DNA from: Favolaschia claudopus
Lineage: Eukaryota; Basidiomycota; Agaricomycetes; Agaricales; Mycenaceae
Assembly (NCBI GenBank): GCA_037176885.1
Contig: JAWWNJ010000105.1
Span: 1-64,000, forward strand
Direction of reading: 5' to 3'
Length of the DNA stretch: 64,000 nucleotides
Positions within the stretch are counted from its first letter, which is position 1, and the number at the start of each line of letters is the position of its first letter. The notes beneath the pieces were generated by a model that saw only the letters and a program-made list of their open reading frames with translations, did no database searches and was not told the DNA's origin. Below are positions 1-64,000 of this stretch, one piece after another. The position numbers and the translations under genes were made by a program.

Positions 1-557
1 AGATGCAGCGGAAGCCTTGATCCCAGACGACTTCCTCTTTTTGTGACTGGAATCCAGCTCGAGATGAGCGTACAGCCGTTGTTGCCGAACAGGAGGTAGC
101 TGGTAGAAGTCCCCAGCAAATATGACATTTACACCCGCCAAACGCCGAAGCCGGATCTCCCTTTGCAGCACATAATGCCTCACTGATATCGAAAAAGTAA
201 TGCACATCCCACCATCGAAATTTCGTCGATGAATAAATAATCAACACCCCTCCCACATAGTCATCAGATCCCGAAGACCTTTTCCCGATCGGTTATTTCG
301 TCCCCGCGACTTGCCCCATTCCGAGTGCAGCATGTAAAGTCATACCAGTGATATTCCGAGCCGCTACACCCGGTGTAAGAGGACAAACGGAACCTCCTTG
401 ATTCGCCCCGCTCATCAAAAAACGCCTTCATCGCGTCTATCACCCTGGATTTTCCTGTGCCTCCGGGTCCGCCTATATACAGTCTTAACGGCTCGGCCTT
501 GCGATCCAGACTATGACGAGCAACAATATCGAATGCTCTGCGTTGCTCCATATTCAA
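1..557 (-). pseudogene. Helitron Pif1-like helicase domain fragment
   Basis: The frame entering at 557 has a Walker A motif GGPGGTGKS at plus coordinates about 447-473, followed by a short helicase segment. In a different frame further left, the minus strand reads the Walker B motif FIDEISM (about 225-245) and the VIFAGDFYQLPPV motif (about 90-130), both hallmarks of the Pif1/RecD branch of SF1 helicases that unwind DNA 5' to 3'. In Helitrons this domain is the C-terminal half of RepHel. The frame break between Walker A and Walker B and the stop codons mean no intact enzyme can be made from this copy. The gene continues off the left edge. Confidence 0.85.
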
Positions 558-598
558 GGTAAAATCTCCTGCAACTCTCTCGATAAGTGCATCTGTAT

Positions 599-1464
599 CT
601 ACTTTCTCAGGCGATTCAACTTCTTTCGGGACAAACCATTGTGTATCCCAACTCCTTCAAATTCACCTGGAAGAGTGGAATGGACATCATCGCGAAATAC
701 GGATCCATCATGTATCAGGGATCCGGAAACCGTCGCTAACGAAGGTGCAGTTTGAAGCTCGTTTACAACTTTCGGGGCAGAGGCGATTTGTTTCCAGGCA
801 TCTTTACGATCTTCGTAGTTCTTTTCCCATCGTTGCTCCAACGCCGGCTGCTCTTCAGGAACAAATTCATGCCCTACAACCGCCGAATCAGGTGCAGTAC
901 TTATTGATCTTGTTTCCGCGGAAAACATTCCACTGCGAGTCAATGATTGCATTGCTGCATCGATACGCAAACTGCTTGCCCTCGTCTATTAGAAAAACAG
1001 GCATCGACAGAGTCGAGGTGGGCAACAATCGTTGACTCATCATAATCTCCTAAGCAGCCGTCGGCCGAGCGACTCATGATGTCAGCAGGCACACGGTCCC
1101 GATGTTTACGGTTGTTACGATTGGCGAAATGAATATCACGACTATCTTTACATTCATGCAAAAGTTGTAAGTTATCCATAACTTCAAGTGCTTTAGGAGG
1201 ACATTCAAGTAAAAAATGCTGGTAAGCATCGACCCATGTCTGTCCCTCGCGAGCCAAATCGGTGTGGTGTCGCCAAGGCTTGAATAAAATGAGCATCATT
1301 CGAGCATATTTCTGCTCACTATCCTCACGATCCCTTCTAGGAAGCGACGGTCCAATAGGTACGGGAACCTTCCGGGATCGAGGTGACAAAACGCGGAGAA
1401 ATGAGTTGCGTCTTCGAGGTGTTCTTCCTGGAAATATATTCGGGGCCGTTTCTTTCCCGTCCAC
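599..1464 (-). pseudogene. Helitron RepHel linker between Rep and helicase, frameshifted
   Basis: Two overlapping minus-strand frames (1464-940 and 970-599) carry the region that joins the replication-initiation and helicase domains in fungal Helitrons. The first frame includes a stretch with alternating Asn/Arg and the sequence DIMSRSADGCLGDYDES; the second ends just upstream of the helicase start. No catalytic motif is expected here. The segment is assigned mainly by position between the recognised Rep and Pif1 parts and by lack of any competing explanation. The overlap of the two frames indicates an indel near 950-970. Confidence 0.55.
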
Positions 1465-1833
1465 TGCAAGATGGGACCATCACGAGCACTATTCCAAGGA
1501 GTTTCAGCCGAATATTCATCGGAATCAGTCATCACAATAGCTCGAGCTTCACTCGAACTGGAAGTATTATCGCACCTGCTTTTTCTTTACGTGATGATCG
1601 CGGGAGGCCTTCACAATGCGAGTCTTTTCTACTTGTGCAACGAAATCCCCACACATTAACATCCTGCAGAGCAATTCCGCGGCACTGATAATCTTTAGCT
1701 TGATTGGCGGTAGGCGTGAACTTGCCGTCCGATCCTATCTTCAAAGTAATATCGTCGTCGAACGCGACATCAGCATCTTCCAGTGACAGTTTCAAGATCT
1801 TCCGAATCTACTTCTTCAACTTCTTTGTTTCAC

Positions 1834-3168
1834 TCACATTCTCGAGATTCCCTGCAGTCTCATCAGCATCAACTTGCTCGGTCGACCAGGGTCTCCTTCA
1901 CTTGCGTCATCGACCTTATTGGGAACTTTGCTCGGGTAACATTCAGGACTTGGGCGTTCGGAGTTGATGAAGCTTTCCAAAGCAGGCCAGTATAGATTCG
2001 CATATTCATGACTAGTAAAATGGTCCTCGAAACCCATGAGGTAAGACACAACTTGCTGCGCGCTCAACTCTTGCTGAGCAATCAATGCATGCGCGCATTT
2101 TTGTAAAAGCCTTCTTCGCTCGGACAGTAAAATCATCGGCATCAGGATCAAATTCTCCGAGTCTACTCGCAGCTAGCTCTAACGCGCGGTATGCTACATG
2201 GCTTTCAGCTGTGTTTTTGTTATATAGTCCGTGATATAGTGTAACACTGCTTTGGCATCGACGCCGGATGATATAAATTGATATCCATATTACATCGTAA
2301 GCTTTCCAGCATTGTAGCGTTGAACTGGTTCACCATTCCATCCAGACAACGTAGCTCGAAAGTGCCTGTCTCAGAATTAAATACACTTATTGGACGAATA
2401 TTTTCCTCATCAAGAGCAAAGCGACACTCTTTTTCATTTCCAGGGCCTTTCCAGTATTTGTAACAGGTACGTTGATGCTTGTGTACTTGACATGCAGTAG
2501 CTAACTCACGGAAATCCTTTGCTCGAGTGTCATCTAGGTCAGCTTCGAGAACCGAAGAGACTGGGGGTCCACGAGTAGCCGATGGATGATAACGCGACAA
2601 TGGAACTTCGAGCTCAGGTCTCACCTCAGGAGGTAAGGAAGTAGATATTGTATCTTCCAAAAAGGCAATCAGTCTCTGTTGGAATTCCTGATTTCCCCCG
2701 TTTTCTAGCGCTCTCTGTTTAATCTCGTTAGGATTCAAACCTCCTTCAACCCACACAAGCATATGGCAATGTAATGTGCCTCGTCCTTGAGCTTCCACGC
2801 ATCCGTAATAAGCGCTAACTACCCCAAGAATACCCCCATCAACGTCAGTGTGACTTGGATCGTATTCAAGAGCCGCAAGAAAGGCCTTTATATATATGTT
2901 AAAAACTGTGCTGCCACTGCGGGATTTTTCGCGATCACAATAGACTGGTTAGGACGATTACGCATGTCCTCAGCAGTTAGATTGTCGATGTCAATCTCCT
3001 CCCCGCGAGAAAGCGAACGAGAGGATTGTGTATATCTGCGGGATTTATGGTGATATAAAAGCTCGGCAGCCCTTTCTCGAGCATTAACCCGCGTATTTCA
3101 TTACGCATAACCAGTTTAGATTGAGGCGAACCGTATACATTAGCATTGATGAGATTAACCTCTTTCAT
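1834..3168 (-). pseudogene. Helitron-like replication initiator (Rep, HUH endonuclease) domain, frameshifted
   Basis: The frame 3168-2977 begins a Helitron_like_N domain (GLPSFYITINPADIHNP). The frame 2798-2220 holds GRGTLHCHMLVW, whose His-Cys-His (codons at plus 2760-2771) is the HUH metal-binding motif of rolling-circle nucleases. The two catalytic tyrosines appear as YITDYITK at 2215-2238, but in a frame shifted from the HUH part. A one-base loss near 2279-2284 explains the shift. After this the frame 2151-1834 carries the downstream helical region. The enzyme nicks DNA and forms a 5'-phosphotyrosine in active elements; here the HUH and Tyr motifs are separated by the frameshift, so this copy is inactive. 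Confidence 0.85.
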
Positions 3169-3505
3169 CAGGGCAAGAACTTTACGTTCATCATCAGAAT
3201 TTACAGTAGTCAGATTGCCTTGACTAACCCTCTCTGCAACCGCATGTATGGCAATGGGAGAGACAGTGGCAAATCGCGCGGCGACATTGTCAAAGTTTTT
3301 GCGTTTGACCTTGAAACTGCGTACGTTGAAGAAGCCGTCTACGCTGAAGCATATTGAAAACCGTGAACAGGAAAGAATAATGCTCTTGAAAGCGTCTATC
3401 CGCCAAACTAAAAAAAGTGCTTGATATGTGCCTCAAACCCAAACGCAGTTCGCCTTTTCGGATCCTGTGGACCCCCGATGCCGTAGGGAAACAAGGTTGG
3501 ATAAA

Positions 3506-4120
3506 TCAAGGGAAGCAAATCGGGATTATTAAACTCGTTAACAGGATTGGGGTCGTGAGGAACTCCCAGGTAATTCGATCAGGTTTCTGTAGATGCTCAG
3601 CAGCAGCTTTGCGAAGTATCCGAGAAGGTTCGTGTCCCGTTACATCAGTCACACACAACGCTCTGAAATGCACAGGATCAGGATTCGCGGGACGCACCAT
3701 CTCAGTCAATCGATCCAAAGCTACACTAGGATTCGAGTCAGATTCAACATTCACATGGCAATTGTTCTCCCTCTCAGTAGAAGTATCAGCAAAAGGAGTA
3801 TAAGAAGAAGTTGTAGAGTCTATGCCGTCGGAGGGGACGACATGTTCAACGTGAAACGGTATATCAATAAGTTCACCCTGTCCGTCGAATACAGAATGGT
3901 TTATTTCGACATTTTTGTACAGCGAATTGTGAGTCACGAGCCATTCCAGTGCATTCATGACCTTTTCCTTGCGTACAATCAAAGGCTTAGCATGTTCTCG
4001 CAGCCATTCCACAGACGGAGGCTTAGCTCCGATAAACAAAACGCAAATTGGGGGTGGTAATTTCCTCGATGGAAGGCGGAAGGCTGGAACGATCACAGGA
4101 AGGGGCCGCTGAGGATACAC
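3506..4120 (-). pseudogene. DUF6570-type domain of the Helitron
   Basis: The 204-residue frame contains the pattern VIVPAFRLPSRKLPP, ICVLFIGAKPPSVEWLREHAKP and LEWLVTHNSLYKNVEI, typical of the conserved domain (DUF6570) that precedes the Helitron-like N domain in fungal Helitrons. Its biochemical role is unknown. The 5' neighbour frame 4308-4093 overlaps it by 28 bases in another frame, which implies an indel at about 4100-4120. The 3' part includes a segment rich in Asp/Ser that probably corresponds to a linker before Rep. Assignment is by family memory, not by alignment. Confidence 0.7.
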
Positions 4121-5768
4121 GATAATGTGCCTTTGAATCCACGCTGCACGTTAGGGAGTCCTCGATCGTCATTTTCTTGCATTTGAATAATCCAACATTT
4201 TGCTCGACAACGAGCTATCATGGCTTCCTCCACTACAGTCAGATCCTTCAACTCGTCTGGAACGGTTCCCAAATAGTTTTTATTGGCCATAGAACGTCGC
4301 GGGACCAATCCCTCTTACAAGCTCGGATCGGCAATCACGGCAAAGCATGAGCTGTGCGGCGCCGGTTTCTTCCGGCGAAACTGATACCTTCGGGATCTAC
4401 AAGCAATGTCGAATATGCACCGGATGAAATAGGCATAGACGGAGGGATAACGTCGGAATCTAACCATGTGTTGAGTGGAATTTCGCTTTCTACATCTGAA
4501 GCGGAATCGATTTCCATGTCGTCTCCAGTTGGGTTCTCGGACATCTCGGACATCAACGGATCAGAGGAAATGTCCGGCTCACCGAGGGACATTGTTATAT
4601 CTTCCAGATTGTCATCGGCCAAATCTTCACAGACCATGTCCGGTCGTCTCAGCAGATCAAAGTCAATCGCATCAAAATCAATGAAGGTTTTTTTATCCAC
4701 CCCGCAACGCTCAACACAGCTGCCACACACAAACGTTTCCAAGCTAGCCTTAGATATATATGCCGAAAATATGTCCTTAAACCTCTGTTTCTTTTCCCGC
4801 GAAGCAATTCTCGGCCACTCGGCTTTCAACCTCTCTGTAGCTTGTGCTTCTGACCTCGGAACGCACGTCAGACTCTTGCTGTCGGACTTTACGATCTGCT
4901 ACGGAGCGATCAGATGAGATTCCCTTACCCTTATTCAATTTCTGAATATACTTACGAAGGGTAGTGCGCAGACTAGCAATTCCTTGAGTCTGGCTCCATT
5001 CAACACCATGTATAGTGAGTATACGTCTACACAATTTTTTTGTCAGTCGAGGTAGAAGATAAGTTAGTAGACGAACCTGCATGGCATTTTGAGCTTCTTC
5101 TACAGTGGATTGCGCAGGTTGTTCCATCGGAAAAAGCTGGTCGAAGACGGAGGCGCAAGCAATGGAATGATTAGGGTGTGATTGAATCGCACAAGCACCG
5201 GAGGACATGTGGTCTACCAAGGTACGTCGCAAACCATCTGGACTGGCATTATGGAAAGACAATCGATGCAAGCTGGCGAACGAAACAAGCATAGGAAGGG
5301 TCATGTACTCAACGTCATGAAAAAATACTTGAGTGGGATGCTGAGCGGAGAAATGAGTAACCAGATCTTGCCTCTTACACGATATAAAGGATCTCACTTC
5401 GTTTAAAATTTCGACCGGATCAGCATTCACACATCGCAAGGAATCAAACCCAACGGCAGAGGCACACAGACTCAGGACGGCGGTATCGTAGGATAAGAAA
5501 GCAGGGAACTCATAGCAGAATAGGCCTGCTCAGAAGACGTGCCAAAATCCCGAGATATGGCGGAACAGCCAATATGGCACGACATTGCGCTTCCGGTACA
5601 CATACCAAGCATAAGGTGATTCAAAATGGCTAGCTGATATTGCTCGACAGTTTGGAATAAAGCGCAATCTATGCCATGACATTCCAACAAACGCCGAAGA
5701 AACTCTTTGCCCACATTCAAGAAAACACTATGCGATAGGTCCGAAGCTGATAAAATAGCTTGCAACAA
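4093..5768 (-). pseudogene. N-terminal part of the Helitron protein, frameshifted
   Basis: Frames 5768-5472, 5439-4777, 4829-4335 and 4308-4093 together give the N-terminal region usual in fungal Helitrons: repeated short helical motifs of the form LRRTLVDHM and LRTTLRKYIQK, then KAEWPRIASREKKQRFKDIF and a Cys pair CGSC near 4720-4740. The Cys-containing segment may bind zinc. The four pieces lie in different frames with overlaps of up to 53 bases, so several indels separate them. There is a Ser/Asp-rich acidic stretch at about 4400-4650. No promoter was recognised upstream; the minisatellite begins 29 bases beyond. Confidence 0.6.
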
Positions 5769-5796
5769 ATCAAATCTTCGAGAAGGAATTCAGAAG

Positions 5797-6080
5797 TGCC
5801 AGCACCACCGGCACTGGACGAAGTAGCAGCGCCAACGGCACGCTCATCAGCACCACCGGCACTGGAATAAACAGCAGCGCCAACGGCACGCTCTTCAGCA
5901 CCACGGCACTGGAATAAACAGCAAGCGCCAACGGCACGCTCTTCAGCACCACCGGCACTGGAATAAACAGCAGCACCACGGCACGCTCTTCAGCACCATC
6001 GGCACTGGAATAAACAGCAGCGCCAACGGCACGCTCTTCAGCACCACCGGCACTGGAATAAACAGCACCACCGGCACTGT
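5797..6080. repeat. 48-bp minisatellite, about 5-6 copies
   Basis: A 48-base unit made of CAGCACCACCGGCACTGG, AATAAACAG and CAGCGCCAACGGCACGCTCTT recurs about 5.5 times with point changes and single-base indels. Because 48 is divisible by three, each frame yields a 16-residue repeat; on the plus strand one frame reads STTGTGINSSANGTLF, which is Ser/Thr/Gly-rich. Single-base losses and gains (for example near 5911-5925 and 5972-5984) break every frame, so a repeat protein is unlikely to be made at present. The array sits just upstream of the Helitron N-terminal part and may lie inside or beside the element. Confidence 0.9.
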
Positions 6081-6179
6081 TACCGACGGACGAAAGCGTT
6101 CGAGCGCTTTCCGTGGACGAATCCAGAGACGCGCTCGACGTAGACCGCCACTATATTCGATGAGCAAGACGAACTGATA

Positions 6180-6581
6180 TCAACGAAAGGACTTACATGT
6201 CGGTAAAAAAAATCTGACAGGATCGAATCGAGAAGGCAGAATCCATCCGGACCCGAGTAGCAATTCTCGCATCGAAGCGTTCCAGTCAAGCCCCAGTGAA
6301 AGATCAAATATCGACGTTCCAACGACAGGACGGACTACCACAGTAAAAAATCCATGTTCCGCCGTATACAAAGTGATAGGGACCCAGGCGGGGGACGCTG
6401 CATTAAATAGTTGACGCAGAAACCGAGCGGAGATAGTAGTAGTAGGTGCAGAGACGCAAGTCAGGGAAAGAGGAGAGCGCCCGTTGACTGTGATGGACAT
6501 GGGAAGTATGAAACAAAGACTGTCCGAAAACCTTTTATAAGACTCCCATAGTATGACTCCTACCAAGTCCTTGCGAATCAA
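6180..6581 (-). CDS. Uncharacterised open frame next to the Helitron
   Basis: A 133-residue minus-strand frame whose central part (VPITLYTAEHGFFTVV, then FDLSLGLDWN) has the look of a beta-rich domain, with the D-x-x-L-G-x-D-W pattern seen in uncharacterised open frames near mobile elements of mushroom genomes. It could be the extreme N-terminus of the Helitron protein or a separate decayed gene. No start context or intron supports it, and the adjoining frame 6322-6080 overlaps it. Function is unknown. Confidence 0.3.
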   Translation of the reverse strand: MIRKDLVGVILWESYKRFSDSLCFILPMSITVNGRSPLSLTCVSAPTTTISARFLRQLFNAASPAWVPITLYTAEHGFFTVVVRPVVGTSIFDLSLGLDWNASMRELLLGSGWILPSRFDPVRFFLPTCKSFR

Positions 6582-7010
6582 ATGCAGATATGAAACGCTG
6601 CGGCAATCCAGTGCAAGTGGAGCGCGGGACAGACAGCACTTGACTCACAGAAACGCGGCACCCATGAGTCAAGAAACCTTTTTCGTTGAGACACGTGATC
6701 GCGTTTCAAGGGGACGTGGGAAAGGAAGCGCGGGTAATTTTTTTTTCTGACATGGACGGCCCGGCGGACCGTTCGCATCAGATGGGCTCGCATTTCACTG
6801 ATTGGGCGCACCCCAAAACCCACTATGGATAGTGGAATTACGGAGCCATCCACGAGTCAGATTAACGAAACGAAGATTTATTGATCATCTACGGATCGGA
6901 GCAACACTCGTGCTTGAGAAATTAGTAACAATTGCGCTATTCATATGCGTCAGACAAGCCAGAGTCAGATGGATGATGCTCAACGATTATATGTTTTATG
7001 CGTACGGAAA
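6582..7010. other. Intergenic, nothing recognised
   Basis: No domain, repeat or RNA gene was recognised. Open frames here are short and overlap on both strands. Confidence 0.5.
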
Positions 7011-8481
7011 TCACACAAATCTGTTCTCCCATAACAATGTGAATTGTTGTGAGATTCTCCACAGGCGTTGCCGATTCCTCATTGAGTCAGAATTCTGCAA
7101 GCATTCTCGCAAGAACGAGGAGAATGGAAAATCCCTTGAGCTAAGAATGGAGTCTAGTGCGCGATCTCTGAAGGCCGCCAATGAAGTTGAGCGGCACCAC
7201 TTTATCGCGGCAGAGTTAGCACGCTTGACTTCGCCCTTCACCTCGGCAACGGGCAGCACCCAACGAAAATTGCGCGGTGTACATGATGCCAGAGCACCTC
7301 ATCGAGAAGAAGTGAGATGAGAGCTCTGAAGCTGTGTGACAGCAGTTGCAGGGAAAACAGATCATGCAGGGGCAATAGCAGGAGAATTTGTAGAAGTAGT
7401 TCTCGAGGCAATGTTTCGAAGATGGTTTCAGAGCGTGACTGGAGCGGAAACAGCAGTAGAATCGAGACGTGCGGGTGGTGGGGGCCATCTAATAATTCAC
7501 CATGAATGAAACACGTTACTCAGATATGGAATTACTTACACATCAGGCCGCGTAACCATCCAAACACCGAAGTCAGCAGCAAAGCAGGCCAGAGGTCGCA
7601 TCCTTGTTTTCCAGCAGCGATTGTGTCGGCAACGCCTTTGAACCAACGCGCATGGTGCGGAAGAGCTCTTCCTCGCCGTCTTCTTCAGTATCTTGATCAC
7701 ATCCGTACGATATGCACGGTAAGAGATTAGAGACCGTGCGGCGATGTACTGGACAGAAGTGAATATGTATTGAGAACCTGCAACCCAAAATTAAACAGGA
7801 CGGCACATACAGCAGTTATCGTGATCGGAATCAACGAGCAAGAAGAGTTTTTCGCAAAAGCAGTATCGTCGAGGTCGGAAATCGAGGGAGACGAGAAACG
7901 AAGCCAGGTTTTGAAATACAGGTAGGGCCGTTCCCAGCAGAAGAACGATGCGCTCTTTCCCCCGTACCGAGTGGGCTCCTGAAATTCGTACCTCCCCATC
8001 ATCACATTGTACAACGAGAATCTCCATTTTCTGTAGTCGTACGAGTAGCGCTCCACGCGCCTGACTTGAATTTTTGGCGATGAACCTTGCGGCCCAATTA
8101 CCAAGCCGGTGTAACAGAAGTCGTCCTCTTGCCAATCATAGGTATTTCTCCCTGTGAAGTCCAGTAGCCAGCGCTGGTCGTCAGATAACAATCGTAGTGT
8201 GTCTTGTAAAAGGATTTGAATGTCGCAAATGAGAGCTTCCCCTCTAGAGTTGGGGCTACTTCTTCAGCCAATTGCAGCGCTAGCTCTGCTATGTCGTCTG
8301 ATTCATCGTAGGTCAAGGAGGTTGGACCACCTCCATAAGGACTGAGTGCAGATAGGACGCAGAAGTACATGGTGGAACGAGAAGAAGCCTGAAGGAGGCA
8401 AGTGCCGGCATGATGAATTTGATATCGATCCATGATCCCATCAGCCATTTGTGCGGCATCGGCGCCGCATCGCGAGTTCAA
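7011..8481 (-). pseudogene. Gene A: unknown-family protein, frameshifted paralogue of split gene B
   Basis: The minus strand from 8481 encodes a protein colinear with gene B (32024-30944 plus 9169-8752). Shared stretches include LTYDESDDIAELALQLAEE (B: FTYDDPEDIAELAQELAKE), LLDFTGRNTYDWQEDDF, YSYDYRKW, FFCWERPYLYF, NLLPCISYG and WVLPVAEVKGEVKRANS. Introns sit at matching places, after the DNC and RPD codons. Relative to gene B there are at least four single-base indels: near 8215, near 7635 and 7580, and near 7270, so gene A is a pseudogene. The GEVK stretch contains a Glu-x-Lys, as in PD-(D/E)XK nucleases, but this is too short to assign a fold. No known domain was recognised; the family appears to be lineage-restricted. 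Confidence 0.7.
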
Positions 8482-8751
8482 ATATTAATTCACTCGTTTT
8501 GTGTTCCGCTTCTGTGTCTTCTAGGGGCGCTCAATTCTCAGCTCGTTAGCTCGTCTCGTCCCAGAAATTATTTAATTGCATGATGAGTTGATGAAATTCT
8601 GATCCCACTCCGCGTTTCTCTCCACTTTCCATCAATGATCACTTTGCAGGTAAAGGTTGCTGCAAGGTCAAGACAACTGTTGCCAAAAGCCTTCCACGAT
8701 TTGTCCTAGGAGACGCACCAAGAGTCAAAGATACTTCCGCTCCACAGAGAT
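8482..8751. other. Spacer between gene A and the 3' part of gene B
   Basis: About 270 bases between the start of gene A and the stop codon of gene B. Nothing recognised beyond a possible upstream region of gene A. Confidence 0.5.
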
Positions 8752-9169
8752 CTAATTTGCTGCGCGACTTTCCATAAACGTTCTCGATTTCTCATTGAGG
8801 GTGAATTCTGCAGACATTCCTTCAGAAAGGAAGAGAATGGGGAAATCCTTTGAGCCGAAATTGGAATAAAGCGCTCGATCATCTAGGAAGTTAGATGAGA
8901 TTGAAGCACACCACTGCGTCGCAACGGAGTTGGCGCGTTCCAATTCTCCCTTGACTTCGGCAACGGGCAACACCCAACGAAAACTGCCGCAATGCACATG
9001 ATGCCAAAGTGTTTCGTCAATGAGAGGAGAGATGAGGGTTCTAACGCTCCACGACAGCAGCACAACGAGAAAGAGATCGTGCAGAGACAACAATGGTAGA
9101 ATCTGGGCCAGAACCCTCCCGAGGTAGTCTATGGAAAAGAGTCACGGATTGTGAGTTGAGCGATAACGG
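8752..9169 (-). pseudogene. Gene B, 3' part, separated from its 5' part by the retrotransposon
   Basis: The minus strand reads LLSLHDLFLVVLLSW, then TLWHHVHCGSFRWVLPVAEVKGELERANSVA, and stops at 8752. This matches the C-terminal part of gene A (TLWHHVH region at about 7280 and LPVAEVKGEVKRANS). The rest of gene B lies at 30944-32024 on the far side of the retrotransposon. The flanking target duplication (ACGG at 9166-9169 and 30944-30947) shows that these two segments were contiguous before insertion. Joined on the minus strand, the last exon runs across the insertion point. One further indel between 9090 and 9160 is suspected, because the frame entering from the 5' part meets a stop near 9040. 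Confidence 0.75.
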
Positions 9170-10966
9170 TGTAACGACTGGCCATTTTTGCGCGTTATAT
9201 CTGGCTATTTTAAGTCAAGTGCGGCCCTAAACAACCCAACTACCCGCCACGACTATAGTCTTACTCGACTATCAATAGGAAGTCAGTACCTCTGTTGGTG
9301 ACACTAAGGAGGGTCAAAGTGAGCTCCGAGCTGTTGACCGTAAAACCCATCACAGGAGAAAGGCATTATATTAATAGCCTACTGCAGTACTATGGATCTG
9401 TTCCATAACAGAACCCTCAGAAGAGTGACGAAGAGTCAAGTACTTGTGTACTACGGACTTAGACGAAGGTCTACAAGGATGTAGGAGGCGCCGCGGAGGC
9501 TATCAGAGTCAACATCAGTCAAAGGACAGATGCCGCGGGCTGCCGACTATAAATAGACGGCTGGAACAGCGGAAAGGGATCTCATACAGGAGATGCCGGT
9601 GCTGGGATCAGAAGGCAGAATTATGGCAAGACATGAGGTCTTTGACAGGAGTAATGATGGTGTGATGCTGAAGCCGAACAAGTGCGGCAACTTCATTAGA
9701 AATCTATTTCTATATTGGAGTCAGCGCGGATGACTTGGTGGCTTGATAAATTGGACAACAGACGAGCCTGTGATATTGCGAGTGAATTGGAATGTCCCAA
9801 GAATAGTCTTAGGAGTTATTAGAGGCGTTGATGGCACCACCGGAAGGGTTGCCGCCAGTGACGGATTGACGGGATCACCAATGATGGCGTTCCGCGGGCT
9901 TCCGCAATTCAGTGATTCAACCGTGGGAGTCATAATTGCTGACTTTCTACCGTTGGATCGACAAGCCAAGAGGCTGCCGAAGGTCCTCCGGGACCCCCAA
10001 ATACCAATATACCATCTCTCTACTCAATTGGATCGACATTGCTTACTCTGTACTATTTATGTGATGTATTTCTTGGCATTAGTATAAAAGGACCTGTATT
10101 TCTCGTTGAGCTGGAGGACATCGCGCTCAGTCTACTGGACAGCGTTGGTGAACTCAGGCAGCAACGTAGAGGCATATATAAAGATATTGTCTACTCGTTT
10201 GTCTTAATAGAAATTGTGTTGAAGTTCAGTTCGAGTGTGAATCTAAGCATCGTTTCGAGAGTGTTCACCCGCGGAGGCTTTGCATTCGAGTAGCTTTGTC
10301 GTGGCCTTAGTGTGCAAGGAACTGCCTGCCTCTACTGCCCGCGGACTGTCTATTTCGTTGTAAGGATACGTGTGCTCGAGAGTGAACTAGTATCTCCCTG
10401 AGTCTGAGGAAGAGTGGAACTGTCCATCTGCTGAAGCATTGCGTTGGGACTGCTGGCGCATAACCGGAAGAGATCTGATTAGTCCTCGTCTGAAAGGCTT
10501 GTGCTATATAAAGGAGTGTCAAAGGTCCCTGGAATTTGGAGGTTCAGGTCTATAGCGTAACTGGCGCTATAAGAATTGTGCATTCTGTCGCGGAAACTGT
10601 CTGTGGCCATTGTTTCAATCTCGCCCTGATATTCAACTTCGTTGGGTATCTTGTATCCTACTGTTTATAGTTCCTATTTTTAGGAAAGGTCCGCGGACGG
10701 AATCACTTCCATCTACGGTGTGTGAGAGCGTGTTTTGTGCAAGGTTCTTACTTGCAAGTCGACTTATATCCTCGTCACTGTGACATCTGGATTTCGGATC
10801 GAACCCCACGAACTCTTCGAGAGACATTTGAGTGTATCTTGTGGAGATATTTGTGTTGTAGTGTTGTGTGTGTTGGTTGATTGTGTTATATATATATTTT
10901 GGTGGTAGATTCTCTGCTGCGCTATATTTAGCACTTCAGTTGATATATTCAAGTGTCAGCGTTACA
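9170..10966 (+). repeat. 5' long terminal repeat, 1797 bp
   Basis: It starts TGTAACGACTGG and ends CAGCGTTACA; the six terminal bases form an inverted repeat (TGTAAC/GTTACA). All bases compared match the right-hand copy at a constant offset of 19,977. Long for a fungal LTR. It contains six CCGCGG motifs (9491, 9533, 9892, 10269, 10339, 10691) and several TATA-like boxes. The small open frames inside are not likely to be genes because the same sequence must serve promoter and terminator roles. Confidence 0.97.
9533..9555 (+). promoter_or_regulatory. Candidate LTR promoter: CCGCGG next to a TATA box
   Basis: CCGCGG at 9533-9538 is followed nine bases later by TATAAATA at 9548-9555, giving a compact activator-site plus TATA arrangement in the presumed U3 part of the LTR. 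Two other TATA-like boxes (TATAAAAG at 10083-10090 and TATATAAAG at 10505-10513) also precede the gag region, so the actual start site is not settled. The copy in the right LTR is at 29510-29532. Confidence 0.4.
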
Positions 10967-10968
10967 TC

Positions 10969-10985
10969 TGGAGCCCACCGCGAGG
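10969..10985 (+). promoter_or_regulatory. Candidate tRNA primer binding site
   Basis: TGGAGCCCACCGCGAGG begins two bases after the left LTR. The leading TGG can pair with the CCA end of a tRNA, and the position is right for minus-strand priming. The tRNA identity was not determined. Confidence 0.6.
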
Positions 10986-11043
10986 GGTTCGGTGGTAATT
11001 TGTTGATAAAACAAAACGCGTTGCTGTAGTTGGGAGAGTCTAG

Positions 11044-12930
11044 AGAAGGGACTTTCCTGGGTTGTCGAGAATTCCAGCCCAAACAAATCCTCGTACTAGA
11101 AAGACGTCGAGGAGAGGCAGACACCAGCGTAGCCCGTCTCCATTAAATACAGGAGCAGGTTCCAGGAGTTTGCTAGAGCAAGCCAGGGTTGCACTACAAG
11201 AACCCGCTCAAACGTCGACTTCAAGGAACAGTCTTATACCCGAGTCTGTAAATTGGGGACCCTCGACGTCTGGCAGAAAACCGCGTACGACCAAAAATTC
11301 CAGTACAGGACGGTCGTCTAGTTCGTCACCAGTTAAGAAGAGAAGGAGAGCGCGTTCCGCGGAAGTTATAAATACTTCTGCAGCATTACCCTTTGAGGGA
11401 CACGCAACCCACTCGGACGGCGAGCTATCTGATCATTTGAATCAGACCATCGAGGCTATTTCGAACTCCGTAGCCAAGATAAACCCCCCACAAACAAACA
11501 CTATGGCTACCTACGACGAGATTGATAAGAGCAAGATCCCGGATATTTTTGGGAGACATAACCTGAAATTCGATGACGAAACAGGGGATTTGCCCAAGTA
11601 TTTGGAAGGGATCGAAGATATCATCGCGAAGCAAGGAAAGCTTAGTGAGCAGAGCAAGAAGTGGATAGCACACCACTATGCGAACAGTAAAGTGCAGAAA
11701 GAATGGCAGGCTTTGCCCACCTATACGAATGGAACGTATGAGGAATGGAAGGCGGAATTGATGGATGCTTATCCTGAAGTTCGTGCAGTAGAGAAAGGTT
11801 CCCGCGCGGGCTGGGCGTCTTTCTTGAAACAGTATACAGACCGTCCAGTGAGAATAGACGAGGAAGTTGAATTTGCCAACTATTGTCGAAAGTTCCGCGG
11901 ACGAGTTGCAGTGATGAACAAGGACCGAGAGATGCTCTCAAGGCGCGAGTTGGCGCAAGACTTTTTGAAAGGTATTCACCCTACCTTCAGGGAGACTCTT
12001 CGCAATATCGTGCTGGCCAGAAGTCCGACGGAACTTACTTCGTATCAGCGAGCAAAATCTGAATATGAAGCGCTGCCTGCGAACAAAGGAAAGGCCTATA
12101 AACCGGCCTACACTCACCCTGATGACCTGTACGAATGGGCAGACTTTGAGGAAATATTGAAGTCGTTGATAAAAAGTAATGACTCTATTTTCTTCACAAC
12201 TCCCTCGGATACAAAGAGGAAGGCTGTTCTATTTTCGGGTAGTTCAGAGGGTGGAGATGAAGCTGCCAAGTTGAAGGCTAGATTGGAGAAGCTTGAGGCT
12301 GATTCCAAAGCCAGAGAGGAGAAAATTCTCCAGTCGAGTAAGGAGATTGAGGACAAAATGGAAAAGACCCTTGCTAATCATCTGGACAAGTTTACGACGG
12401 ACCAAAAACAGGTCATGTCCAAGATGCATGAAGCCTTGACGAAAGGGACTTCCAATTATCCTAGTCGTCCTGCAGAAAGAAGAGAATACGGTGGTGACAG
12501 ACCATCGTATGCACCGGATAGGCCGCCTCTTAGAGAAGGCAAGCCTACGGGCTGTTACTATTGTTGGGATCCTTCGCATTATGTTGCGGACTGCAAGCAC
12601 AGAAGGGATGATATTACTGGGGGCCTGCTAATCCTGAAAGATGGGCGTATGTTCTTCTATGATGGAAAGGCTTTGCCGCGGGAACCCAAGAATAAGAGCT
12701 ACATGACCAAAGTGCGGGATTACTATAACAATCGTACTCAGGTGTATTATAACCAAGAGGCGTTTGAGTATTATTACGCTAGTGACCCCACTGCACCGGC
12801 CGCGGAGTCGTTTGCGAGTGAATCCAGGGAAGAGTCAGACTCTCCTGCCACCGCGGATAGACTGGACAGAATCGAGGAGTCTGTTGCAAAGATAGCGCAG
12901 TTTATGGCGGCACAGAAGGATTTTCAGTGA
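11044..12930 (+). CDS. gag: Gag polyprotein with CCHC zinc knuckle
   Basis: Open from the stop at 11041-11043 to TGA at 12928-12930. Numbered from the TTG codon at 11062, the C-terminal part has a zinc knuckle CYYCWDPSHYVADC beginning near residue 498 (CX2CX4HX4C), which binds genomic RNA in retroelements. The middle has the helical, charged character of retrotransposon capsids and a coiled-coil-like Lys/Glu-rich stretch near residues 395-460. The first 147 codons from 11062 contain no ATG; the first in-frame ATG is at 11503. That upstream part is basic and Ser/Thr-rich with a nuclear-localisation-like PVKKRRRAR near residues 90-98. Translation may begin at 11503 or at a non-AUG codon upstream. 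A GGATTTT heptamer lies one codon before the stop. Confidence 0.9.
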   Translation, partial: RRDFPGLSRIPAQTNPRTRKTSRRGRHQRSPSPLNTGAGSRSLLEQARVALQEPAQTSTSRNSLIPESVNWGPSTSGRKPRTTKNSSTGRSSSSSPVKKRRRARSAEVINTSAALPFEGHATHSDGELSDHLNQTIEAISNSVAKINPPQTNTMATYDEIDKSKIPDIFGRHNLKFDDETGDLPKYLEGIEDIIAKQGKLSEQSKKWIAHHYANSKVQKEWQALPTYTNGTYEEWKAELMDAYPEVRAVEKGSRAGWASFLKQYTDRPVRIDEEVEFANYCRKFRGRVAVMNKDREMLSRRELAQDFLKGIHPTFRETLRNIVLARSPTELTSYQRAKSEYEALPANKGKAYKPAYTHPDDLYEWADFEEILKSLIKSNDSIFFTTPSDTKRKAVLFSGSSEGGDEAAKLKARLEKLEADSKAREEKILQSSKEIEDKMEKTLANHLDKFTTDQKQVMSKMHEALTKGTSNYPSRPAERREYGGDRPSYAPDRPPLREGKPTGCYYCWDPSHYVADCKHRRDDITGGLLILKDGRMFFYDGKALPREPKNKSYMTKVRDYYNNRTQVYYNQEAFEYYYASDPTAPAAESFASESREESDSPATADRLDRIEESVAKIAQFMAAQKDFQ

Positions 12931-12958
12931 TTCCGATGAGGGAGACTCGCTCGCGGAA
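12918..12958 (+). promoter_or_regulatory. Candidate gag/pro -1 frameshift signal
   Basis: In the gag frame the heptamer reads G GAT TTT (12918-12924), followed by CAG and the gag stop TGA. A -1 slip places the ribosome in the protease frame, open here from 12861. After a 6-nt spacer, TTCCG (12931-12935) can pair with CGGAA (12954-12958), with an inner GAG/CTC pairing. A heptamer of the G GAU UUN kind is known at a retroviral pro/pol junction. Slippage itself is inferred. Confidence 0.6.
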
Positions 12959-14312
12959 AGCTCCTGAGGATCCGAAAGCCAAAGACCGCGTTCCAGAAAA
13001 ACAGAAAAACCAACAAAAAGAAACAGTAGCCGAGAAAAATAATGGGAAGGTGCCCATTAAGCCAGCCAGAGAGAATAGAGTTGAAGTGTTGCTACCGAAG
13101 CGTTCCACTCAACCTACGAGGAAAGTCACCGTTGAAGAAGTCAGTGATTCTGAGGACGAGTCGGTTGAGGTCAGAAGGAAGAAAAGAGGAGAAGAACTTC
13201 CGTTCAAGGATGTGAAACCTCTGTCTGACCCTCCCGTACGACCCGCGTTCCCGCGAAAACCAGCAGAGGAGCAACATGGCCAAGGGTCATCAGGTTCACG
13301 AAGAACAAGAGTGCCTAAAGATACTCAGCGGCGAGACAAAGCTACCGCGGAGATCGCAGACGCTATTCGGGAAACTGTGATACCAGTCAAAATAGGCACA
13401 TTGCTGGATAGTAACGAGATGCTCCGGAAAACTCTTGAGATTGGGGGTCCGCGGAAGAACAAAGCTAAATTTATGAAGACTACTTCTGGTGATATTGTTC
13501 CTACCAAGGTGCACAACTTTGTAGTCCAAAGGGTGCTTGAGGATGAAGACTCAGACTCTGAGAGCCCCGCGGATGATGAAAGTGAAGCTGAGGATAACGT
13601 TCGAGTTGAGACAACAACTTGTGAAGTTGTAGATGAGGATGGAAAGACTGTGTCGGTGTTGATGTTTGACACGTTCCCTGAATTGGTTACCTCCAATGAT
13701 CATGATTTACCGGAGGGAAGCGTTATTTGTGGGGACCCTGTCCTTCAATACTATGAGTCTCTACCAGAGGGAGAAAAAGCGAAAGCTGTTAAAGTCCCGG
13801 CCGCGGGCTCCTCTGCAAAGCTCAGATGCATTCATCCGTCAGTGAATGGCAAGTATGTGGAAGCCATTACGGATAGCGGCTCGCAGATTGTATCAATGAA
13901 TGCTCAGTTGGCCAAGGAAATTGGTTTGACTTGGAATACAAATATAGTCTGTGAGATGGTTGCTGCGAATAGCCAGATTCAGTCCACCTTGGGCTTGGCT
14001 ATAAATGTGCCGTTTAATTTTGAAGGGATAGTGATGCACCTTCAAGTTCATATTATTGATGAGGTGCCTTATGAAGTTCTTTTGGGACGCCCCTTCGAAA
14101 TTTTGTCAGAAGCTGTGTTTGCGAGCAAGAGAACCGGCGAAGTCGAGATCACAATTACGGATCCGCGCACAGGGAACAAAAATACCTTTGCAACCTCTCA
14201 GAGGGGGGTCAAGATAGATCGAGACACAGGAAAGCCAGTCCAGCCAGCTCCCGCGGAGACCAAACCGGATTTTTGCAAGTCTTCGAGGAACTCAAAGATG
14301 GGGGAGAAGTAA
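12924..14312 (+). CDS. pro: Protease (aspartic) domain in its own frame
   Basis: The frame lies -1 relative to gag, and no ATG is needed if it is entered by frameshifting (the first ATG is at 12936). The N-terminal two thirds are acidic and low-complexity. The protease core starts near 13830: YVEAITDSGSQIVSM carries the catalytic DSG triad (GAT at 13872-13874), and EVLLGRPFEIL matches the ILG strand that follows in retropepsins. The enzyme acts as a homodimer to cleave Gag and Pol. The frame closes with TAA at 14310-14312, 39 nt after a second GGATTTT heptamer. Many CCGCGG motifs (13345, 13449, 13567, 13801, 14251) lie inside the coding sequence. Confidence 0.85.
   Translation, partial: SVIPMRETRSRKAPEDPKAKDRVPEKQKNQQKETVAEKNNGKVPIKPARENRVEVLLPKRSTQPTRKVTVEEVSDSEDESVEVRRKKRGEELPFKDVKPLSDPPVRPAFPRKPAEEQHGQGSSGSRRTRVPKDTQRRDKATAEIADAIRETVIPVKIGTLLDSNEMLRKTLEIGGPRKNKAKFMKTTSGDIVPTKVHNFVVQRVLEDEDSDSESPADDESEAEDNVRVETTTCEVVDEDGKTVSVLMFDTFPELVTSNDHDLPEGSVICGDPVLQYYESLPEGEKAKAVKVPAAGSSAKLRCIHPSVNGKYVEAITDSGSQIVSMNAQLAKEIGLTWNTNIVCEMVAANSQIQSTLGLAINVPFNFEGIVMHLQVHIIDEVPYEVLLGRPFEILSEAVFASKRTGEVEITITDPRTGNKNTFATSQRGVKIDRDTGKPVQPAPAETKPDFCKSSRNSKMGEK
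14267..14297 (+). promoter_or_regulatory. Candidate pro/pol -1 frameshift signal
   Basis: In the protease frame the heptamer is again G GAT TTT (14267-14273). A -1 slip makes the next codon start at 14273, exactly where the pol frame continues. After a 7-nt spacer, CTTCGAG-GAA-CTCAAAG (14281-14297) can form a seven-pair stem with one C-A mismatch and a 3-nt loop. Sequence, spacing and direction match the gag/pro junction. Confidence 0.6.
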
Positions 14313-15781
14313 TGGCCGCGTTTGAGTACAACGACCATGGGGAGTTGGTGTGCACAGGATATGGTTTACCGAAAGACGGGGATGTTGTTACGCAGGATGA
14401 CAGGACGATGGCATATTTATTGGCGTCTAGGGACGCATTTGCAGGAGATAAGAATGCTAGTGTATTGTTGAATCAATACGCGGGGCAGGTAGAGAAAGAT
14501 AAAGGCACAGATGTCTTCTTGTTCACGGAATCTGGAAGCCCGGGAAGCCCGAGAAAATCGAACCGTGGAAAGCATGCACCTAATCCGGGTGATAGCTCGG
14601 CTAAGTCTGTGTTTGCCTACATGGAGCGAGATTCCCGCGTGAATGATGATAAAGATAGTTCCGCGGAGGCGGCGGACCGTGCGCCGAAAGTGAACCGTAG
14701 AAAGCGAAAATACAAGAAGAAAAAGAAGAAGAAGAAGTCTAAGAAGACTTCGAAGGCAGAGGGAGCTAAGACAGTCCCTGCTGCGAAGGGGAAGCTGAAT
14801 TTTGAAGTACCGGTGCCGGAAGTACCAAGAGAGCAATTTATTTTTGGAAATTTGGGCATCTCTATGGGAAAACAGCGAGTATTTGCTACTAAGAAGTACA
14901 AACCGGTCGCGGAAAAGATTAAGCCTATCCTTGGAAAAGTGGATGAGAAGTTCAGGATTGTGCGGAATATCACGGGGGACCCTTTGAAGGATATGCCAAA
15001 AATAGAAACGGATATTCCTGAGATTCACCCAGTAGGAAGATATACCGCGGAGCGAATGGAGGCATTTGAAAAGACTCATAACACTGGGTTCTTATTGCCT
15101 GAAGAGATGAAGTTGCTTCATCATTTTATGATGTTGCATAACGAGCATTTCGCCTGGGAAGAGGATGAGCGAGGGCAATTCAAACATGAATATTTCCCGC
15201 CCGTTGATATGCCTGTGGTACCACATACACCATGGGTATGCTCGCAAATTCCAATTCCGCCTGGACATTTTGAAGAGTTCTGCCGCATCATCAAGTCGAA
15301 ATTAGATGCTGGGGTGTATGAACCATCCAACTCGTCCTACAGGTCACCTATTTTTGCGGTGATAAAGAAAGATGGAAAGTCATTGAGAATTGTACACGCG
15401 TTAGAGAGGTTGAATGAAGTCACAATTCAACACTCTGGGGTACCTCCAGCCACGGAGAAGCTAGCAGAACATTTTGCTGGTCGAGCGTGCGGAGCTTCGT
15501 TGGATATGTTTGTCGGATATGATAATAGGGACTTAGCGGAATCTTCAAGGGATTATACGACCTTCCAGACGCCGTTTGGGGCACTGAGGTTAGTAAAATT
15601 ACCGATGGGATGGACCAATTCTGTTCCCGTGTTTCACGAGGACGTTTGTACCATCTTGAGAGATGAAATGCCGCATGTAACAATCCCTTACATAGACGAT
15701 GTACCTGTCCGCGGGGGGACCTACGAGGTACGAGACAAAAGATGGCGATTGGGAAAGGATTGCTGCGAATCCTGGAATTAG
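14273..15781 (+). CDS. pol: Pol, N-terminal part: linker and reverse transcriptase
   Basis: This frame is -1 relative to protease. After an acidic and then Lys-rich linker (poly-Lys near 14705-14755), the reverse transcriptase begins near 15180. Motifs include SPIFAVIKKDGKSLRIVHA, SLDMFVGYDNRDL with the first catalytic Asp, FQTPFGALRLVKLPMGW, and YIDD at residues 473-476 (15689-15700) with the other two catalytic Asps. The frame then breaks in a run of six G at 15713-15718; the polymerase continues one base later in the frame that runs to 18284. Five G would keep it open, so this is either a real inactivating insertion or a sequencing error. Confidence 0.92.
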   Translation: MQVFEELKDGGEVMAAFEYNDHGELVCTGYGLPKDGDVVTQDDRTMAYLLASRDAFAGDKNASVLLNQYAGQVEKDKGTDVFLFTESGSPGSPRKSNRGKHAPNPGDSSAKSVFAYMERDSRVNDDKDSSAEAADRAPKVNRRKRKYKKKKKKKKSKKTSKAEGAKTVPAAKGKLNFEVPVPEVPREQFIFGNLGISMGKQRVFATKKYKPVAEKIKPILGKVDEKFRIVRNITGDPLKDMPKIETDIPEIHPVGRYTAERMEAFEKTHNTGFLLPEEMKLLHHFMMLHNEHFAWEEDERGQFKHEYFPPVDMPVVPHTPWVCSQIPIPPGHFEEFCRIIKSKLDAGVYEPSNSSYRSPIFAVIKKDGKSLRIVHALERLNEVTIQHSGVPPATEKLAEHFAGRACGASLDMFVGYDNRDLAESSRDYTTFQTPFGALRLVKLPMGWTNSVPVFHEDVCTILRDEMPHVTIPYIDDVPVRGGTYEVRDKRWRLGKDCCESWN

Positions 15782-18284
15782 ACGATTTATCTGGGAACAT
15801 CTCGAGAATTTGAATCGGGTTGTGACTAGAATGGCTTATGCCGGAGGAACTTTTTCAGGGAAGAAGTTGGTCCTCTGTGCGGATGAGTTTGAAGTTGTAG
15901 GGCATATTTGCTCTTACCGCGGAAGAATTCCCGATCCTAAGAGGGTGGACGTTATTAATAACTGGGGTTCCTGTGACTCTTTCACGCAAGTGAAGGCGTA
16001 CTTGGGCACGGTTGGTGTTCTGAGGAGCTTTATTGAAGGGTACGGCGACATTGTTGCACCTATCAATGAGTTAACGAAGAAGGACGTTCCCTTTGTATGG
16101 ACCGCGGACTGTGATGAGGCACAGGCCAAAATTAGAGAAAGGTTGAAAAACTGCCCAGCTCTAAAACCCCTGCGGTACGACTGGGATTCGGACATAGTAA
16201 TTCAAGTGGATACTTCATGGAGAGCTGTAGGAATTATTATCTACCAGCTAGACCCAGATGATCCTAAGAAGAAATACTTTGCACGATTTGCGAGTATAAC
16301 GTTAGGGAAGACCGAGGCGAACTATTCGCAACCTAAACGAGAATTGTACGGGTTGATGAGAGCTCTAGAGGCCATGTATTATTGGATTTTCGGAGCAAGG
16401 AAGCTTGTGGTTGAAACCGACGCGTTATACATCAAGGGCATGTTGAAAAACCCTGGAATGGGCCCCAACGCCACGATTAACCGCTGGATTGAAAAGATCT
16501 TGATGTTCCATTTTAAGCTGAAGCATGTCCCTGGTGAAAAGTTTGCACCCGACGGGTTATCAAGGAGAGATCCTTTCCCTGGGGATGAACAATTCAAAAA
16601 TTCGGAAGAGGGTTATGACCAAAATGAACCTCCCGAGGACCATGAGGACGTTTCCGCGGAAGGCCCACAGCCGTTGGAATTCGAGGACTTTAAACACCTT
16701 ATTGATACCAGAGGTGGATATTTCCAGTCGGAGGAGGAACAGCCAGAAATGGTGGACGTGGATGCAGTTTGTATGGATGATTTCCAGCGTGATTGCGAGA
16801 GTGCCAGAATGACTGAAGCTAATCTGGCGAGAGCACGCAGAGAAGCGTACTCGAAGGAGAATAAGCAGATCCCGGAGTATATTTTAATGACGGAGCCTCT
16901 GATTCCAAATTTAGAATTGAAATGGGATGAGTCGAAGCGAGAGCCTTACGATGAAGAGCATCGTTCGGATTGGATGAAAAAGCGAGATGCTAAATTACCA
17001 TTAGTAAAGGAATGGCTAGCGGACCCTATGAAAAGGCCCGCGGGAATGAATGATGATGCAGAGTATAGAAGTTTTATGCGCTTCGCCTCACATTTCTTTT
17101 TGAAAGGGGGGAGGATGTATAAGAAATCTTTTGGCACTGCGAATCAGTTAGTTGTTGACAAGGAACACCGCATGTACATGATGAAGGCTGCTCACGACAG
17201 TCTGGGTCACCGCGGAAGTTATGCAACTAGAGAATTGATTACGCTGCGATTCTGGTGGCCAGGAATAGAAGCAGATGTATTTTGGTACATTGCGTCTTGC
17301 GACGCTTGCCAAAACCGACAACATACACTGTTGAAAGTCCCGCCAGTTTTGACCCATACTCCAAGTCTATTTCAGGTCATCCATACCGATGTAATGGTAA
17401 TGGGGCAAGTGTCCAATAAATGTGGACTAGTAGTTGATGCTAGGGACTCGTTGAGTTCTTGGTTAGAAGCGAGACCGCTTGTGAGAGACACGGCTCACGC
17501 AATTGGAATGTTCCTATTTGAAGAGATAATTTGCCGTTGGGGTTGCCCAAAGCAGATTGTTACGGATAATGCGGGGCAGTTCAAGAAAGCTGTGGAATGG
17601 TTGAAACAGAAATACGGAATACCAAATATTCAGATTTCACCGTACAACTCTCAAGCGAACGGGAAGATTGAAAGCGGACACTTCCAAATGCGTCAGGCAT
17701 TGTTCAAAGCGACTGGCAAGAACCCGTCTAAATGGTTCTGGTTCTTCCATGTTATGCTTTGGTCAGACAGAGTTACGGTTAGAAAAGGATTAGGTTGTTC
17801 ACCTTATTTTGCGGTCACTGGAGCGCATCCAATTCTACCGTTGGATATTGAGGAAGCTACTTGGTTGGTTGAAATACCAGGTCGAGTGTTGACGACCGCG
17901 GAACTGATAGGGCTAAGAGCCAGAGCTTTAGCAAAGCATGTTGCCCATGTTGAACACATGAGGAAGCGTGTAGATCATGCTAAAATGGTTCAAGTCCGTA
18001 AACTCGAACGGTACAATGAACATACGATTAAAAACTATGATTTCAAACCGGGAGATCTGGTTCTCGTGCGCCACACTGAAGTAGAGAAGTCTCTGAACTC
18101 TAAGATGGATCAGAAGGGGAGGTACCTTGGCCCAATGGTTGTTATAAGACGTACCAAGGGAGGAGCGTATATCCTAGCTGAAATGAACGGCGCGTTATTC
18201 CATGACAGGATAGCCGCGGGGCGTGTGGTTCCATACTTAGCACGTCGCCGAATGCAAATTCCGCTCAACATCCAAAATTTTTGA
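15699..18284 (+). CDS. pol: Pol, C-terminal part: end of RT, RNase H, integrase
   Basis: Continuation of pol in the next frame from the G6 run. The RT thumb region (NPGIRRFIWEHLENLNR, FSGKKLVLC) is followed by RNase H (VIQVDTSWRAVG, KRELYGLMRALEA, LVVETDALYI, PDGLSRRD) and integrase. Integrase has the zinc motif H499, H505, C535, C538 and the catalytic triad D565 (VIHTD), D624 (IVTDNAGQF) and E659 (ANGKIES), numbered from the ATG at 15699. A GPY/F-like C-terminal part follows (KPGDLVLVRHTEVEK, GRYLGPMVVIRR). These enzymes copy genomic RNA and insert the cDNA. Eight CCGCGG motifs lie inside, in two different reading-frame contexts. No chromodomain was seen. Confidence 0.93.
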   Translation: MYLSAGGPTRYETKDGDWERIAANPGIRRFIWEHLENLNRVVTRMAYAGGTFSGKKLVLCADEFEVVGHICSYRGRIPDPKRVDVINNWGSCDSFTQVKAYLGTVGVLRSFIEGYGDIVAPINELTKKDVPFVWTADCDEAQAKIRERLKNCPALKPLRYDWDSDIVIQVDTSWRAVGIIIYQLDPDDPKKKYFARFASITLGKTEANYSQPKRELYGLMRALEAMYYWIFGARKLVVETDALYIKGMLKNPGMGPNATINRWIEKILMFHFKLKHVPGEKFAPDGLSRRDPFPGDEQFKNSEEGYDQNEPPEDHEDVSAEGPQPLEFEDFKHLIDTRGGYFQSEEEQPEMVDVDAVCMDDFQRDCESARMTEANLARARREAYSKENKQIPEYILMTEPLIPNLELKWDESKREPYDEEHRSDWMKKRDAKLPLVKEWLADPMKRPAGMNDDAEYRSFMRFASHFFLKGGRMYKKSFGTANQLVVDKEHRMYMMKAAHDSLGHRGSYATRELITLRFWWPGIEADVFWYIASCDACQNRQHTLLKVPPVLTHTPSLFQVIHTDVMVMGQVSNKCGLVVDARDSLSSWLEARPLVRDTAHAIGMFLFEEIICRWGCPKQIVTDNAGQFKKAVEWLKQKYGIPNIQISPYNSQANGKIESGHFQMRQALFKATGKNPSKWFWFFHVMLWSDRVTVRKGLGCSPYFAVTGAHPILPLDIEEATWLVEIPGRVLTTAELIGLRARALAKHVAHVEHMRKRVDHAKMVQVRKLERYNEHTIKNYDFKPGDLVLVRHTEVEKSLNSKMDQKGRYLGPMVVIRRTKGGAYILAEMNGALFHDRIAAGRVVPYLARRRMQIPLNIQNF

Positions 18285-18534
18285 TGTATCTACGGAGACA
18301 CTCGAAAAGCTAGTGGACGATATTCCCGCGGAAGGGGAAAAGACGAAGGAGCGCAGCCCAAAGAAGATAAAGGATCTAGCCTTCGATAAAGTAAATATAA
18401 GGGTAACACCTGAAGACTTCGAAAAGGCTGAGTCCTCAGAATCGGAGACTGGGAACGATGATGATGAAGCAGAGTCGGACGATGAGCCAAAAGAGTCGGT
18501 TGGTCCTAGACGGTCCAAACGCAGGAAGCATTAA
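18285..18534 (+). CDS. Pol C-terminal tail, displaced by a one-base frame change
   Basis: Directly after the stop at 18282-18284 the +1 frame continues as an acidic and basic tail (ETLEKLVDDIPAEGEKTKER, SESETGNDDDEAESDDE, ending RRSKRRKH) to TAA at 18532-18534. Comparable tails end Pol in related mushroom elements, so this is probably the true Pol terminus. The break sits in an AAAATTTTT run at 18275-18283, another homopolymer. The direction (+1) is opposite to the programmed slips at the gag/pro and pro/pol borders. The stop lies 57 bases from the stop of antisense gene 3, so the two are convergent. Confidence 0.6.
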
Positions 18535-18590
18535 AGATTGTGGTGGTATGCGCCTCTGTAATCTTAAATTAGAACTTCTCCGCGGAAGGA

Positions 18591-19334
18591 TTAAAATGGG
18601 AGATCGTACTTGTCAGGCGATTCGACGGAGTGAATGGAGATGCCAGGAGGAAGGAGCTTGGACATACGAAGCTCGACGAAGCCGAGGGCGGAGTTGTCGT
18701 AGCCGTGAAGGATGAGTTCCTTGCGCATATAGGCGAGTTCATGAAGATCATCGATCTTGTTGACCGCTTTGATGAACTGGGCCTTGCGAGCCTTGATGGA
18801 AAACTCATGGTGGTAGGCGAAAGCTTCGTCAAGCTGGTTAAGCATGGTCTCCAGGTCGACGGTGCTGCGACCGAAGATGATAGCTGAGGGGGAGGATTAG
18901 CGAGGAATAAGTCTGGACATCTATAAATGGACGCACCAGGACCTCCGCGCTTCTTCCAACTTTCGATCATCTTGTCCTTGCTGGTGAAGTCGCAAGGATG
19001 GAATTGAATAAGACAGTTGTGGCAAGGAGGACCCCAACTAGTAGGAGCGCAAGGCTCGACGTTGTGTTTCTTGGCGCAGCAAGAGCACTGTTCAGTCGGC
19101 TGGTGATAAAAATAGATCAGTCGAAGTTGAAAGTAACAAGTACTAAGAACGCACCTTATTATCTTCCATAAGATAGATGGCAGCTTGGAACTTGGGAAGG
19201 ATCTCGCTGACCGGGACTATGATATCGCGTGCGAAGGCTGCGAGGACTGCGGCAGGATCCATTTCGTCGGAGCTGTCGTAGAGATAATCGTAGTAGTCGT
19301 CGTTCTCTTCGTCGTCTAAGCCGTGGATGCTCAT
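18591..19334 (-). CDS. Antisense cargo gene 3: Cys-cluster protein, 211 aa, three exons
   Basis: Exons 19334-19155, 19099-18937 and 18883-18591 join in frame; introns are 55 and 53 nt with GT-AG ends (gtgcgt...accag, gtgcgt...ctcag). The N-terminus is very acidic (DDEENDDYYDYLYD). Exon 2 carries six cysteines spaced CX2CX8CX8CX2CX6C (CSCCAKKHNVEPC, then PPCHNCLIQFHPC), close to the Zn2Cys6 pattern but with one longer gap. Exon 3 is a helical region (LETMLNQLDEAFAYHHEF, KIDDLHELAYMRKELIL). A CCGCGG lies 259 bases upstream of the ATG (19593) and another just before the stop (18580). It may be a DNA-binding or zinc-stabilised protein; function is unknown. Confidence 0.75.
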
Positions 19335-19919
19335 GCAAAGAGAAAAGAATATTATGGGAGAAGACGTTCCTATGAGGCACTGTTTAAATAGTAAACACTG
19401 CTGAGGAGATATCTTGCCTGTGATTATTTGAATCAGATTTTGTATTGATCATAAGCGGGACGGAGGAAAGTAAAGGAGTGAGACTTGAAGTCTAGGCTTG
19501 CCAAGACTTAGAGGCGCACAATATCCAGTGGAATAAGGGCTTCAAGGAGCATGTAGGCGGTCACGGCAATGGAGTCGTTCACAAAAAGGCTTCCGCGGCG
19601 GCTTGAAGTACTTGAGAAGTTGAAGTAGAACTGGACGATTGGAGTTCTATTTTTGGAATTCTGAGCGCGGAAAAAGAGTCTTACCACTCCTGAGATGTCC
19701 AAGAGACTGCGGGAAATCGGACGAAGTTGGCTTGACAAAACAATTGTATTGCAAGCACTGCTAAGTATATACGAGACACCCGGGGATTTGGACAGTTGCT
19801 GGTTGAACAGCAAATATGTGCGGTTGAACGCACGACGATACGATAGGGAACACTGAGAGTCGACGGTTTATGTGTCTAAAGAGCGAAGGCACATAGGTAT
19901 GTAGGCCGCGGAAGGACGA
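19335..19919. other. Spacer between antisense genes 2 and 3
   Basis: Presumed promoter of gene 3 and terminator of gene 2 on the minus strand. It contains CCGCGG at 19593 and 19906. Minus-strand open frames here show no domain. Confidence 0.5.
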
Positions 19920-21616
19920 TCAAGTCTAGAAGGCGGAAAGGTTTAACTGGAGAGCTATAAAAATAAACGCAGAGACATACCGCGGAACTAGCAGGGCGCA
20001 TAATGGGATCCTCGTTGTCGGCATGATGGATCTTCATGAGCTGCTCGAGCTGGTCATCCATCTCCTCGTAGGCGCGAAGCCAGTAGCGATACTTGAAGGA
20101 AGCGAGGGCCATGTTGCGGCGGAGGTAGCGCTCCCGAGCCTTGAAACCTTGCGCGTCCAAGTGCTTGAGTTGGTTCTGAGAAACCTTCCAGGTCTTGTTG
20201 ACATCGTCCGGATGCATGATGGCGATGAGGTCCTTGTCCATGGAGTCTATAATAAAATTTAGACGAAATTAGATCAAGGAGAAGATGAACTCGTACCAGG
20301 GACTTTGGGCTCGTAGTCGAGGTCGACGTCATCCGGTTCGGTACGGGCACGCTTGTTGCTGCGGTTGGACACAGGGTTCAACGACAAAGCAGGCTATGAG
20401 CGAGAATTAAGCAGAGAAACAGAGTTGACGAATATTTCACGCACCATAAGTGGTTCCGCGGGCGCCATCTACAACAATTGATGAACGTTAAGCGAGAATT
20501 CAACCGTGGGATATGGGTTACGTACCTTCTCGTCCTCGTCAGGACAAGTGGAAGATGTGTCGGAGTTCTTCGCCTTGGGGCCTTTGCCCTAATAAAACGA
20601 TGTTATAAAAATAGAACAAAGTGAAAGGGCGAACGCACAGGAACTTTACGAACATTTTTGAACATGTCCTCTGGAACGGGATCGTCAATGATGCGCACGG
20701 ATTTGCCGTCGTCTTGAGGAGCCTTACCGGCAGGGATACCGTCCTTGGGTTTGACAGGGCAGTTGTCCTGGCCGTGCTGGTGAGAAGAGCAAGACGAGCA
20801 AACGGAAATCTGGGTGAATGAAGAGGAAAGTGCAGAGGGATAAAAATAGACGCACAGTGTCGTTCTTGACCTTGGGCGCACTATTCTTCTGGAAGGAGAG
20901 ACCAGGGGGCAGAGACGAGCCTCCTGCGCGATAGTTGGCTCCCATGGCAGCGATATAGAGAGGGTTGATTCTACCTTCGTCCTTGTCGAGATCCATCTGG
21001 AGTTGGTTAATACCATAGATAATCTTCGTAACGTCTGAGGAATACCTGATCAGCGACGGAAGCTTCCTCCGCGGAGTCGTCGTCCCCGGAATCGTCGATG
21101 ACTTCAACAGACTTACCCTGCATTATAGAGGACAGTTCAGGACCAGGAGGCATGCGACGAACACGAGAAAGCACCTGTTGAACTTGAGCTTTAGCACGGT
21201 GGCCCTTGATGGCTGCCGCGGCCTTGTCGCGCTTGCTATTCTTGGCGTTGTGGTAGTTGTTGAGCATGCGGTCGATAGCGCCAAGCTGGGAAGTAGGGAT
21301 CTTGAACTTGGAGATCTTGTACTCGTCCCTCATAGCGTTGGAGGCGGCAGTAAGAGCATTGACGACCTTCTCGTTGGAGGGGTGCTGAAGGGACTGAGCG
21401 AATAGCTTGAAGTCCGACTAAAAATAGACAGGGTTAGCGCGGAAAGCGTTAAGACATGCAAAAATATGGACGAACCGCCGCGGCTGCGAACGTGTTGAGC
21501 GTAGAGTGAATGACAGCCGCAGGGAGAGAGTCTCTGAGGGCGACGACCCGTTGAAAGTCGCGTTCAGCTTCAAGGATAAGGTTGGACGCTTCGATGAGCG
21601 CAGAGCGTGGTGCCAT
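19920..21616 (-). CDS. Antisense cargo gene 2: unknown protein, about 426 aa, nine exons
   Basis: Exons (minus) 21616-21476, 21417-21046, 20996-20856, 20809-20639, 20588-20526, 20468-20445, 20393-20297, 20246-19981 and a terminal two-codon exon ending at 19920. All introns are 46-58 nt with GT-AG ends, and phases agree throughout. The N-terminus is helical (SALIEASNLILEAERDFQR). The middle has an acidic VEVIDDSGDDDSAEEAS; exon 4 has CSSCSSHQHGQDNC, a possible partial zinc site; exon 6 is only 24 nt. Exon 8 is a charged helical region (WKVSQNQLKHLDAQGFKAR, MALASFKYRYWLRAYEEMDD). No family was recognised. CCGCGG motifs lie 214, 235 and 527 bases upstream of the ATG. The many intact exons argue that the gene is under selection. 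Confidence 0.75.
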
Positions 21617-22649
21617 GGCATGCGATGAAGGCCTGTAGGCGACGAAGAAATGAGCAGAGAACAGAAGTCAATTTATAGTTTTTGACTATGACAGCTTGGT
21701 TAGATTATTAAGGACCGGCTAGGATCGTAAAAACGAGCCAAGGCTGTTGGTTGCACCTCTAACTGAATTGAATATGCGAGGACGCATCTTTTTTCTTTAG
21801 TGAGGGGGAGAATATAGAGCAACAGACAACCGCGGGAGGGTATTGCGCCACCGCGGGCCTTGCAAATTTACCCATAAAGAGACAGGGAAATTTCGTTTTG
21901 CTAAAATTAGACGATTTTGAGCTGAAGCGTTGCAAAAAGCCAAGTTGCGGAAGAGTTTTAAGGCTGAATTATGTCGATCGGTTTCTATATGATCGATTTT
22001 AAAAGAGGCAGTTAGGGATGATAGTGGTTATTCTATTAAGCAAGAGGCTTGTGGAATATACATGCGGGAGTACAGAACTTTACTTTGAGTATACGTTCAG
22101 AGGTACTTAAAGAGAGAAAGTTTAAGCTGTGCTATAAATAGCCCGCGGAGAGCCAGAAAAAGAGATTTTGGCTGAGAGACAAGTATTGACGACTTGTAGT
22201 GAAGTGTCAATTAAGGTCAGACGTGACTTCTGATGGAAGTTAAGGAGAAATGAAAGTTGTATTAAGTTTGAACTGAAGGATGGGACTTGACGATTTCTTA
22301 GGAAAGTCGGTCATCACCGATAACTTGATGATGATCAATTGATGGCCTAACGCTTGATTTTTGATTCAATCAGTTGTTGGCTCCCACCGTTCAAAAAGTT
22401 TAGAGCAAAGTGCATACAAGGCACTGTGAGATTGAGATCCTATACTACCTATAGTTATACATGTGGTAAACTATGGAGGGATCTATAGACTACTATGGGA
22501 CAAGCTTTTAGTAAGGAAAAATATCTTCGTTTGTTTAGAGACTGGAAGAGGACAGTCTGTTACAGGTGGCAGCGATGATATATGTAAAGCAATTAAAAGT
22601 ACGAACGTCCAGCAACGAGCAATGCACCACGAACACCAGCCCAAGACGC
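21617..22649. other. Intergenic region upstream of antisense gene 2
   Basis: About 1 kb with no gene. It holds CCGCGG at 21830, 21851 and 22143, the last directly after a plus-strand TATAAATA (22132-22139). It probably contains the promoter of gene 2 and the terminator of gene 1. Confidence 0.5.
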
Positions 22650-25296
22650 CTACCGCTTGCGTTTGGCCCCAGAGCTACTCCCCTCTTCACGATCCGGAGA
22701 AGGCGGACGAACTGGACGGGGTTTGACGTCTTTCTTCTCAAGAAGAGGGGCAGCACCAAACTCGGGGACAGGCTTCGCAGGAGAAGTGTCCGTGGAACGA
22801 GTTGGTCGACGAGGAGAAGGTCCAGGAGTTTCAGCCGCGGAAGAACCACCGGCCGCTGGAGCCTTGGACGAAGAGGCAATCAGACGGCCGTCGGTAGAAG
22901 GCGGCGCTGGCGGGGTGTGAATAAAGTCGCGCATCGCAGGGCCCGGAGTGAAACGATTGGAGATCCATGGCTGATATACATGACCCGTCGTTTTACCCGC
23001 GGCGTCGACTTGAGGAATAGCGGCCGAGGTTGGATTGTTATCGAGCATGATGAGCTCGGCGTCGACAACGTCGGAGGACTGGAAGACGGTGTTGTACAGT
23101 CCGCGGATGGCCTGTGCGTCGGACTCCCTCTCGAACAGAGAGTCGAAGGTGTCGTTACCAAGGCCCTCGTCCATGAGCTTGAAGAGATACGCGCCGTCGC
23201 GGTGGCCGCAGTGGAAACGATTCAAAGCTCGCGCGTACAGAGCACCTTGGATCATGAGCTCGTGGGTGTCGGTAAGGAGTGTGGACAGCTGCTGAGCAAG
23301 TCGGTGAGGAGAAACGTTCCAGTAGGGGAGCAGGTGTTCGAAGAGAGTGCGAAGTTGAGCCGGAGAGCACTTGTAAGAACAGACGTGGTGTCTGTCCGCG
23401 CAGAAGTTACAGACCTCGCTACCCGGAGCGCGCACACAAGCCTGCGTGCGGGAAGCGCAAGTCGCGCAGGGAAAGATTTCTGGCGAGAACCAGGGACCTG
23501 CGGTGACGCTCTGTACGAGCGCGGTGGGAATCTGTATCAAAGCTGCAGGAGGTACGGCGGTACCTGTGAATAAAGTCAGTAAATGGGATATTAAAAGATA
23601 AGAAAAGAGAAACGTACCGTCGGGCGGGAGTGAACGATAATGTTCGAGGAGTTGAGCTCGAGTAGTAATGGGCGCTGGAGCTGGCGATGAAGGCGCAGGT
23701 TCTTGTTCAGGCTCGGGCGCAGGCTCAGGTTCCGGTGACGGAGTGAAAAGGTCCTCGACGGGTTGCTAAGGAAAAGATGATTAAATGAGCAAAAGGAAAA
23801 GAATGAAGAAGACGTACCGTTTCTTTTTCTTTCTCCTTCGTCTTGGCCTTCTTGAAGGGCGGCGCGACGAGCTCGTCATCAGTAACTTCGTATTCGGGGG
23901 CGGCGACGATGCGCGGGATCTTGAAGTCCACCCCATATTGCTGTGTTTTTGCAAAAAGTACTGGCCGTGGCCAGAAACCTTTTGCAAAAACTTTCTTCCA
24001 TAAGCCGTTGGCCTTGTTTGCTTTGAGGGGATACACCCGGCTTCCCCGGCATCACTAGAAAACAGCCAGGCCGACGGCAGGTTTATTTCTCGTTGTTTGG
24101 TGTATGATGAGCAGGTCGTGCCGAGGCCCCGGCGCCAGAATTCGCGATGGGTCGGCTAAATTGAATATTATTGACTGATCTATAATTACAAATCAAATGT
24201 AGTAAATTAAGCGCCATCGGCGCTATAGCTAAATTAAGCGCCATTCGATACGGCGGCGGCGGCGCGCTCCTGCGTGCGTGGATATGGTGCAGGACGCCGT
24301 GGTCAGGCATACACACCGTGCTGGCGGGGTCGGAGGTGTGGGCACGACACCCGGCGGCGAGTACGACAGCGAGATGCGCGTACAGCGGCGGGGTGCAGGT
24401 CGGGCGGCAGGGCGCGCATATCGAGCGGTACGCCGGCGGGTACGCGTACGGGGGTGGGTACGACGGCGGGATGCGGATCCGGTGCTAGTCCGCGTACGGC
24501 AGTGGGGCGGTGGGTACACATACTGTGGCGGAATTCGCCTACAGCAGCAGGGAACAATGGTGGGGTGGGCGCGGGTGTCGTTACGGGTACAGACACAGTG
24601 CTGGGAGTCGGCGTGGGTACGGTACGGCGCCAGGGCCCCGCGCGCGTACAGATATGGCGGCGGCGACGGCGTGTGCGGGTGTGGCGTTGGGGTACAGATG
24701 CGGAAGCACGGATTGTGTGCGTGTGTGGAGGCGTGGTGCGTTGAGGTGTAGGGGCGGGGTACGCGGGTGCGATGAAGATGTGATGACGGGGGCGGGTACA
24801 AATATGTGTGGAGCGGCGGCGTCGGTAACGTGCTATATAATACTGTCAGTGGTCCGCCGAAGAGGGGTGAAGGGGGGAGGGGGTTGTGTTCCGCGACTCC
24901 ACGTGTCGGAGCGGCGTACTAACAGACGAGATATGGCAGTTGGGGGAAGGGAGAGGGAAGGAGGAAATACAAAAAGAGAGAAACTTACCCGCCTCAAATT
25001 GTCGTCGAAATCGTCCACTGGGGCCATAGATAACAACAAAGAGAAAGAAAGACAAAAGAGGCAAAAGGAACTTACCATGAAGAGTCCCCTGTCGACCACC
25101 GCATCCTCAGCTTGTAAATTCTCTGATATCATCCTCCAAAAGCAGCTCTTGATGCCCACCCGGAACGCCGACAGCGAAAGACTCGAGCACACCTCGTTGA
25201 GATGAGTAGTTGGTGGTGTGCTTGGTTGTGGTGAACGGGGAGATGCGCTGAATGTGGGACTGGATAGGGAGAGGGAGAAAGGCGGTGAGCTGGCAA

Positions 25297-25370
25297 ATGT
25301 GACGCGTGAGTCACATTGTCGGAACGGAATCCGACTGGCTGGTGAGTATCGGTCCGAAGAACCGATACTC
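25297..25370. other. Three consecutive perfect hairpins in the nested element
   Basis: ATGTGAC/GTCACAT (about 25297-25316), GTCGGA/TCCGAC (25318-25335) and GAGTATCGGT/ACCGATACTC (25344-25370, 10-bp stem, 7-nt loop) follow one another within 75 bases. They could be structural, binding sites or footprint remnants. Confidence 0.6.
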
Positions 25371-26047
25371 AACGCCGTCGTCTAAATCGGGAAGGTGGCC
25401 TATCAGCAATACAAAACCTGCAAATTCTACGGTCAGTTCGCTCATTGAGAAGGTACATATTAATGTTCACAATAGAGCCTACCTCTAGCTGCACTGTCAG
25501 TACTAAATCTGGTCAAAATCTATTTTATTCATACCGCATTTCTCAACTTCTTTGATGAAGACAATTTCAACTTCTCGACCATTTGTCGATGATCTGCCTT
25601 AAACTAATGGCCTGAAAAGTACTCTATATTGTCGGCAGTCATTCAAAAGTATTTGGGTCCCCCATAATGTAATTCTTATCAAGATATACTTACGCACATT
25701 TTTGGAATGTCTCTCAGAATATTCTCACTGCTGCTAGTGTTCTGTACGGGCTTTCGAGTTTGAACGCATGAAGAGCACATTTCATTTATGTCTGCTACAT
25801 TATATCTTGAGTTTGAGAGGAATTACGCAACTCGACTCAACAAGTTCATGGATCGAGCTTCAAAGCCGTGTAGTCGCATGGCCAATTTGCTCGAGTTTCA
25901 AGACCTCAAAATTTTCGACCTAGAAATTCATAAAAATACAAAAAAAATCAGAGGGGTGGCTGGAATACCCCTTACTGCATACCCATCTCAAATTAACCAG
26001 AAGTAGGTGTGGTTCAAGCTCCAACTCGTTGTCCGTGTCATTCGGCT

Positions 26048-26125
26048 CGTACGAGTTCGCTATAGTACTCGACGAGTTCGCTATAACACTCGACGAGTTC
26101 GCTAGCACTCGTAACGAGTTCGCTA
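26048..26125. repeat. Short tandem repeat, about 19-bp unit
   Basis: CGAGTTCGCTATARYACT-like units occur four times in a row with small changes, inside the nested element. Confidence 0.75.
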
Positions 26126-28308
26126 TATCGGACTTGGTCCGACTTGTCGGCCGACGGTCTTTTCGACGTCGCAATTAATCTGTTTCTTCGATTTTCAGGC
26201 TATTGTCAAGGTTGTTTGAGCTACTCATGTTTATTCCAACTACAATATGAACAATCACTATTTACAAAAGCACACAGACATTGAATGAGTTGAGTGAAGG
26301 TGTTTAGAGAGATATTCGGAGAGAAATATAGGGGTCACAGATATTGGTCGAGGCTCGATTGGATTTGTTGGCGCGGCTCACTCACGCCGTTGAAACGAGC
26401 ATCTAACAGAAACGAGTGTCGCCTTGCGCTCGACGCGGCGCGGCACGTGAGCGGAACGAACAGGCGAAGGGAGACGCGCTGACGAAAAAAGAGGACGTCG
26501 AGCGCACGAGTGGCACGGACGTGCGGCAGATGTGATTGCGGGCGGCGGTCGGTACGAATATAGCGGCGGGGTGCGCGGGTGCGGGTGTGGTTGCGGGGTA
26601 GGGCGGTGGGTATGGGGACGCGGTGGGGCAACGGTGTGGGCGGACACGACGGCGCGGGTTGGTGGTGCCTGCGTCGAAACGAGCACAACGCGTCGGTTGG
26701 CATCGCAAGGGCAAGGCTAAGCAAGCACGAACGAACGCGCGCCGGCTACGCACGCGCGGCAAACGAGGCGCGGGTGAGCGTATCGACGTATGGGAAGCAG
26801 GGTAGGTGGCGTTGAGTTCGGGGACGGATGGGTGGCGGCGCAAGCGAGATGGGCGTCGAGGGGCGCCAGAACGGCAGCCCGTGGTAGGTGTCAACGTCGG
26901 AAGTGAACACGGATGGGTTCGCGAGTGGGCGCGTAGCAGGGCAACCAAGCGAGCAGCGAGCGATTCAGTGGGCGGCGAGGTATTTTTGGAATGGGGATTG
27001 ACGTCGGAGAAGCAAATGCGCGAGCGAGCGCGTGGCAAACTCGCGAGTAAGCGGGTAGCGAGTAGGACTGCGAACGGGCGAGCGGGTGGGGGCGGGTGGT
27101 GGGCGGATGAGCGAGCCGCGAGGGCAGCGAATACGGAGCGCTGCCGAGTGCGAACACGGCGGTCAGCTTCGAACGAGTGGGTAGCGGTGCAGCGAGCACA
27201 AGCCCACGGGGCGTCGGCGTCGGAACGAGCGGGCGTCACGGGTGGCGGGGTGAGCGAGCGAGCGAAGGAGCAAAGAAGTAGAGAAGTGAGTTGTTTAGGG
27301 AGGGGGTAGCGGTCGGAGGCGTGAGCACGACGCCCCCAAGCGCCGCCACCGTAGGCAATGGTGGCGCGGGCGGGAACGAAGGCGGGGGCGGTGGGGATGG
27401 AGGAGGGTTGTGACAATGTCACGCGTAACATGGGACACGTTGCATGTTGACCGACGATTACGCCCGAAGCCCGATGTGCCCGAGGAGCCCGATGCGTCCG
27501 ATAAGCCCGACGATGCATCCGAAATCAATCCCCTGCGGCACGGCACAAAAAACCCATCAAATCAAAGATTGATGGGCTGATTTGATTAATTTTGAACTCC
27601 GCAGCCCTTGCCGCTGCCCCCCGCGGCAGGGATGACTAAGCCTGGGTGGACCCAGACATTTTTACAATGCATTTCTGGCAACGGCCAGTACTTTTTGTAA
27701 AAAGCCAACAATATGGGCTGTGAAGTCGTTAGGCAAGAGGTCGAGGTGGTCGCGGTCGGTGCCGAGCTCGTCTATACGTTCTTGAGAAGGACGGAGCGCG
27801 CGGTACGCGGGGATGAGTGCGGTTTGGCCCGGAACGGTCTTGGCGATCCCCTTGAAGACGTCGGAGATGGTGATCAAGAAGACCTCCACCGACTCTGGGA
27901 TGGCATCGAAGTTTTGACGGTACTCCAGCTGCAAGGAATGAAAGAATAAGCGATCAGTTAGAAGGATATAAAGAGACGACGTACGAAGACGGGAATAAGG
28001 TGTTCCACAGCCTCCAGCTGCTCTTCGTCGGGAGACGCGTGCGCGGGATCTTCAAAGAACGGGACAAGGGCGCGGGCGTCGTCGTTGTCGAAAGGAGCCC
28101 AGTATTTGGCCAAGGGATGCGTGTCGAGGAGCTCAGCGGAGTTGGAAGTGCTATTGCGGCCAGGGCCACCCTTGGTGGTGCCGCGACCACGCTTTCCGCC
28201 TTTAGCCTTGCCTCGAGCGGGGTGAGTGCCGGCTGTGGAGCGAGCGGTGCGTCGAGTGGTGGTAGCGGAAGCCGTAGACGGAGCTGGGGAGGCTTTACGA
28301 GGAGGCAT

Positions 28309-29136
28309 CGCCTGGCGACAAGCACCGGGGAAAAAGAAGTTGAATAGCGATGGAAGAATAGCGAGGGACTGCTCGGCGGCGTAGGCGTCGAGGAGCAATG
28401 AAGAATAAGAACCCAAGTAGTGACCACACGGTGTAAGACACTGAATGTGAAGGGATTGTTGTGGTAGGGAAGAAAGAGAAGTGGGCGCCAAAAAGCACCC
28501 ACTCAGTCTATAAGGCAAAACGGACTTAGAGAAAAATTCTCTAAGCCCACACGCCGTCAAAGAGGATTGAATTGAACCTTGGATGACTCACCTGCGAGAA
28601 GGCCAAGAGGTTTGATGAAAAGAAGACGAGCAGAAAAGAGAAGTCTCCGCAGTAATTAGAAGGAGGTTTTAAGTTTGATGAAAAACCTATTCTAAGAGCA
28701 ATTGAGTCGGTGGCCCCGGCGAGAGATAACACGGAGAGAGAGATAAGATAGCACGGAGGGTCGAGCGTACCTATGATTAGGGTTAGCGCTTGGACCGGAG
28801 TCGAAAATTTTGACCAAGTCGAAGAGATGAAGAGGAATGGGTGGAAAACCCCTGTCTCTACTCTTTCAGACAGAAAATGTCAGTGACGTAATAATGCCGT
28901 AATGGTGGTTGGCGTCCGCGGAAGCAAGCGTCTAAAAATAGACAGTCTGAGCGAGTAGTTCATGAGGACTTGACCAAAACAAGTCGCTCGAGGAAAAAGG
29001 AACAGTGAAGTAGTTTGCAGTTGGTCTAAAGATAGACGTCCGCGGGAGTTGTCATCCTTGCGGTCCACTAGATTTAAAGCCAAAAAAAGCACGGATTTTG
29101 GTGCAGGCTATAGACCGGGGACGGTCTAGATTTAGT
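28309..29136. other. Upstream region of antisense gene 1, next to the 3' LTR
   Basis: No gene is supported. It holds CCGCGG at 28916 and 29040 and two copies of a TCTAAARATAGAC motif (28932 and 29026). It is the likely promoter of gene 1 on the minus strand. Confidence 0.45.
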
Positions 29137-29146
29137 GAAGGGGAGA
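29137..29146 (+). promoter_or_regulatory. Polypurine tract
   Basis: GAAGGGGAGA lies directly before the right LTR, as required for plus-strand priming during reverse transcription. Confidence 0.75.
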
Positions 29147-30943
29147 TGTAACGACTGGCCATTTTTGCGCGTTATATCTGGCTATTTTAAGTCAAGTGCG
29201 GCCCTAAACAACCCAACTACCCGCCACGACTATAGTCTTACTCGACTATCAATAGGAAGTCAGTACCTCTGTTGGTGACACTAAGGAGGGTCAAAGTGAG
29301 CTCCGAGCTGTTGACCGTAAAACCCATCACAGGAGAAAGGCATTATATTAATAGCCTACTGCAGTACTATGGATCTGTTCCATAACAGAACCCTCAGAAG
29401 AGTGACGAAGAGTCAAGTACTTGTGTACTACGGACTTAGACGAAGGTCTACAAGGATGTAGGAGGCGCCGCGGAGGCTATCAGAGTCAACATCAGTCAAA
29501 GGACAGATGCCGCGGGCTGCCGACTATAAATAGACGGCTGGAACAGCGGAAAGGGATCTCATACAGGAGATGCCGGTGCTGGGATCAGAAGGCAGAATTA
29601 TGGCAAGACATGAGGTCTTTGACAGGAGTAATGATGGTGTGATGCTGAAGCCGAACAAGTGCGGCAACTTCATTAGAAATCTATTTCTATATTGGAGTCA
29701 GCGCGGATGACTTGGTGGCTTGATAAATTGGACAACAGACGAGCCTGTGATATTGCGAGTGAATTGGAATGTCCCAAGAATAGTCTTAGGAGTTATTAGA
29801 GGCGTTGATGGCACCACCGGAAGGGTTGCCGCCAGTGACGGATTGACGGGATCACCAATGATGGCGTTCCGCGGGCTTCCGCAATTCAGTGATTCAACCG
29901 TGGGAGTCATAATTGCTGACTTTCTACCGTTGGATCGACAAGCCAAGAGGCTGCCGAAGGTCCTCCGGGACCCCCAAATACCAATATACCATCTCTCTAC
30001 TCAATTGGATCGACATTGCTTACTCTGTACTATTTATGTGATGTATTTCTTGGCATTAGTATAAAAGGACCTGTATTTCTCGTTGAGCTGGAGGACATCG
30101 CGCTCAGTCTACTGGACAGCGTTGGTGAACTCAGGCAGCAACGTAGAGGCATATATAAAGATATTGTCTACTCGTTTGTCTTAATAGAAATTGTGTTGAA
30201 GTTCAGTTCGAGTGTGAATCTAAGCATCGTTTCGAGAGTGTTCACCCGCGGAGGCTTTGCATTCGAGTAGCTTTGTCGTGGCCTTAGTGTGCAAGGAACT
30301 GCCTGCCTCTACTGCCCGCGGACTGTCTATTTCGTTGTAAGGATACGTGTGCTCGAGAGTGAACTAGTATCTCCCTGAGTCTGAGGAAGAGTGGAACTGT
30401 CCATCTGCTGAAGCATTGCGTTGGGACTGCTGGCGCATAACCGGAAGAGATCTGATTAGTCCTCGTCTGAAAGGCTTGTGCTATATAAAGGAGTGTCAAA
30501 GGTCCCTGGAATTTGGAGGTTCAGGTCTATAGCGTAACTGGCGCTATAAGAATTGTGCATTCTGTCGCGGAAACTGTCTGTGGCCATTGTTTCAATCTCG
30601 CCCTGATATTCAACTTCGTTGGGTATCTTGTATCCTACTGTTTATAGTTCCTATTTTTAGGAAAGGTCCGCGGACGGAATCACTTCCATCTACGGTGTGT
30701 GAGAGCGTGTTTTGTGCAAGGTTCTTACTTGCAAGTCGACTTATATCCTCGTCACTGTGACATCTGGATTTCGGATCGAACCCCACGAACTCTTCGAGAG
30801 ACATTTGAGTGTATCTTGTGGAGATATTTGTGTTGTAGTGTTGTGTGTGTTGGTTGATTGTGTTATATATATATTTTGGTGGTAGATTCTCTGCTGCGCT
30901 ATATTTAGCACTTCAGTTGATATATTCAAGTGTCAGCGTTACA
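29147..30943 (+). repeat. 3' long terminal repeat, 1797 bp
   Basis: Same sequence as 9170-10966 with no difference noticed. It is followed by ACGG (30944-30947), which repeats the four bases before the left LTR. Confidence 0.97.
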
Positions 30944-32024
30944 ACGGAGCGCCAAGAGGATTGGATTGTGGGAGCCCAGGCCAGCTACCATGTTGTTAGA
31001 AACAAGAGAGGCTCCGCCAATGCATAAAAACTCACATATCCGGCCGGGTAACCATCCATGCTCCAAAATCTGCGGCCATTGCAGGCCAGAGCTCCCGTCC
31101 TCGATTCCCAGCGGCGATGGCGGACGCAATATTGACTGAACTGGTGCGGACGGAGCGGAGAAGTTCCTGCTCACTCTCTTCCTGGGTATTCTCAATGGCT
31201 CCGTACGATACACAGGGTAAGAGATCGGAAATGTTGTCGCGATGAACTAGAAATCTTAGGTGAGAAACTGGAACGCGGGATGAAGGCAGTCATCACGCAT
31301 ACCACAGTCATCGTGATCGGAGTCCACGAGACGGAAGAATTTCGCTGCGAAAGCAGAGTCATCGAGGCATGACAATGCGGTAGACGAGGACCGAAGCCAG
31401 CTTCTAAAGTATGTGTATGGCCGTTCCCAACAAAAAAAGGGTGAACCTTTCATTCCACCACAGTGAGTAATTGCCGAAATCCGGACTTCCTCCCCATTGT
31501 CGTGTTCCTCAAGGAGGGTTTCCCACCGTCTGTAGTCGTATGAGTAGTCCTCTACCCGTGTGACCTCGACTTCGGTTCCGGCGTTTTTGAACGCAGATTA
31601 GCACGCCTGTGCAGTAAAAGTTGTCCTCTTTGACATAGTACGTTTTTCTGCCTGTATATTCCAGTAACCAGCTGTAAAGATCCTCCGAGAAGAGTTGTAG
31701 CGACTCTTGCAGTATCGTCTGAATGCTTTCAAACGATAGCTCCGGCTCTAGCTTCGGTGTAATTTCTTTAGCAAGTTCTTGCGCTAACTCCGCTATGTCC
31801 TCTGGGTCATCGTAGGTGAATGCTGCTGGGCCGGCTTCGTGACAGTGGCTAGCAGAAAGAACACAGCAGTCGAAGTGCATGGTGGATGTGAAGGAAAGGA
31901 AAGACTTAGAGAATCGTTGCCATGCCAGTGCAGTGCCAGTGAATCGAGTCACGTACCTCGGCCGGCAGGAGCGGAAGTTCCCGGCCGTAGACGGCAAACT
32001 TGTATGCCACCTGGAGTGGATCAA
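30944..32024 (-). pseudogene. Gene B, 5' part (split by the retrotransposon)
   Basis: The minus strand from about 32024 reads FTYDDPEDIAELAQELAKE, WLLEYTGRKTYYVKEDNFYCTG, then after a one-base shift near 31590 VEDYSYDYRRWETLL and GSPFFCWERPYTYFRSWL. A 56-nt intron follows the DDC codons, then HRDNISDLLPCVSYG, ELWPAMAADFGAWMVTRPD and a 51-nt intron. The last exon begins WPGLPQSNPLGAP and is cut at 30947 by the LTR; it resumes at 9169. The order and both introns match gene A. The frameshift near 31590 may predate or postdate the insertion. Start codon not settled; function unknown. Confidence 0.75.
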
Positions 32025-32389
32025 GGACCAAAATACATATGTACCAGTGGGTAGTGTTTCTCAGCGGGGACGTGCCATGTAATCGTCCCTACCTAGTACG
32101 GAGCTTGAAATGCTGAAACATCGGATCTGATGACTTAGTATTGAATTTGCTTGGGCGGGGTTTCACAACGGCGTATGGCTGTCAAAGCTTTCATTTGTCC
32201 CCGTCACATATTGTTCTCTGTCCATGATCGGGCATAAGGTTTCAATTTCTGTTGGCGCTCTCGATCCTCATGAGAGGGACGATTCGAAAATCTACACTTT
32301 GGTACATCATGATGCCGATTACATGCAAGGGCCCAAGAGGCCTTCCTATCCTATAACACTCTGATTTGTTGTCATTACTCAAAGACTCT

Positions 32390-32720
32390 CAGTCGTCAGC
32401 TACTCATTCAGTCCGAGTCGGAATTCTACAGACATTCCCGGGTGAGAGGAAAAAATCCTTCAGTGGTTCGGCGATCTCCGCCATCAGGTGCTTTAAACTC
32501 CGCTCACTACAATCCGTGACCCAGTGCCACATCACGACGTCACTTGCTTTCTTCCTCCCACCATGGATAAGGTTCGTCAGCGTCGAATCTTCGTGGCAGT
32601 CTGTACCTCGGTACGTTGCTACCAACGAGATCAACTCCGCACTCATCGGCGGCTCGCCGTAAATATTTCCGGAATGCATCCTTCGTCTACTACAAGAACT
32701 CCTGGACCTCTGTATTGAGT
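32390..32720 (-). pseudogene. Gene C: likely third copy fragment of the A/B family
   Basis: The region around 32410-32480 resembles the 3' ends of A (about 7085-7140) and B (about 8805-8860): each has GAATTCTRCARRCATTC followed by a GAG(G)AA-rich stretch and AAATCC. The minus-strand frame 32679-32404 ends in EPLKDFFLSPGNVCRIPT, comparable to the SKDFPILFLSEG region of gene B. Upstream coding sequence equivalent to A or B was not found, so only a decayed 3' fragment remains. Confidence 0.4.
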
Positions 32721-33480
32721 CTTTGACTCGGATTTCCTCATCGGACCCCGACTGTCTCCTCTCATGTTGTCTCGTGGGTCGCTCCTGGGTCTATCCCACT
32801 CAATCGCGTTTTTTTTCGTGCCCCGCGCGTTACGCATTCAACCCTGACCGGGAGTCCGGGATGCGCATGTTCGTCGACGCCGCGCCTTGACGAATTCTCC
32901 TCACATTATCCCTCTGGTACGCGACAGGCCGAAGCACTTACGCAGATTGACACGTCTGTCTATCAGCCTATGTAGACTCCCCTTCGCGCACCTGGTTCGG
33001 TTCTGTTTCATCTCAGGTTGAAGATGATGACGATTTTGGCATGCTGCTAGCGATGCCGTGTTCTCGCAGCTTGTCTGCAATGGGACTTCGAGAGTGACGA
33101 GAAAGGGTACACCTAACAGAGCTTTGCGTCGTTGATTTCTCGGAATCAGGTATTGTTTGGATTGATGAAATATATCTGGCGCTTGCTGTTTTTCCACAGG
33201 TCCGAGTAAGGTTACATTCGTGGAGAGATGAGCTCATGAGCTGTGGGACATAAATTGGTCGAACTGTGCGTTTTCCGCTGCTTAAGCTGATTGATTGCCC
33301 TATTATTATCAATTATGCCTCTGATATTGACGACAATCGCAGCATATCAATCTGGAATTGCATCTGCGAACCGAAAACTCGTTCTTCATTCGTCCTCAGA
33401 AGTCGGGTCGACAGGTTGAACACATTCACATATCCTGGAGTCGTTGTCTACAGCTACTACCTCTCATTCTACGTGAAGCT
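32721..33480. other. Intergenic, nothing recognised
   Basis: Only short overlapping frames; no domain or repeat identified. Confidence 0.5.
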
Positions 33481-35605
33481 CTACGCCGCCTCCTCACGAT
33501 ACAGGCCAAGTTCTCCTCTCTTCATTCTCACTGAAAACCCATTCAACTTATCCCCCGCATAGTTGTGCGACCAATCAAACATCCCCGTAATCGTCTTGCG
33601 CGAATTCATCTGATGCAGAAGATTCTTCGCCTCCTCGTCGTCCTTCGTCGCTTCAACGAGAGCCTTCCCCGAAAGCAAGGGTCCAGTATCTGTCAAGAGT
33701 GCGGGATCCATCTGTTTGCTCAGGCGTTCGCGGGTTGATGGGTCAATGGCTACAACCCCTGGACTCATGCTCATGAGGTCAACGGCCTTTTGGATCTGTG
33801 ACATCTTGGAGTGTGTATCGGCGTCGCCTTGGATGACTGGATATTGGAGAGGTTGGTCGGTCAATTCGGGGCAGCTTCAGGCGAGTAAGCTGACGAACCG
33901 GGGCGAATGAAATCAAAGGCGCGATCGAAATTGTCTTCGTCGATGTCGGAAAGAATGGATGACTTCTGTGCGTGGATTTGTTGATATACTCCGAGTACCA
34001 CAACTAAGAACCTGAAGTAAATGGTTAGCGTTGTGACTCCCTCGGACCGGAACTCTCTCACCGAGTATACGAAACGGCGACCTTATCGTTGTGAAAGGCA
34101 ATTGCGTCTTGCTCGCTACAATGGTTGCGAGCGGATGCACAGATCGTGATGGCAGCCGAAAGACCGCCCGTGAAGGCAAGGTGAACTCCCGACGAGAATA
34201 AAGGGTCGAGCTGAGTCGCCAATCAATTTCCTCACTCTGAGAAAAATCGTTTGAAGACTTACGAATGCTAGACTGATAGGTTAGCTACCGCTCACGAACG
34301 AAATCATATCATCACTGACCTCCAGCATCTCCGATGATTCTATAATTCGGTCCAGCGTATTGATTGTTCACAGCCGTGTAACTGTAATCTCCAGCAGACT
34401 TGATTTCACTCGTCAACTTCGCGTTAGCCAAGAAATCCATAACACCTGGAACGAGCTTGAGTTGACTGAGGTAGTGAGTCTTGTTGTCGGGTGTCTGCGC
34501 TTTTTTCATCTTATTTGAGGTATCTGACAGGACGACACCGACAGAAACAACGTCGTTATGAAGAGGAATGAACCATGCCCAGCCGGTTTCGTCTGAACGC
34601 CATTCATAATCGATTACTTGATGAAGAAATGAAGAGAAACACGAACCAGTTAAAGCCTCAATCCACACGGCATTCTCTCTAGTCGTTCCCTTCCCATACA
34701 TTCCCGCCCCGGTCCAATACCCCCAATACGCAATATTCTTCAAGCTCTCTGTAAACTTCCTATTTTTCAAATACCTTGTTGACATGATTCCATTCTTCCC
34801 CGACGCGTCGACCAGGTAGTTGAATTTAATCGAGCCAGTTTGCTCGTTGTCGGATTTCCATTTCGCTGATACTGGTTGGGCTGGCTCGGAGGTGGAGAAT
34901 TCGATATCGGTGACGCGGGTGCCTTCGTGCACTGAAGTGCCGTTTGAGGCGGCGTGTTTGAGGAGGAGTTCGTCGAAGTCCGCGCGCGTCTTCCTCTGGA
35001 GTGAGCGTCCGGTGATTAGGAAAATGGAAACGGACTCACAACGCTCCAGGATGCTCGTTCTGGGGCGGCACCTCCCAAGGTGAAGTCCGTATCTGGATGG
35101 TATGGCTCGGTGAGTCAAAGTTCTTTTTCTACCGAGATAAGCTGAAGAAGCTGACATCCTTCACGCTTATGCTGGTTCAACTTTACCGCTGCGCCTACCT
35201 AACAAAATCGTCAGATCACACAGACTCCCTGATAGGTAAATTCAATCCAAACCTTGACGGCAAATCCCCAATTCTTTACCTTCTCCTCCGCATCGATAAA
35301 TCGCAGGAACGGGCGGAGGGAGGAGAGTAACGTCTCTCCAATGTGGTAACGGGGGAAGATCTCGCGCTCGAGAAGGGCTACTTTGAATCCCTCTAGGAAG
35401 CATGGAATAACGGTGAGTCAATTTCGTTCGAGGTGGGGTATAGATGGATTAACAAACCTCTAGATAGAGCGGCTGCTGCGTATGAGCCTGCTGGGCCGCC
35501 TCCGATGACGAGGATGTCGGTTGACGCTGGGGGCTACGAACTAAGCTAAGTTCGATTTGAATATTGAGCCAAAAGAGTGCATACAATGGTAACGGGAAAG
35601 GTCAT
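33481..35605 (-). CDS. Flavin-dependent halogenase, 525 aa, eleven exons
   Basis: Exons (minus): 35605-35585, 35533-35458, 35392-35253, 35198-35156, 35092-35040, 34995-34647, 34592-34320, 34267-34263, 34210-34062, 34011-33899, 33836-33481; total 1578 nt, all phases consistent. Residues 18-23 are GGGPAG (FAD-binding GxGxxG), 232-237 are WAWFIP (the WxWxIP motif of flavin halogenases), and [15 protein letters not shown] follows at about 316-333. [11 protein letters not shown] and NQHKREGYTDF also match fungal phenol halogenases, which chlorinate aromatic rings with FADH2, oxygen and chloride. The exon at 34263-34267 is only 5 nt and is needed to complete the GAF codons. No polyketide synthase neighbour is visible, so the substrate is unknown. 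Confidence 0.88.
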
Positions 35606-37338
35606 TGTGACCTCTGAAACTGAAGGTACGAAGAGTTGCTTCCCCAGTACTCTTTTTATACCATAGCCTCTTGACATCAGACTCTTCCATCTGATATATC
35701 GAGGATACAAATCTCAACATGGGCAGGTATATTTGCGTCGGGAACTCCACAGTGTTTTCCGAGCTCAAGTCGGCAATTCCACTTATTTGTCCGAGTTCGA
35801 ATGCCGTGGACGGGACAAGTTGAACTTACGTAAAACGATTGTTTTTGCAAGTTTGTCCGATTATGTGTACATATGCAGTGTGCCAAACGATCTGGAGGAT
35901 AGGGTCGAGTATATTTTTGCTGTTCGCGGTGCTCAGTAAATGGTAGGTCTTCCAACTATGAAGCGAAAGTTTTGCGGCCAGGCGCACTGAAGCTCAATTA
36001 CGAGTAAACTCTAGATTTTACCCGTGCGGCACGGAAGAGCGGATGTCTCAATTGCAAAGGGGAAATTTGCTCTTACTTCCGATTCGCTCTCCTTATCCGC
36101 GCTGTTAGCATTCAACTCCCTCTGAGGTCGAATCAACTCACGTTCGGACAGGAATCGTTCTTGGCACGCTGTGCCTCACTCTGAGCTGGGCGGAATGTGG
36201 GCATACCCGCTGTTCGGTAGAATCTGTTTAGTATGGTCAGCGTTCTTTCTCATTCTGACCTCCCGCGCCTCCCGCACCTCACGTAACCTGGGCACTTGCC
36301 GTTCCTAGGGACCAGAGTTCAATCCTCGTTCGAAATTTCGAACATTCCATGACTTCAACACTCAGGGCAAGGCGTTTCATATACTCGCATTATTTTACAT
36401 GATACCATGAACATGCGAATCGAGTCTAAGTAGGCAGAGCGGCGCTTACCTCCCGGTTACTTAAGTAAATTTCAATATGTGTGACAGTCGACGCCCACAA
36501 TTTTGGTTCTTGCGGCTTTAGCCAATGCGCTACACCGAGCCAAAACGCTGGAACGTCCTCACTCTTCGTCGAACTTTTCGCCTCGACCTCGGATACGGGA
36601 CTCCTTCGATAACCCAATACCGCTGGGCCGCTGATGTCACACCCGCTCAGTGTTGTGTTCTCCCGATCCCACTTAGGAATCTTCCGATCGTTAAGCATCT
36701 TTGCTCGACTCGGACTGAACACACCGGGACACATTACAAGTGTAATTTCCAGCTGCACAACAAATGGAAAGTTCAACATCAAGCTGGTCGGCAAATCCCG
36801 AGTACGAATTGGCAGGTCTTTCCTAGGGTTAGGGTTGGAAGAATGAAAGAGCGGAGAAGATACTTACACTTGAATGGAAGAAGTTCGAATGCAAGGGTCA
36901 TTTCACTCTTCACAGCGCGGTGAATGGCAACTTAATTAGATCACCCAGCCTAAAATCATCCACGGCAAAGATCACCTGCCGCGGCGGATAAGCTTATAAG
37001 TAGTACTTGGATAGTACTCATCTTGATGCCGCTCAGGTCGATGCGTTGCTTTCCGATGAACACGAATATTATGGTGAAAGGGATATAAGTTGGTTGAGGG
37101 GACGGTTGTGTTGAGTTTCCAGATGAGCTAACTGAGCTAACTAACCGGTAACAGGTTGCTGGAGGATCGTCCTTCGATTCAAATTCCAGAAGCTCGTGAA
37201 GGTTCATAATAATCTACGCAGAGCATTGTTGCAGTACGCATCGGTTTCCTGTGATACTGACAAGTTCGGCACGGTTCTCCTCAGTCCCATTATTTTCAGG
37301 CCTACGACTGCCCCTGAAATCGTTCACAATCCACCACC
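35606..37338. other. Intergenic region, no supported gene
   Basis: Several short frames exist on both strands (for example 36426-36794 minus, 36525-36923 plus, 36956-37207 minus), mutually overlapping and without recognisable domains. The last might be a small unknown protein, but nothing supports it. Confidence 0.45.
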
Positions 37339-40179
37339 TTACTCTCCGGTGTTGGGCAACTGAATCCTCATTGAGCTTCGTATCGTTTCGATCTGTGTCC
37401 GGAGCGCCGAACTGATATCATCGCGTCGTTCCACGAATACCATGCCCTCAATGAAAACCCGTGAAGCATTGGTATCGTTTAGCCAGAGATATCCTATCTC
37501 TCCCCAGTACATGGACAAGAGCTTGGAATTCAACAAAATCTCTGCTAGTGTCGATTGAATGTTTGTACCTGCGAGTTCCTCCATGCCAGCCCTCCAAACT
37601 GCAGCAAAATACTGCTGGATTGTCACCGCGGATGCCGGCACAAAGTTTGTGAGAATTCGCAGTGTGTCTTCTGCTCTGTGTGTCGTGTTGCCACAGTCAA
37701 GAAGAAATTCCGCAACAATGGCAACGCGGAGGTCTAGCACACAGAGGTTCAGAGGATATTCCACGTTGGCATAATGTGGGTCAGCTTGGATTTTGACGTT
37801 TATCAGGAATGGGTTAGCTTCAATTCGAGTCGCATCGTGTCCATACGCAAAGAAATCTTCGAGGGGCGAAATTCCGTTGAGTAAATGCCATTGAATGAGG
37901 GCGACGGCTGAATATGTCGACCAGTTATTCGCCTGCCTCAACAGTTGCAAAATTCGTTGACCCTCGGGTGGATACGAGCGTGTAGGGTGATTCTCCCATA
38001 GAGAGTGGCCGCGTTGCTCAGTCGAGAATGCTAGTTCCCAAATTGCCTCAACAACTCTTTTTGGTTCACCAACTCCTGGGTCAAAGAGATGGTAGGATTT
38101 GGCTGCCTTCAGCTCCGCTATCAGACACAAACACAACCACAGATTGTCGCACTCCTTCAATACAATCGATTCAGAAAGATCGTGCGTGGTGAGGTAAGTT
38201 GACAGATTGGCGGGATAGTATGCAGGATCCTCTCTCTCGGATCTTTGGCAAGGAGCAAGCAGATCTGCCAGAATTTGGTCTGCATGTTTGGTGAACCTTC
38301 CTTCCTGCACCTGGTGGCTTACGATCGCGTCGAATGTAATGTGGAAAGTATGTTCGGTCACAGTGCCAGCGGTTACTGATGGTGCGTCAAAATGAAATAT
38401 TGCACGAGTTGCCGCGAACTGATAGGGCAAGGATTCTAAAGTAGCAGCGTGAACCATAAAAGCACGAAAAATATCATGCTTGAGGTCGAGGAGGACGAGA
38501 TGTAGCGCCTGGAACGTAGGACTCCACTGGCCGATCCAGTCCGAGGCGACCTGAGCCGGGTCTCTGGGAATTGTTGCTACGATATTGAGGAGGGATCGAA
38601 TCATGATATCGCGATCAAAGTGCAGACCCTCTACTGGGTTCAGATAGCGCAAGCCACGAATGAGGTGCTGGAATTTTGCGGTCAGATATTGAACATGGTA
38701 TCCATCCAGGCCCAGCGGCTGGATCTGATCTTCATTTGAAATTGTTGGCTGAGTTCGAGTCAAGAATTGTGTCATTTCATTGTAGTGGAGGAAGAGTGGC
38801 AGGAGGGTGTTCAAATACAGCATCGCACATGCTGAGACTTGATACTGTGCCACCTTGGGAGGTAGCTCAGGTTGCTGAACAAGCAAGGGATCGAAATGTT
38901 CCAAAGGTTCAAGTTGCAGAAGGGGATTACTTGCGGGTAGCGTGGCAATGGCCCACGAGGCTTTCAAAGCCGTTGTACGACGTCGGAGTTGAGTTTCCGC
39001 GGGGAGGAAATCACTACTACACCCGCGAAGAAATGCTTCCAAGCGCTGCGTCAATCATACATCGCGGTCCTGTAACAGAGCCCTGATATGCCCATCATAC
39101 GCTTTACGCCGGCCCTTGGAACTCCACAGAACATCCGGGATACCCTCCAAAAAGGGCTCGAGTTCCGAATCATCCGCTAAAGATCTTACTGTCCAGCAGA
39201 GTGCATGGAGATCCCTTGCAGTGCGCCCAACAGAGTCACGAATTGCGACCTTGATCATGTTTTCCAACATGGAGTCCCGGTCCGATGGAATGGAGCTGAC
39301 CTTCCCGTGCACGACTTGCCATAGCTCGTGAAAGAACTGGACCGAGCGCCAGACAATACCAGATAATGGTGTGTGGTACGGCGAGTCATAGGCGAGGACG
39401 GGGAATACGGTGAATGTGATATAGACGATGAGTAGGGTTGCGAGGAGGAGAGCTGACAAAATCATAGCGCCTCGATTGACGGGAAAGAGGAAAGCAATGA
39501 GCCCCGCGAAGAAGAAAATCAAGGAGAGATGCAGGAGAAGCGGGATAATCTCGACCACCGCGTGCATATTGAAGCGTTTGAGCCCGTAGTAGAGATGTGA
39601 GAAGATTCTAGCTCGGATGACGGGCGAAGAACGCATGTCGGTTTTGTATATGAAGTCGCGCGCCCATTGCTCGACGAGCGTAGCCGTCAGAGCGCAGGAA
39701 AGACCGAGACCAAGGCTGATGAACCAAAGCAAGTTGCAAATAAGTGACGAGGTGGGAGGAACGAATGGTTCGCGGACGGAGGGGATATCAACGGCACTGC
39801 CGTTTGCGATTCCGGCCAATTGAGCAGAGATTTGCCCCAGAAGAAGAACCATCTCGTCGTCGGTGTCTGGTGTCAGTGTTTTATAGCTTTCGATCAGAAA
39901 GGCTGTCAAAATCGCAGAAAAAAGCCCGGCCTGCAGCTGCTTTCAGCATCGAATACCTCACTAAACTCGACTGCAATACTCACAAATATCAGAAGGCCAT
40001 CCATGTCACTCTTCCAGCTCTTCACCAACGCCTTGTCGTACTTCTCCGCCTCCGAAACGTACACAGACCAGATCTTGGCGCCTGCGGCATCGTCGTCTGG
40101 GATGGGTTGAAAATAGGTGACATGAAGCATAGTGGCGGCAAAGGAGCTCACCTTCGAAATTGGTATCCCTACGGTCCAT
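37339..40179 (-). pseudogene. DUF6535 membrane protein, copy 1, with an in-frame TGA
   Basis: Exons (minus) 40179-40152, 40096-39984 and 39930-37339 match copy 2 (60796-63703) in exon lengths (28, 113, then long). The N-terminal part has the DUF6535 signature (IWSVYVSEAEKYDKALVKSW) and four membrane segments between about 39900 and 39380 (CNLLWFISLGLGLSCALTA; LLLHLSLIFFFAGLIAFLF; AMILSALLLATLLIVYITF). A TGA at 39055-39057 interrupts the frame where copy 2 has CAA in EVQLKQRL; the frame then stays open for 571 codons to 37339. So this copy is either a very recent pseudogene or makes a membrane-only protein of about 340 aa. Role of the family is unknown. Confidence 0.85.
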
Positions 40180-41641
40180 GCCAGGTGCTTGGGTGAGACG
40201 CCCATCTCAGTCTGCAACGTGGAAGCCGTGTGTGAGAGAGAAGCTTCAGCCTGGGAAAAGTTATTAATCACGATCATGCCACCCATCAGCACGTCCGTCA
40301 CATCTTATTCAAGTCTCTAGATTTCGAGGCTGAACGTCGGACGCAGAAGACCACTAGTCTTCAGTTCCAAATGGCTAGCTCTTGACTCGAATTTAGCGAA
40401 TGGGCGATTCTCATTCCAAACCCGTGCTTATGGAAGCTCTCAGTTCTTGCAGTGTTGGTTTCATAGCTGAGCTGCTAACGAAGGTTCCCATCCAGTGTAC
40501 GACAGGACCGACGAGAATGCCAATCTAGGTTAAATACTGCAGTCCGGACAATATTTTCCCAAAATTTCACGTCAACATGAGCTTTGAGGAAAGTCGCGTT
40601 TTGGCCGCCTCAGAAAGCATGGGCAAGTTTATCGAGTCCGGACAAAAGTTCTTGAGGGGGAACTTCTAGTATTAAATCTCTTCTGGGATTTGTGCGTCCT
40701 TGTGCGGCGCGTTCGAGACGGAGTTGAAGTTTAAACCCACATTGAAACACCGGCAATCACGGCGATTTGCGCGGATCATTGCCCCCGCGGAAGTTACCGT
40801 GATCTCGATGTTTTCGGACAATGTTGGTTCTTGGCTGGCTCAAACAAATGAACAACTGGATCACATATCCAACCCTATCCAACCAAGCAATACTACAATG
40901 CACCTCCACTTCCCTCAAAATGGTTTCTAAACATTCTAAGAATATCTTTTCTTGCTCCGGGCTAACGGATATCGAAAAGCCGGAGTGCCCGCTGAGAAGC
41001 GAGTTTCCGTACCACGAATTTCCTCACCATCGGTAATCGCCGAAGAAGCCCGAGGCTCTCTTGTTCGGGCGGTTTGCCCGTCGAAATTTCAGAGAAAAAA
41101 ATGTTCTTTTCACACTCTCGGTCGGGTTCAAGTTGGGTTCAACTCTCGATGACCCTGATGAATCGCGACGCCCGTCAATGTTATCAGGCACGATCTGCCT
41201 CCCCAGAGGTGCGGCCCAGACACATGGACTCGGACTTCGTTGACGATTGGCGACGCGTATCGCTTCGGTTAACCCAAAGAGAGTTTAGCACGGTGTGAAC
41301 AGGGGCTGAATGAAAATTCAACACTAGGGCACAGATTCCACCTCAAGCAAAAGGAAGTCTTTTCGAACGAAAGAGAATTCTTGTCAAACCAAAATTCATC
41401 GAGACATTTGCCGTCGAAGCGTGTTGGTCGTGTGGGCTAGAAGTCCTTCGAATTCGGACAACTTGCGCAAACTTGATCGCCCAATTCATCGGCTAACCGG
41501 AACAGCTCCGGTCATCAAACCTTTGTAACCAGGCAAACATAGAAAAATACAGCGACCTCGTTGACACCGACCCCCATCACCTCGCGACACCCTTCCTCAC
41601 CGTCGTCCTCGTCGACCTCGCAAGCTGGAGCAGCGGCCTGT
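40180..41641. other. Intergenic, no supported gene
   Basis: Short frames only. A Pro/Ser-rich frame from 41561 ends in the first exon of the next gene. A CCGCGG at about 40787 is one of the few in the flanks. Confidence 0.5.
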
Positions 41642-43763
41642 ATGCCATCGGCGACGCTGGAAGATGGCGCACCCCTGGACAATACGTGCGTCCAGCTCCC
41701 TCTGCACCCCCTCAGCTTGATTACGACCCGCTGTGTGCTCTAGGATGGGCGCCCTCTTGCTGGGTCTGGTCGGGAGTGCGGTACTCTGTGCGCGGTGGTT
41801 CGGAAAATTGCGTTGTCGTTTGACGAGTTTGTATAGATGGGATAAGTCTGGTGCAAACTTTGCTGTATTTCACCAGTGCGTTGGCTACATTTTCTTTCGA
41901 ATTCTTTTTCTGACTGTGCTTGAAAGAATATCGACGAGATCCCCGGTATATTAAGCTGCTTGCACGTCGCCCATGGTTCAGTTGTTTTTAATGAAACTCT
42001 GACTGCTTAGCCTAGGTAATTGCGACGCTTTTCTTCGACACTGTGCATATGGGCTTGATCATCCATGTTGGTATGTGGCTTCATTCTCGCTGCTCCTCTG
42101 ACTCTACTTACGAGTTTGTAGTTTACCACTACTTGATCACGAATTTCTAGTAAGTGGGAGGCCTACATTGCGCCAGTGTACTTCATACTGTCGTACAGCA
42201 AGAGTGCAGCTCTACAGCATATAATTTGGTGCGCAGCATACGTCCTACAGCTCGCTGAATTGAGCTTCATCTTCCGCATTAACAGGAGTATCGTTGTAAG
42301 CATCGCCTGTTAGACGCCACCAGAATTAGTTCTGATACCACAGCTGTCAGGTCGAAGCGCTACCAACGGTGCATTATCCGCCATATATATTGAGCTCACT
42401 CATCTAATCATGCTCAGGGACTCACCGCTGTAATCGTTCAAGGGTTCTATGCGTGGAGGGTCTACAAACGTACGCATTTTCCATTCTTCTCTATCGAAGC
42501 TCGGCGCTCATCTTCGTCCCCGATCACTCTAGTCAGCGATAAAAATATCCTTCTTACCGGTATCATCCTCGTCCTAGCTCTTGCGACAACAGGTATTCTT
42601 CAGCTCTGTTCCTTTCCTCGTCAATTGACGTGGCGTTAGGATGCGGAATCGGTAGATCTCTGCATTTAGGCTGTCGTCTACCATACTAACCACTCTGTCC
42701 GCAAAGCATGGATAATTTTTGCGTAAGCTTCCCACTCTGCCCTCTCTCTCCTGCCTCCATTCATCATTCATCGACCCCCCAGTTTATCCGCTCCTCGAAC
42801 CTACGAACGTCTTCTCCAGATCACGGTAAGTAAATTCTACGCGGAAACCATGTCTGGCTGAAAATCCTTTCCCGCTCGACAGCCACTCACTATCGCGATC
42901 AACGCCCTGTCCACCGCGGCCGACATCATCATCGCTGCGACGTTATGTTATATGCTACATCGAGCTCGAACTCAGTCGATGGAGTGCGTATACTTGGTCA
43001 TTCACATCCGGAACTTCATGCTGAACGAACGCATTTTCAGAGACGAGACGTTCGTTAACCGAATGGTTGGTTCCTTTTTGCTACTCCTTCAAGCAAGCGG
43101 ACGCGCGTTGATAATCAATGTTTCATACAGATTCTATTCACGATTAGTACAGGATTGTGAGTTCTGTTTCTATATTCAGGGATTCAGGCATCCCGGCCTA
43201 ACGCTGCCTTGCCAGACTCACGAGTGTATTCGCTCTCTCCGCCTTAATCTCCGTACGTCAGCCTCTCGACTCACCCTATCTCAGCTAACATACATCGCAG
43301 ATTGTGTGCTCCTCAAACTCCCTCATCTACGCCGCATTCTATTTCTGTATCGGCCGACGTAAGTTCTTTCCTTCCCCTCATCCACTCATTCCTACTGGAA
43401 GTAACCATCAATTTTGTTGAAGTATACTCCAACGCCCTCCTCGCCTCCCTCAACGCCCGCAGCATCATCCGCGGGCACATCCGCGACGTCGACTCAAACT
43501 TCCACCACAACCGTTCAGGCTCCCGCTCCCGCGGGGGCGTCTCGAATTCGCATTCACAGACCGTGTTGACGGCGCCGGCGGATATCGTCGCTGCCACCGA
43601 GTTGGCTGCGCATTTGGAGCGGGAGGCGGCGAGGGGGATGTATGGGTTCGGCGGCGGTGAGGATGGGGATGCGTATTCGGTGAAGGCTGGAAGGTTTTCG
43701 ATGGTGAGTGGGTTGTTTACTGTGTTGGATGTGTCGTGTCGTGATGAGTGGCGGCTGATTTGA
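41642..43763 (+). CDS. DUF6534-like seven-helix membrane protein
   Basis: The model starts at ATG 41642 (MPSATLEDGAPLDNT, exon to 41685) and continues at 41744 (MGALLLGLVGSAVLC). Later exons give LFFDTVHMGLIIHV, VYHYLITNF, GLTAVIVQGFYAWRVYK, NILLTGIILVLALATTG and, near 43300-43440, NSLIYAAFYFCIGR then YSNALLASLNARSIIRGHI. This order, with DTVHMGL and the final LLASLNAR, is typical of the DUF6534 family of basidiomycete membrane proteins, which have about seven hydrophobic helices and unknown role. The tail is Ser/Arg-rich and cytoplasmic-looking. Some internal splice sites (42160-42330, 42590-42960) could not be fixed by eye, so an internal defect is possible. Confidence 0.65.
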
Positions 43764-43951
43764 GTTGGTTAGTCGGCGAACCATTCGAGTGAGGGCGGGT
43801 TGTAGGATGTACTTACGTGTTGTTAGTGGGATTAGGATGTGGATTGGATGCTGTATACTCAGAGTGCAAAGCAAATAAAAAGAGGTAGATAGCGTCGATC
43901 GGGAAGGAAGGGCTCGTTCTTGATCGCGATATGCATAGATTTTGTTCAGGT

Positions 43952-44187
43952 TCAACTGGAGGGACCGTGTCGAATCCTGAGCTCAAAACCGTGCTCAAGA
44001 AATCGTTGTATATGGGGGCGAACATCATCGGGAGGAGGAGGTGCTTCAATCTCAATGTAGAATTGAGATAACTGTGTTTCGTATGGAATGTACTTATTCA
44101 AGAAGTCCAACCAAATGCAGTCCAATCCCGCAGAACATTTGAAATGAAAGTGTTTTGTAGAGTTAGATAACAATTTGTCTGGAAGAA
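43952..44187 (-). pseudogene. Duplicated C-terminal fragment of an F-box protein
   Basis: The minus strand reads WLDFLNKYIPYETQLSQFYIEIEAPPPPDDVRPHIQRF, closely paralleling the end of the neighbouring F-box protein (WVEFLEKNLEYGTALRRFGLRVEAPATRAIDRDIERF). It begins directly after that gene's stop codon and ends at 43952. It looks like the remainder of a tandem copy of which only the last 80 or so codons survive. Confidence 0.65.
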
Positions 44188-45783
44188 TTACATGGAGTGA
44201 ACCCACGGGAGAGCCGGTACAGCGTCCCAGGCCGTCGGAGCGTCACTCTCAACTACTACTGTCTGCCTGACGTATTCAATCTCTAAAGCGATCCCACTGT
44301 TGGAAAAACGCTCGATATCACGGTCAATAGCCCTGGTCGCTGGCGCCTCGACTCGAAGCCCAAAACGTCTCAACGCCGTACCATATTCCAGATTCTTCTC
44401 TAAGAACTCGACCCACGCCTGACACGCCTCAGTGACATTGAATCCACCAGGGCAGTCAAGCCGAAGCTCTTCTAACGGCGGCAGCGGTCGAGAATCCGCA
44501 CCAGGTGTGAGAATCAACAAGATCCGACCTCCGTTAACCGTCATCCCATTCTGAGTCAGCGTCAAACTCAATTTCTTGAGCCCCGGAAACAACTGTATCG
44601 TCTCCAATATAATCGCAGGCGTTTTCGTATGCGATACACCAATATTCAGGCTCGTCAACTGCGGGGAGGTGACGGCGGTATGTTCGAGGTAATCTGCATA
44701 TACTCCGATTTGGCTGTCGGGAACTGACAGTACCCGCAGCGCAGGCATGGTGAGTTTGCCGAGGAGAGCGGAGATGGGTATCCAAGAGAGCGGACTTTCT
44801 CGTTGGATCCGAAGGCATAGGAGGGATGGGAGTATAAGAGGTTCGTCGGGTATGGGTGATTGTGTAGCCGCCCGCCATATCAAGCGACAGGATAGGACGC
44901 GTAGATTTTTACAGCCTTGTAATAGCCGGTATGCGAGACCCGGTGTTATATCCACCCCTGCTCCCCCGGATTGCATCAGGGCGAGAGATGTAATGTGGTT
45001 CCAAGTGAACGGGGTTGTGGGTATTAGGCGAGCTACAAGGGAAGCTGAAAAATGGATATTTCCGTTTTTCATCGTTTGGAAGATGTTTGACGAGAGAAAT
45101 GTGGGCGCGTGGGTTGCATCCAGCGGTTCTGCGATGCTGATACGTAGCTGCTCCAAGAGGGGAGCATGCACGTCTGACAGAAGCAAACAATGCTGGGGCA
45201 TCAGGTTGGAGGCATAGAAAGCGCGCCAACGGTAGGACAGTGGCAACAGTGAGGTGACAAGGCCGGTATTATAGGCTGAATTTGAAGACTGCATTACCAG
45301 TGAGACTGTGAGCGGCAGTTCCGCCGAACGACCCAGCCATTCCATCACCGCGGCCCTTCTCGTTATACTGGCACACACAAACGATACCGGGAGGTGCAGC
45401 GACGTCCAAAGTCGTGGCATTTTAAATGCGAAAGACCGCCACGCACTGCATATGCGTCCTAGAAGGAGTGGCGCTTCTTTGGCGCTCATAACGGCACATC
45501 GATCTGTGGGCAAGCTGCACGAGAAAATTTCTTCCAGGATATCCTGTGGGAGTCGACGAGGATAGGATACGAGCGCCCTGTGCGGCTCAACATATTTCTG
45601 AAGTCGCTCTCGCTGAGCAGAGAGCTTTTGAATCACAAAGTCGAGACGGCCGAGCTCTGAATCGTAGGGCGAGATGTGGGTGCGGATGTCATCAATTTCG
45701 GCGTCCGTAGGAACGTAGTTTGTGTTGAAGTGTTGAAAGAATGGCGATTGCTCGGGATCAGGCGCAATGGTTTGCTGCGACAT
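44188..45783 (-). CDS. F-box protein with leucine-rich C-terminal part, 531 aa
   Basis: Single exon on the minus strand. The chosen start is ATG at 45783 (MSQQTIAPDPEQ), because the open frame further upstream to 45909 enters the promoter foldback. Residues about 35-60 form a coiled coil (LDFVIQKLSAQRERL) and an F-box-like segment follows (YPRRLPQDILEEIFSCSLP, APLLLGRICSAWRSFAF), standard for the large mushroom F-box family. The C-terminal 400 residues have irregular leucine-rich repeats (LTSLNIGVS, LKKLSLTLTQ, LEELRLDCPGG). Such proteins bring substrates to SCF ubiquitin ligases through Skp1; the target is unknown. Confidence 0.85.
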   Translation of the reverse strand: MSQQTIAPDPEQSPFFQHFNTNYVPTDAEIDDIRTHISPYDSELGRLDFVIQKLSAQRERLQKYVEPHRALVSYPRRLPQDILEEIFSCSLPTDRCAVMSAKEAPLLLGRICSAWRSFAFKMPRLWTSLHLPVSFVCASITRRAAVMEWLGRSAELPLTVSLVMQSSNSAYNTGLVTSLLPLSYRWRAFYASNLMPQHCLLLSDVHAPLLEQLRISIAEPLDATHAPTFLSSNIFQTMKNGNIHFSASLVARLIPTTPFTWNHITSLALMQSGGAGVDITPGLAYRLLQGCKNLRVLSCRLIWRAATQSPIPDEPLILPSLLCLRIQRESPLSWIPISALLGKLTMPALRVLSVPDSQIGVYADYLEHTAVTSPQLTSLNIGVSHTKTPAIILETIQLFPGLKKLSLTLTQNGMTVNGGRILLILTPGADSRPLPPLEELRLDCPGGFNVTEACQAWVEFLEKNLEYGTALRRFGLRVEAPATRAIDRDIERFSNSGIALEIEYVRQTVVVESDAPTAWDAVPALPWVHSM

Positions 45784-45900
45784 GGTGGTAGGAGGCAAAG
45801 AGATTAGGAAAGTGCCGAGATCAACGCTTGATAAAGATGGCGTCATGGACACGGGTAGTACCGGGTATAGTACCCGCGGTATCGGACCTGGGGCAGGCCC

Positions 45901-46158
45901 ACTCCACAAAATCCGTAGTTTAGGATCGTTCTAAACCCAACGAAAAACTTTTATGTTTTACCCAGAACTTGATGTTCTTAACGGTTTTTGGTTACCCGAA
46001 ACAAAAAGATTTTCGGCAACAGTTTTGCCGAAATTGATCGGGGAGAGCCGGGACGCTTCGGCCCGATTGATTTGGCTGTACCTATTGTTGCCAAAAATCT
46101 TTTTGTTTCGGCTGACATATTGAGTTTAGGTGATCCTAAACTACGGATTTTGCGGAGT
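45901..46158. repeat. 258-bp foldback (MITE-like) in the F-box promoter
   Basis: The outer arms ACTCCACAAAATCCGTAGTT...GGATC (45901-45927) and 46132-46158 are inverted copies with one mismatch. The inner arms CCGAAACAAAAAGATTTTCGG...(45996-46020) and 46087-46112 are also inverted copies with one or two mismatches. The whole could fold into one long hairpin. No clear target duplication was found, and the outer arm begins just upstream of the F-box open frame. Confidence 0.8.
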
Positions 46159-47039
46159 GAGTAGTAGGATACGGATCGACATTTCGCTGACCCGCCGCGA
46201 ATCGCGATACCCCGGACCCCCGGCGCGGTACGACTGTCGGGTTGGATCAAGCAATCAAACACATTCCGCATTCTTCGACGTTCCCGGCTTACCTTTTCTT
46301 TTATTTGACACTAGTATCTTATAAACAGACATTAAAATACAAAACTCCTCGTACCTGCGGTGTATTACTTATAATAGTTTGACACTCAACATTGCCTGCC
46401 TCAATCTCGGCAGTCTTGCTCTCCTCAGTTCGGAATCCAGGGGGTATATAGAGCTCAAAAAGCACCTCAATCTGCTACAAACCCTGGCTACTAGGCGATG
46501 AATTTTATGGATCGTCAAATTGTTGCTCAATCTCGACACTCCACGGCAACAGCCGCGATCAACTCAGTGGACCGCATCAACCAAACATCGGCAAGATCCG
46601 AGCTCCCCTTGTCGTCCTCCCTCATGCCCAATCCCGACTCTTGGCCAGCCAGCTTACTGCATATCATATCTGTAGAGCTCTGGAGTTAACTCGGCTCGGG
46701 TTGCTGCTCTGAGTCGGCTAATCTGGAAATATTCCACGTAACACCTACGAGCATTCGAAATTTCGACGACGAGAAGATTCATCAATCATTTACTTAATGG
46801 GCAAGCGGTGCGCCTCACCAGAAATTTCCAATCCACGCAAATCAAGAGAACTGGGCTCAAATCAGGATGGCATTTCCACGCACTCACACACCAATCGTTC
46901 GTTTGGTGCTTCTGGGGTATTTTTAAATCTCTGCTTTTCTTTCACCCAGTCGGCCCGAAATGTTCCCAAGAGCGACCACTCTTTCTCATACTCCAGAACT
47001 CTCCAAGGAACTCTCACTCTCTCACTAAGGCTGCCTACC
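46159..47039. other. Intergenic, promoter side of the oxygenase gene
   Basis: No supported gene; a 63-codon frame at 46498-46689 has no recognisable features. The last 150 bases, CT-rich, are the likely oxygenase promoter. Confidence 0.5.
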
Positions 47040-48559
47040 ATGCGCTCAGACCCTCCATTTCCCAACGACATCCCCACACATCCTTTGCTAGTGATCGACT
47101 ACGAGCTGGTCAAAAACGGCGACAAGACCGAACTTGAGCGATTATGGACGGCTGGGACGACGCTTGGATTTTGGTAGTAAGCTCCCCCTCCCATTGATAT
47201 CTATACGCACTACTCCTCAATCTGACACGTTTATCCAGCCTCAAAAATCACGGCGTAAACGAGGAAGAGGTCGACGGAATGTTCGATGTTGGTGCTGAAA
47301 CAGTTGCGCTGCCGTTAGAAGAAAAGATGAAATATGAGCAAGGCGACGATGGATTGTCCTTCGGGTGCGCTTTGCAACTGACCTCAACTCTTTCTTGCAA
47401 TTTATTCCTGTTTTCAGGTACAAAGCTGCTGGAGCCAACGTAGTCGACGCCGCGGGCACCAAAGACAATACTCAATTCATCAACATCGCAACGGACGACG
47501 CTCTCGCCTGGCCAGACACAGCACGACGCACCTACCCCTCTTCCGTTAACGCCCGTATGGCTTCCACCATCGCGCCTTTCGTGGAGAAATCCCTTGCTGT
47601 GAATGATACGCTGATCGACGCTTTCAACGAAAAGTTGGGGCTTCCGAGGGGAGCACTTTTGAATCTCCATCCGAGACATGAATTTAGCGGGAGTGCGACG
47701 AGGATCACATATAGCCCTCCGAGACTCGATCATGATGTGAGAACGGCGATTAGTGCGCATACTGGTGTGTGTAGCGATGAATTTACTTCAATGATTATTT
47801 ACGGGAGATTTAGACTTTGGATCCATGGTTAGTATCTTTCATTCAGCCTTGCTTCTTGTTTGATTCTTCACAGACCTTCCTCCATAATCGGCTGGGTGGC
47901 CTACAAGTGTTGGTACCCGGCGCGGAGGAATGGCAATATGTCAAAGTCCGTGTTTTGCTTGCAGCGATTTAAGTCGTTTACCGAAATTCAAACAGCCGAT
48001 TCCCGGCCACGCAATATGCAACATAGGCGACGCCATGGTCATATTTAGTGGCGGAATCTTGAGATCCAACATCCACCGCGTCGTGTAAGCACCCTCATTC
48101 TCCTTCTATTCAACCGATTCAATCAATCAATCTTTCATATCCATCCCCTTTACAATTCAATTTAGCAACCCACCCGGCGCACAAGGCTCTTTCGACAGAT
48201 ATTCCCTCGTCTATTTCACGCGTCCAGCCGATACAGTCATCCTCCGCGCGCTCAGGGACGACAGTGACTTGATCGCGGAGGCTGTAGCTCAATCATCTGA
48301 ATCGCAGAAGTTTGACACGGGCGTGACTGCTCTGGAGTGGCTTACCCGCCGCGTGAAAAATCGGCGAGCTGCAAATCAGAAGGCGAGAGTCATTCCGACT
48401 CAGAAGGCGAGAGTCATTCCGACTCACACTCATAGCGAATTAACGCATATGTTGATAGGGAGAGGGAGAAGCGTGGTTGAAAAGCGGCGGTACCGAGCAC
48501 ACGACTCGTGCTTTGTAGGAGAAAAAACAATCGACGATCGTCGAGACCGAGTTATGTAA
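47040..48559 (+). CDS. 2-oxoglutarate/Fe(II)-dependent oxygenase (isopenicillin N synthase-like), 392 aa
   Basis: Exons 47040-47176, 47239-47364, 47418-47764, 47814-47827, 47874-47945, 47996-48084, 48166-48559; total 1179 nt, phases consistent. The N-terminal DIOX_N part has LLVIDYELVKNGDKTELER and YLKNHGVNEEEV. Iron ligands are H202 and D204 (AHTDFGSMTFLHNRLGGLQV) and H259 (SNIHRVV); 2-oxoglutarate is held by R273 and S275 (RYSLVYFTRP). The 14-nt exon 4 encodes the end of the HxD motif. Family members oxidise small molecules, often in secondary metabolism. The C-terminus holds a 24-bp tandem duplication (QKARVIPT twice, about 48378-48425) and an unusual basic tail. Confidence 0.88.
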
Positions 48560-48594
48560 CGCTGAATCAACAATACAAATCCCTAGCTAGGATA

Positions 48595-49104
48595 CTACTT
48601 CTGCGAAGCACAAGCTGCCTTTAGCTCTGTTCGAATGAATAAGCCACTGCGTAGCAGAATAACATTGTTACAAATCAACGTACTGCTCACGCTCGAATTG
48701 ATTGCGGTCCGGTCGAAGCCCAGTATCCCAAGTTCGCAGGATATGCAGGCGTTGAATGCATCTGCGACATCTGAGCGACAGGTCACAGTGAGATCCAGCG
48801 CGGATGCGTTCTACATTGCTGAGGTTAGATTCTACGATTCACACATATATTGAGTTCGTAGAGACGCACAGCGAAAACGGGTGTCAATGGAGTGCATTGG
48901 GATTTGCAGGCCGGTGCGATGGGACCGATTCCATTGGGGCCGAGGTTGGTGGTGGCACGCAAGTTGAGCGATTCGGTCGTCGGAGCCGCCGATACTGGTG
49001 GCGCATAAATAAATACGTGGAAAAGAAAAAGGGGGGAGGGAGCGAGACTCACCCATAGTCAAAGAGAAGAGCAGGGAAGTAAGGACTGTGGTGATTCCGA
49101 ACAT
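48595..49104 (-). CDS. Small secreted Cys-rich protein, copy 1
   Basis: Exons (minus) 49104-49053, 48994-48870, 48810 to about 48690 and a short last exon to TAG at 48595. The start MFGITTVLTSLLFSLTMVSAA is a signal peptide. The mature part has ACKSQC, then NASALDLTVTCRSDVADAFNAC, ISCELGILGF, and a final Cys (KAACASQK). It is clearly paralogous to the gene at 49913-50562 (NASSQDMSVVCRANVVDQVNSC, GDCGLQVLGF). Unlike that copy it ends without a hydrophobic tail. Transcribed away from its paralogue, with about 800 bases between the start codons. The last splice site is tentative. Such proteins are typical small secreted proteins of fungi; role unknown. Confidence 0.7.
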
Positions 49105-49912
49105 TGTAGAATGAAGAACGGCGATTTAGGCACTGCCTGGAAGAGAAGGAAAAACTGGGGAGTGTGAGGCGAAGGCGAAGTGGGGGAGTCTCGGAGTCTT
49201 CAGACCGCTATAAGTAATCCGCCAGTTCAGAATTAATTCAGTGCTTCTCATTGATCAAATCATCCACCGCCCTGCGTAAATTCTCCGCAGATCCTGAACT
49301 TGTGAGAGCGATCTTGACTTATGTTGATCGGGTGCCGGCAATGGACATGCCTACAGGCAAGCTTCAATGTGATGATGAAGACGGTATGAGTCTGGGTGAG
49401 TCAGAATTGCTCTATGATGAGCGCCCACAGTCAACAGATACTGAATTGACTATGAAATGATAACGCTAACGGCCCGCTGCCGAATTCAAATACGACTGCC
49501 ACGGCCGTCTTACCATGTATCTGCGAACAGTCGGCAATCGAATGGCTGGTATGCCGCCGCGGCAGTTTCGTGAGATTTGGCAGAGCGATCATCGTTTGCC
49601 GGAAGTTTGCCGAACCTCTGATTTACTGTAGAGGCGAAATACCTACCTCGCTGGAATATTCAGTCGGCGCTTGGCGGGCGCTGTTCCCAACTCGCTTCGC
49701 CAACACATGGCAAATGCCAAGCTGGATGCGCGAAGATCATCAACAATGAATGACTACTACTCACGCTGAGATCTAAATCTGACGTTAGTTATACCGTATT
49801 AAATGAGACGACGAGCTTACTATCCGCCTCATTCCACTTTCTTTCGCCCACTTTTTCCACCGCTTCTTCAATCCTCTTTGCAGGCAGCGCCTTATATCAT
49901 TCCTCTTCAACG
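49105..49912. other. Shared promoter region of the two divergent secreted-protein genes
   Basis: About 800 bases between the two ATGs. Frames inside (for example 49251-49460) have no domain. Confidence 0.5.
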
Positions 49913-50562
49913 ATGCTTGCATTCACCACCCTCGTTACTCCGATATTCTGGCTCCTGGCCTCTTCGTCCCTAGGTGGGCTTCCTCCCCTTGCGATCTCGG
50001 GTTAAATTCAATCGGTCCTGACACCACTTCTAGTCACCGCGGTCTCAGGCCCCATATCGCCTTCAGCAGACTATTTTGGCGTAAGCCTTGTAGTGCTGAA
50101 CTTCGTCTCAGACCTCGTCGGTCCTGTGGGAATCGGCCCAATTCCCAAAGGCTGCGAAACACAATGCTCGTCACTGGTCCCTATCTTCGCGGTAAGCAGA
50201 ATATATATTTCGATCATCGCCACACTCACTCAACACTCACCATGAAACTATAGAACGCGTCCTCGCAAGACATGAGCGTAGTTTGTCGCGCAAACGTTGT
50301 CGACCAAGTCAATAGCTGTGGGGATTGCGGCCTGCAAGTCTTGGGTTTCAATCAATCTGTTATGGACAGAAGCGACCTCGGTAAGCCGTACACTCGACTG
50401 GAGAGATAGATGCATGCTAATCGGTGTAAATTAGTGTTGAAATCAGATTGCGCGACCTTCACAGCCCAGCAGAACAGCAAGAAGAATGGCGCGGCGCAGA
50501 TAAGTATTCGGGCCGGAACTTTCTCGCTGGTTGCTGGAGTTGTGTTGAGTGTACTACTGTAG
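49913..50562 (+). CDS. Small secreted Cys-rich protein, copy 2, probably GPI-anchored, 157 aa
   Basis: Exons 49913-49973, 50034-50191, 50254-50380, 50435-50562; phases agree. Residues 1-25 or so are a signal peptide (MLAFTTLVTPIFWLLASSS). Cysteines follow as CETQC, VVC, NSCGDC and SDC. The C-terminus AGTFSLVAGVVLSVLL is hydrophobic and ends the protein, as in GPI-anchor signals. The exon structure and motifs match the divergent neighbour, indicating a tandem inverted duplication. Confidence 0.8.
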
Positions 50563-50873
50563 ACGAACGCCGGGGCCGGAATCGGGAACGTTGAATATAT
50601 TTCATTTGCTTGGAAATTTGTCCCAGCACTTCAGTCTCGATATTTGTGAAGCGGCTGGAGGTGAACTAGCAGGGCATTGCTTGAGTTGTTGATTGCTGAC
50701 CGATGGTGCACCCCTCTTGGATTGTTGTTGTCACCGCTTTTCATCGAATCAAGCACAAGATCAAATTTTGTCGGTACATTGTAACAGATTCTTGAAAATG
50801 TAGCTCAGTCTCTGAATTTCCTATGATTGGTTCAACGACTTACTTGCAATACATACTTCGTTCGAGGAGGTCG
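50563..50873. other. Convergent intergenic region
   Basis: No gene; lies between the stop codons of the secreted protein and the DUF4419 gene. Confidence 0.5.
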
Positions 50874-52279
50874 TTAGTAACGATAACGCAGGCTTTGCAA
50901 CCTTTTCTCGATCTTGTCTTGGTCTTTTATATCGATGAACATCCACCACCCCAGGCTCAGCAGCGTACTCATGGTGTCGTTTGTACCGCTCGAAGAAGGA
51001 TTCTTGTCGCCGCTAGAAGACACTTGCATGCCCACACTCCCCGCCACCATCGTGCAGTCATATGTCTTCCCAACATCGCCGTCTTGGAGCTTAACAGGAA
51101 CCTCCGCAAACCCTGGCGGCACATCGTGTGCGGAAAGACGATGATAAGGTGTTCCGTCCATGACGAGATCGTATCTCATGTCTGGACCGCCGTAGGTATC
51201 CCAGAATTGTATGGGGGTCAGGGTCTCGCAAGGTACCGATGATTTGGCTGCCTTGGAATTGATGGGAAATATCTCAACCGAATGTTAACGATTAGAGAGT
51301 GCTCACCTTGCTAAGGCGATGCCCGATCCATCGCCCCTCTTTATCGAATACAGTGAACGCGGTCATCCATCCGGTATACCAATCTCCCTTCCCACTCCCG
51401 CCTGCATCGTAATGGGCGATTCGTTGCCAGAAGTCGACATTGTACGGGCTGGTCGGATTGTCGAATGCGAAGATAAAGCGGCTGATGATGGGCCGCAGCA
51501 AATGATACCAAGCGGTCGTCTCGAGCCCGTATTCTTTGAGTTTTTCGATTCGTCCGAGAATATTGATCCAATCGGATTTCTCGCCCTCGATGGTAACGCG
51601 CGGAATACCACAGCCCCCGGCTTGAATTACGTACTCGAAATATTGCTGAAGCGTGGCCATTAGGAGGATGGCGCCAACAGTAGCGTCATTTTCGGTCGTG
51701 GTGGTGAACTGGGGAGTGGCCCACGTTCTGAGAGTGGGATCTACGACATTCTTCTCGACAAGTTCGGTCATCTGTCGAGCGATATGGCCGTAATCCAAAG
51801 TGTGTCGTGATTGCGGCCGCGCATCGATGACCAACTCCTTCTTGCCCTTGTGGGAAACAAAGTTCGTCCGAAGGATTTCAGCACGGGCGTTTACGAAGAA
51901 GTTGAATTGACAGAGGATGGCCAGCCATACGTCGTCTGGGCGAATGACGAGGGCGCGGTCCTGAGTATATGCGTCCAGGATGGTGGCGACAAATCCATTG
52001 GAATTCGGGACAATCTGGTCGATTTGGCGGGTGAAATCACGTCCACTGGCCAGTTAAGAGACAAATGAACAAATGTTTTTGCATGCAAAACTGTTATACG
52101 CACGACCCAGTGTTTTTTTCACCCTGCTTTGGCAGCGAAAACTGTATCATTTCACCCGCCTTTGCGTACTGATTCTTGCAAGCCTTGGCAAGAACATCAA
52201 GCGGGGTGAACGACGAGTAGTTATTTTCGAACGAGTAGGACTTTGCAGCATGATCTGCGACAGAAAATGAGACGGGCAT
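50874..52279 (-). CDS. DUF4419 domain protein
   Basis: Minus strand, several exons. Start MPVSFSVADHAAKSYSF at 52279. After an intron the conserved core reads NGFVATILDAYTQDRALVIRPDDVWLAIL, QFNFFVNARAEILRTNFVSH, then KELVIDARPQSRHTLDYG (51834 leftward), CGIPRVTIEGEKSDW, LETTAWYHLLRPIISRF, NVDFWQRIAHYDAGGSG and, in the last exon, VPPGFAEVPVKLQD and TMVAGSVGMQV, ending at TAG 50874. This order is diagnostic of DUF4419, a family common in mushrooms and of unknown biochemical role. Introns lie near 51180-51300 and 52060-52100. Confidence 0.85.
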
Positions 52280-52602
52280 GATGAGGGGAGGAGGAAAGGG
52301 GCAGCCGGAATCTACCGAATAGCGTGACAGGCGTGACAATGTCGTCACCTTAAGTATTTTTCAAACAATCGAAAGAAGATAAAGCAGAAGAATACTTTGA
52401 TATATTGTAGATGCAGTTTAGTTCCGCGATATGCAAGGTTAAAAGATTTTCCGTTGCAGTCCAATGGTGAGAAAAGTACTGAAAAAAAAGAATATTACAA
52501 GAGAAGACTCGGAGCAGCTGCAGGTCTGTGCCGCGAACTTCAGCTCAGATATCGAGGCAATGAATGGGGAAGAAGCCCACCCATCGTGATTCACCTAGCG
52601 TC

Positions 52603-54548
52603 TCAAACCACACCCTCCGCCCCCCTTTGCTTGTTCAGATCCACAACAGACCGCGCAGAAGCGTCCTCCCTCCTCGACTCCGCTTCCCCATCATCCTCAT
52701 CTAAAGTCAACTGAATCTCCGTCCGCGCTATGGAGTGCGTTCGTCGGCTAGCCATACTGCCCAATTCATAACTCCTTCCGTAGCCCTGGTTGTTATCATT
52801 GTTGCTAGGCACTGATATCGGCGGTTGCGTGGTGAATTGCATGGAAGCGGAGGTTGATTCGGTTCGATCGGTTTGTTCACCGCCGTAGGACGTGCCTTTG
52901 CCGACGCGGACGATGATGTGTGAGAACTGTGTGGATGTGAGACGGAGTGCGCTATCAGAGAAAGTGGCGCACCACGAGTCCCTGTAGGGCAGTTGAGGTA
53001 CATTCTAATCAGGAATTTGGATAAACTAAAAGAGGAAATTGTACATACGATCATTGGGGACGACTTAAAAAAGCAAAATCAACTGATAGAGTTGAAGAAG
53101 AATTGGGAGAACGCACTATCGAGCTGATAACAAAACTTGCAAAACTGTTCATTCGCGTGCTAATCAGCAATGCCACTGAAAGCAAAGTATAGATTGCCGC
53201 TATAGCAACATACGTCTCATCAGCATTCAAGTTACAAAGTCAGGACCATAGTAGACGAACCAGATTCAACGAGCACAGAGACAACGAGCATGCTCTCAGA
53301 CCGCCGCGAAGGAACACCGGAAGCAAGTTTCCGATAAGAATGCACGATGCGGAATGCGATCAATCCTGGATGCTCAGGTTGAATGAATGGAATAGCATAC
53401 AACGACTCAGAGAACTTCACACTCACCGGTACAGACAATATTAGTACAAACCGTCAAGATAAGGAATATATCCCCAGGGTTGACGACTTGCTTAACGATA
53501 TCTACCAACGGGCCAAGGTTGTGAAGTAGAATGAGGGACCAGATACTCGCCCCTGGCGTCACGATCAGCGTTTGATCCTGGTGGACTGAATACAGCCTCA
53601 CCGCAGGCGGCTAGATATAATAGAAAAGGTAGTAAGGCGACAAACCACTGTCTATTCCATACAACCCAAGTCCGGAATACCTGTGAAAGACAGCGATAAG
53701 AAGGGGAGAAACTGAGTAGGAGGCACGAGCGCACGATGAAAGCATCTGCAACAGCCACTAACAAAGCGTAGTAGAGCTCGACTTTGAATGCAGCTGCCTG
53801 AGCGAGAATCTGGAGTGGATTGTCTGTGCGGCTGTTAGCGCTATATTTCTGATACATGAGAATGGCTTTCGAACCAAAGTTATCCGTTGACCCCACAATG
53901 TCGCCGATCGCACGCTAAGTTGCAAACGTTGAGCGTGGTCGAAATAGCAATCCAGCGCAGGAGTACGCACCGCGCTGATGAGAGCGAACATCGCGATAGT
54001 AGTCGCGACCAGATAAGCATGGTTAGCGTTTGCAAGTTTCCGTCTCCGCAAAACTTTCAGAGACTCGATGAAGACAGGGATATAAGCGCCTGATCAATAA
54101 AACAAACAGCAAATATGAATTAGCTCATGCTGGAGCATATGTGTCGAGTTCCCAGACGTACCGTAGACGACACATTCGAGGAACACACTGTCAAATAAGC
54201 TCTTAATGAGGCACGTTCCAAACAAAGAGAAGATGACGAATAACACACTCACGCGAGATATGACTCCTTCGTCCCTTCCGGAAACGTGAATCCTTGTCCC
54301 AAACTCGGAATCTGGCCGTCAGGGAATTGGTCCATACTTAATGTGGTGCAGGCAGCTAGCAGCGGGGCAAAGACGCAGGCAACGGTAGTTCGGGAGTGAA
54401 TGTCACGATGGCTTTTATATCTTCTGTCGATCTGCCCAACTGCTGTCATGTCATAATTGTTCGAATGATTTCCTTCGTTCCCGCTTAATTGACTAGAGAC
54501 GGTGGCGTTTGTCGTGTTGATTGTGTTATGTATTTCGTATGGCGACAT
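52603..54548 (-). CDS. Seven-helix membrane protein of a basidiomycete-specific type
   Basis: Minus strand, multi-exon. The start MSPYEIHNTIN at 54548 is followed by an exon ending in GTKESYLA. Further exons give VYGAYIPVFIESLKVL, HAYLVATTIAMFALISAV, ALLVAVADAFIV, FRTWVVWNRQWFVALLPFLLYLAACG, LIAFRIVHSY and MLVVSVLVESG, and the cytoplasmic tail IIVRVGKGTSYGG to a Ser/Asp-rich end at 52603. The WVVWNR motif between helices and the VVESG helix near the end are usual in a large family of uncharacterised mushroom membrane proteins. Several exon borders are only approximate. Confidence 0.65.
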
Positions 54549-55831
54549 TGACTTTGCGCCTGTGGAGGGAGTAGCTCTGACAATGAACTAGGTTTAATCT
54601 GCCGTGGTCACTGTATCAAGGAAACCCGTACAGATGATTGATATTGAAACACTTCAGGGGGCAAATTTGCCGGGGAGATGGAGTGTTGGCCGAAGGTGGG
54701 TTGAGCCTTTGCTACAGTTACCGGATTAAAGAACAAACGGCACCTTCCTATGTATAGCTGTTCAAACTCCCATTCCCGTGATATTCATCGCGACAAGCTG
54801 GCGTCCTTCATTCCTTCAGTCAGCGTCAGGAAAGAGGCAGACCAGGGACAGAAGAAGCCGACTGGGAGAACAGCTGCAATAATGCTCAAGAAAGCTTGAG
54901 GGTGATCGATGAGGACTTCGGGATTCATACCTGGGGTGAACACTGAACGGAGCAACTGGATCTATATTCGATAGAAACCATCTGCAAAGAATAACGCGGG
55001 TGTGAATCGTGACCAGGTACGGTTTGGAACAGCGACAGATAGATTAACCCGCAGCATCATTCGAGTCTCACCTTCCTCGCAGAACTGAGAAGGGGGATTT
55101 TTATCTTGCAATTGACAGAAAATCGTTTGTCATTTGAAAATAGGTAGACACGAGGCAAGAATAGGTTTCAGCAAATGATAGAGGGAGAGTCATCTTTGGC
55201 ACCAGAAGATACAACAACAACCACTAACTATTCTTGAAAGACACCACGCAAACTTTGAGCGACCAGCGCGGCACAGTTGGAGCGGGGAAAGAGTCGGCTC
55301 CAGAGTGGGTCAGTGACGGAAGAAGGGCGGACAAGTTTGTGAGATTGAGGTAGCAGATACAGGAAGACGTAGAATCGAAGCAGATTTCCGGGCTTTACGA
55401 CGAAGAATAAACCGCCTTGGAGAGAATTGCCATCATGGTCGTCGTTTGGTCGTCGTGGTGGGAGACATCGCATGTCACGCTGTGACAACGGGTTGGCCGG
55501 TCGGCTTTATCGGCCGCTGGAACTGTCGACATTTGTTTCGGAAATTCTTGCAAGAACGAGTATGTGTATGTTATCAAAAACGCAAGATACATTTGTTTTG
55601 AGATAGATAGCCCGCAAGCTACACGGCGCAGCTCAAGCGAGTGAGAAATAACTTTCAACGGCTGGTTCACGGGAAATTGCGGTTGATCAACGATTGAAGA
55701 AATTCGACTGTTCACGCGTTCACGCTGCAATAAGTAGGGTAGGTTTTCAATTATTCTATTTGAGCGACTAAGAGTACGAGTATATCCAAATGACTTTCCT
55801 GTATGCGGAATATGTCTTGTGGGGGCCAAGT
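54549..55831. other. Intergenic, no supported gene
   Basis: Minus frames at 55228-55488 and 55395-55859 overlap each other in different frames and lack domains. About 1.3 kb otherwise without signal. Confidence 0.45.
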
Positions 55832-57042
55832 TTAGGCCGATAGAACCCCATCCACCCACTGTAACACAGTGTCCCTAAACACATCCGGCGCACTCACGAA
55901 AGTAAAATGCTCCGCCCCGGGAATCGTCACAACGTTTAAATCCTTCCATCCGTCAATAGCATCCAAAACCGGCTGCTTCAACAAAATCTTGTCCTCTCCA
56001 CCAAACAACGCCAGCAGCGGCAACCCCTCCTCTTTCCCCGCCCTTAACAGCCCTTCTGTGCTCTGCGTTCGGTTCAGTAGGAACTCGGTGACAACCCGCG
56101 GCTGGACGATGCCGTCGCCCAAACACGCCAGGTAGAAATTCCATTCGAGCGCGGGGTGGCAAAGGTTGATAAAGCCGATGAAAGTGGTTTGGAAGTCAGT
56201 TACGTTGTCGAGGACGGTGAGGCCCGGGGTGATGGCTGCAATTTCGGGGGAGAGGACGGCGGCGAGGTCAGCTGTGCTCGGTACAGCGGCGTCGTAGATG
56301 ATTCCAGAGAGGTAGCTTCGCGGGTGGATAGTTAGAATGTCAACAATGTGCGTTGCTGAGTATGAGATGCATCAACGTCCATAATTCCGATAATAATGAA
56401 ACTGATGACAGCTTACCTCCGTTGCTCCTGGAGTGGAATAGACTTTAGTGCCGTTCGGATTTAGTGGAGGTCAACAACGTACCATGCCAATATAAATGGC
56501 CTTTCCAATCCATAACTCTGCACAACAGCATCAAAATCCTCAGCAAGCCTCCGCGATTCCCAAGAAGGCGTATCCGTTGGCTTATCGCTCCGTCCATGCC
56601 CACGCGTGTCATAGCGAACCTATACGAAACTTGTTAATTTCTGGCGGAAATTCATTTATCGGATATCGTCGCACCATGAAAACCTGAGACAGCCACAAAG
56701 GATCGTCGAACACGTTATTGAAAGCCATAGCCCCGACGCCAAACCCATGGATGAAGACAACGGCCGGCTTGGACGGGTCGCCCCGCGCGTCTGCGAATAT
56801 TTTGGTGCCGTCTGTGGAGGTGACGAAGCGGCCTGGTGCGACGGCGGAGAGACCAAAGTTAGCTTCAGTTGGGGTGATTGAGACGTTTGAGTCGATGACC
56901 TGGAAGAGGATCCGAAGTTCAGCATATGGCAGAATAATTACAAGCGCGATGGACGAACTTTTGAAGAGAGCGTGGAAGCGGCTGCTAGGGATAGTGGCAC
57001 AAAGACGGCTACCCACGAAAGCGATATGTGAAAGGCGCGCAT
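55832..57042 (-). CDS. Secreted alpha/beta hydrolase
   Basis: Exon 1 (57042-56959) encodes MRAFHISLSWVAVFVPLSLAAA, a signal peptide; a 59-nt intron follows. The next exon has VTSTDGTKIFADARGDPSKP and VFIHGFGVGAMAF (oxyanion HG), then VRYDTRGHGRSDKPTD and ERPFILAW. An 11-nt exon at 56417-56427 completes AWSNGA, whose Ser is the likely nucleophile. Then HIVDILTIHPRSYLSGIIYDA, LLALFGGEDKILL with the acid Asp, and VTIPGAEHFTF with the catalytic His near the C-terminus. The protein belongs with fungal alpha/beta hydrolase-fold enzymes; substrate unknown. Confidence 0.8.
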
Positions 57043-57635
57043 TTTGCGAATGACGAGGAGGGTTGCGCCATATGCAAAATCCACCTCCCTTTATATAAGC
57101 CGAATAAGATTACTAAGAGAAGAAAGTAGCTGCATTACAAAGAAACGGCATATTGGAACGGAAAGAGGTTTTCGCTTGCTGTTCGCTGCATTTGTCAGGC
57201 GCTTGCGGATGGGGAAGGAGCTCAAGTCCGCAGATGCGAGGGTCGGATGGAAGACGAGCGTCGAATATTTGAATTTCCGGAGGATGGGAGACAAGTGCAC
57301 GGTGAGCTCATGAGGAGGAATGCAGGTTTGCACACTTTCCCCCGCTTTCCTTGAATTTCGAGAAAGGCGATGAGCAGCCAACGCGATCGAGTTCAGCTTC
57401 AGTAGGACAAGGGTGCGCGGAATTGCTGAGATCCGGAATTGGAAGCGATGTAGATTGTTTTCAGAATGTGCTGAAAAGGAGAGTCGGACAGCCGATTTTG
57501 AGCGCGTCGTTGAACAACAATCGGTGCGCGACCAGCAGAAGTACAGGTTGAGTAGGGCAGATTCTATAACCGACAACGAGAGTAGAACCGTAATACAGAT
57601 AGATACGCACGAACAATTTTCTTTGACTTGCGTGT
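57043..57635. other. Intergenic, nothing recognised
   Basis: Only short opposing frames between the hydrolase start and the aminotransferase stop. Confidence 0.5.
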
Positions 57636-59348
57636 CTACTCACACAACACATTCCACCCCATATACTGCTCCCTCCCTTCCTTCAACGCCAGCAACTTAT
57701 CCCACAACGCCTTCCCCACCGGACCCAACCCCACCAACCCACCCTTCAACGTGATCTCCCTCATCTTCCTCTTCTTCTCCTTAATCTCACTCACCGCGCT
57801 CCCCGTATCCTCAAAGTCGTCCGACACATCGAAATCACCAATCCGATCGATGGCGACGACGAGCACGGCGGTGCCGGTGCCGAAGCATTCGAGGAGCTGG
57901 CCTTTTGCCGCCCATGCGGCAAGCTCGTTGACGGTGAGGGGGCGTTCTTCAATTTGGACGTTGGGAGGGAAGGGCACGTTGAGGAGGTTCGCGGAGGGGT
58001 TCTTAGCGTGTTCGCGGAGGAGGACGAGGGTGGCGTCGCGCGTGATGCCGGGGAGGATGGTGCCGTCCGTGGGTGGGGTGACGATGGTTATTCCTGTGAA
58101 GTCGTCGTTCATGAGGGTGCGATAGAAACAGAGAGAAAATCCAACGCACCGCCGTCATCGCGTTCTGCGACCGCAAAGAAGTTCATCGCACCCGCCTCCG
58201 TAATCTTTTTGTCTTCGTCTAGCAACCAAAGCACCTGGTCGTATCCGAGTGCGGCGGCAGCCTGCTGGGGCACGAATCCCGGAGAGTAGTTCAGTCCGAG
58301 TTTGAAGCCACCTGTTCGATCGGACGCCTTGAGTATATCTGTAGAGTGAATGGTTCTGAGCTAATCTCACCTGTACCTCCAGGCCACGAGCGGACATGCT
58401 CCGATACGGCGAGGAGAGAAACGCCTCCAATTTTTTGAACGGGGAAATAGGGACCCACGGGGGTCACGATGGCGTAGAGTAGCGCTTCGTCTGAGGCGCC
58501 TACTTTTATTGCTATTGGAAGATAACAGGTTAGCGATATGAAACGCGATAAGAAACGGTGAAAGGGCTGGACTGAACGTACAGGCTTTTGTACCAACCAT
58601 AGTTGGTCGGATGTACAGGCTGGAATTCGAAGGAGGAATAAGACGCTGCCGCAATCTAGACAGAATACCCCGCTCACCTGTGGTCCGGTAAGGAGGGTAT
58701 CCACCGAGATTCTAGAGTGACGAGTGTGCTTATGCACGTCAGCAGAGCTTCAGGGTCGAAAGCCTATATCCATCGGACAATTAACTTGATTTCCACAACT
58801 GAATCTGAGAATCGACAAACCGGAAGCGCCATTCTTTTCGCGGATGTCAATAGCCGCTTCATGTTATCCCGAGGTCGAAACATGCAAGGTTTGCCTTCCG
58901 GGTTCAACACAGCCTACAGTACATACGATGAGCAAGAGGGCAATGAAAGGGAGTCCGGTGAATGTCTCACCTTCATGCCCTCGAAGACGTTGCTGGCATA
59001 TTGGAGACAATTGCTGACGGGGGAATCCATTCGGAACGAGATAAAAGCAGATGAAACAGATACGCACCTGGAAGGATCTATAGCCAAAGGACCATACGGT
59101 TTGATCTCCGGCGCAGACCATCCTGTTGAGGGATGATACTTGCACACCAACATGTGGTCGGTGTGGATCTGAATTCCGTCCAGTGAGCGATTAGTTAGCG
59201 GGACAGTATCGCAGGCGACGCACGTCTCCGAAAGAGTAGCTGCCTGGCGCAGGTATTGGTTTGAGAGTCGTCGCTCGCTCGATCTTGAGTCGCGACGCCT
59301 GCAAAAAGCTCCCTCAGTCGCACGCTCCACAACCTTCGAGAAATCCAC
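57636..59348 (-). CDS. Branched-chain amino acid aminotransferase
   Basis: Minus strand with several exons. Conserved parts in order: DHMLVCKYHPSTGWSAPEIKPYGPLAIDPS (about 59080-59170), LQYASNVFEGMK (about 58975), SLYIRPTMVGT, VGPYFPVQKIGGVSLLAV, HVRSWPGGTG, then near 58150-58330 LGLNYSPGFVPQQAAAALGYDQVLWLLDEDKKITEAGAMNFF, and in the last exon GITIVTPPTDGTILPGITRDA, ending at 57636. The PLP-binding Lys lies in the segment before LGLNYSPG. The enzyme exchanges amino groups between Leu, Ile or Val and 2-oxoglutarate. The true start is uncertain; the frame is open to 59348 and may include a targeting sequence. Confidence 0.85.
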
Positions 59349-60795
59349 GACAAACGTCTAGGGGCGCGACGACATTCGGGACATGTCCATTTTGTGTTGC
59401 GTTTCCATTGGGTCGCACAGCGGAAGCCATAAGGAGGCAAGTGAGGGAAGAACGGCGACGGAGGATGAGGGGAAAAAGTGAGAGACGACCACGTTTCAAA
59501 TACTTTCCAAATGTGACTCACCGGCAATCAATTATATGTATCGGCCGAATAATCCCGAAGACGCCCAGTTGAACTTGAATGCGGAGAGGATGTCCGGCAG
59601 GGAATGAGTAGGAATGAGTCAAACGACTGGCAAGATGAGTCAACAAAATATCAGCGAGTTGTCCTCAACACGGTCATTTTTGCTGAGCAAGTTCTACTTA
59701 TTGAGGGTCTCCCTGTTTGTTTGCGTTCGAACTCCGGAAGGAGGGGGAAATAGTTACGACATTCGGGTTGCGGGAGTAGCGGTCCGTCCGCTAAATCATT
59801 GCCAAAAATAGATGCAAAAGCCATAACTTTGTGGCTTGGCCTCTTGCTTGGCCTTGGTTTGCGATAAAAAGAAAACGAAAATTTTTAAATTTTTTAAAAA
59901 ATTCCTTGGTTTCTTGACCTGAGGCCAAAGCCGGAGAAACACCAAAGAAACACTGTGCGCATTGCGTTCCATTGCGATAAGTATTATGTATCCAGGAAAA
60001 TGGTCTTTCGGCTGACGCAACACATGCCGAAAGATTGCCGAGGTTTTCCTATTGGAACGGCATATCCCGGACCAATAGGAATAATTTCGGCAGTCGACAC
60101 TGTAGGTCGGGTCATCGGGTCAGCCGAAAATTCGTTTTCTTCAGTGTGAATTCAATTTGGTGTCGATCCGTCGCAGCCTTGGAGGCTGCAGAGCTGTTTC
60201 ATTGTTGCTAAGCTGAAGCTACCTGTTCATGTAGTAAATTCACGCTAAAACGGCGATGAGAGTCAAGGGCAATGCCAATCAAGTGTGTGACGGACGTGAT
60301 GACGTGACATAATGCTGCTTACCTTCCCACGCTCTTGAGCTTCGACCACGATGGCCAAACGATGGCACGACATTGAACGACGGGAAGCGGACTGATCTGC
60401 TGCTACTCATAGCATTCACAAGACGCCAAAACCCCGTCCCTTTGTGAGCAAGCACAGCCAAACCTCTAAAATCTTATCGGAGTTCTCGCTTCTCCTCCAC
60501 CTAAGTACATACTTCAAGATGATCTCGTCTCCGCTCAAAAAAAAATCGAAGGTCGAGAAGGCAGGCCACCAGCCTGCGAGCATTCAAGCAAACCGAGTTT
60601 TGGCGCTTATGTCTCGCACAAATTTGTCTGTTGTTGCCCGCCGGCGGAAACACTGCGATCTTAACTCGCAAGGCGATTGGGTTGCGACTAGGATATGACA
60701 GCTGAATGGAAGGTCTAAGTTTGTTATCTTCTACACAAGGTCTCCACGTTCCACAAGCGTGGAGTGTGCGCAACATAACCCTCACCCAAACCACC
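59349..60795. other. Intergenic region with short inverted repeats
   Basis: No supported gene. Around 59790-60130 the sequence is AT-rich and repetitive. CTTTCGGC/GCCGAAAG (60004-60033) and CCTATTGG/CCAATAGG (60047-60080) are short inverted repeats and may be remnants of a small transposon. Confidence 0.5.
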
Positions 60796-63703
60796 ATGGA
60801 GCGTAGGGATGCCAGTCTCGAAGGTAGGCTCATTTTCCGCCACCATTCCTCAAATATACTCAACCCACACCAGACGATGATGCCGCGGGCGCCAAAATTT
60901 GGTCTGTGTACGCTTCGGAGGCAGAGAAGTACGATAAGGCGTTGGTACAGAGCTGGAAGAGTGACATGGATGGACTCCTGATATTTGTGAGTATCGCAGT
61001 CTTCCCTCTAGTCGAGTTGTTCGATATCAACCATTACAGGCCGGTCTTTTTTCTGCAATTTTAACAGCTTTTCTCATCGAGAGCTATAAAACACTCACAC
61101 CGGACTCCGAGGACGACATGGTTCTCCTCCTGAGCCAGATCTCTGCTCAATTGGCAGGAATTGCGAACGGCAGCGCCATTGATATCCCCACCCCCGCACC
61201 ATTCGTTACCCCCGCCTCCTCGCTTGTTTGCAATTTGCTTTGGTTTATCAGCCTTGGTCTTAGTCTTGCTTGTGCTCTGACGGCCACGCTCGTCGAGCAA
61301 TGGGCGCGGGACTTCACATACAAGACCGAGATGCGTTCTTCGCCCCTCACTCGCGCTAGAATCTTCTCATATCTCTACTATGGACTCAAACGATTCAATA
61401 TGCACGCGGTGGTGGAAGCCATCCCTCTCCTCCTGCATCTCTCCTTGGTCTTCTTCTTTGCCGGGCTCATCGCCTTCCTCGTTCCGGTCAATCGAGGCGT
61501 CATGATTCTATCAGTTCTCCTCCTCGCGACCTTGCTCGCCGTTTACGCCACATTCACGGTATTCCCCGTTCTTGCCTATGACTCCCCTTACCACACACCT
61601 CTATCTGGCATTGTCTGGCGCTCGGTCCAGTTATTTGACGACCTGCGAAAAGCCGTGCGCCGGCAAGTCCGAGTCAGCTCGTTTCCACCCAAGCGAGACT
61701 CCATGATGGAAAACATGACTAAGGTCGCAGTTCATGACTCAGAAGAGCGCCGTGATCGAGATCTTCGAGCACTCTGCTGGAGCGTGAAATCGCTGGCGGA
61801 TGATTATGAGCTTGAACCCTTTCTGGAAGGTATCCCGGATGTCCTGTGGAGTTCCAAGGGACGCCGCAACGCATATGACGATCACATAGTGAATCTGTTA
61901 CATGATCCAGAAGTGCAATTAAAACAGCGGTTGGAAAATTTCCTTCGGGGGTGTAATAGTGATCTCCTTCCCAGGGAAACCCAATTCCGACGACTTATAA
62001 CGGCTCTAAAGGCCTTGTGGGCCATTGCCACTATTCCCGCATATATTGCTCGCGAGCAGCTCGAGCATCTGGGATCTTTCGAGCCTACCCTGGTCAAGCA
62101 GCCTGGACTGCCTTTTAAGGTCGAACAGTATCAGGTTTCAGCACGCGCCGTGTTATACTTGAACGCCCTCCTACCACTCTTCGTCAAGTACAATGATGTT
62201 GACAAGATCATCGATCAAGTTCAGCATGCCATTTCACGTGCTCCTCAGCAACTATTATTAAATCATGTCCAATCTCTTGCCACAAAATTCAGGAAACTCA
62301 GAGCTGATTTGAACTATTTCGGAAACGTTTTGAGTGGCCTCAGCATTCGAAATCGTTTCAGCTTTTTGGAACAATCCCTTCCCAAAAACGTCAGTGCCAC
62401 ATCTGAGTGGATCGCGCATTCTCTGAAGGCAATGAAGGCACTCTGTTCTATCCTACTCGAGGTGAAATACAGGGTTTTCGCCGCTTTCCTGATGGAAGCT
62501 GCATTTCTCGAATCACCGCCATATGAATTCGAGGCAACTCGCGCAGTCTTCCTGTTTGACTCGCCGCCAGTGCCTACTGACGCTCTCATCGATGCATTCA
62601 GCACGATTGTGGAGCACCAGGTACAGAAAGACAGTTTCAACAAACATACGCACGGGATTCTCGCAGATTTGCTTGCTACTTCAAGCAAAAATTGTCGAAA
62701 ATTTCCCCCCCATCTGTCAACTTATCTCATCACGCAGAACCTGTCCGATTTAATCGTGTTGAAGAAGTGCGACAATTCATGGTTATGTGAATGTCTAACA
62801 ATGGAGCTGAAAGTCAACTTCGGCAGTTCCTCAACAAATTACTTCGACAACTCCCGTGCGAAGTCTAGTAGGAGAGTTGTCGAAGTAATTTGGGAGCTGG
62901 CATTTTCAGCCGAACATCATTGCCGTTGTCTATGGAAAGACCAAAAACACCAGGACCGCTTTCCACCCGAGAGTCAAGAAACTTTGGATTGCGTGAGGGG
63001 AGCAATGGAATCGTCGGCAACCCCTTCAGCCGTCGCTTTGATTCAAACGCAGTCACTTAACGCCGTGGTAGGGCGACCTAACCTGACTATGACACCGGTC
63101 TACATGGAAGAGCCGGAGGAGGTGTTTATCGACAGTTCTAGTGAAGAAGACGAAATCTTGGATGAAATCCGATTTCCAGCTCATCCATTCCTGGCCAAGT
63201 CCCTACCGGTTTACCGTCAACTTGAAGACGACGTATATGCCGCGTTAGACTTGCGGATCGCTGTGGTTGCGGAATTTCTTCAAGGGTGTGGCAGCACGAT
63301 AGGCCGATACGACGAACCTCCATACAAAGCAGAAGACACAATGCGAATTCTCACAAGATTTGTGCCGAGATCAGCGCCGGTGAAGATCCAGCGGCACTTT
63401 GCTGCAGCTTGGAGAGCTGGCATGGAGGAACTTGCAGGTACAAACCTTCAGGCGACACTTGCAGAAGTCCTAGTCGATTCAAGGCTCTTGTCCATGTACA
63501 GGGACGAGGAAGAGGAAGGAGATTTTGTGGGATATTATTGGCTGAAAGATCCGAGTGCTTTCCGGATGTTCATCGAGGGCATGAAATTTGTGGAACAACG
63601 CGACGATATCGGTTCAGGCTTTAAAACAAAGATCGAAACGATACGAAACTCAATGACGAGCCAACAAACGACCCATGAGGAAAATGTAGAGGATTCAGGT
63701 TAA
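60796..63703 (+). CDS. DUF6535 membrane protein, copy 2, intact, 934 aa
   Basis: Exons 60796-60823, 60874-60986 and 61040-63703, with introns of 50 and 53 nt. The N-terminus reads MERRDASLEDDDAAGAKIWSVYASEAEKYDKALV (broken by introns) and leads into the DUF6535 domain with four hydrophobic segments: ILTAFLIES, CNLLWFISLGLSLACALTA, LLLHLSLVFFFAGLIAFLV and MILSVLLLATLLAVYATF. A long soluble helical part follows (about 650 residues), with an acidic insert EEPEEVFIDSSSEEDEILDE near residues 710-730 that copy 1 lacks. Copy 1 lies about 20 kb away in opposite orientation with the same exon plan. Family function is unknown; such proteins are expanded in mushrooms. Confidence 0.88.
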
Positions 63704-63832
63704 TTTCGGTGGCTGTCGTGGGTCCGCAGGGGAAGTGGGAAAGAAGAGAAAGAAGAGAACGGTGTCTAGTGGGTATCCTAGAAAACCGTTGACTACAGCG
63801 ATTTGTTTCTCAGTGATCAAATATCAGACTCC

Positions 63833-64000
63833 CTAATTGTAAACCTTCACGAGCTTATTAAACGAAGACCCATCCTCCAACACAACCGTCTCCTCAACCA
63901 ACTGATACCCCCGCCATTTCGGGAGCAACACAATCCAAAACGCCCAGTAGAGAAACGCAACGGCAATGAAACCAAGCCCGACGGCGCAGTACGTGGCGTA
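63833..64000 (-). CDS. C-terminal end of a membrane transporter (amino acid permease-like)
   Basis: The minus strand reads CAVGLGFIAVAFLYWAFWIVLLPKWRGY, a final membrane helix, then QLVEETVVLEDGSSFNKLVKVYN and TAG at 63833. A last helix followed by a short tail with VVLEDG is usual for APC-superfamily amino acid permeases of fungi. The rest lies beyond the window, so the assignment is tentative. Confidence 0.5.
   Translation of the reverse strand, partial: YATYCAVGLGFIAVAFLYWAFWIVLLPKWRGYQLVEETVVLEDGSSFNKLVKVYN

Follow-up and report, generated by a model that had tools for sequence, protein, structure and literature searches.

The word CCGCGG is maintained by purifying selection, as DNA, along the whole length of a long terminal repeat (LTR) retrotransposon of Favolaschia claudopus, a member of a young, recently active Ty3/gypsy-type family. 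The member described here lies in a stretch of 64,000 nt (the window; assembly GCA_037176885.1, contig JAWWNJ010000105.1, positions 1 to 64,000).

Structure of the element

The element occupies positions 9170-30943 of the window and comprises two LTRs, a Ty3/gypsy-type pol, three antisense genes and one nested insert. An earlier note on this DNA had recognised it at 9491..30673, which is the right place, with limits that are too narrow. The 5′ LTR (9170..10966, + strand; 1797 bp, with TGTAACG...CGTTACA ends and six CCGCGG) and the 3′ LTR (29147..30943, + strand; 1797 bp) are identical at 1797/1797 positions, and the target-site duplication ACGG is found on the left (9166..9169) and on the right (30944..30947). 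Direct LTRs with this duplication on both sides are those expected of a Ty3/gypsy LTR retrotransposon, as is the domain order protease, reverse transcriptase (RT), RNase H and integrase, where RVT_1 alone is below the cut-off (E 0.003). In addition, we identified a preference for integration at NCGN, recognised here for the first time in this element, at 221/232 junctions (determined by subtraction, and with possible duplicates among the copies and junctions counted). Duplicates are suspected because one sequence, C365, is 100% identical to the left flank of the window and is probably its other haplotype or a duplicate contig.

The + strand carries a gag-like open frame (11044..12930), assigned by position and without a significant Pfam match, followed by frames for an aspartic protease (12861..14312; PF13975, E 2.4e-7), the RT (14075..15781; PF00078, E 0.003) and RNase H plus integrase (15696..18284; PF17917, PF17921). 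RT and integrase are thus split over two frames in the window copy, and a single 1486-aa frame is present in 44 of the 53 copies listed. In the one copy checked this frame begins past the protease and runs through RT, which rules out reading it as a protease-to-integrase frame.

The three remaining genes are on the − strand: gene 3 (18590..19334, predicted start and exons), gene 2 (19880..21616, several exons, also with predicted start and exons) and gene 1 (22653..28308, predicted start), which codes for a Zn2Cys6-like protein. In the window copy gene 1 is split by the nested insert (23929..27720), which has 46-bp inverted ends (23932-23977 and 27672-27717) and one CCGCGG only; insert-free copies exist. 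Gene 1 is the unit of a hypervariable cassette (21900..28900), which differs among copies that are 95-100% identical in the rest of the backbone.

Excess of CCGCGG

Between 9491 and 30673 there are 50 CCGCGG, one of which (27621) is inside the nested insert. The 49 sites of the element, the number already given in the earlier note, start at 9491, 9533, 9892, 10269, 10339, 10691, 11357, 11895, 12676, 12800, 12851, 13345, 13449, 13567, 13801, 14251, 14661, 15045, 15709, 15917, 16102, 16654, 17038, 17210, 17896, 18214, 18326, 18580, 19593, 19906, 19980, 20456, 21069, 21216, 21478, 21830, 21851, 22143, 22835, 22997, 23101, 28916, 29040, 29468, 29510, 29869, 30246, 30316 and 30668. The rest of the window has 16, close to the 15 or so first estimated, and the extended form TCCGCGGA, put at about eleven occurrences, is indeed present 11 times in the element and 12 times in the window. 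Other 6-bp palindromes do not exceed 10 each in the element.

With one LTR counted and the insert omitted, 43 CCGCGG are found in 16,185 bp, compared with 16 in the 42,220 bp of the flanks. Markov models of order 1, 2 and 3 predict 2.9, 3.8 and 12.9, respectively, the last value being inflated by the motif's own words, so that the excess holds as 43 observed against about 3-4 expected. In 55,252 bp of DNA that follows the 3′ LTR in 10 other copies, CCGCGG occurs 7 times and seven other GC palindromes 5-22 times each. Genome-wide there is no enrichment either: CCGCGG pairs separated by 257-285 bp occur 797 times, versus 804 for the reversed word.

Codon usage does not account for the sites in sense coding DNA: four non-overlapping sense pieces contain 19, compared with about 1.8 expected from synonymous shuffles. 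The gene 1 exon alone has no clear excess (3 versus 1.0 expected, with synonymous shuffles reaching 5). The motif had been described as sitting in different codon frames; all three are used, yet one dominates, with 14 of 21 sense counts (two sites being counted twice in overlapping frames). The density per kb is 3.3 in the LTR, 2.6 in the 5′ part and gag, 2.8 in protease-pol, 3.0 in genes 2-3, 2.0 and 0 in the gene 1 block and 0.26 in the nested insert. We observed no regular spacing, the coefficient of variation (0.92, versus 0.97) being that of random placement.

Conservation of CCGCGG among copies and families

To be compared, sites in the aligned region had to be ungapped and covered by at least 8 copies, and 28 of 30 passed. 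In 11 other copies these 28 sites are intact in 292/292 cells; retention across the same copies is 91-94% for adjacent 6-mers and other GC-rich ones. All 28 CCGCGG sites are fully conserved, compared with 550/752 other GC-rich 6-mers and 115/144 6-mers with two CpG, and among 63 frequent 6-mers CCGCGG alone shows full retention.

The backbones of this family (family 1) are not independent, their sites being common by descent, and diverged families were therefore sought. There, retention of the sites is 7/10 versus 62/240 (77.6% identity), 7/12 versus 69/344, and 10/10 versus 147/265 (88%). At 52% identity one element has 11 sites and the other 12, of which 1 coincides in position; the sites are as many but lie elsewhere. 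Related elements thus either over-retain CCGCGG or carry it equally often elsewhere. Family-3 copies also have sites in common among themselves. The C161 copy is not independent of the window copy, because it matches the window's left flank (99%) and gene 1 block, and a C92 stretch (L046) was dropped as evidence, having 3 sites over 4.5 kb and nothing that matches gene 2 or gene 3.

Shuffles that fail to explain the sites, their intactness in all 292 cells and their over-retention in diverged families together indicate that selection acts on the DNA word. This bears out the suggestion of the earlier note that DNA and not protein is selected, and retention across copies argues for this more strongly than the number of sites does. 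A composition or codon artefact is ruled out by the Markov counts, the synonymous shuffles and the retention across copies. More broadly, it is extremely improbable that composition, mutational bias or shared ancestry of the copies produced the pattern: the order-3 expectation does climb to 12.9 and near copies do have sites in common by descent, but CCGCGG is retained above matched 6-mers and adjacent bases and has a similar density in diverged regions, and the 11-copy comparison already largely contradicts such an origin.

CCGCGG beside promoter-like boxes

Several sites adjoin sequences resembling core promoter elements. In the LTR, CCGCGG followed by CTATAAATAG forms a promoter-like module (9533..9556, + strand), in which the word lies 14 bp before the TATA-like box (the earlier note had seen one beside a TATA box), and CTATTTTTAG followed by CCGCGG is found at 10674..10696. 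On the − strand, CCGCGG adjoins CTATTTATAG upstream of antisense gene 2 (22132..22148), and CTATTTTTAG adjoins CCGCGG upstream of antisense gene 1 (28916..28941). For the predicted starts of all three antisense genes, the claim that each has CCGCGG upstream is correct. CTAWWWWTAG words lie within 17 bp of CCGCGG in 4/7 cases, and there are 0 in the 42 kb of flanks.

This arrangement bears on whether the word has its function not in chromatin but in cDNA or RNA, for instance when these are packaged or dimerise or when the integration complex is assembled. Sites across the whole transcribed unit, coding DNA included, and the self-complementarity of the word would suit such a role. We nevertheless consider it quite unlikely, given that the word borders promoter-like boxes on either strand, precedes antisense genes and is randomly spaced.

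Cys-cluster proteins encoded by the antisense genes

Zn2Cys6 domains follow the spacing CX2CX6CX5-12CX2CX6-8C. Gene 1 has the noted cluster CX2CX6CX8CX2CX6C, and 25/25 gene 1 sequences (two of them identical) conform to this rule; gene 3 has a second Cys6 cluster, CX2CX8CX8CX2CX6C, a near variant that departs in the first loop (CX2CX8C). With E values up to 1 allowed, the Zn_clus profile matches 6/20 members, the best at 0.24, and LEU3 matches in register at E 1.8 and 0.49, in one search below CHCHD1 (0.012). The nearest solved folds of gene 1 are nearly all Zn2Cys6 proteins, among them Put3, Leu3, Ppr1, Hap1 and Gal4, with non-significant scores throughout; the full-exon model is poor (pLDDT 44.8). 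The Zn2Cys6-like character read from the letters alone is therefore supported by the Cys spacing, with fold neighbours of the same class at non-significant scores.

Zn2Cys6 proteins contact CGG through a basic run in the first loop, which joins Cys 2 to Cys 3. First loops of gene 1 such as ASRTQA, AAHGRP, VLNYAE, AFNFIT and VSHLRR have few or no basic residues, and these are more frequent in the loop that joins Cys 5 to Cys 6. Gene 1 codes for a putative CCGCGG-binding protein.

Old gene 1 alleles in a young backbone

Within the same backbone gene 1 diverges to 23-30% identity, while the CCGCGG word stays constant. In 13/14 pairs, whose pol dS is 0.026-0.096, the gene 1 alleles have a dS of 0.275 or more, up to saturation, so the alleles are much older than the backbone. 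Several differ almost only synonymously (dN 0.002-0.024 and dS 0.28-0.64 in 8/22 pairs), and pairs with unsaturated dS do not support positive selection on the protein as the source of diversity. We infer exchange between copies as the cause of this pattern, which is newly recognised here: gene 1 is in an old, protein-conserved and apparently exchanged cassette within a young backbone.

When the window element and 10 copies were searched for gapped half-sites, CCGCGG came out on top in each of the 11, and no copy with another gene 1 class showed a word of its own. A self-limiting system, in which a factor encoded by the element sits on the sites and represses the element's own copies or controls copy number, and old, exchanged alleles persist because rare ones escape, could explain old alleles in near-identical backbones and the parallel pattern in family 3. 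It is unlikely, however, as the motif, its presumed target, is the same between allele classes, and protein-specific immunity would not favour differences that are nearly all synonymous.

A motif that stays constant while gene 1 and gene 3 diverge would also be expected if an unchanging host protein, a Zn2Cys6 regulator or chromatin factor, reads CCGCGG, the element having gathered sites as enhancers or protection and the antisense proteins doing something else. CCGCGG is a site of such host regulators in yeast. However, the sites are evenly dense in coding DNA far away from promoters, more than promoter activation requires, and neither the sampled flanks nor the genome-wide pair count has a matching enrichment, which makes a host reader somewhat doubtful.

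Comparison with known systems

The earlier note compared the element to plant VANDALs, which are DNA transposons. Both are mobile elements with extra proteins and many copies of a short word, and self-specific recognition is the logic proposed. VANC motifs of Arabidopsis VANDALs are described (PMC5735166; PMC10398659) as lying in non-coding DNA, in tandem repeats, and as changing with the protein. In the present LTR retrotransposon, known from its sequence, CCGCGG is spread through coding DNA and is not tandem, and in the window element, its copies and the diverged families it does not change with gene 1. The comparison therefore stands for word enrichment and extra proteins and fails for location, arrangement and co-variation, and a simple VANDAL-like lock and key is disfavoured because the word is constant while gene 1 falls to 23-30% identity. 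The scarcity of basic residues in the first gene 1 loop is a further point against the simple analogy.

The plant Retand lineage, also gypsy-type, has antisense ORFs between pol and the 3′ LTR with suggested DNA binding (passages of PMC11963269), and position and strand agree with those of the antisense genes here. Retand antisense proteins carry TRP28 (PF04195), and the same passages mention tandem repeats and no conserved element-wide short word. In contrast, our element has such a word, and five antisense frames, scanned with their exons unspliced, gave no PF04195 match at E up to 1. Fungal Zn2Cys6 regulators such as Pdr1/Pdr3 and Leu3 resemble gene 1 in Cys spacing and nearest solved folds, and CCGCGG is the word that yeast Pdr1/Pdr3 recognise (PMC3091778). 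They differ in that gene 1 is retrotransposon-encoded, has a first loop that is not basic-rich and gives non-significant fold scores. Among the titles and abstract openings found in PMC full text, which mostly leaves out subscription papers, none deals with a CCGCGG-studded or Zn2Cys6-encoding LTR retrotransposon.

A possible self-recognition system

We tentatively favour, as a real possibility, that CCGCGG is a landing pattern read by the element's own Cys6 protein for self-recognition or anti-silencing. The about 43 to 49 selected sites over the element length would receive a dimeric DNA-binding protein, most likely the product of gene 1 or gene 3, and dense occupancy would mark the element DNA as self and keep it transcribable. 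Promoter-side sites near TATA-like boxes may start transcription, whereas sites in the body may hold chromatin open or block silencing. Gene 1, the presumed effector, would reside in a separate cassette with old alleles exchanged between copies.

A fuller version, rather doubtful in its entirety, is a six-base address kept letter for letter inside coding genes and read by the element's own protein, whose gene belongs to an old cassette that is inherited separately and can be exchanged. The DNA of this cassette would diversify while the protein is kept, as if escaping homology-based silencing until able to protect the rest of the element.

To our knowledge, plant VANDALs are the only case in which it has been established how an element discriminates between its own and host DNA. 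Self-recognition is now testable here, with one word, two candidate readers, numerous young copies that differ in gene 1 allele within one genome, and diverged families that bear this word too. The cassette in turn raises the question of why old alleles persist at one gene of an otherwise young retrotransposon.

Architecture and target sites of the element

The LTR retrotransposon occupies positions 9170-30943 of the window, as defined by its two LTRs, which are 1797 bp each and mutually identical, and by a target-site duplication, ACGG, on both sides (9166-9169 and 30944-30947). Domain matches place protease, RT, RNase H and integrase in sense frames, in the Ty3/gypsy order. RT and integrase are split over two frames in the window copy, and among the matches listed 44 of 53 pol copies have a single open frame of 1486 amino acids, which in the copy checked begins past the protease and extends through RT. 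Three intron-bearing antisense genes, with inferred exons, lie between pol and the 3' LTR; gene 1 encodes a Zn2Cys6-like protein and gene 3 a second Cys6 cluster. In the window copy gene 1 is split by a nested insert of 3.8 kb (23929-27720), which has 46-bp inverted ends and holds one CCGCGG. The copy on contig C365 has a left flank matching that of the window at 100% and at the same coordinates, and its 3' LTR starts 3.8 kb nearer, so that it probably lacks the insert. The copy on contig C161 has the left flank in common with the window at 99% and a different right flank.

The assembly (264.6 Mb, 460 contigs) contains 214 LTR 3' ends, of which 83 run on into the primer-binding side, and 169 LTR 5' ends, of which 68 are preceded by internal DNA (exact matches to LTR ends). 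NCG follows 124 of the remaining 131 3' ends and CGN precedes 97 of the remaining 101 5' ends, both totals being obtained by subtraction; of the dinucleotides in flanking DNA, 6.5% are CG. The element family therefore integrates at 4-bp NCGN target sites and is CpG-directed.

The surroundings contain two DUF6535 genes (38777-40197 and 60781-62196, in opposite orientation and 80% identical in DNA), a DUF4419 gene, a weak F-box-like match and a Helitron-like piece, a gene content that points to an agaricomycete host. A 48-bp tandem repeat of 5.6 copies lies left of the element (5800-6067).

Excess and retention of CCGCGG

Our recount agreed with the 49 CCGCGG that the earlier note had reported for the element without the insert, with 16 outside the element in the window. 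With one LTR counted and the insert left out, 43 occur in 16,185 bp, against 2.9, 3.8 and 12.9 expected from Markov models of order 1, 2 and 3, while 55,252 bp past the 3' LTR of ten other copies hold 7. Synonymous codon shuffling of four non-overlapping sense pieces gave about 1.8, against 19 observed. Gene 1 frames from 25 related sequences show a mild excess (44 summed, about 18 when shuffled), and the word is absent from four of them. Genome-wide enrichment was not found, pairs of CCGCGG 257-285 bp apart occurring 797 times against 804 for the reversed control.

Retention was determined in 9.6 kb of backbone by aligning the window with 11 other copies. At all 28 comparable sites of 30, CCGCGG is intact in every copy (292/292 cells), whereas the proportion of intact cells is 91.5% for GC-rich control 6-mers (550/752 fully conserved), 96.7% for two-CpG 6-mers (115/144) and 92-94% for the six bases adjoining the sites. 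In simple tables the comparison with GC-rich 6-mers gives P = 0.0003 and that with two-CpG 6-mers P = 0.005; as the copies are related, these values serve only as a guide. Among 63 frequent 6-mers CCGCGG alone (28 places) is fully retained, as are 5 of 420 5-mers having 12-16 places. The CCGCGG sites of the element are under selection, and its antisense gene 1 carries the Zn2Cys6 spacing.

The word is also kept or dense in the related elements checked, the diverged families 2 and 3. Family 2 shares 10/10 CCGCGG with the window's family 1 over a compared stretch of 88% identity (control 147/265). Family 3 is 84% identical to family 1 in pol protein and 28-56% in genes 2 and 3; it keeps 7/10 CCGCGG in RT-integrase (77.6% DNA identity; other GC-rich words 62/240) and 2/5 in the protease (65%; control 6/125). 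Another family-3 copy keeps 7/12 in pol (control 69/344) and 4/4 in the LTR-gag part (59/139). Families 1 and 3 are 52% identical over the antisense region and hold 11 and 12 CCGCGG there, of which one is co-located and 3/11 lie within 15 columns, the alignment being uncertain at such identity; four family-3 copies have 12-13 in 4.0-4.5 kb, common by descent. Sites are thus retained where the families align, with a similar density where alignment fails.

Old gene 1 alleles in a young backbone

The gene 1 cassette (about 21900-28900) is a hypervariable unit of old, protein-conserved alleles within a young backbone. We compared the 53 listed pol copies at 99-100% identity with the 110 scored of 186 gene 1 candidates. 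Among these matches, gene 1 lies 3.4-4.5 kb from pol in 43 copies, with identities to the window's of 100% (2), 92-93% (2), 77% (1), 59-60% (8) and 30-34% (30); the other 10 copies have no match among these candidates. Six copies are 95-100% identical to the window in the compared part outside 21.9-29.1 kb, and identity drops inside it in all but C161. Gene 1 dS ranges from 0.275 to saturated, against pol dS of 0.026-0.096, in 13 of 14 family-1 pairs, the exception being the window and C161, which share a left flank. Close alleles are conserved in protein (dN 0.004, dS 0.33 for the window and contig C81), and distant classes are far apart, with a dN of 0.9 between the window and contig C143. 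Family 3 behaves in parallel, its backbone being 94-97.5% identical in the gene 2-3 region and gene 1 47-77%. The gene 1 alleles would thus be old, exchanged between copies and maintained through an advantage of rare alleles. That very different DNA encodes nearly the same protein would be explained if the alleles escape homology-based silencing.

Possible readers of CCGCGG

A fixed word alongside a changing gene 1 is the strongest counter-evidence to a reader encoded by the element: a host protein reading CCGCGG would explain this constancy as well. Most likely a Cys6 protein dimer encoded by the element reads CCGCGG; yeast Pdr1/Pdr3 recognise this word (PMC3091778). The earlier note's analogy with plant VANDAL elements holds in part: the element would work somewhat like VANDAL/VANC, but their tandem, non-coding motifs and the co-variation of motif with protein are missing here. 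Its build somewhat resembles that of plant Retand elements, but their TRP28 was not found in the five antisense frames scanned.

With one LTR counted, the element has seven TATA-like CTAWWWWTAG words (9547, 10674, 10922, 21418, 21901, 22132 and 28932), four within 17 bp of a CCGCGG, and none was found in its flanks. One of the other three, at 21418, falls on the inferred end of an intron. The element-encoded dimer would occupy CCGCGG across the element; next to these boxes its binding would drive transcription, and away from them it may hold chromatin open.
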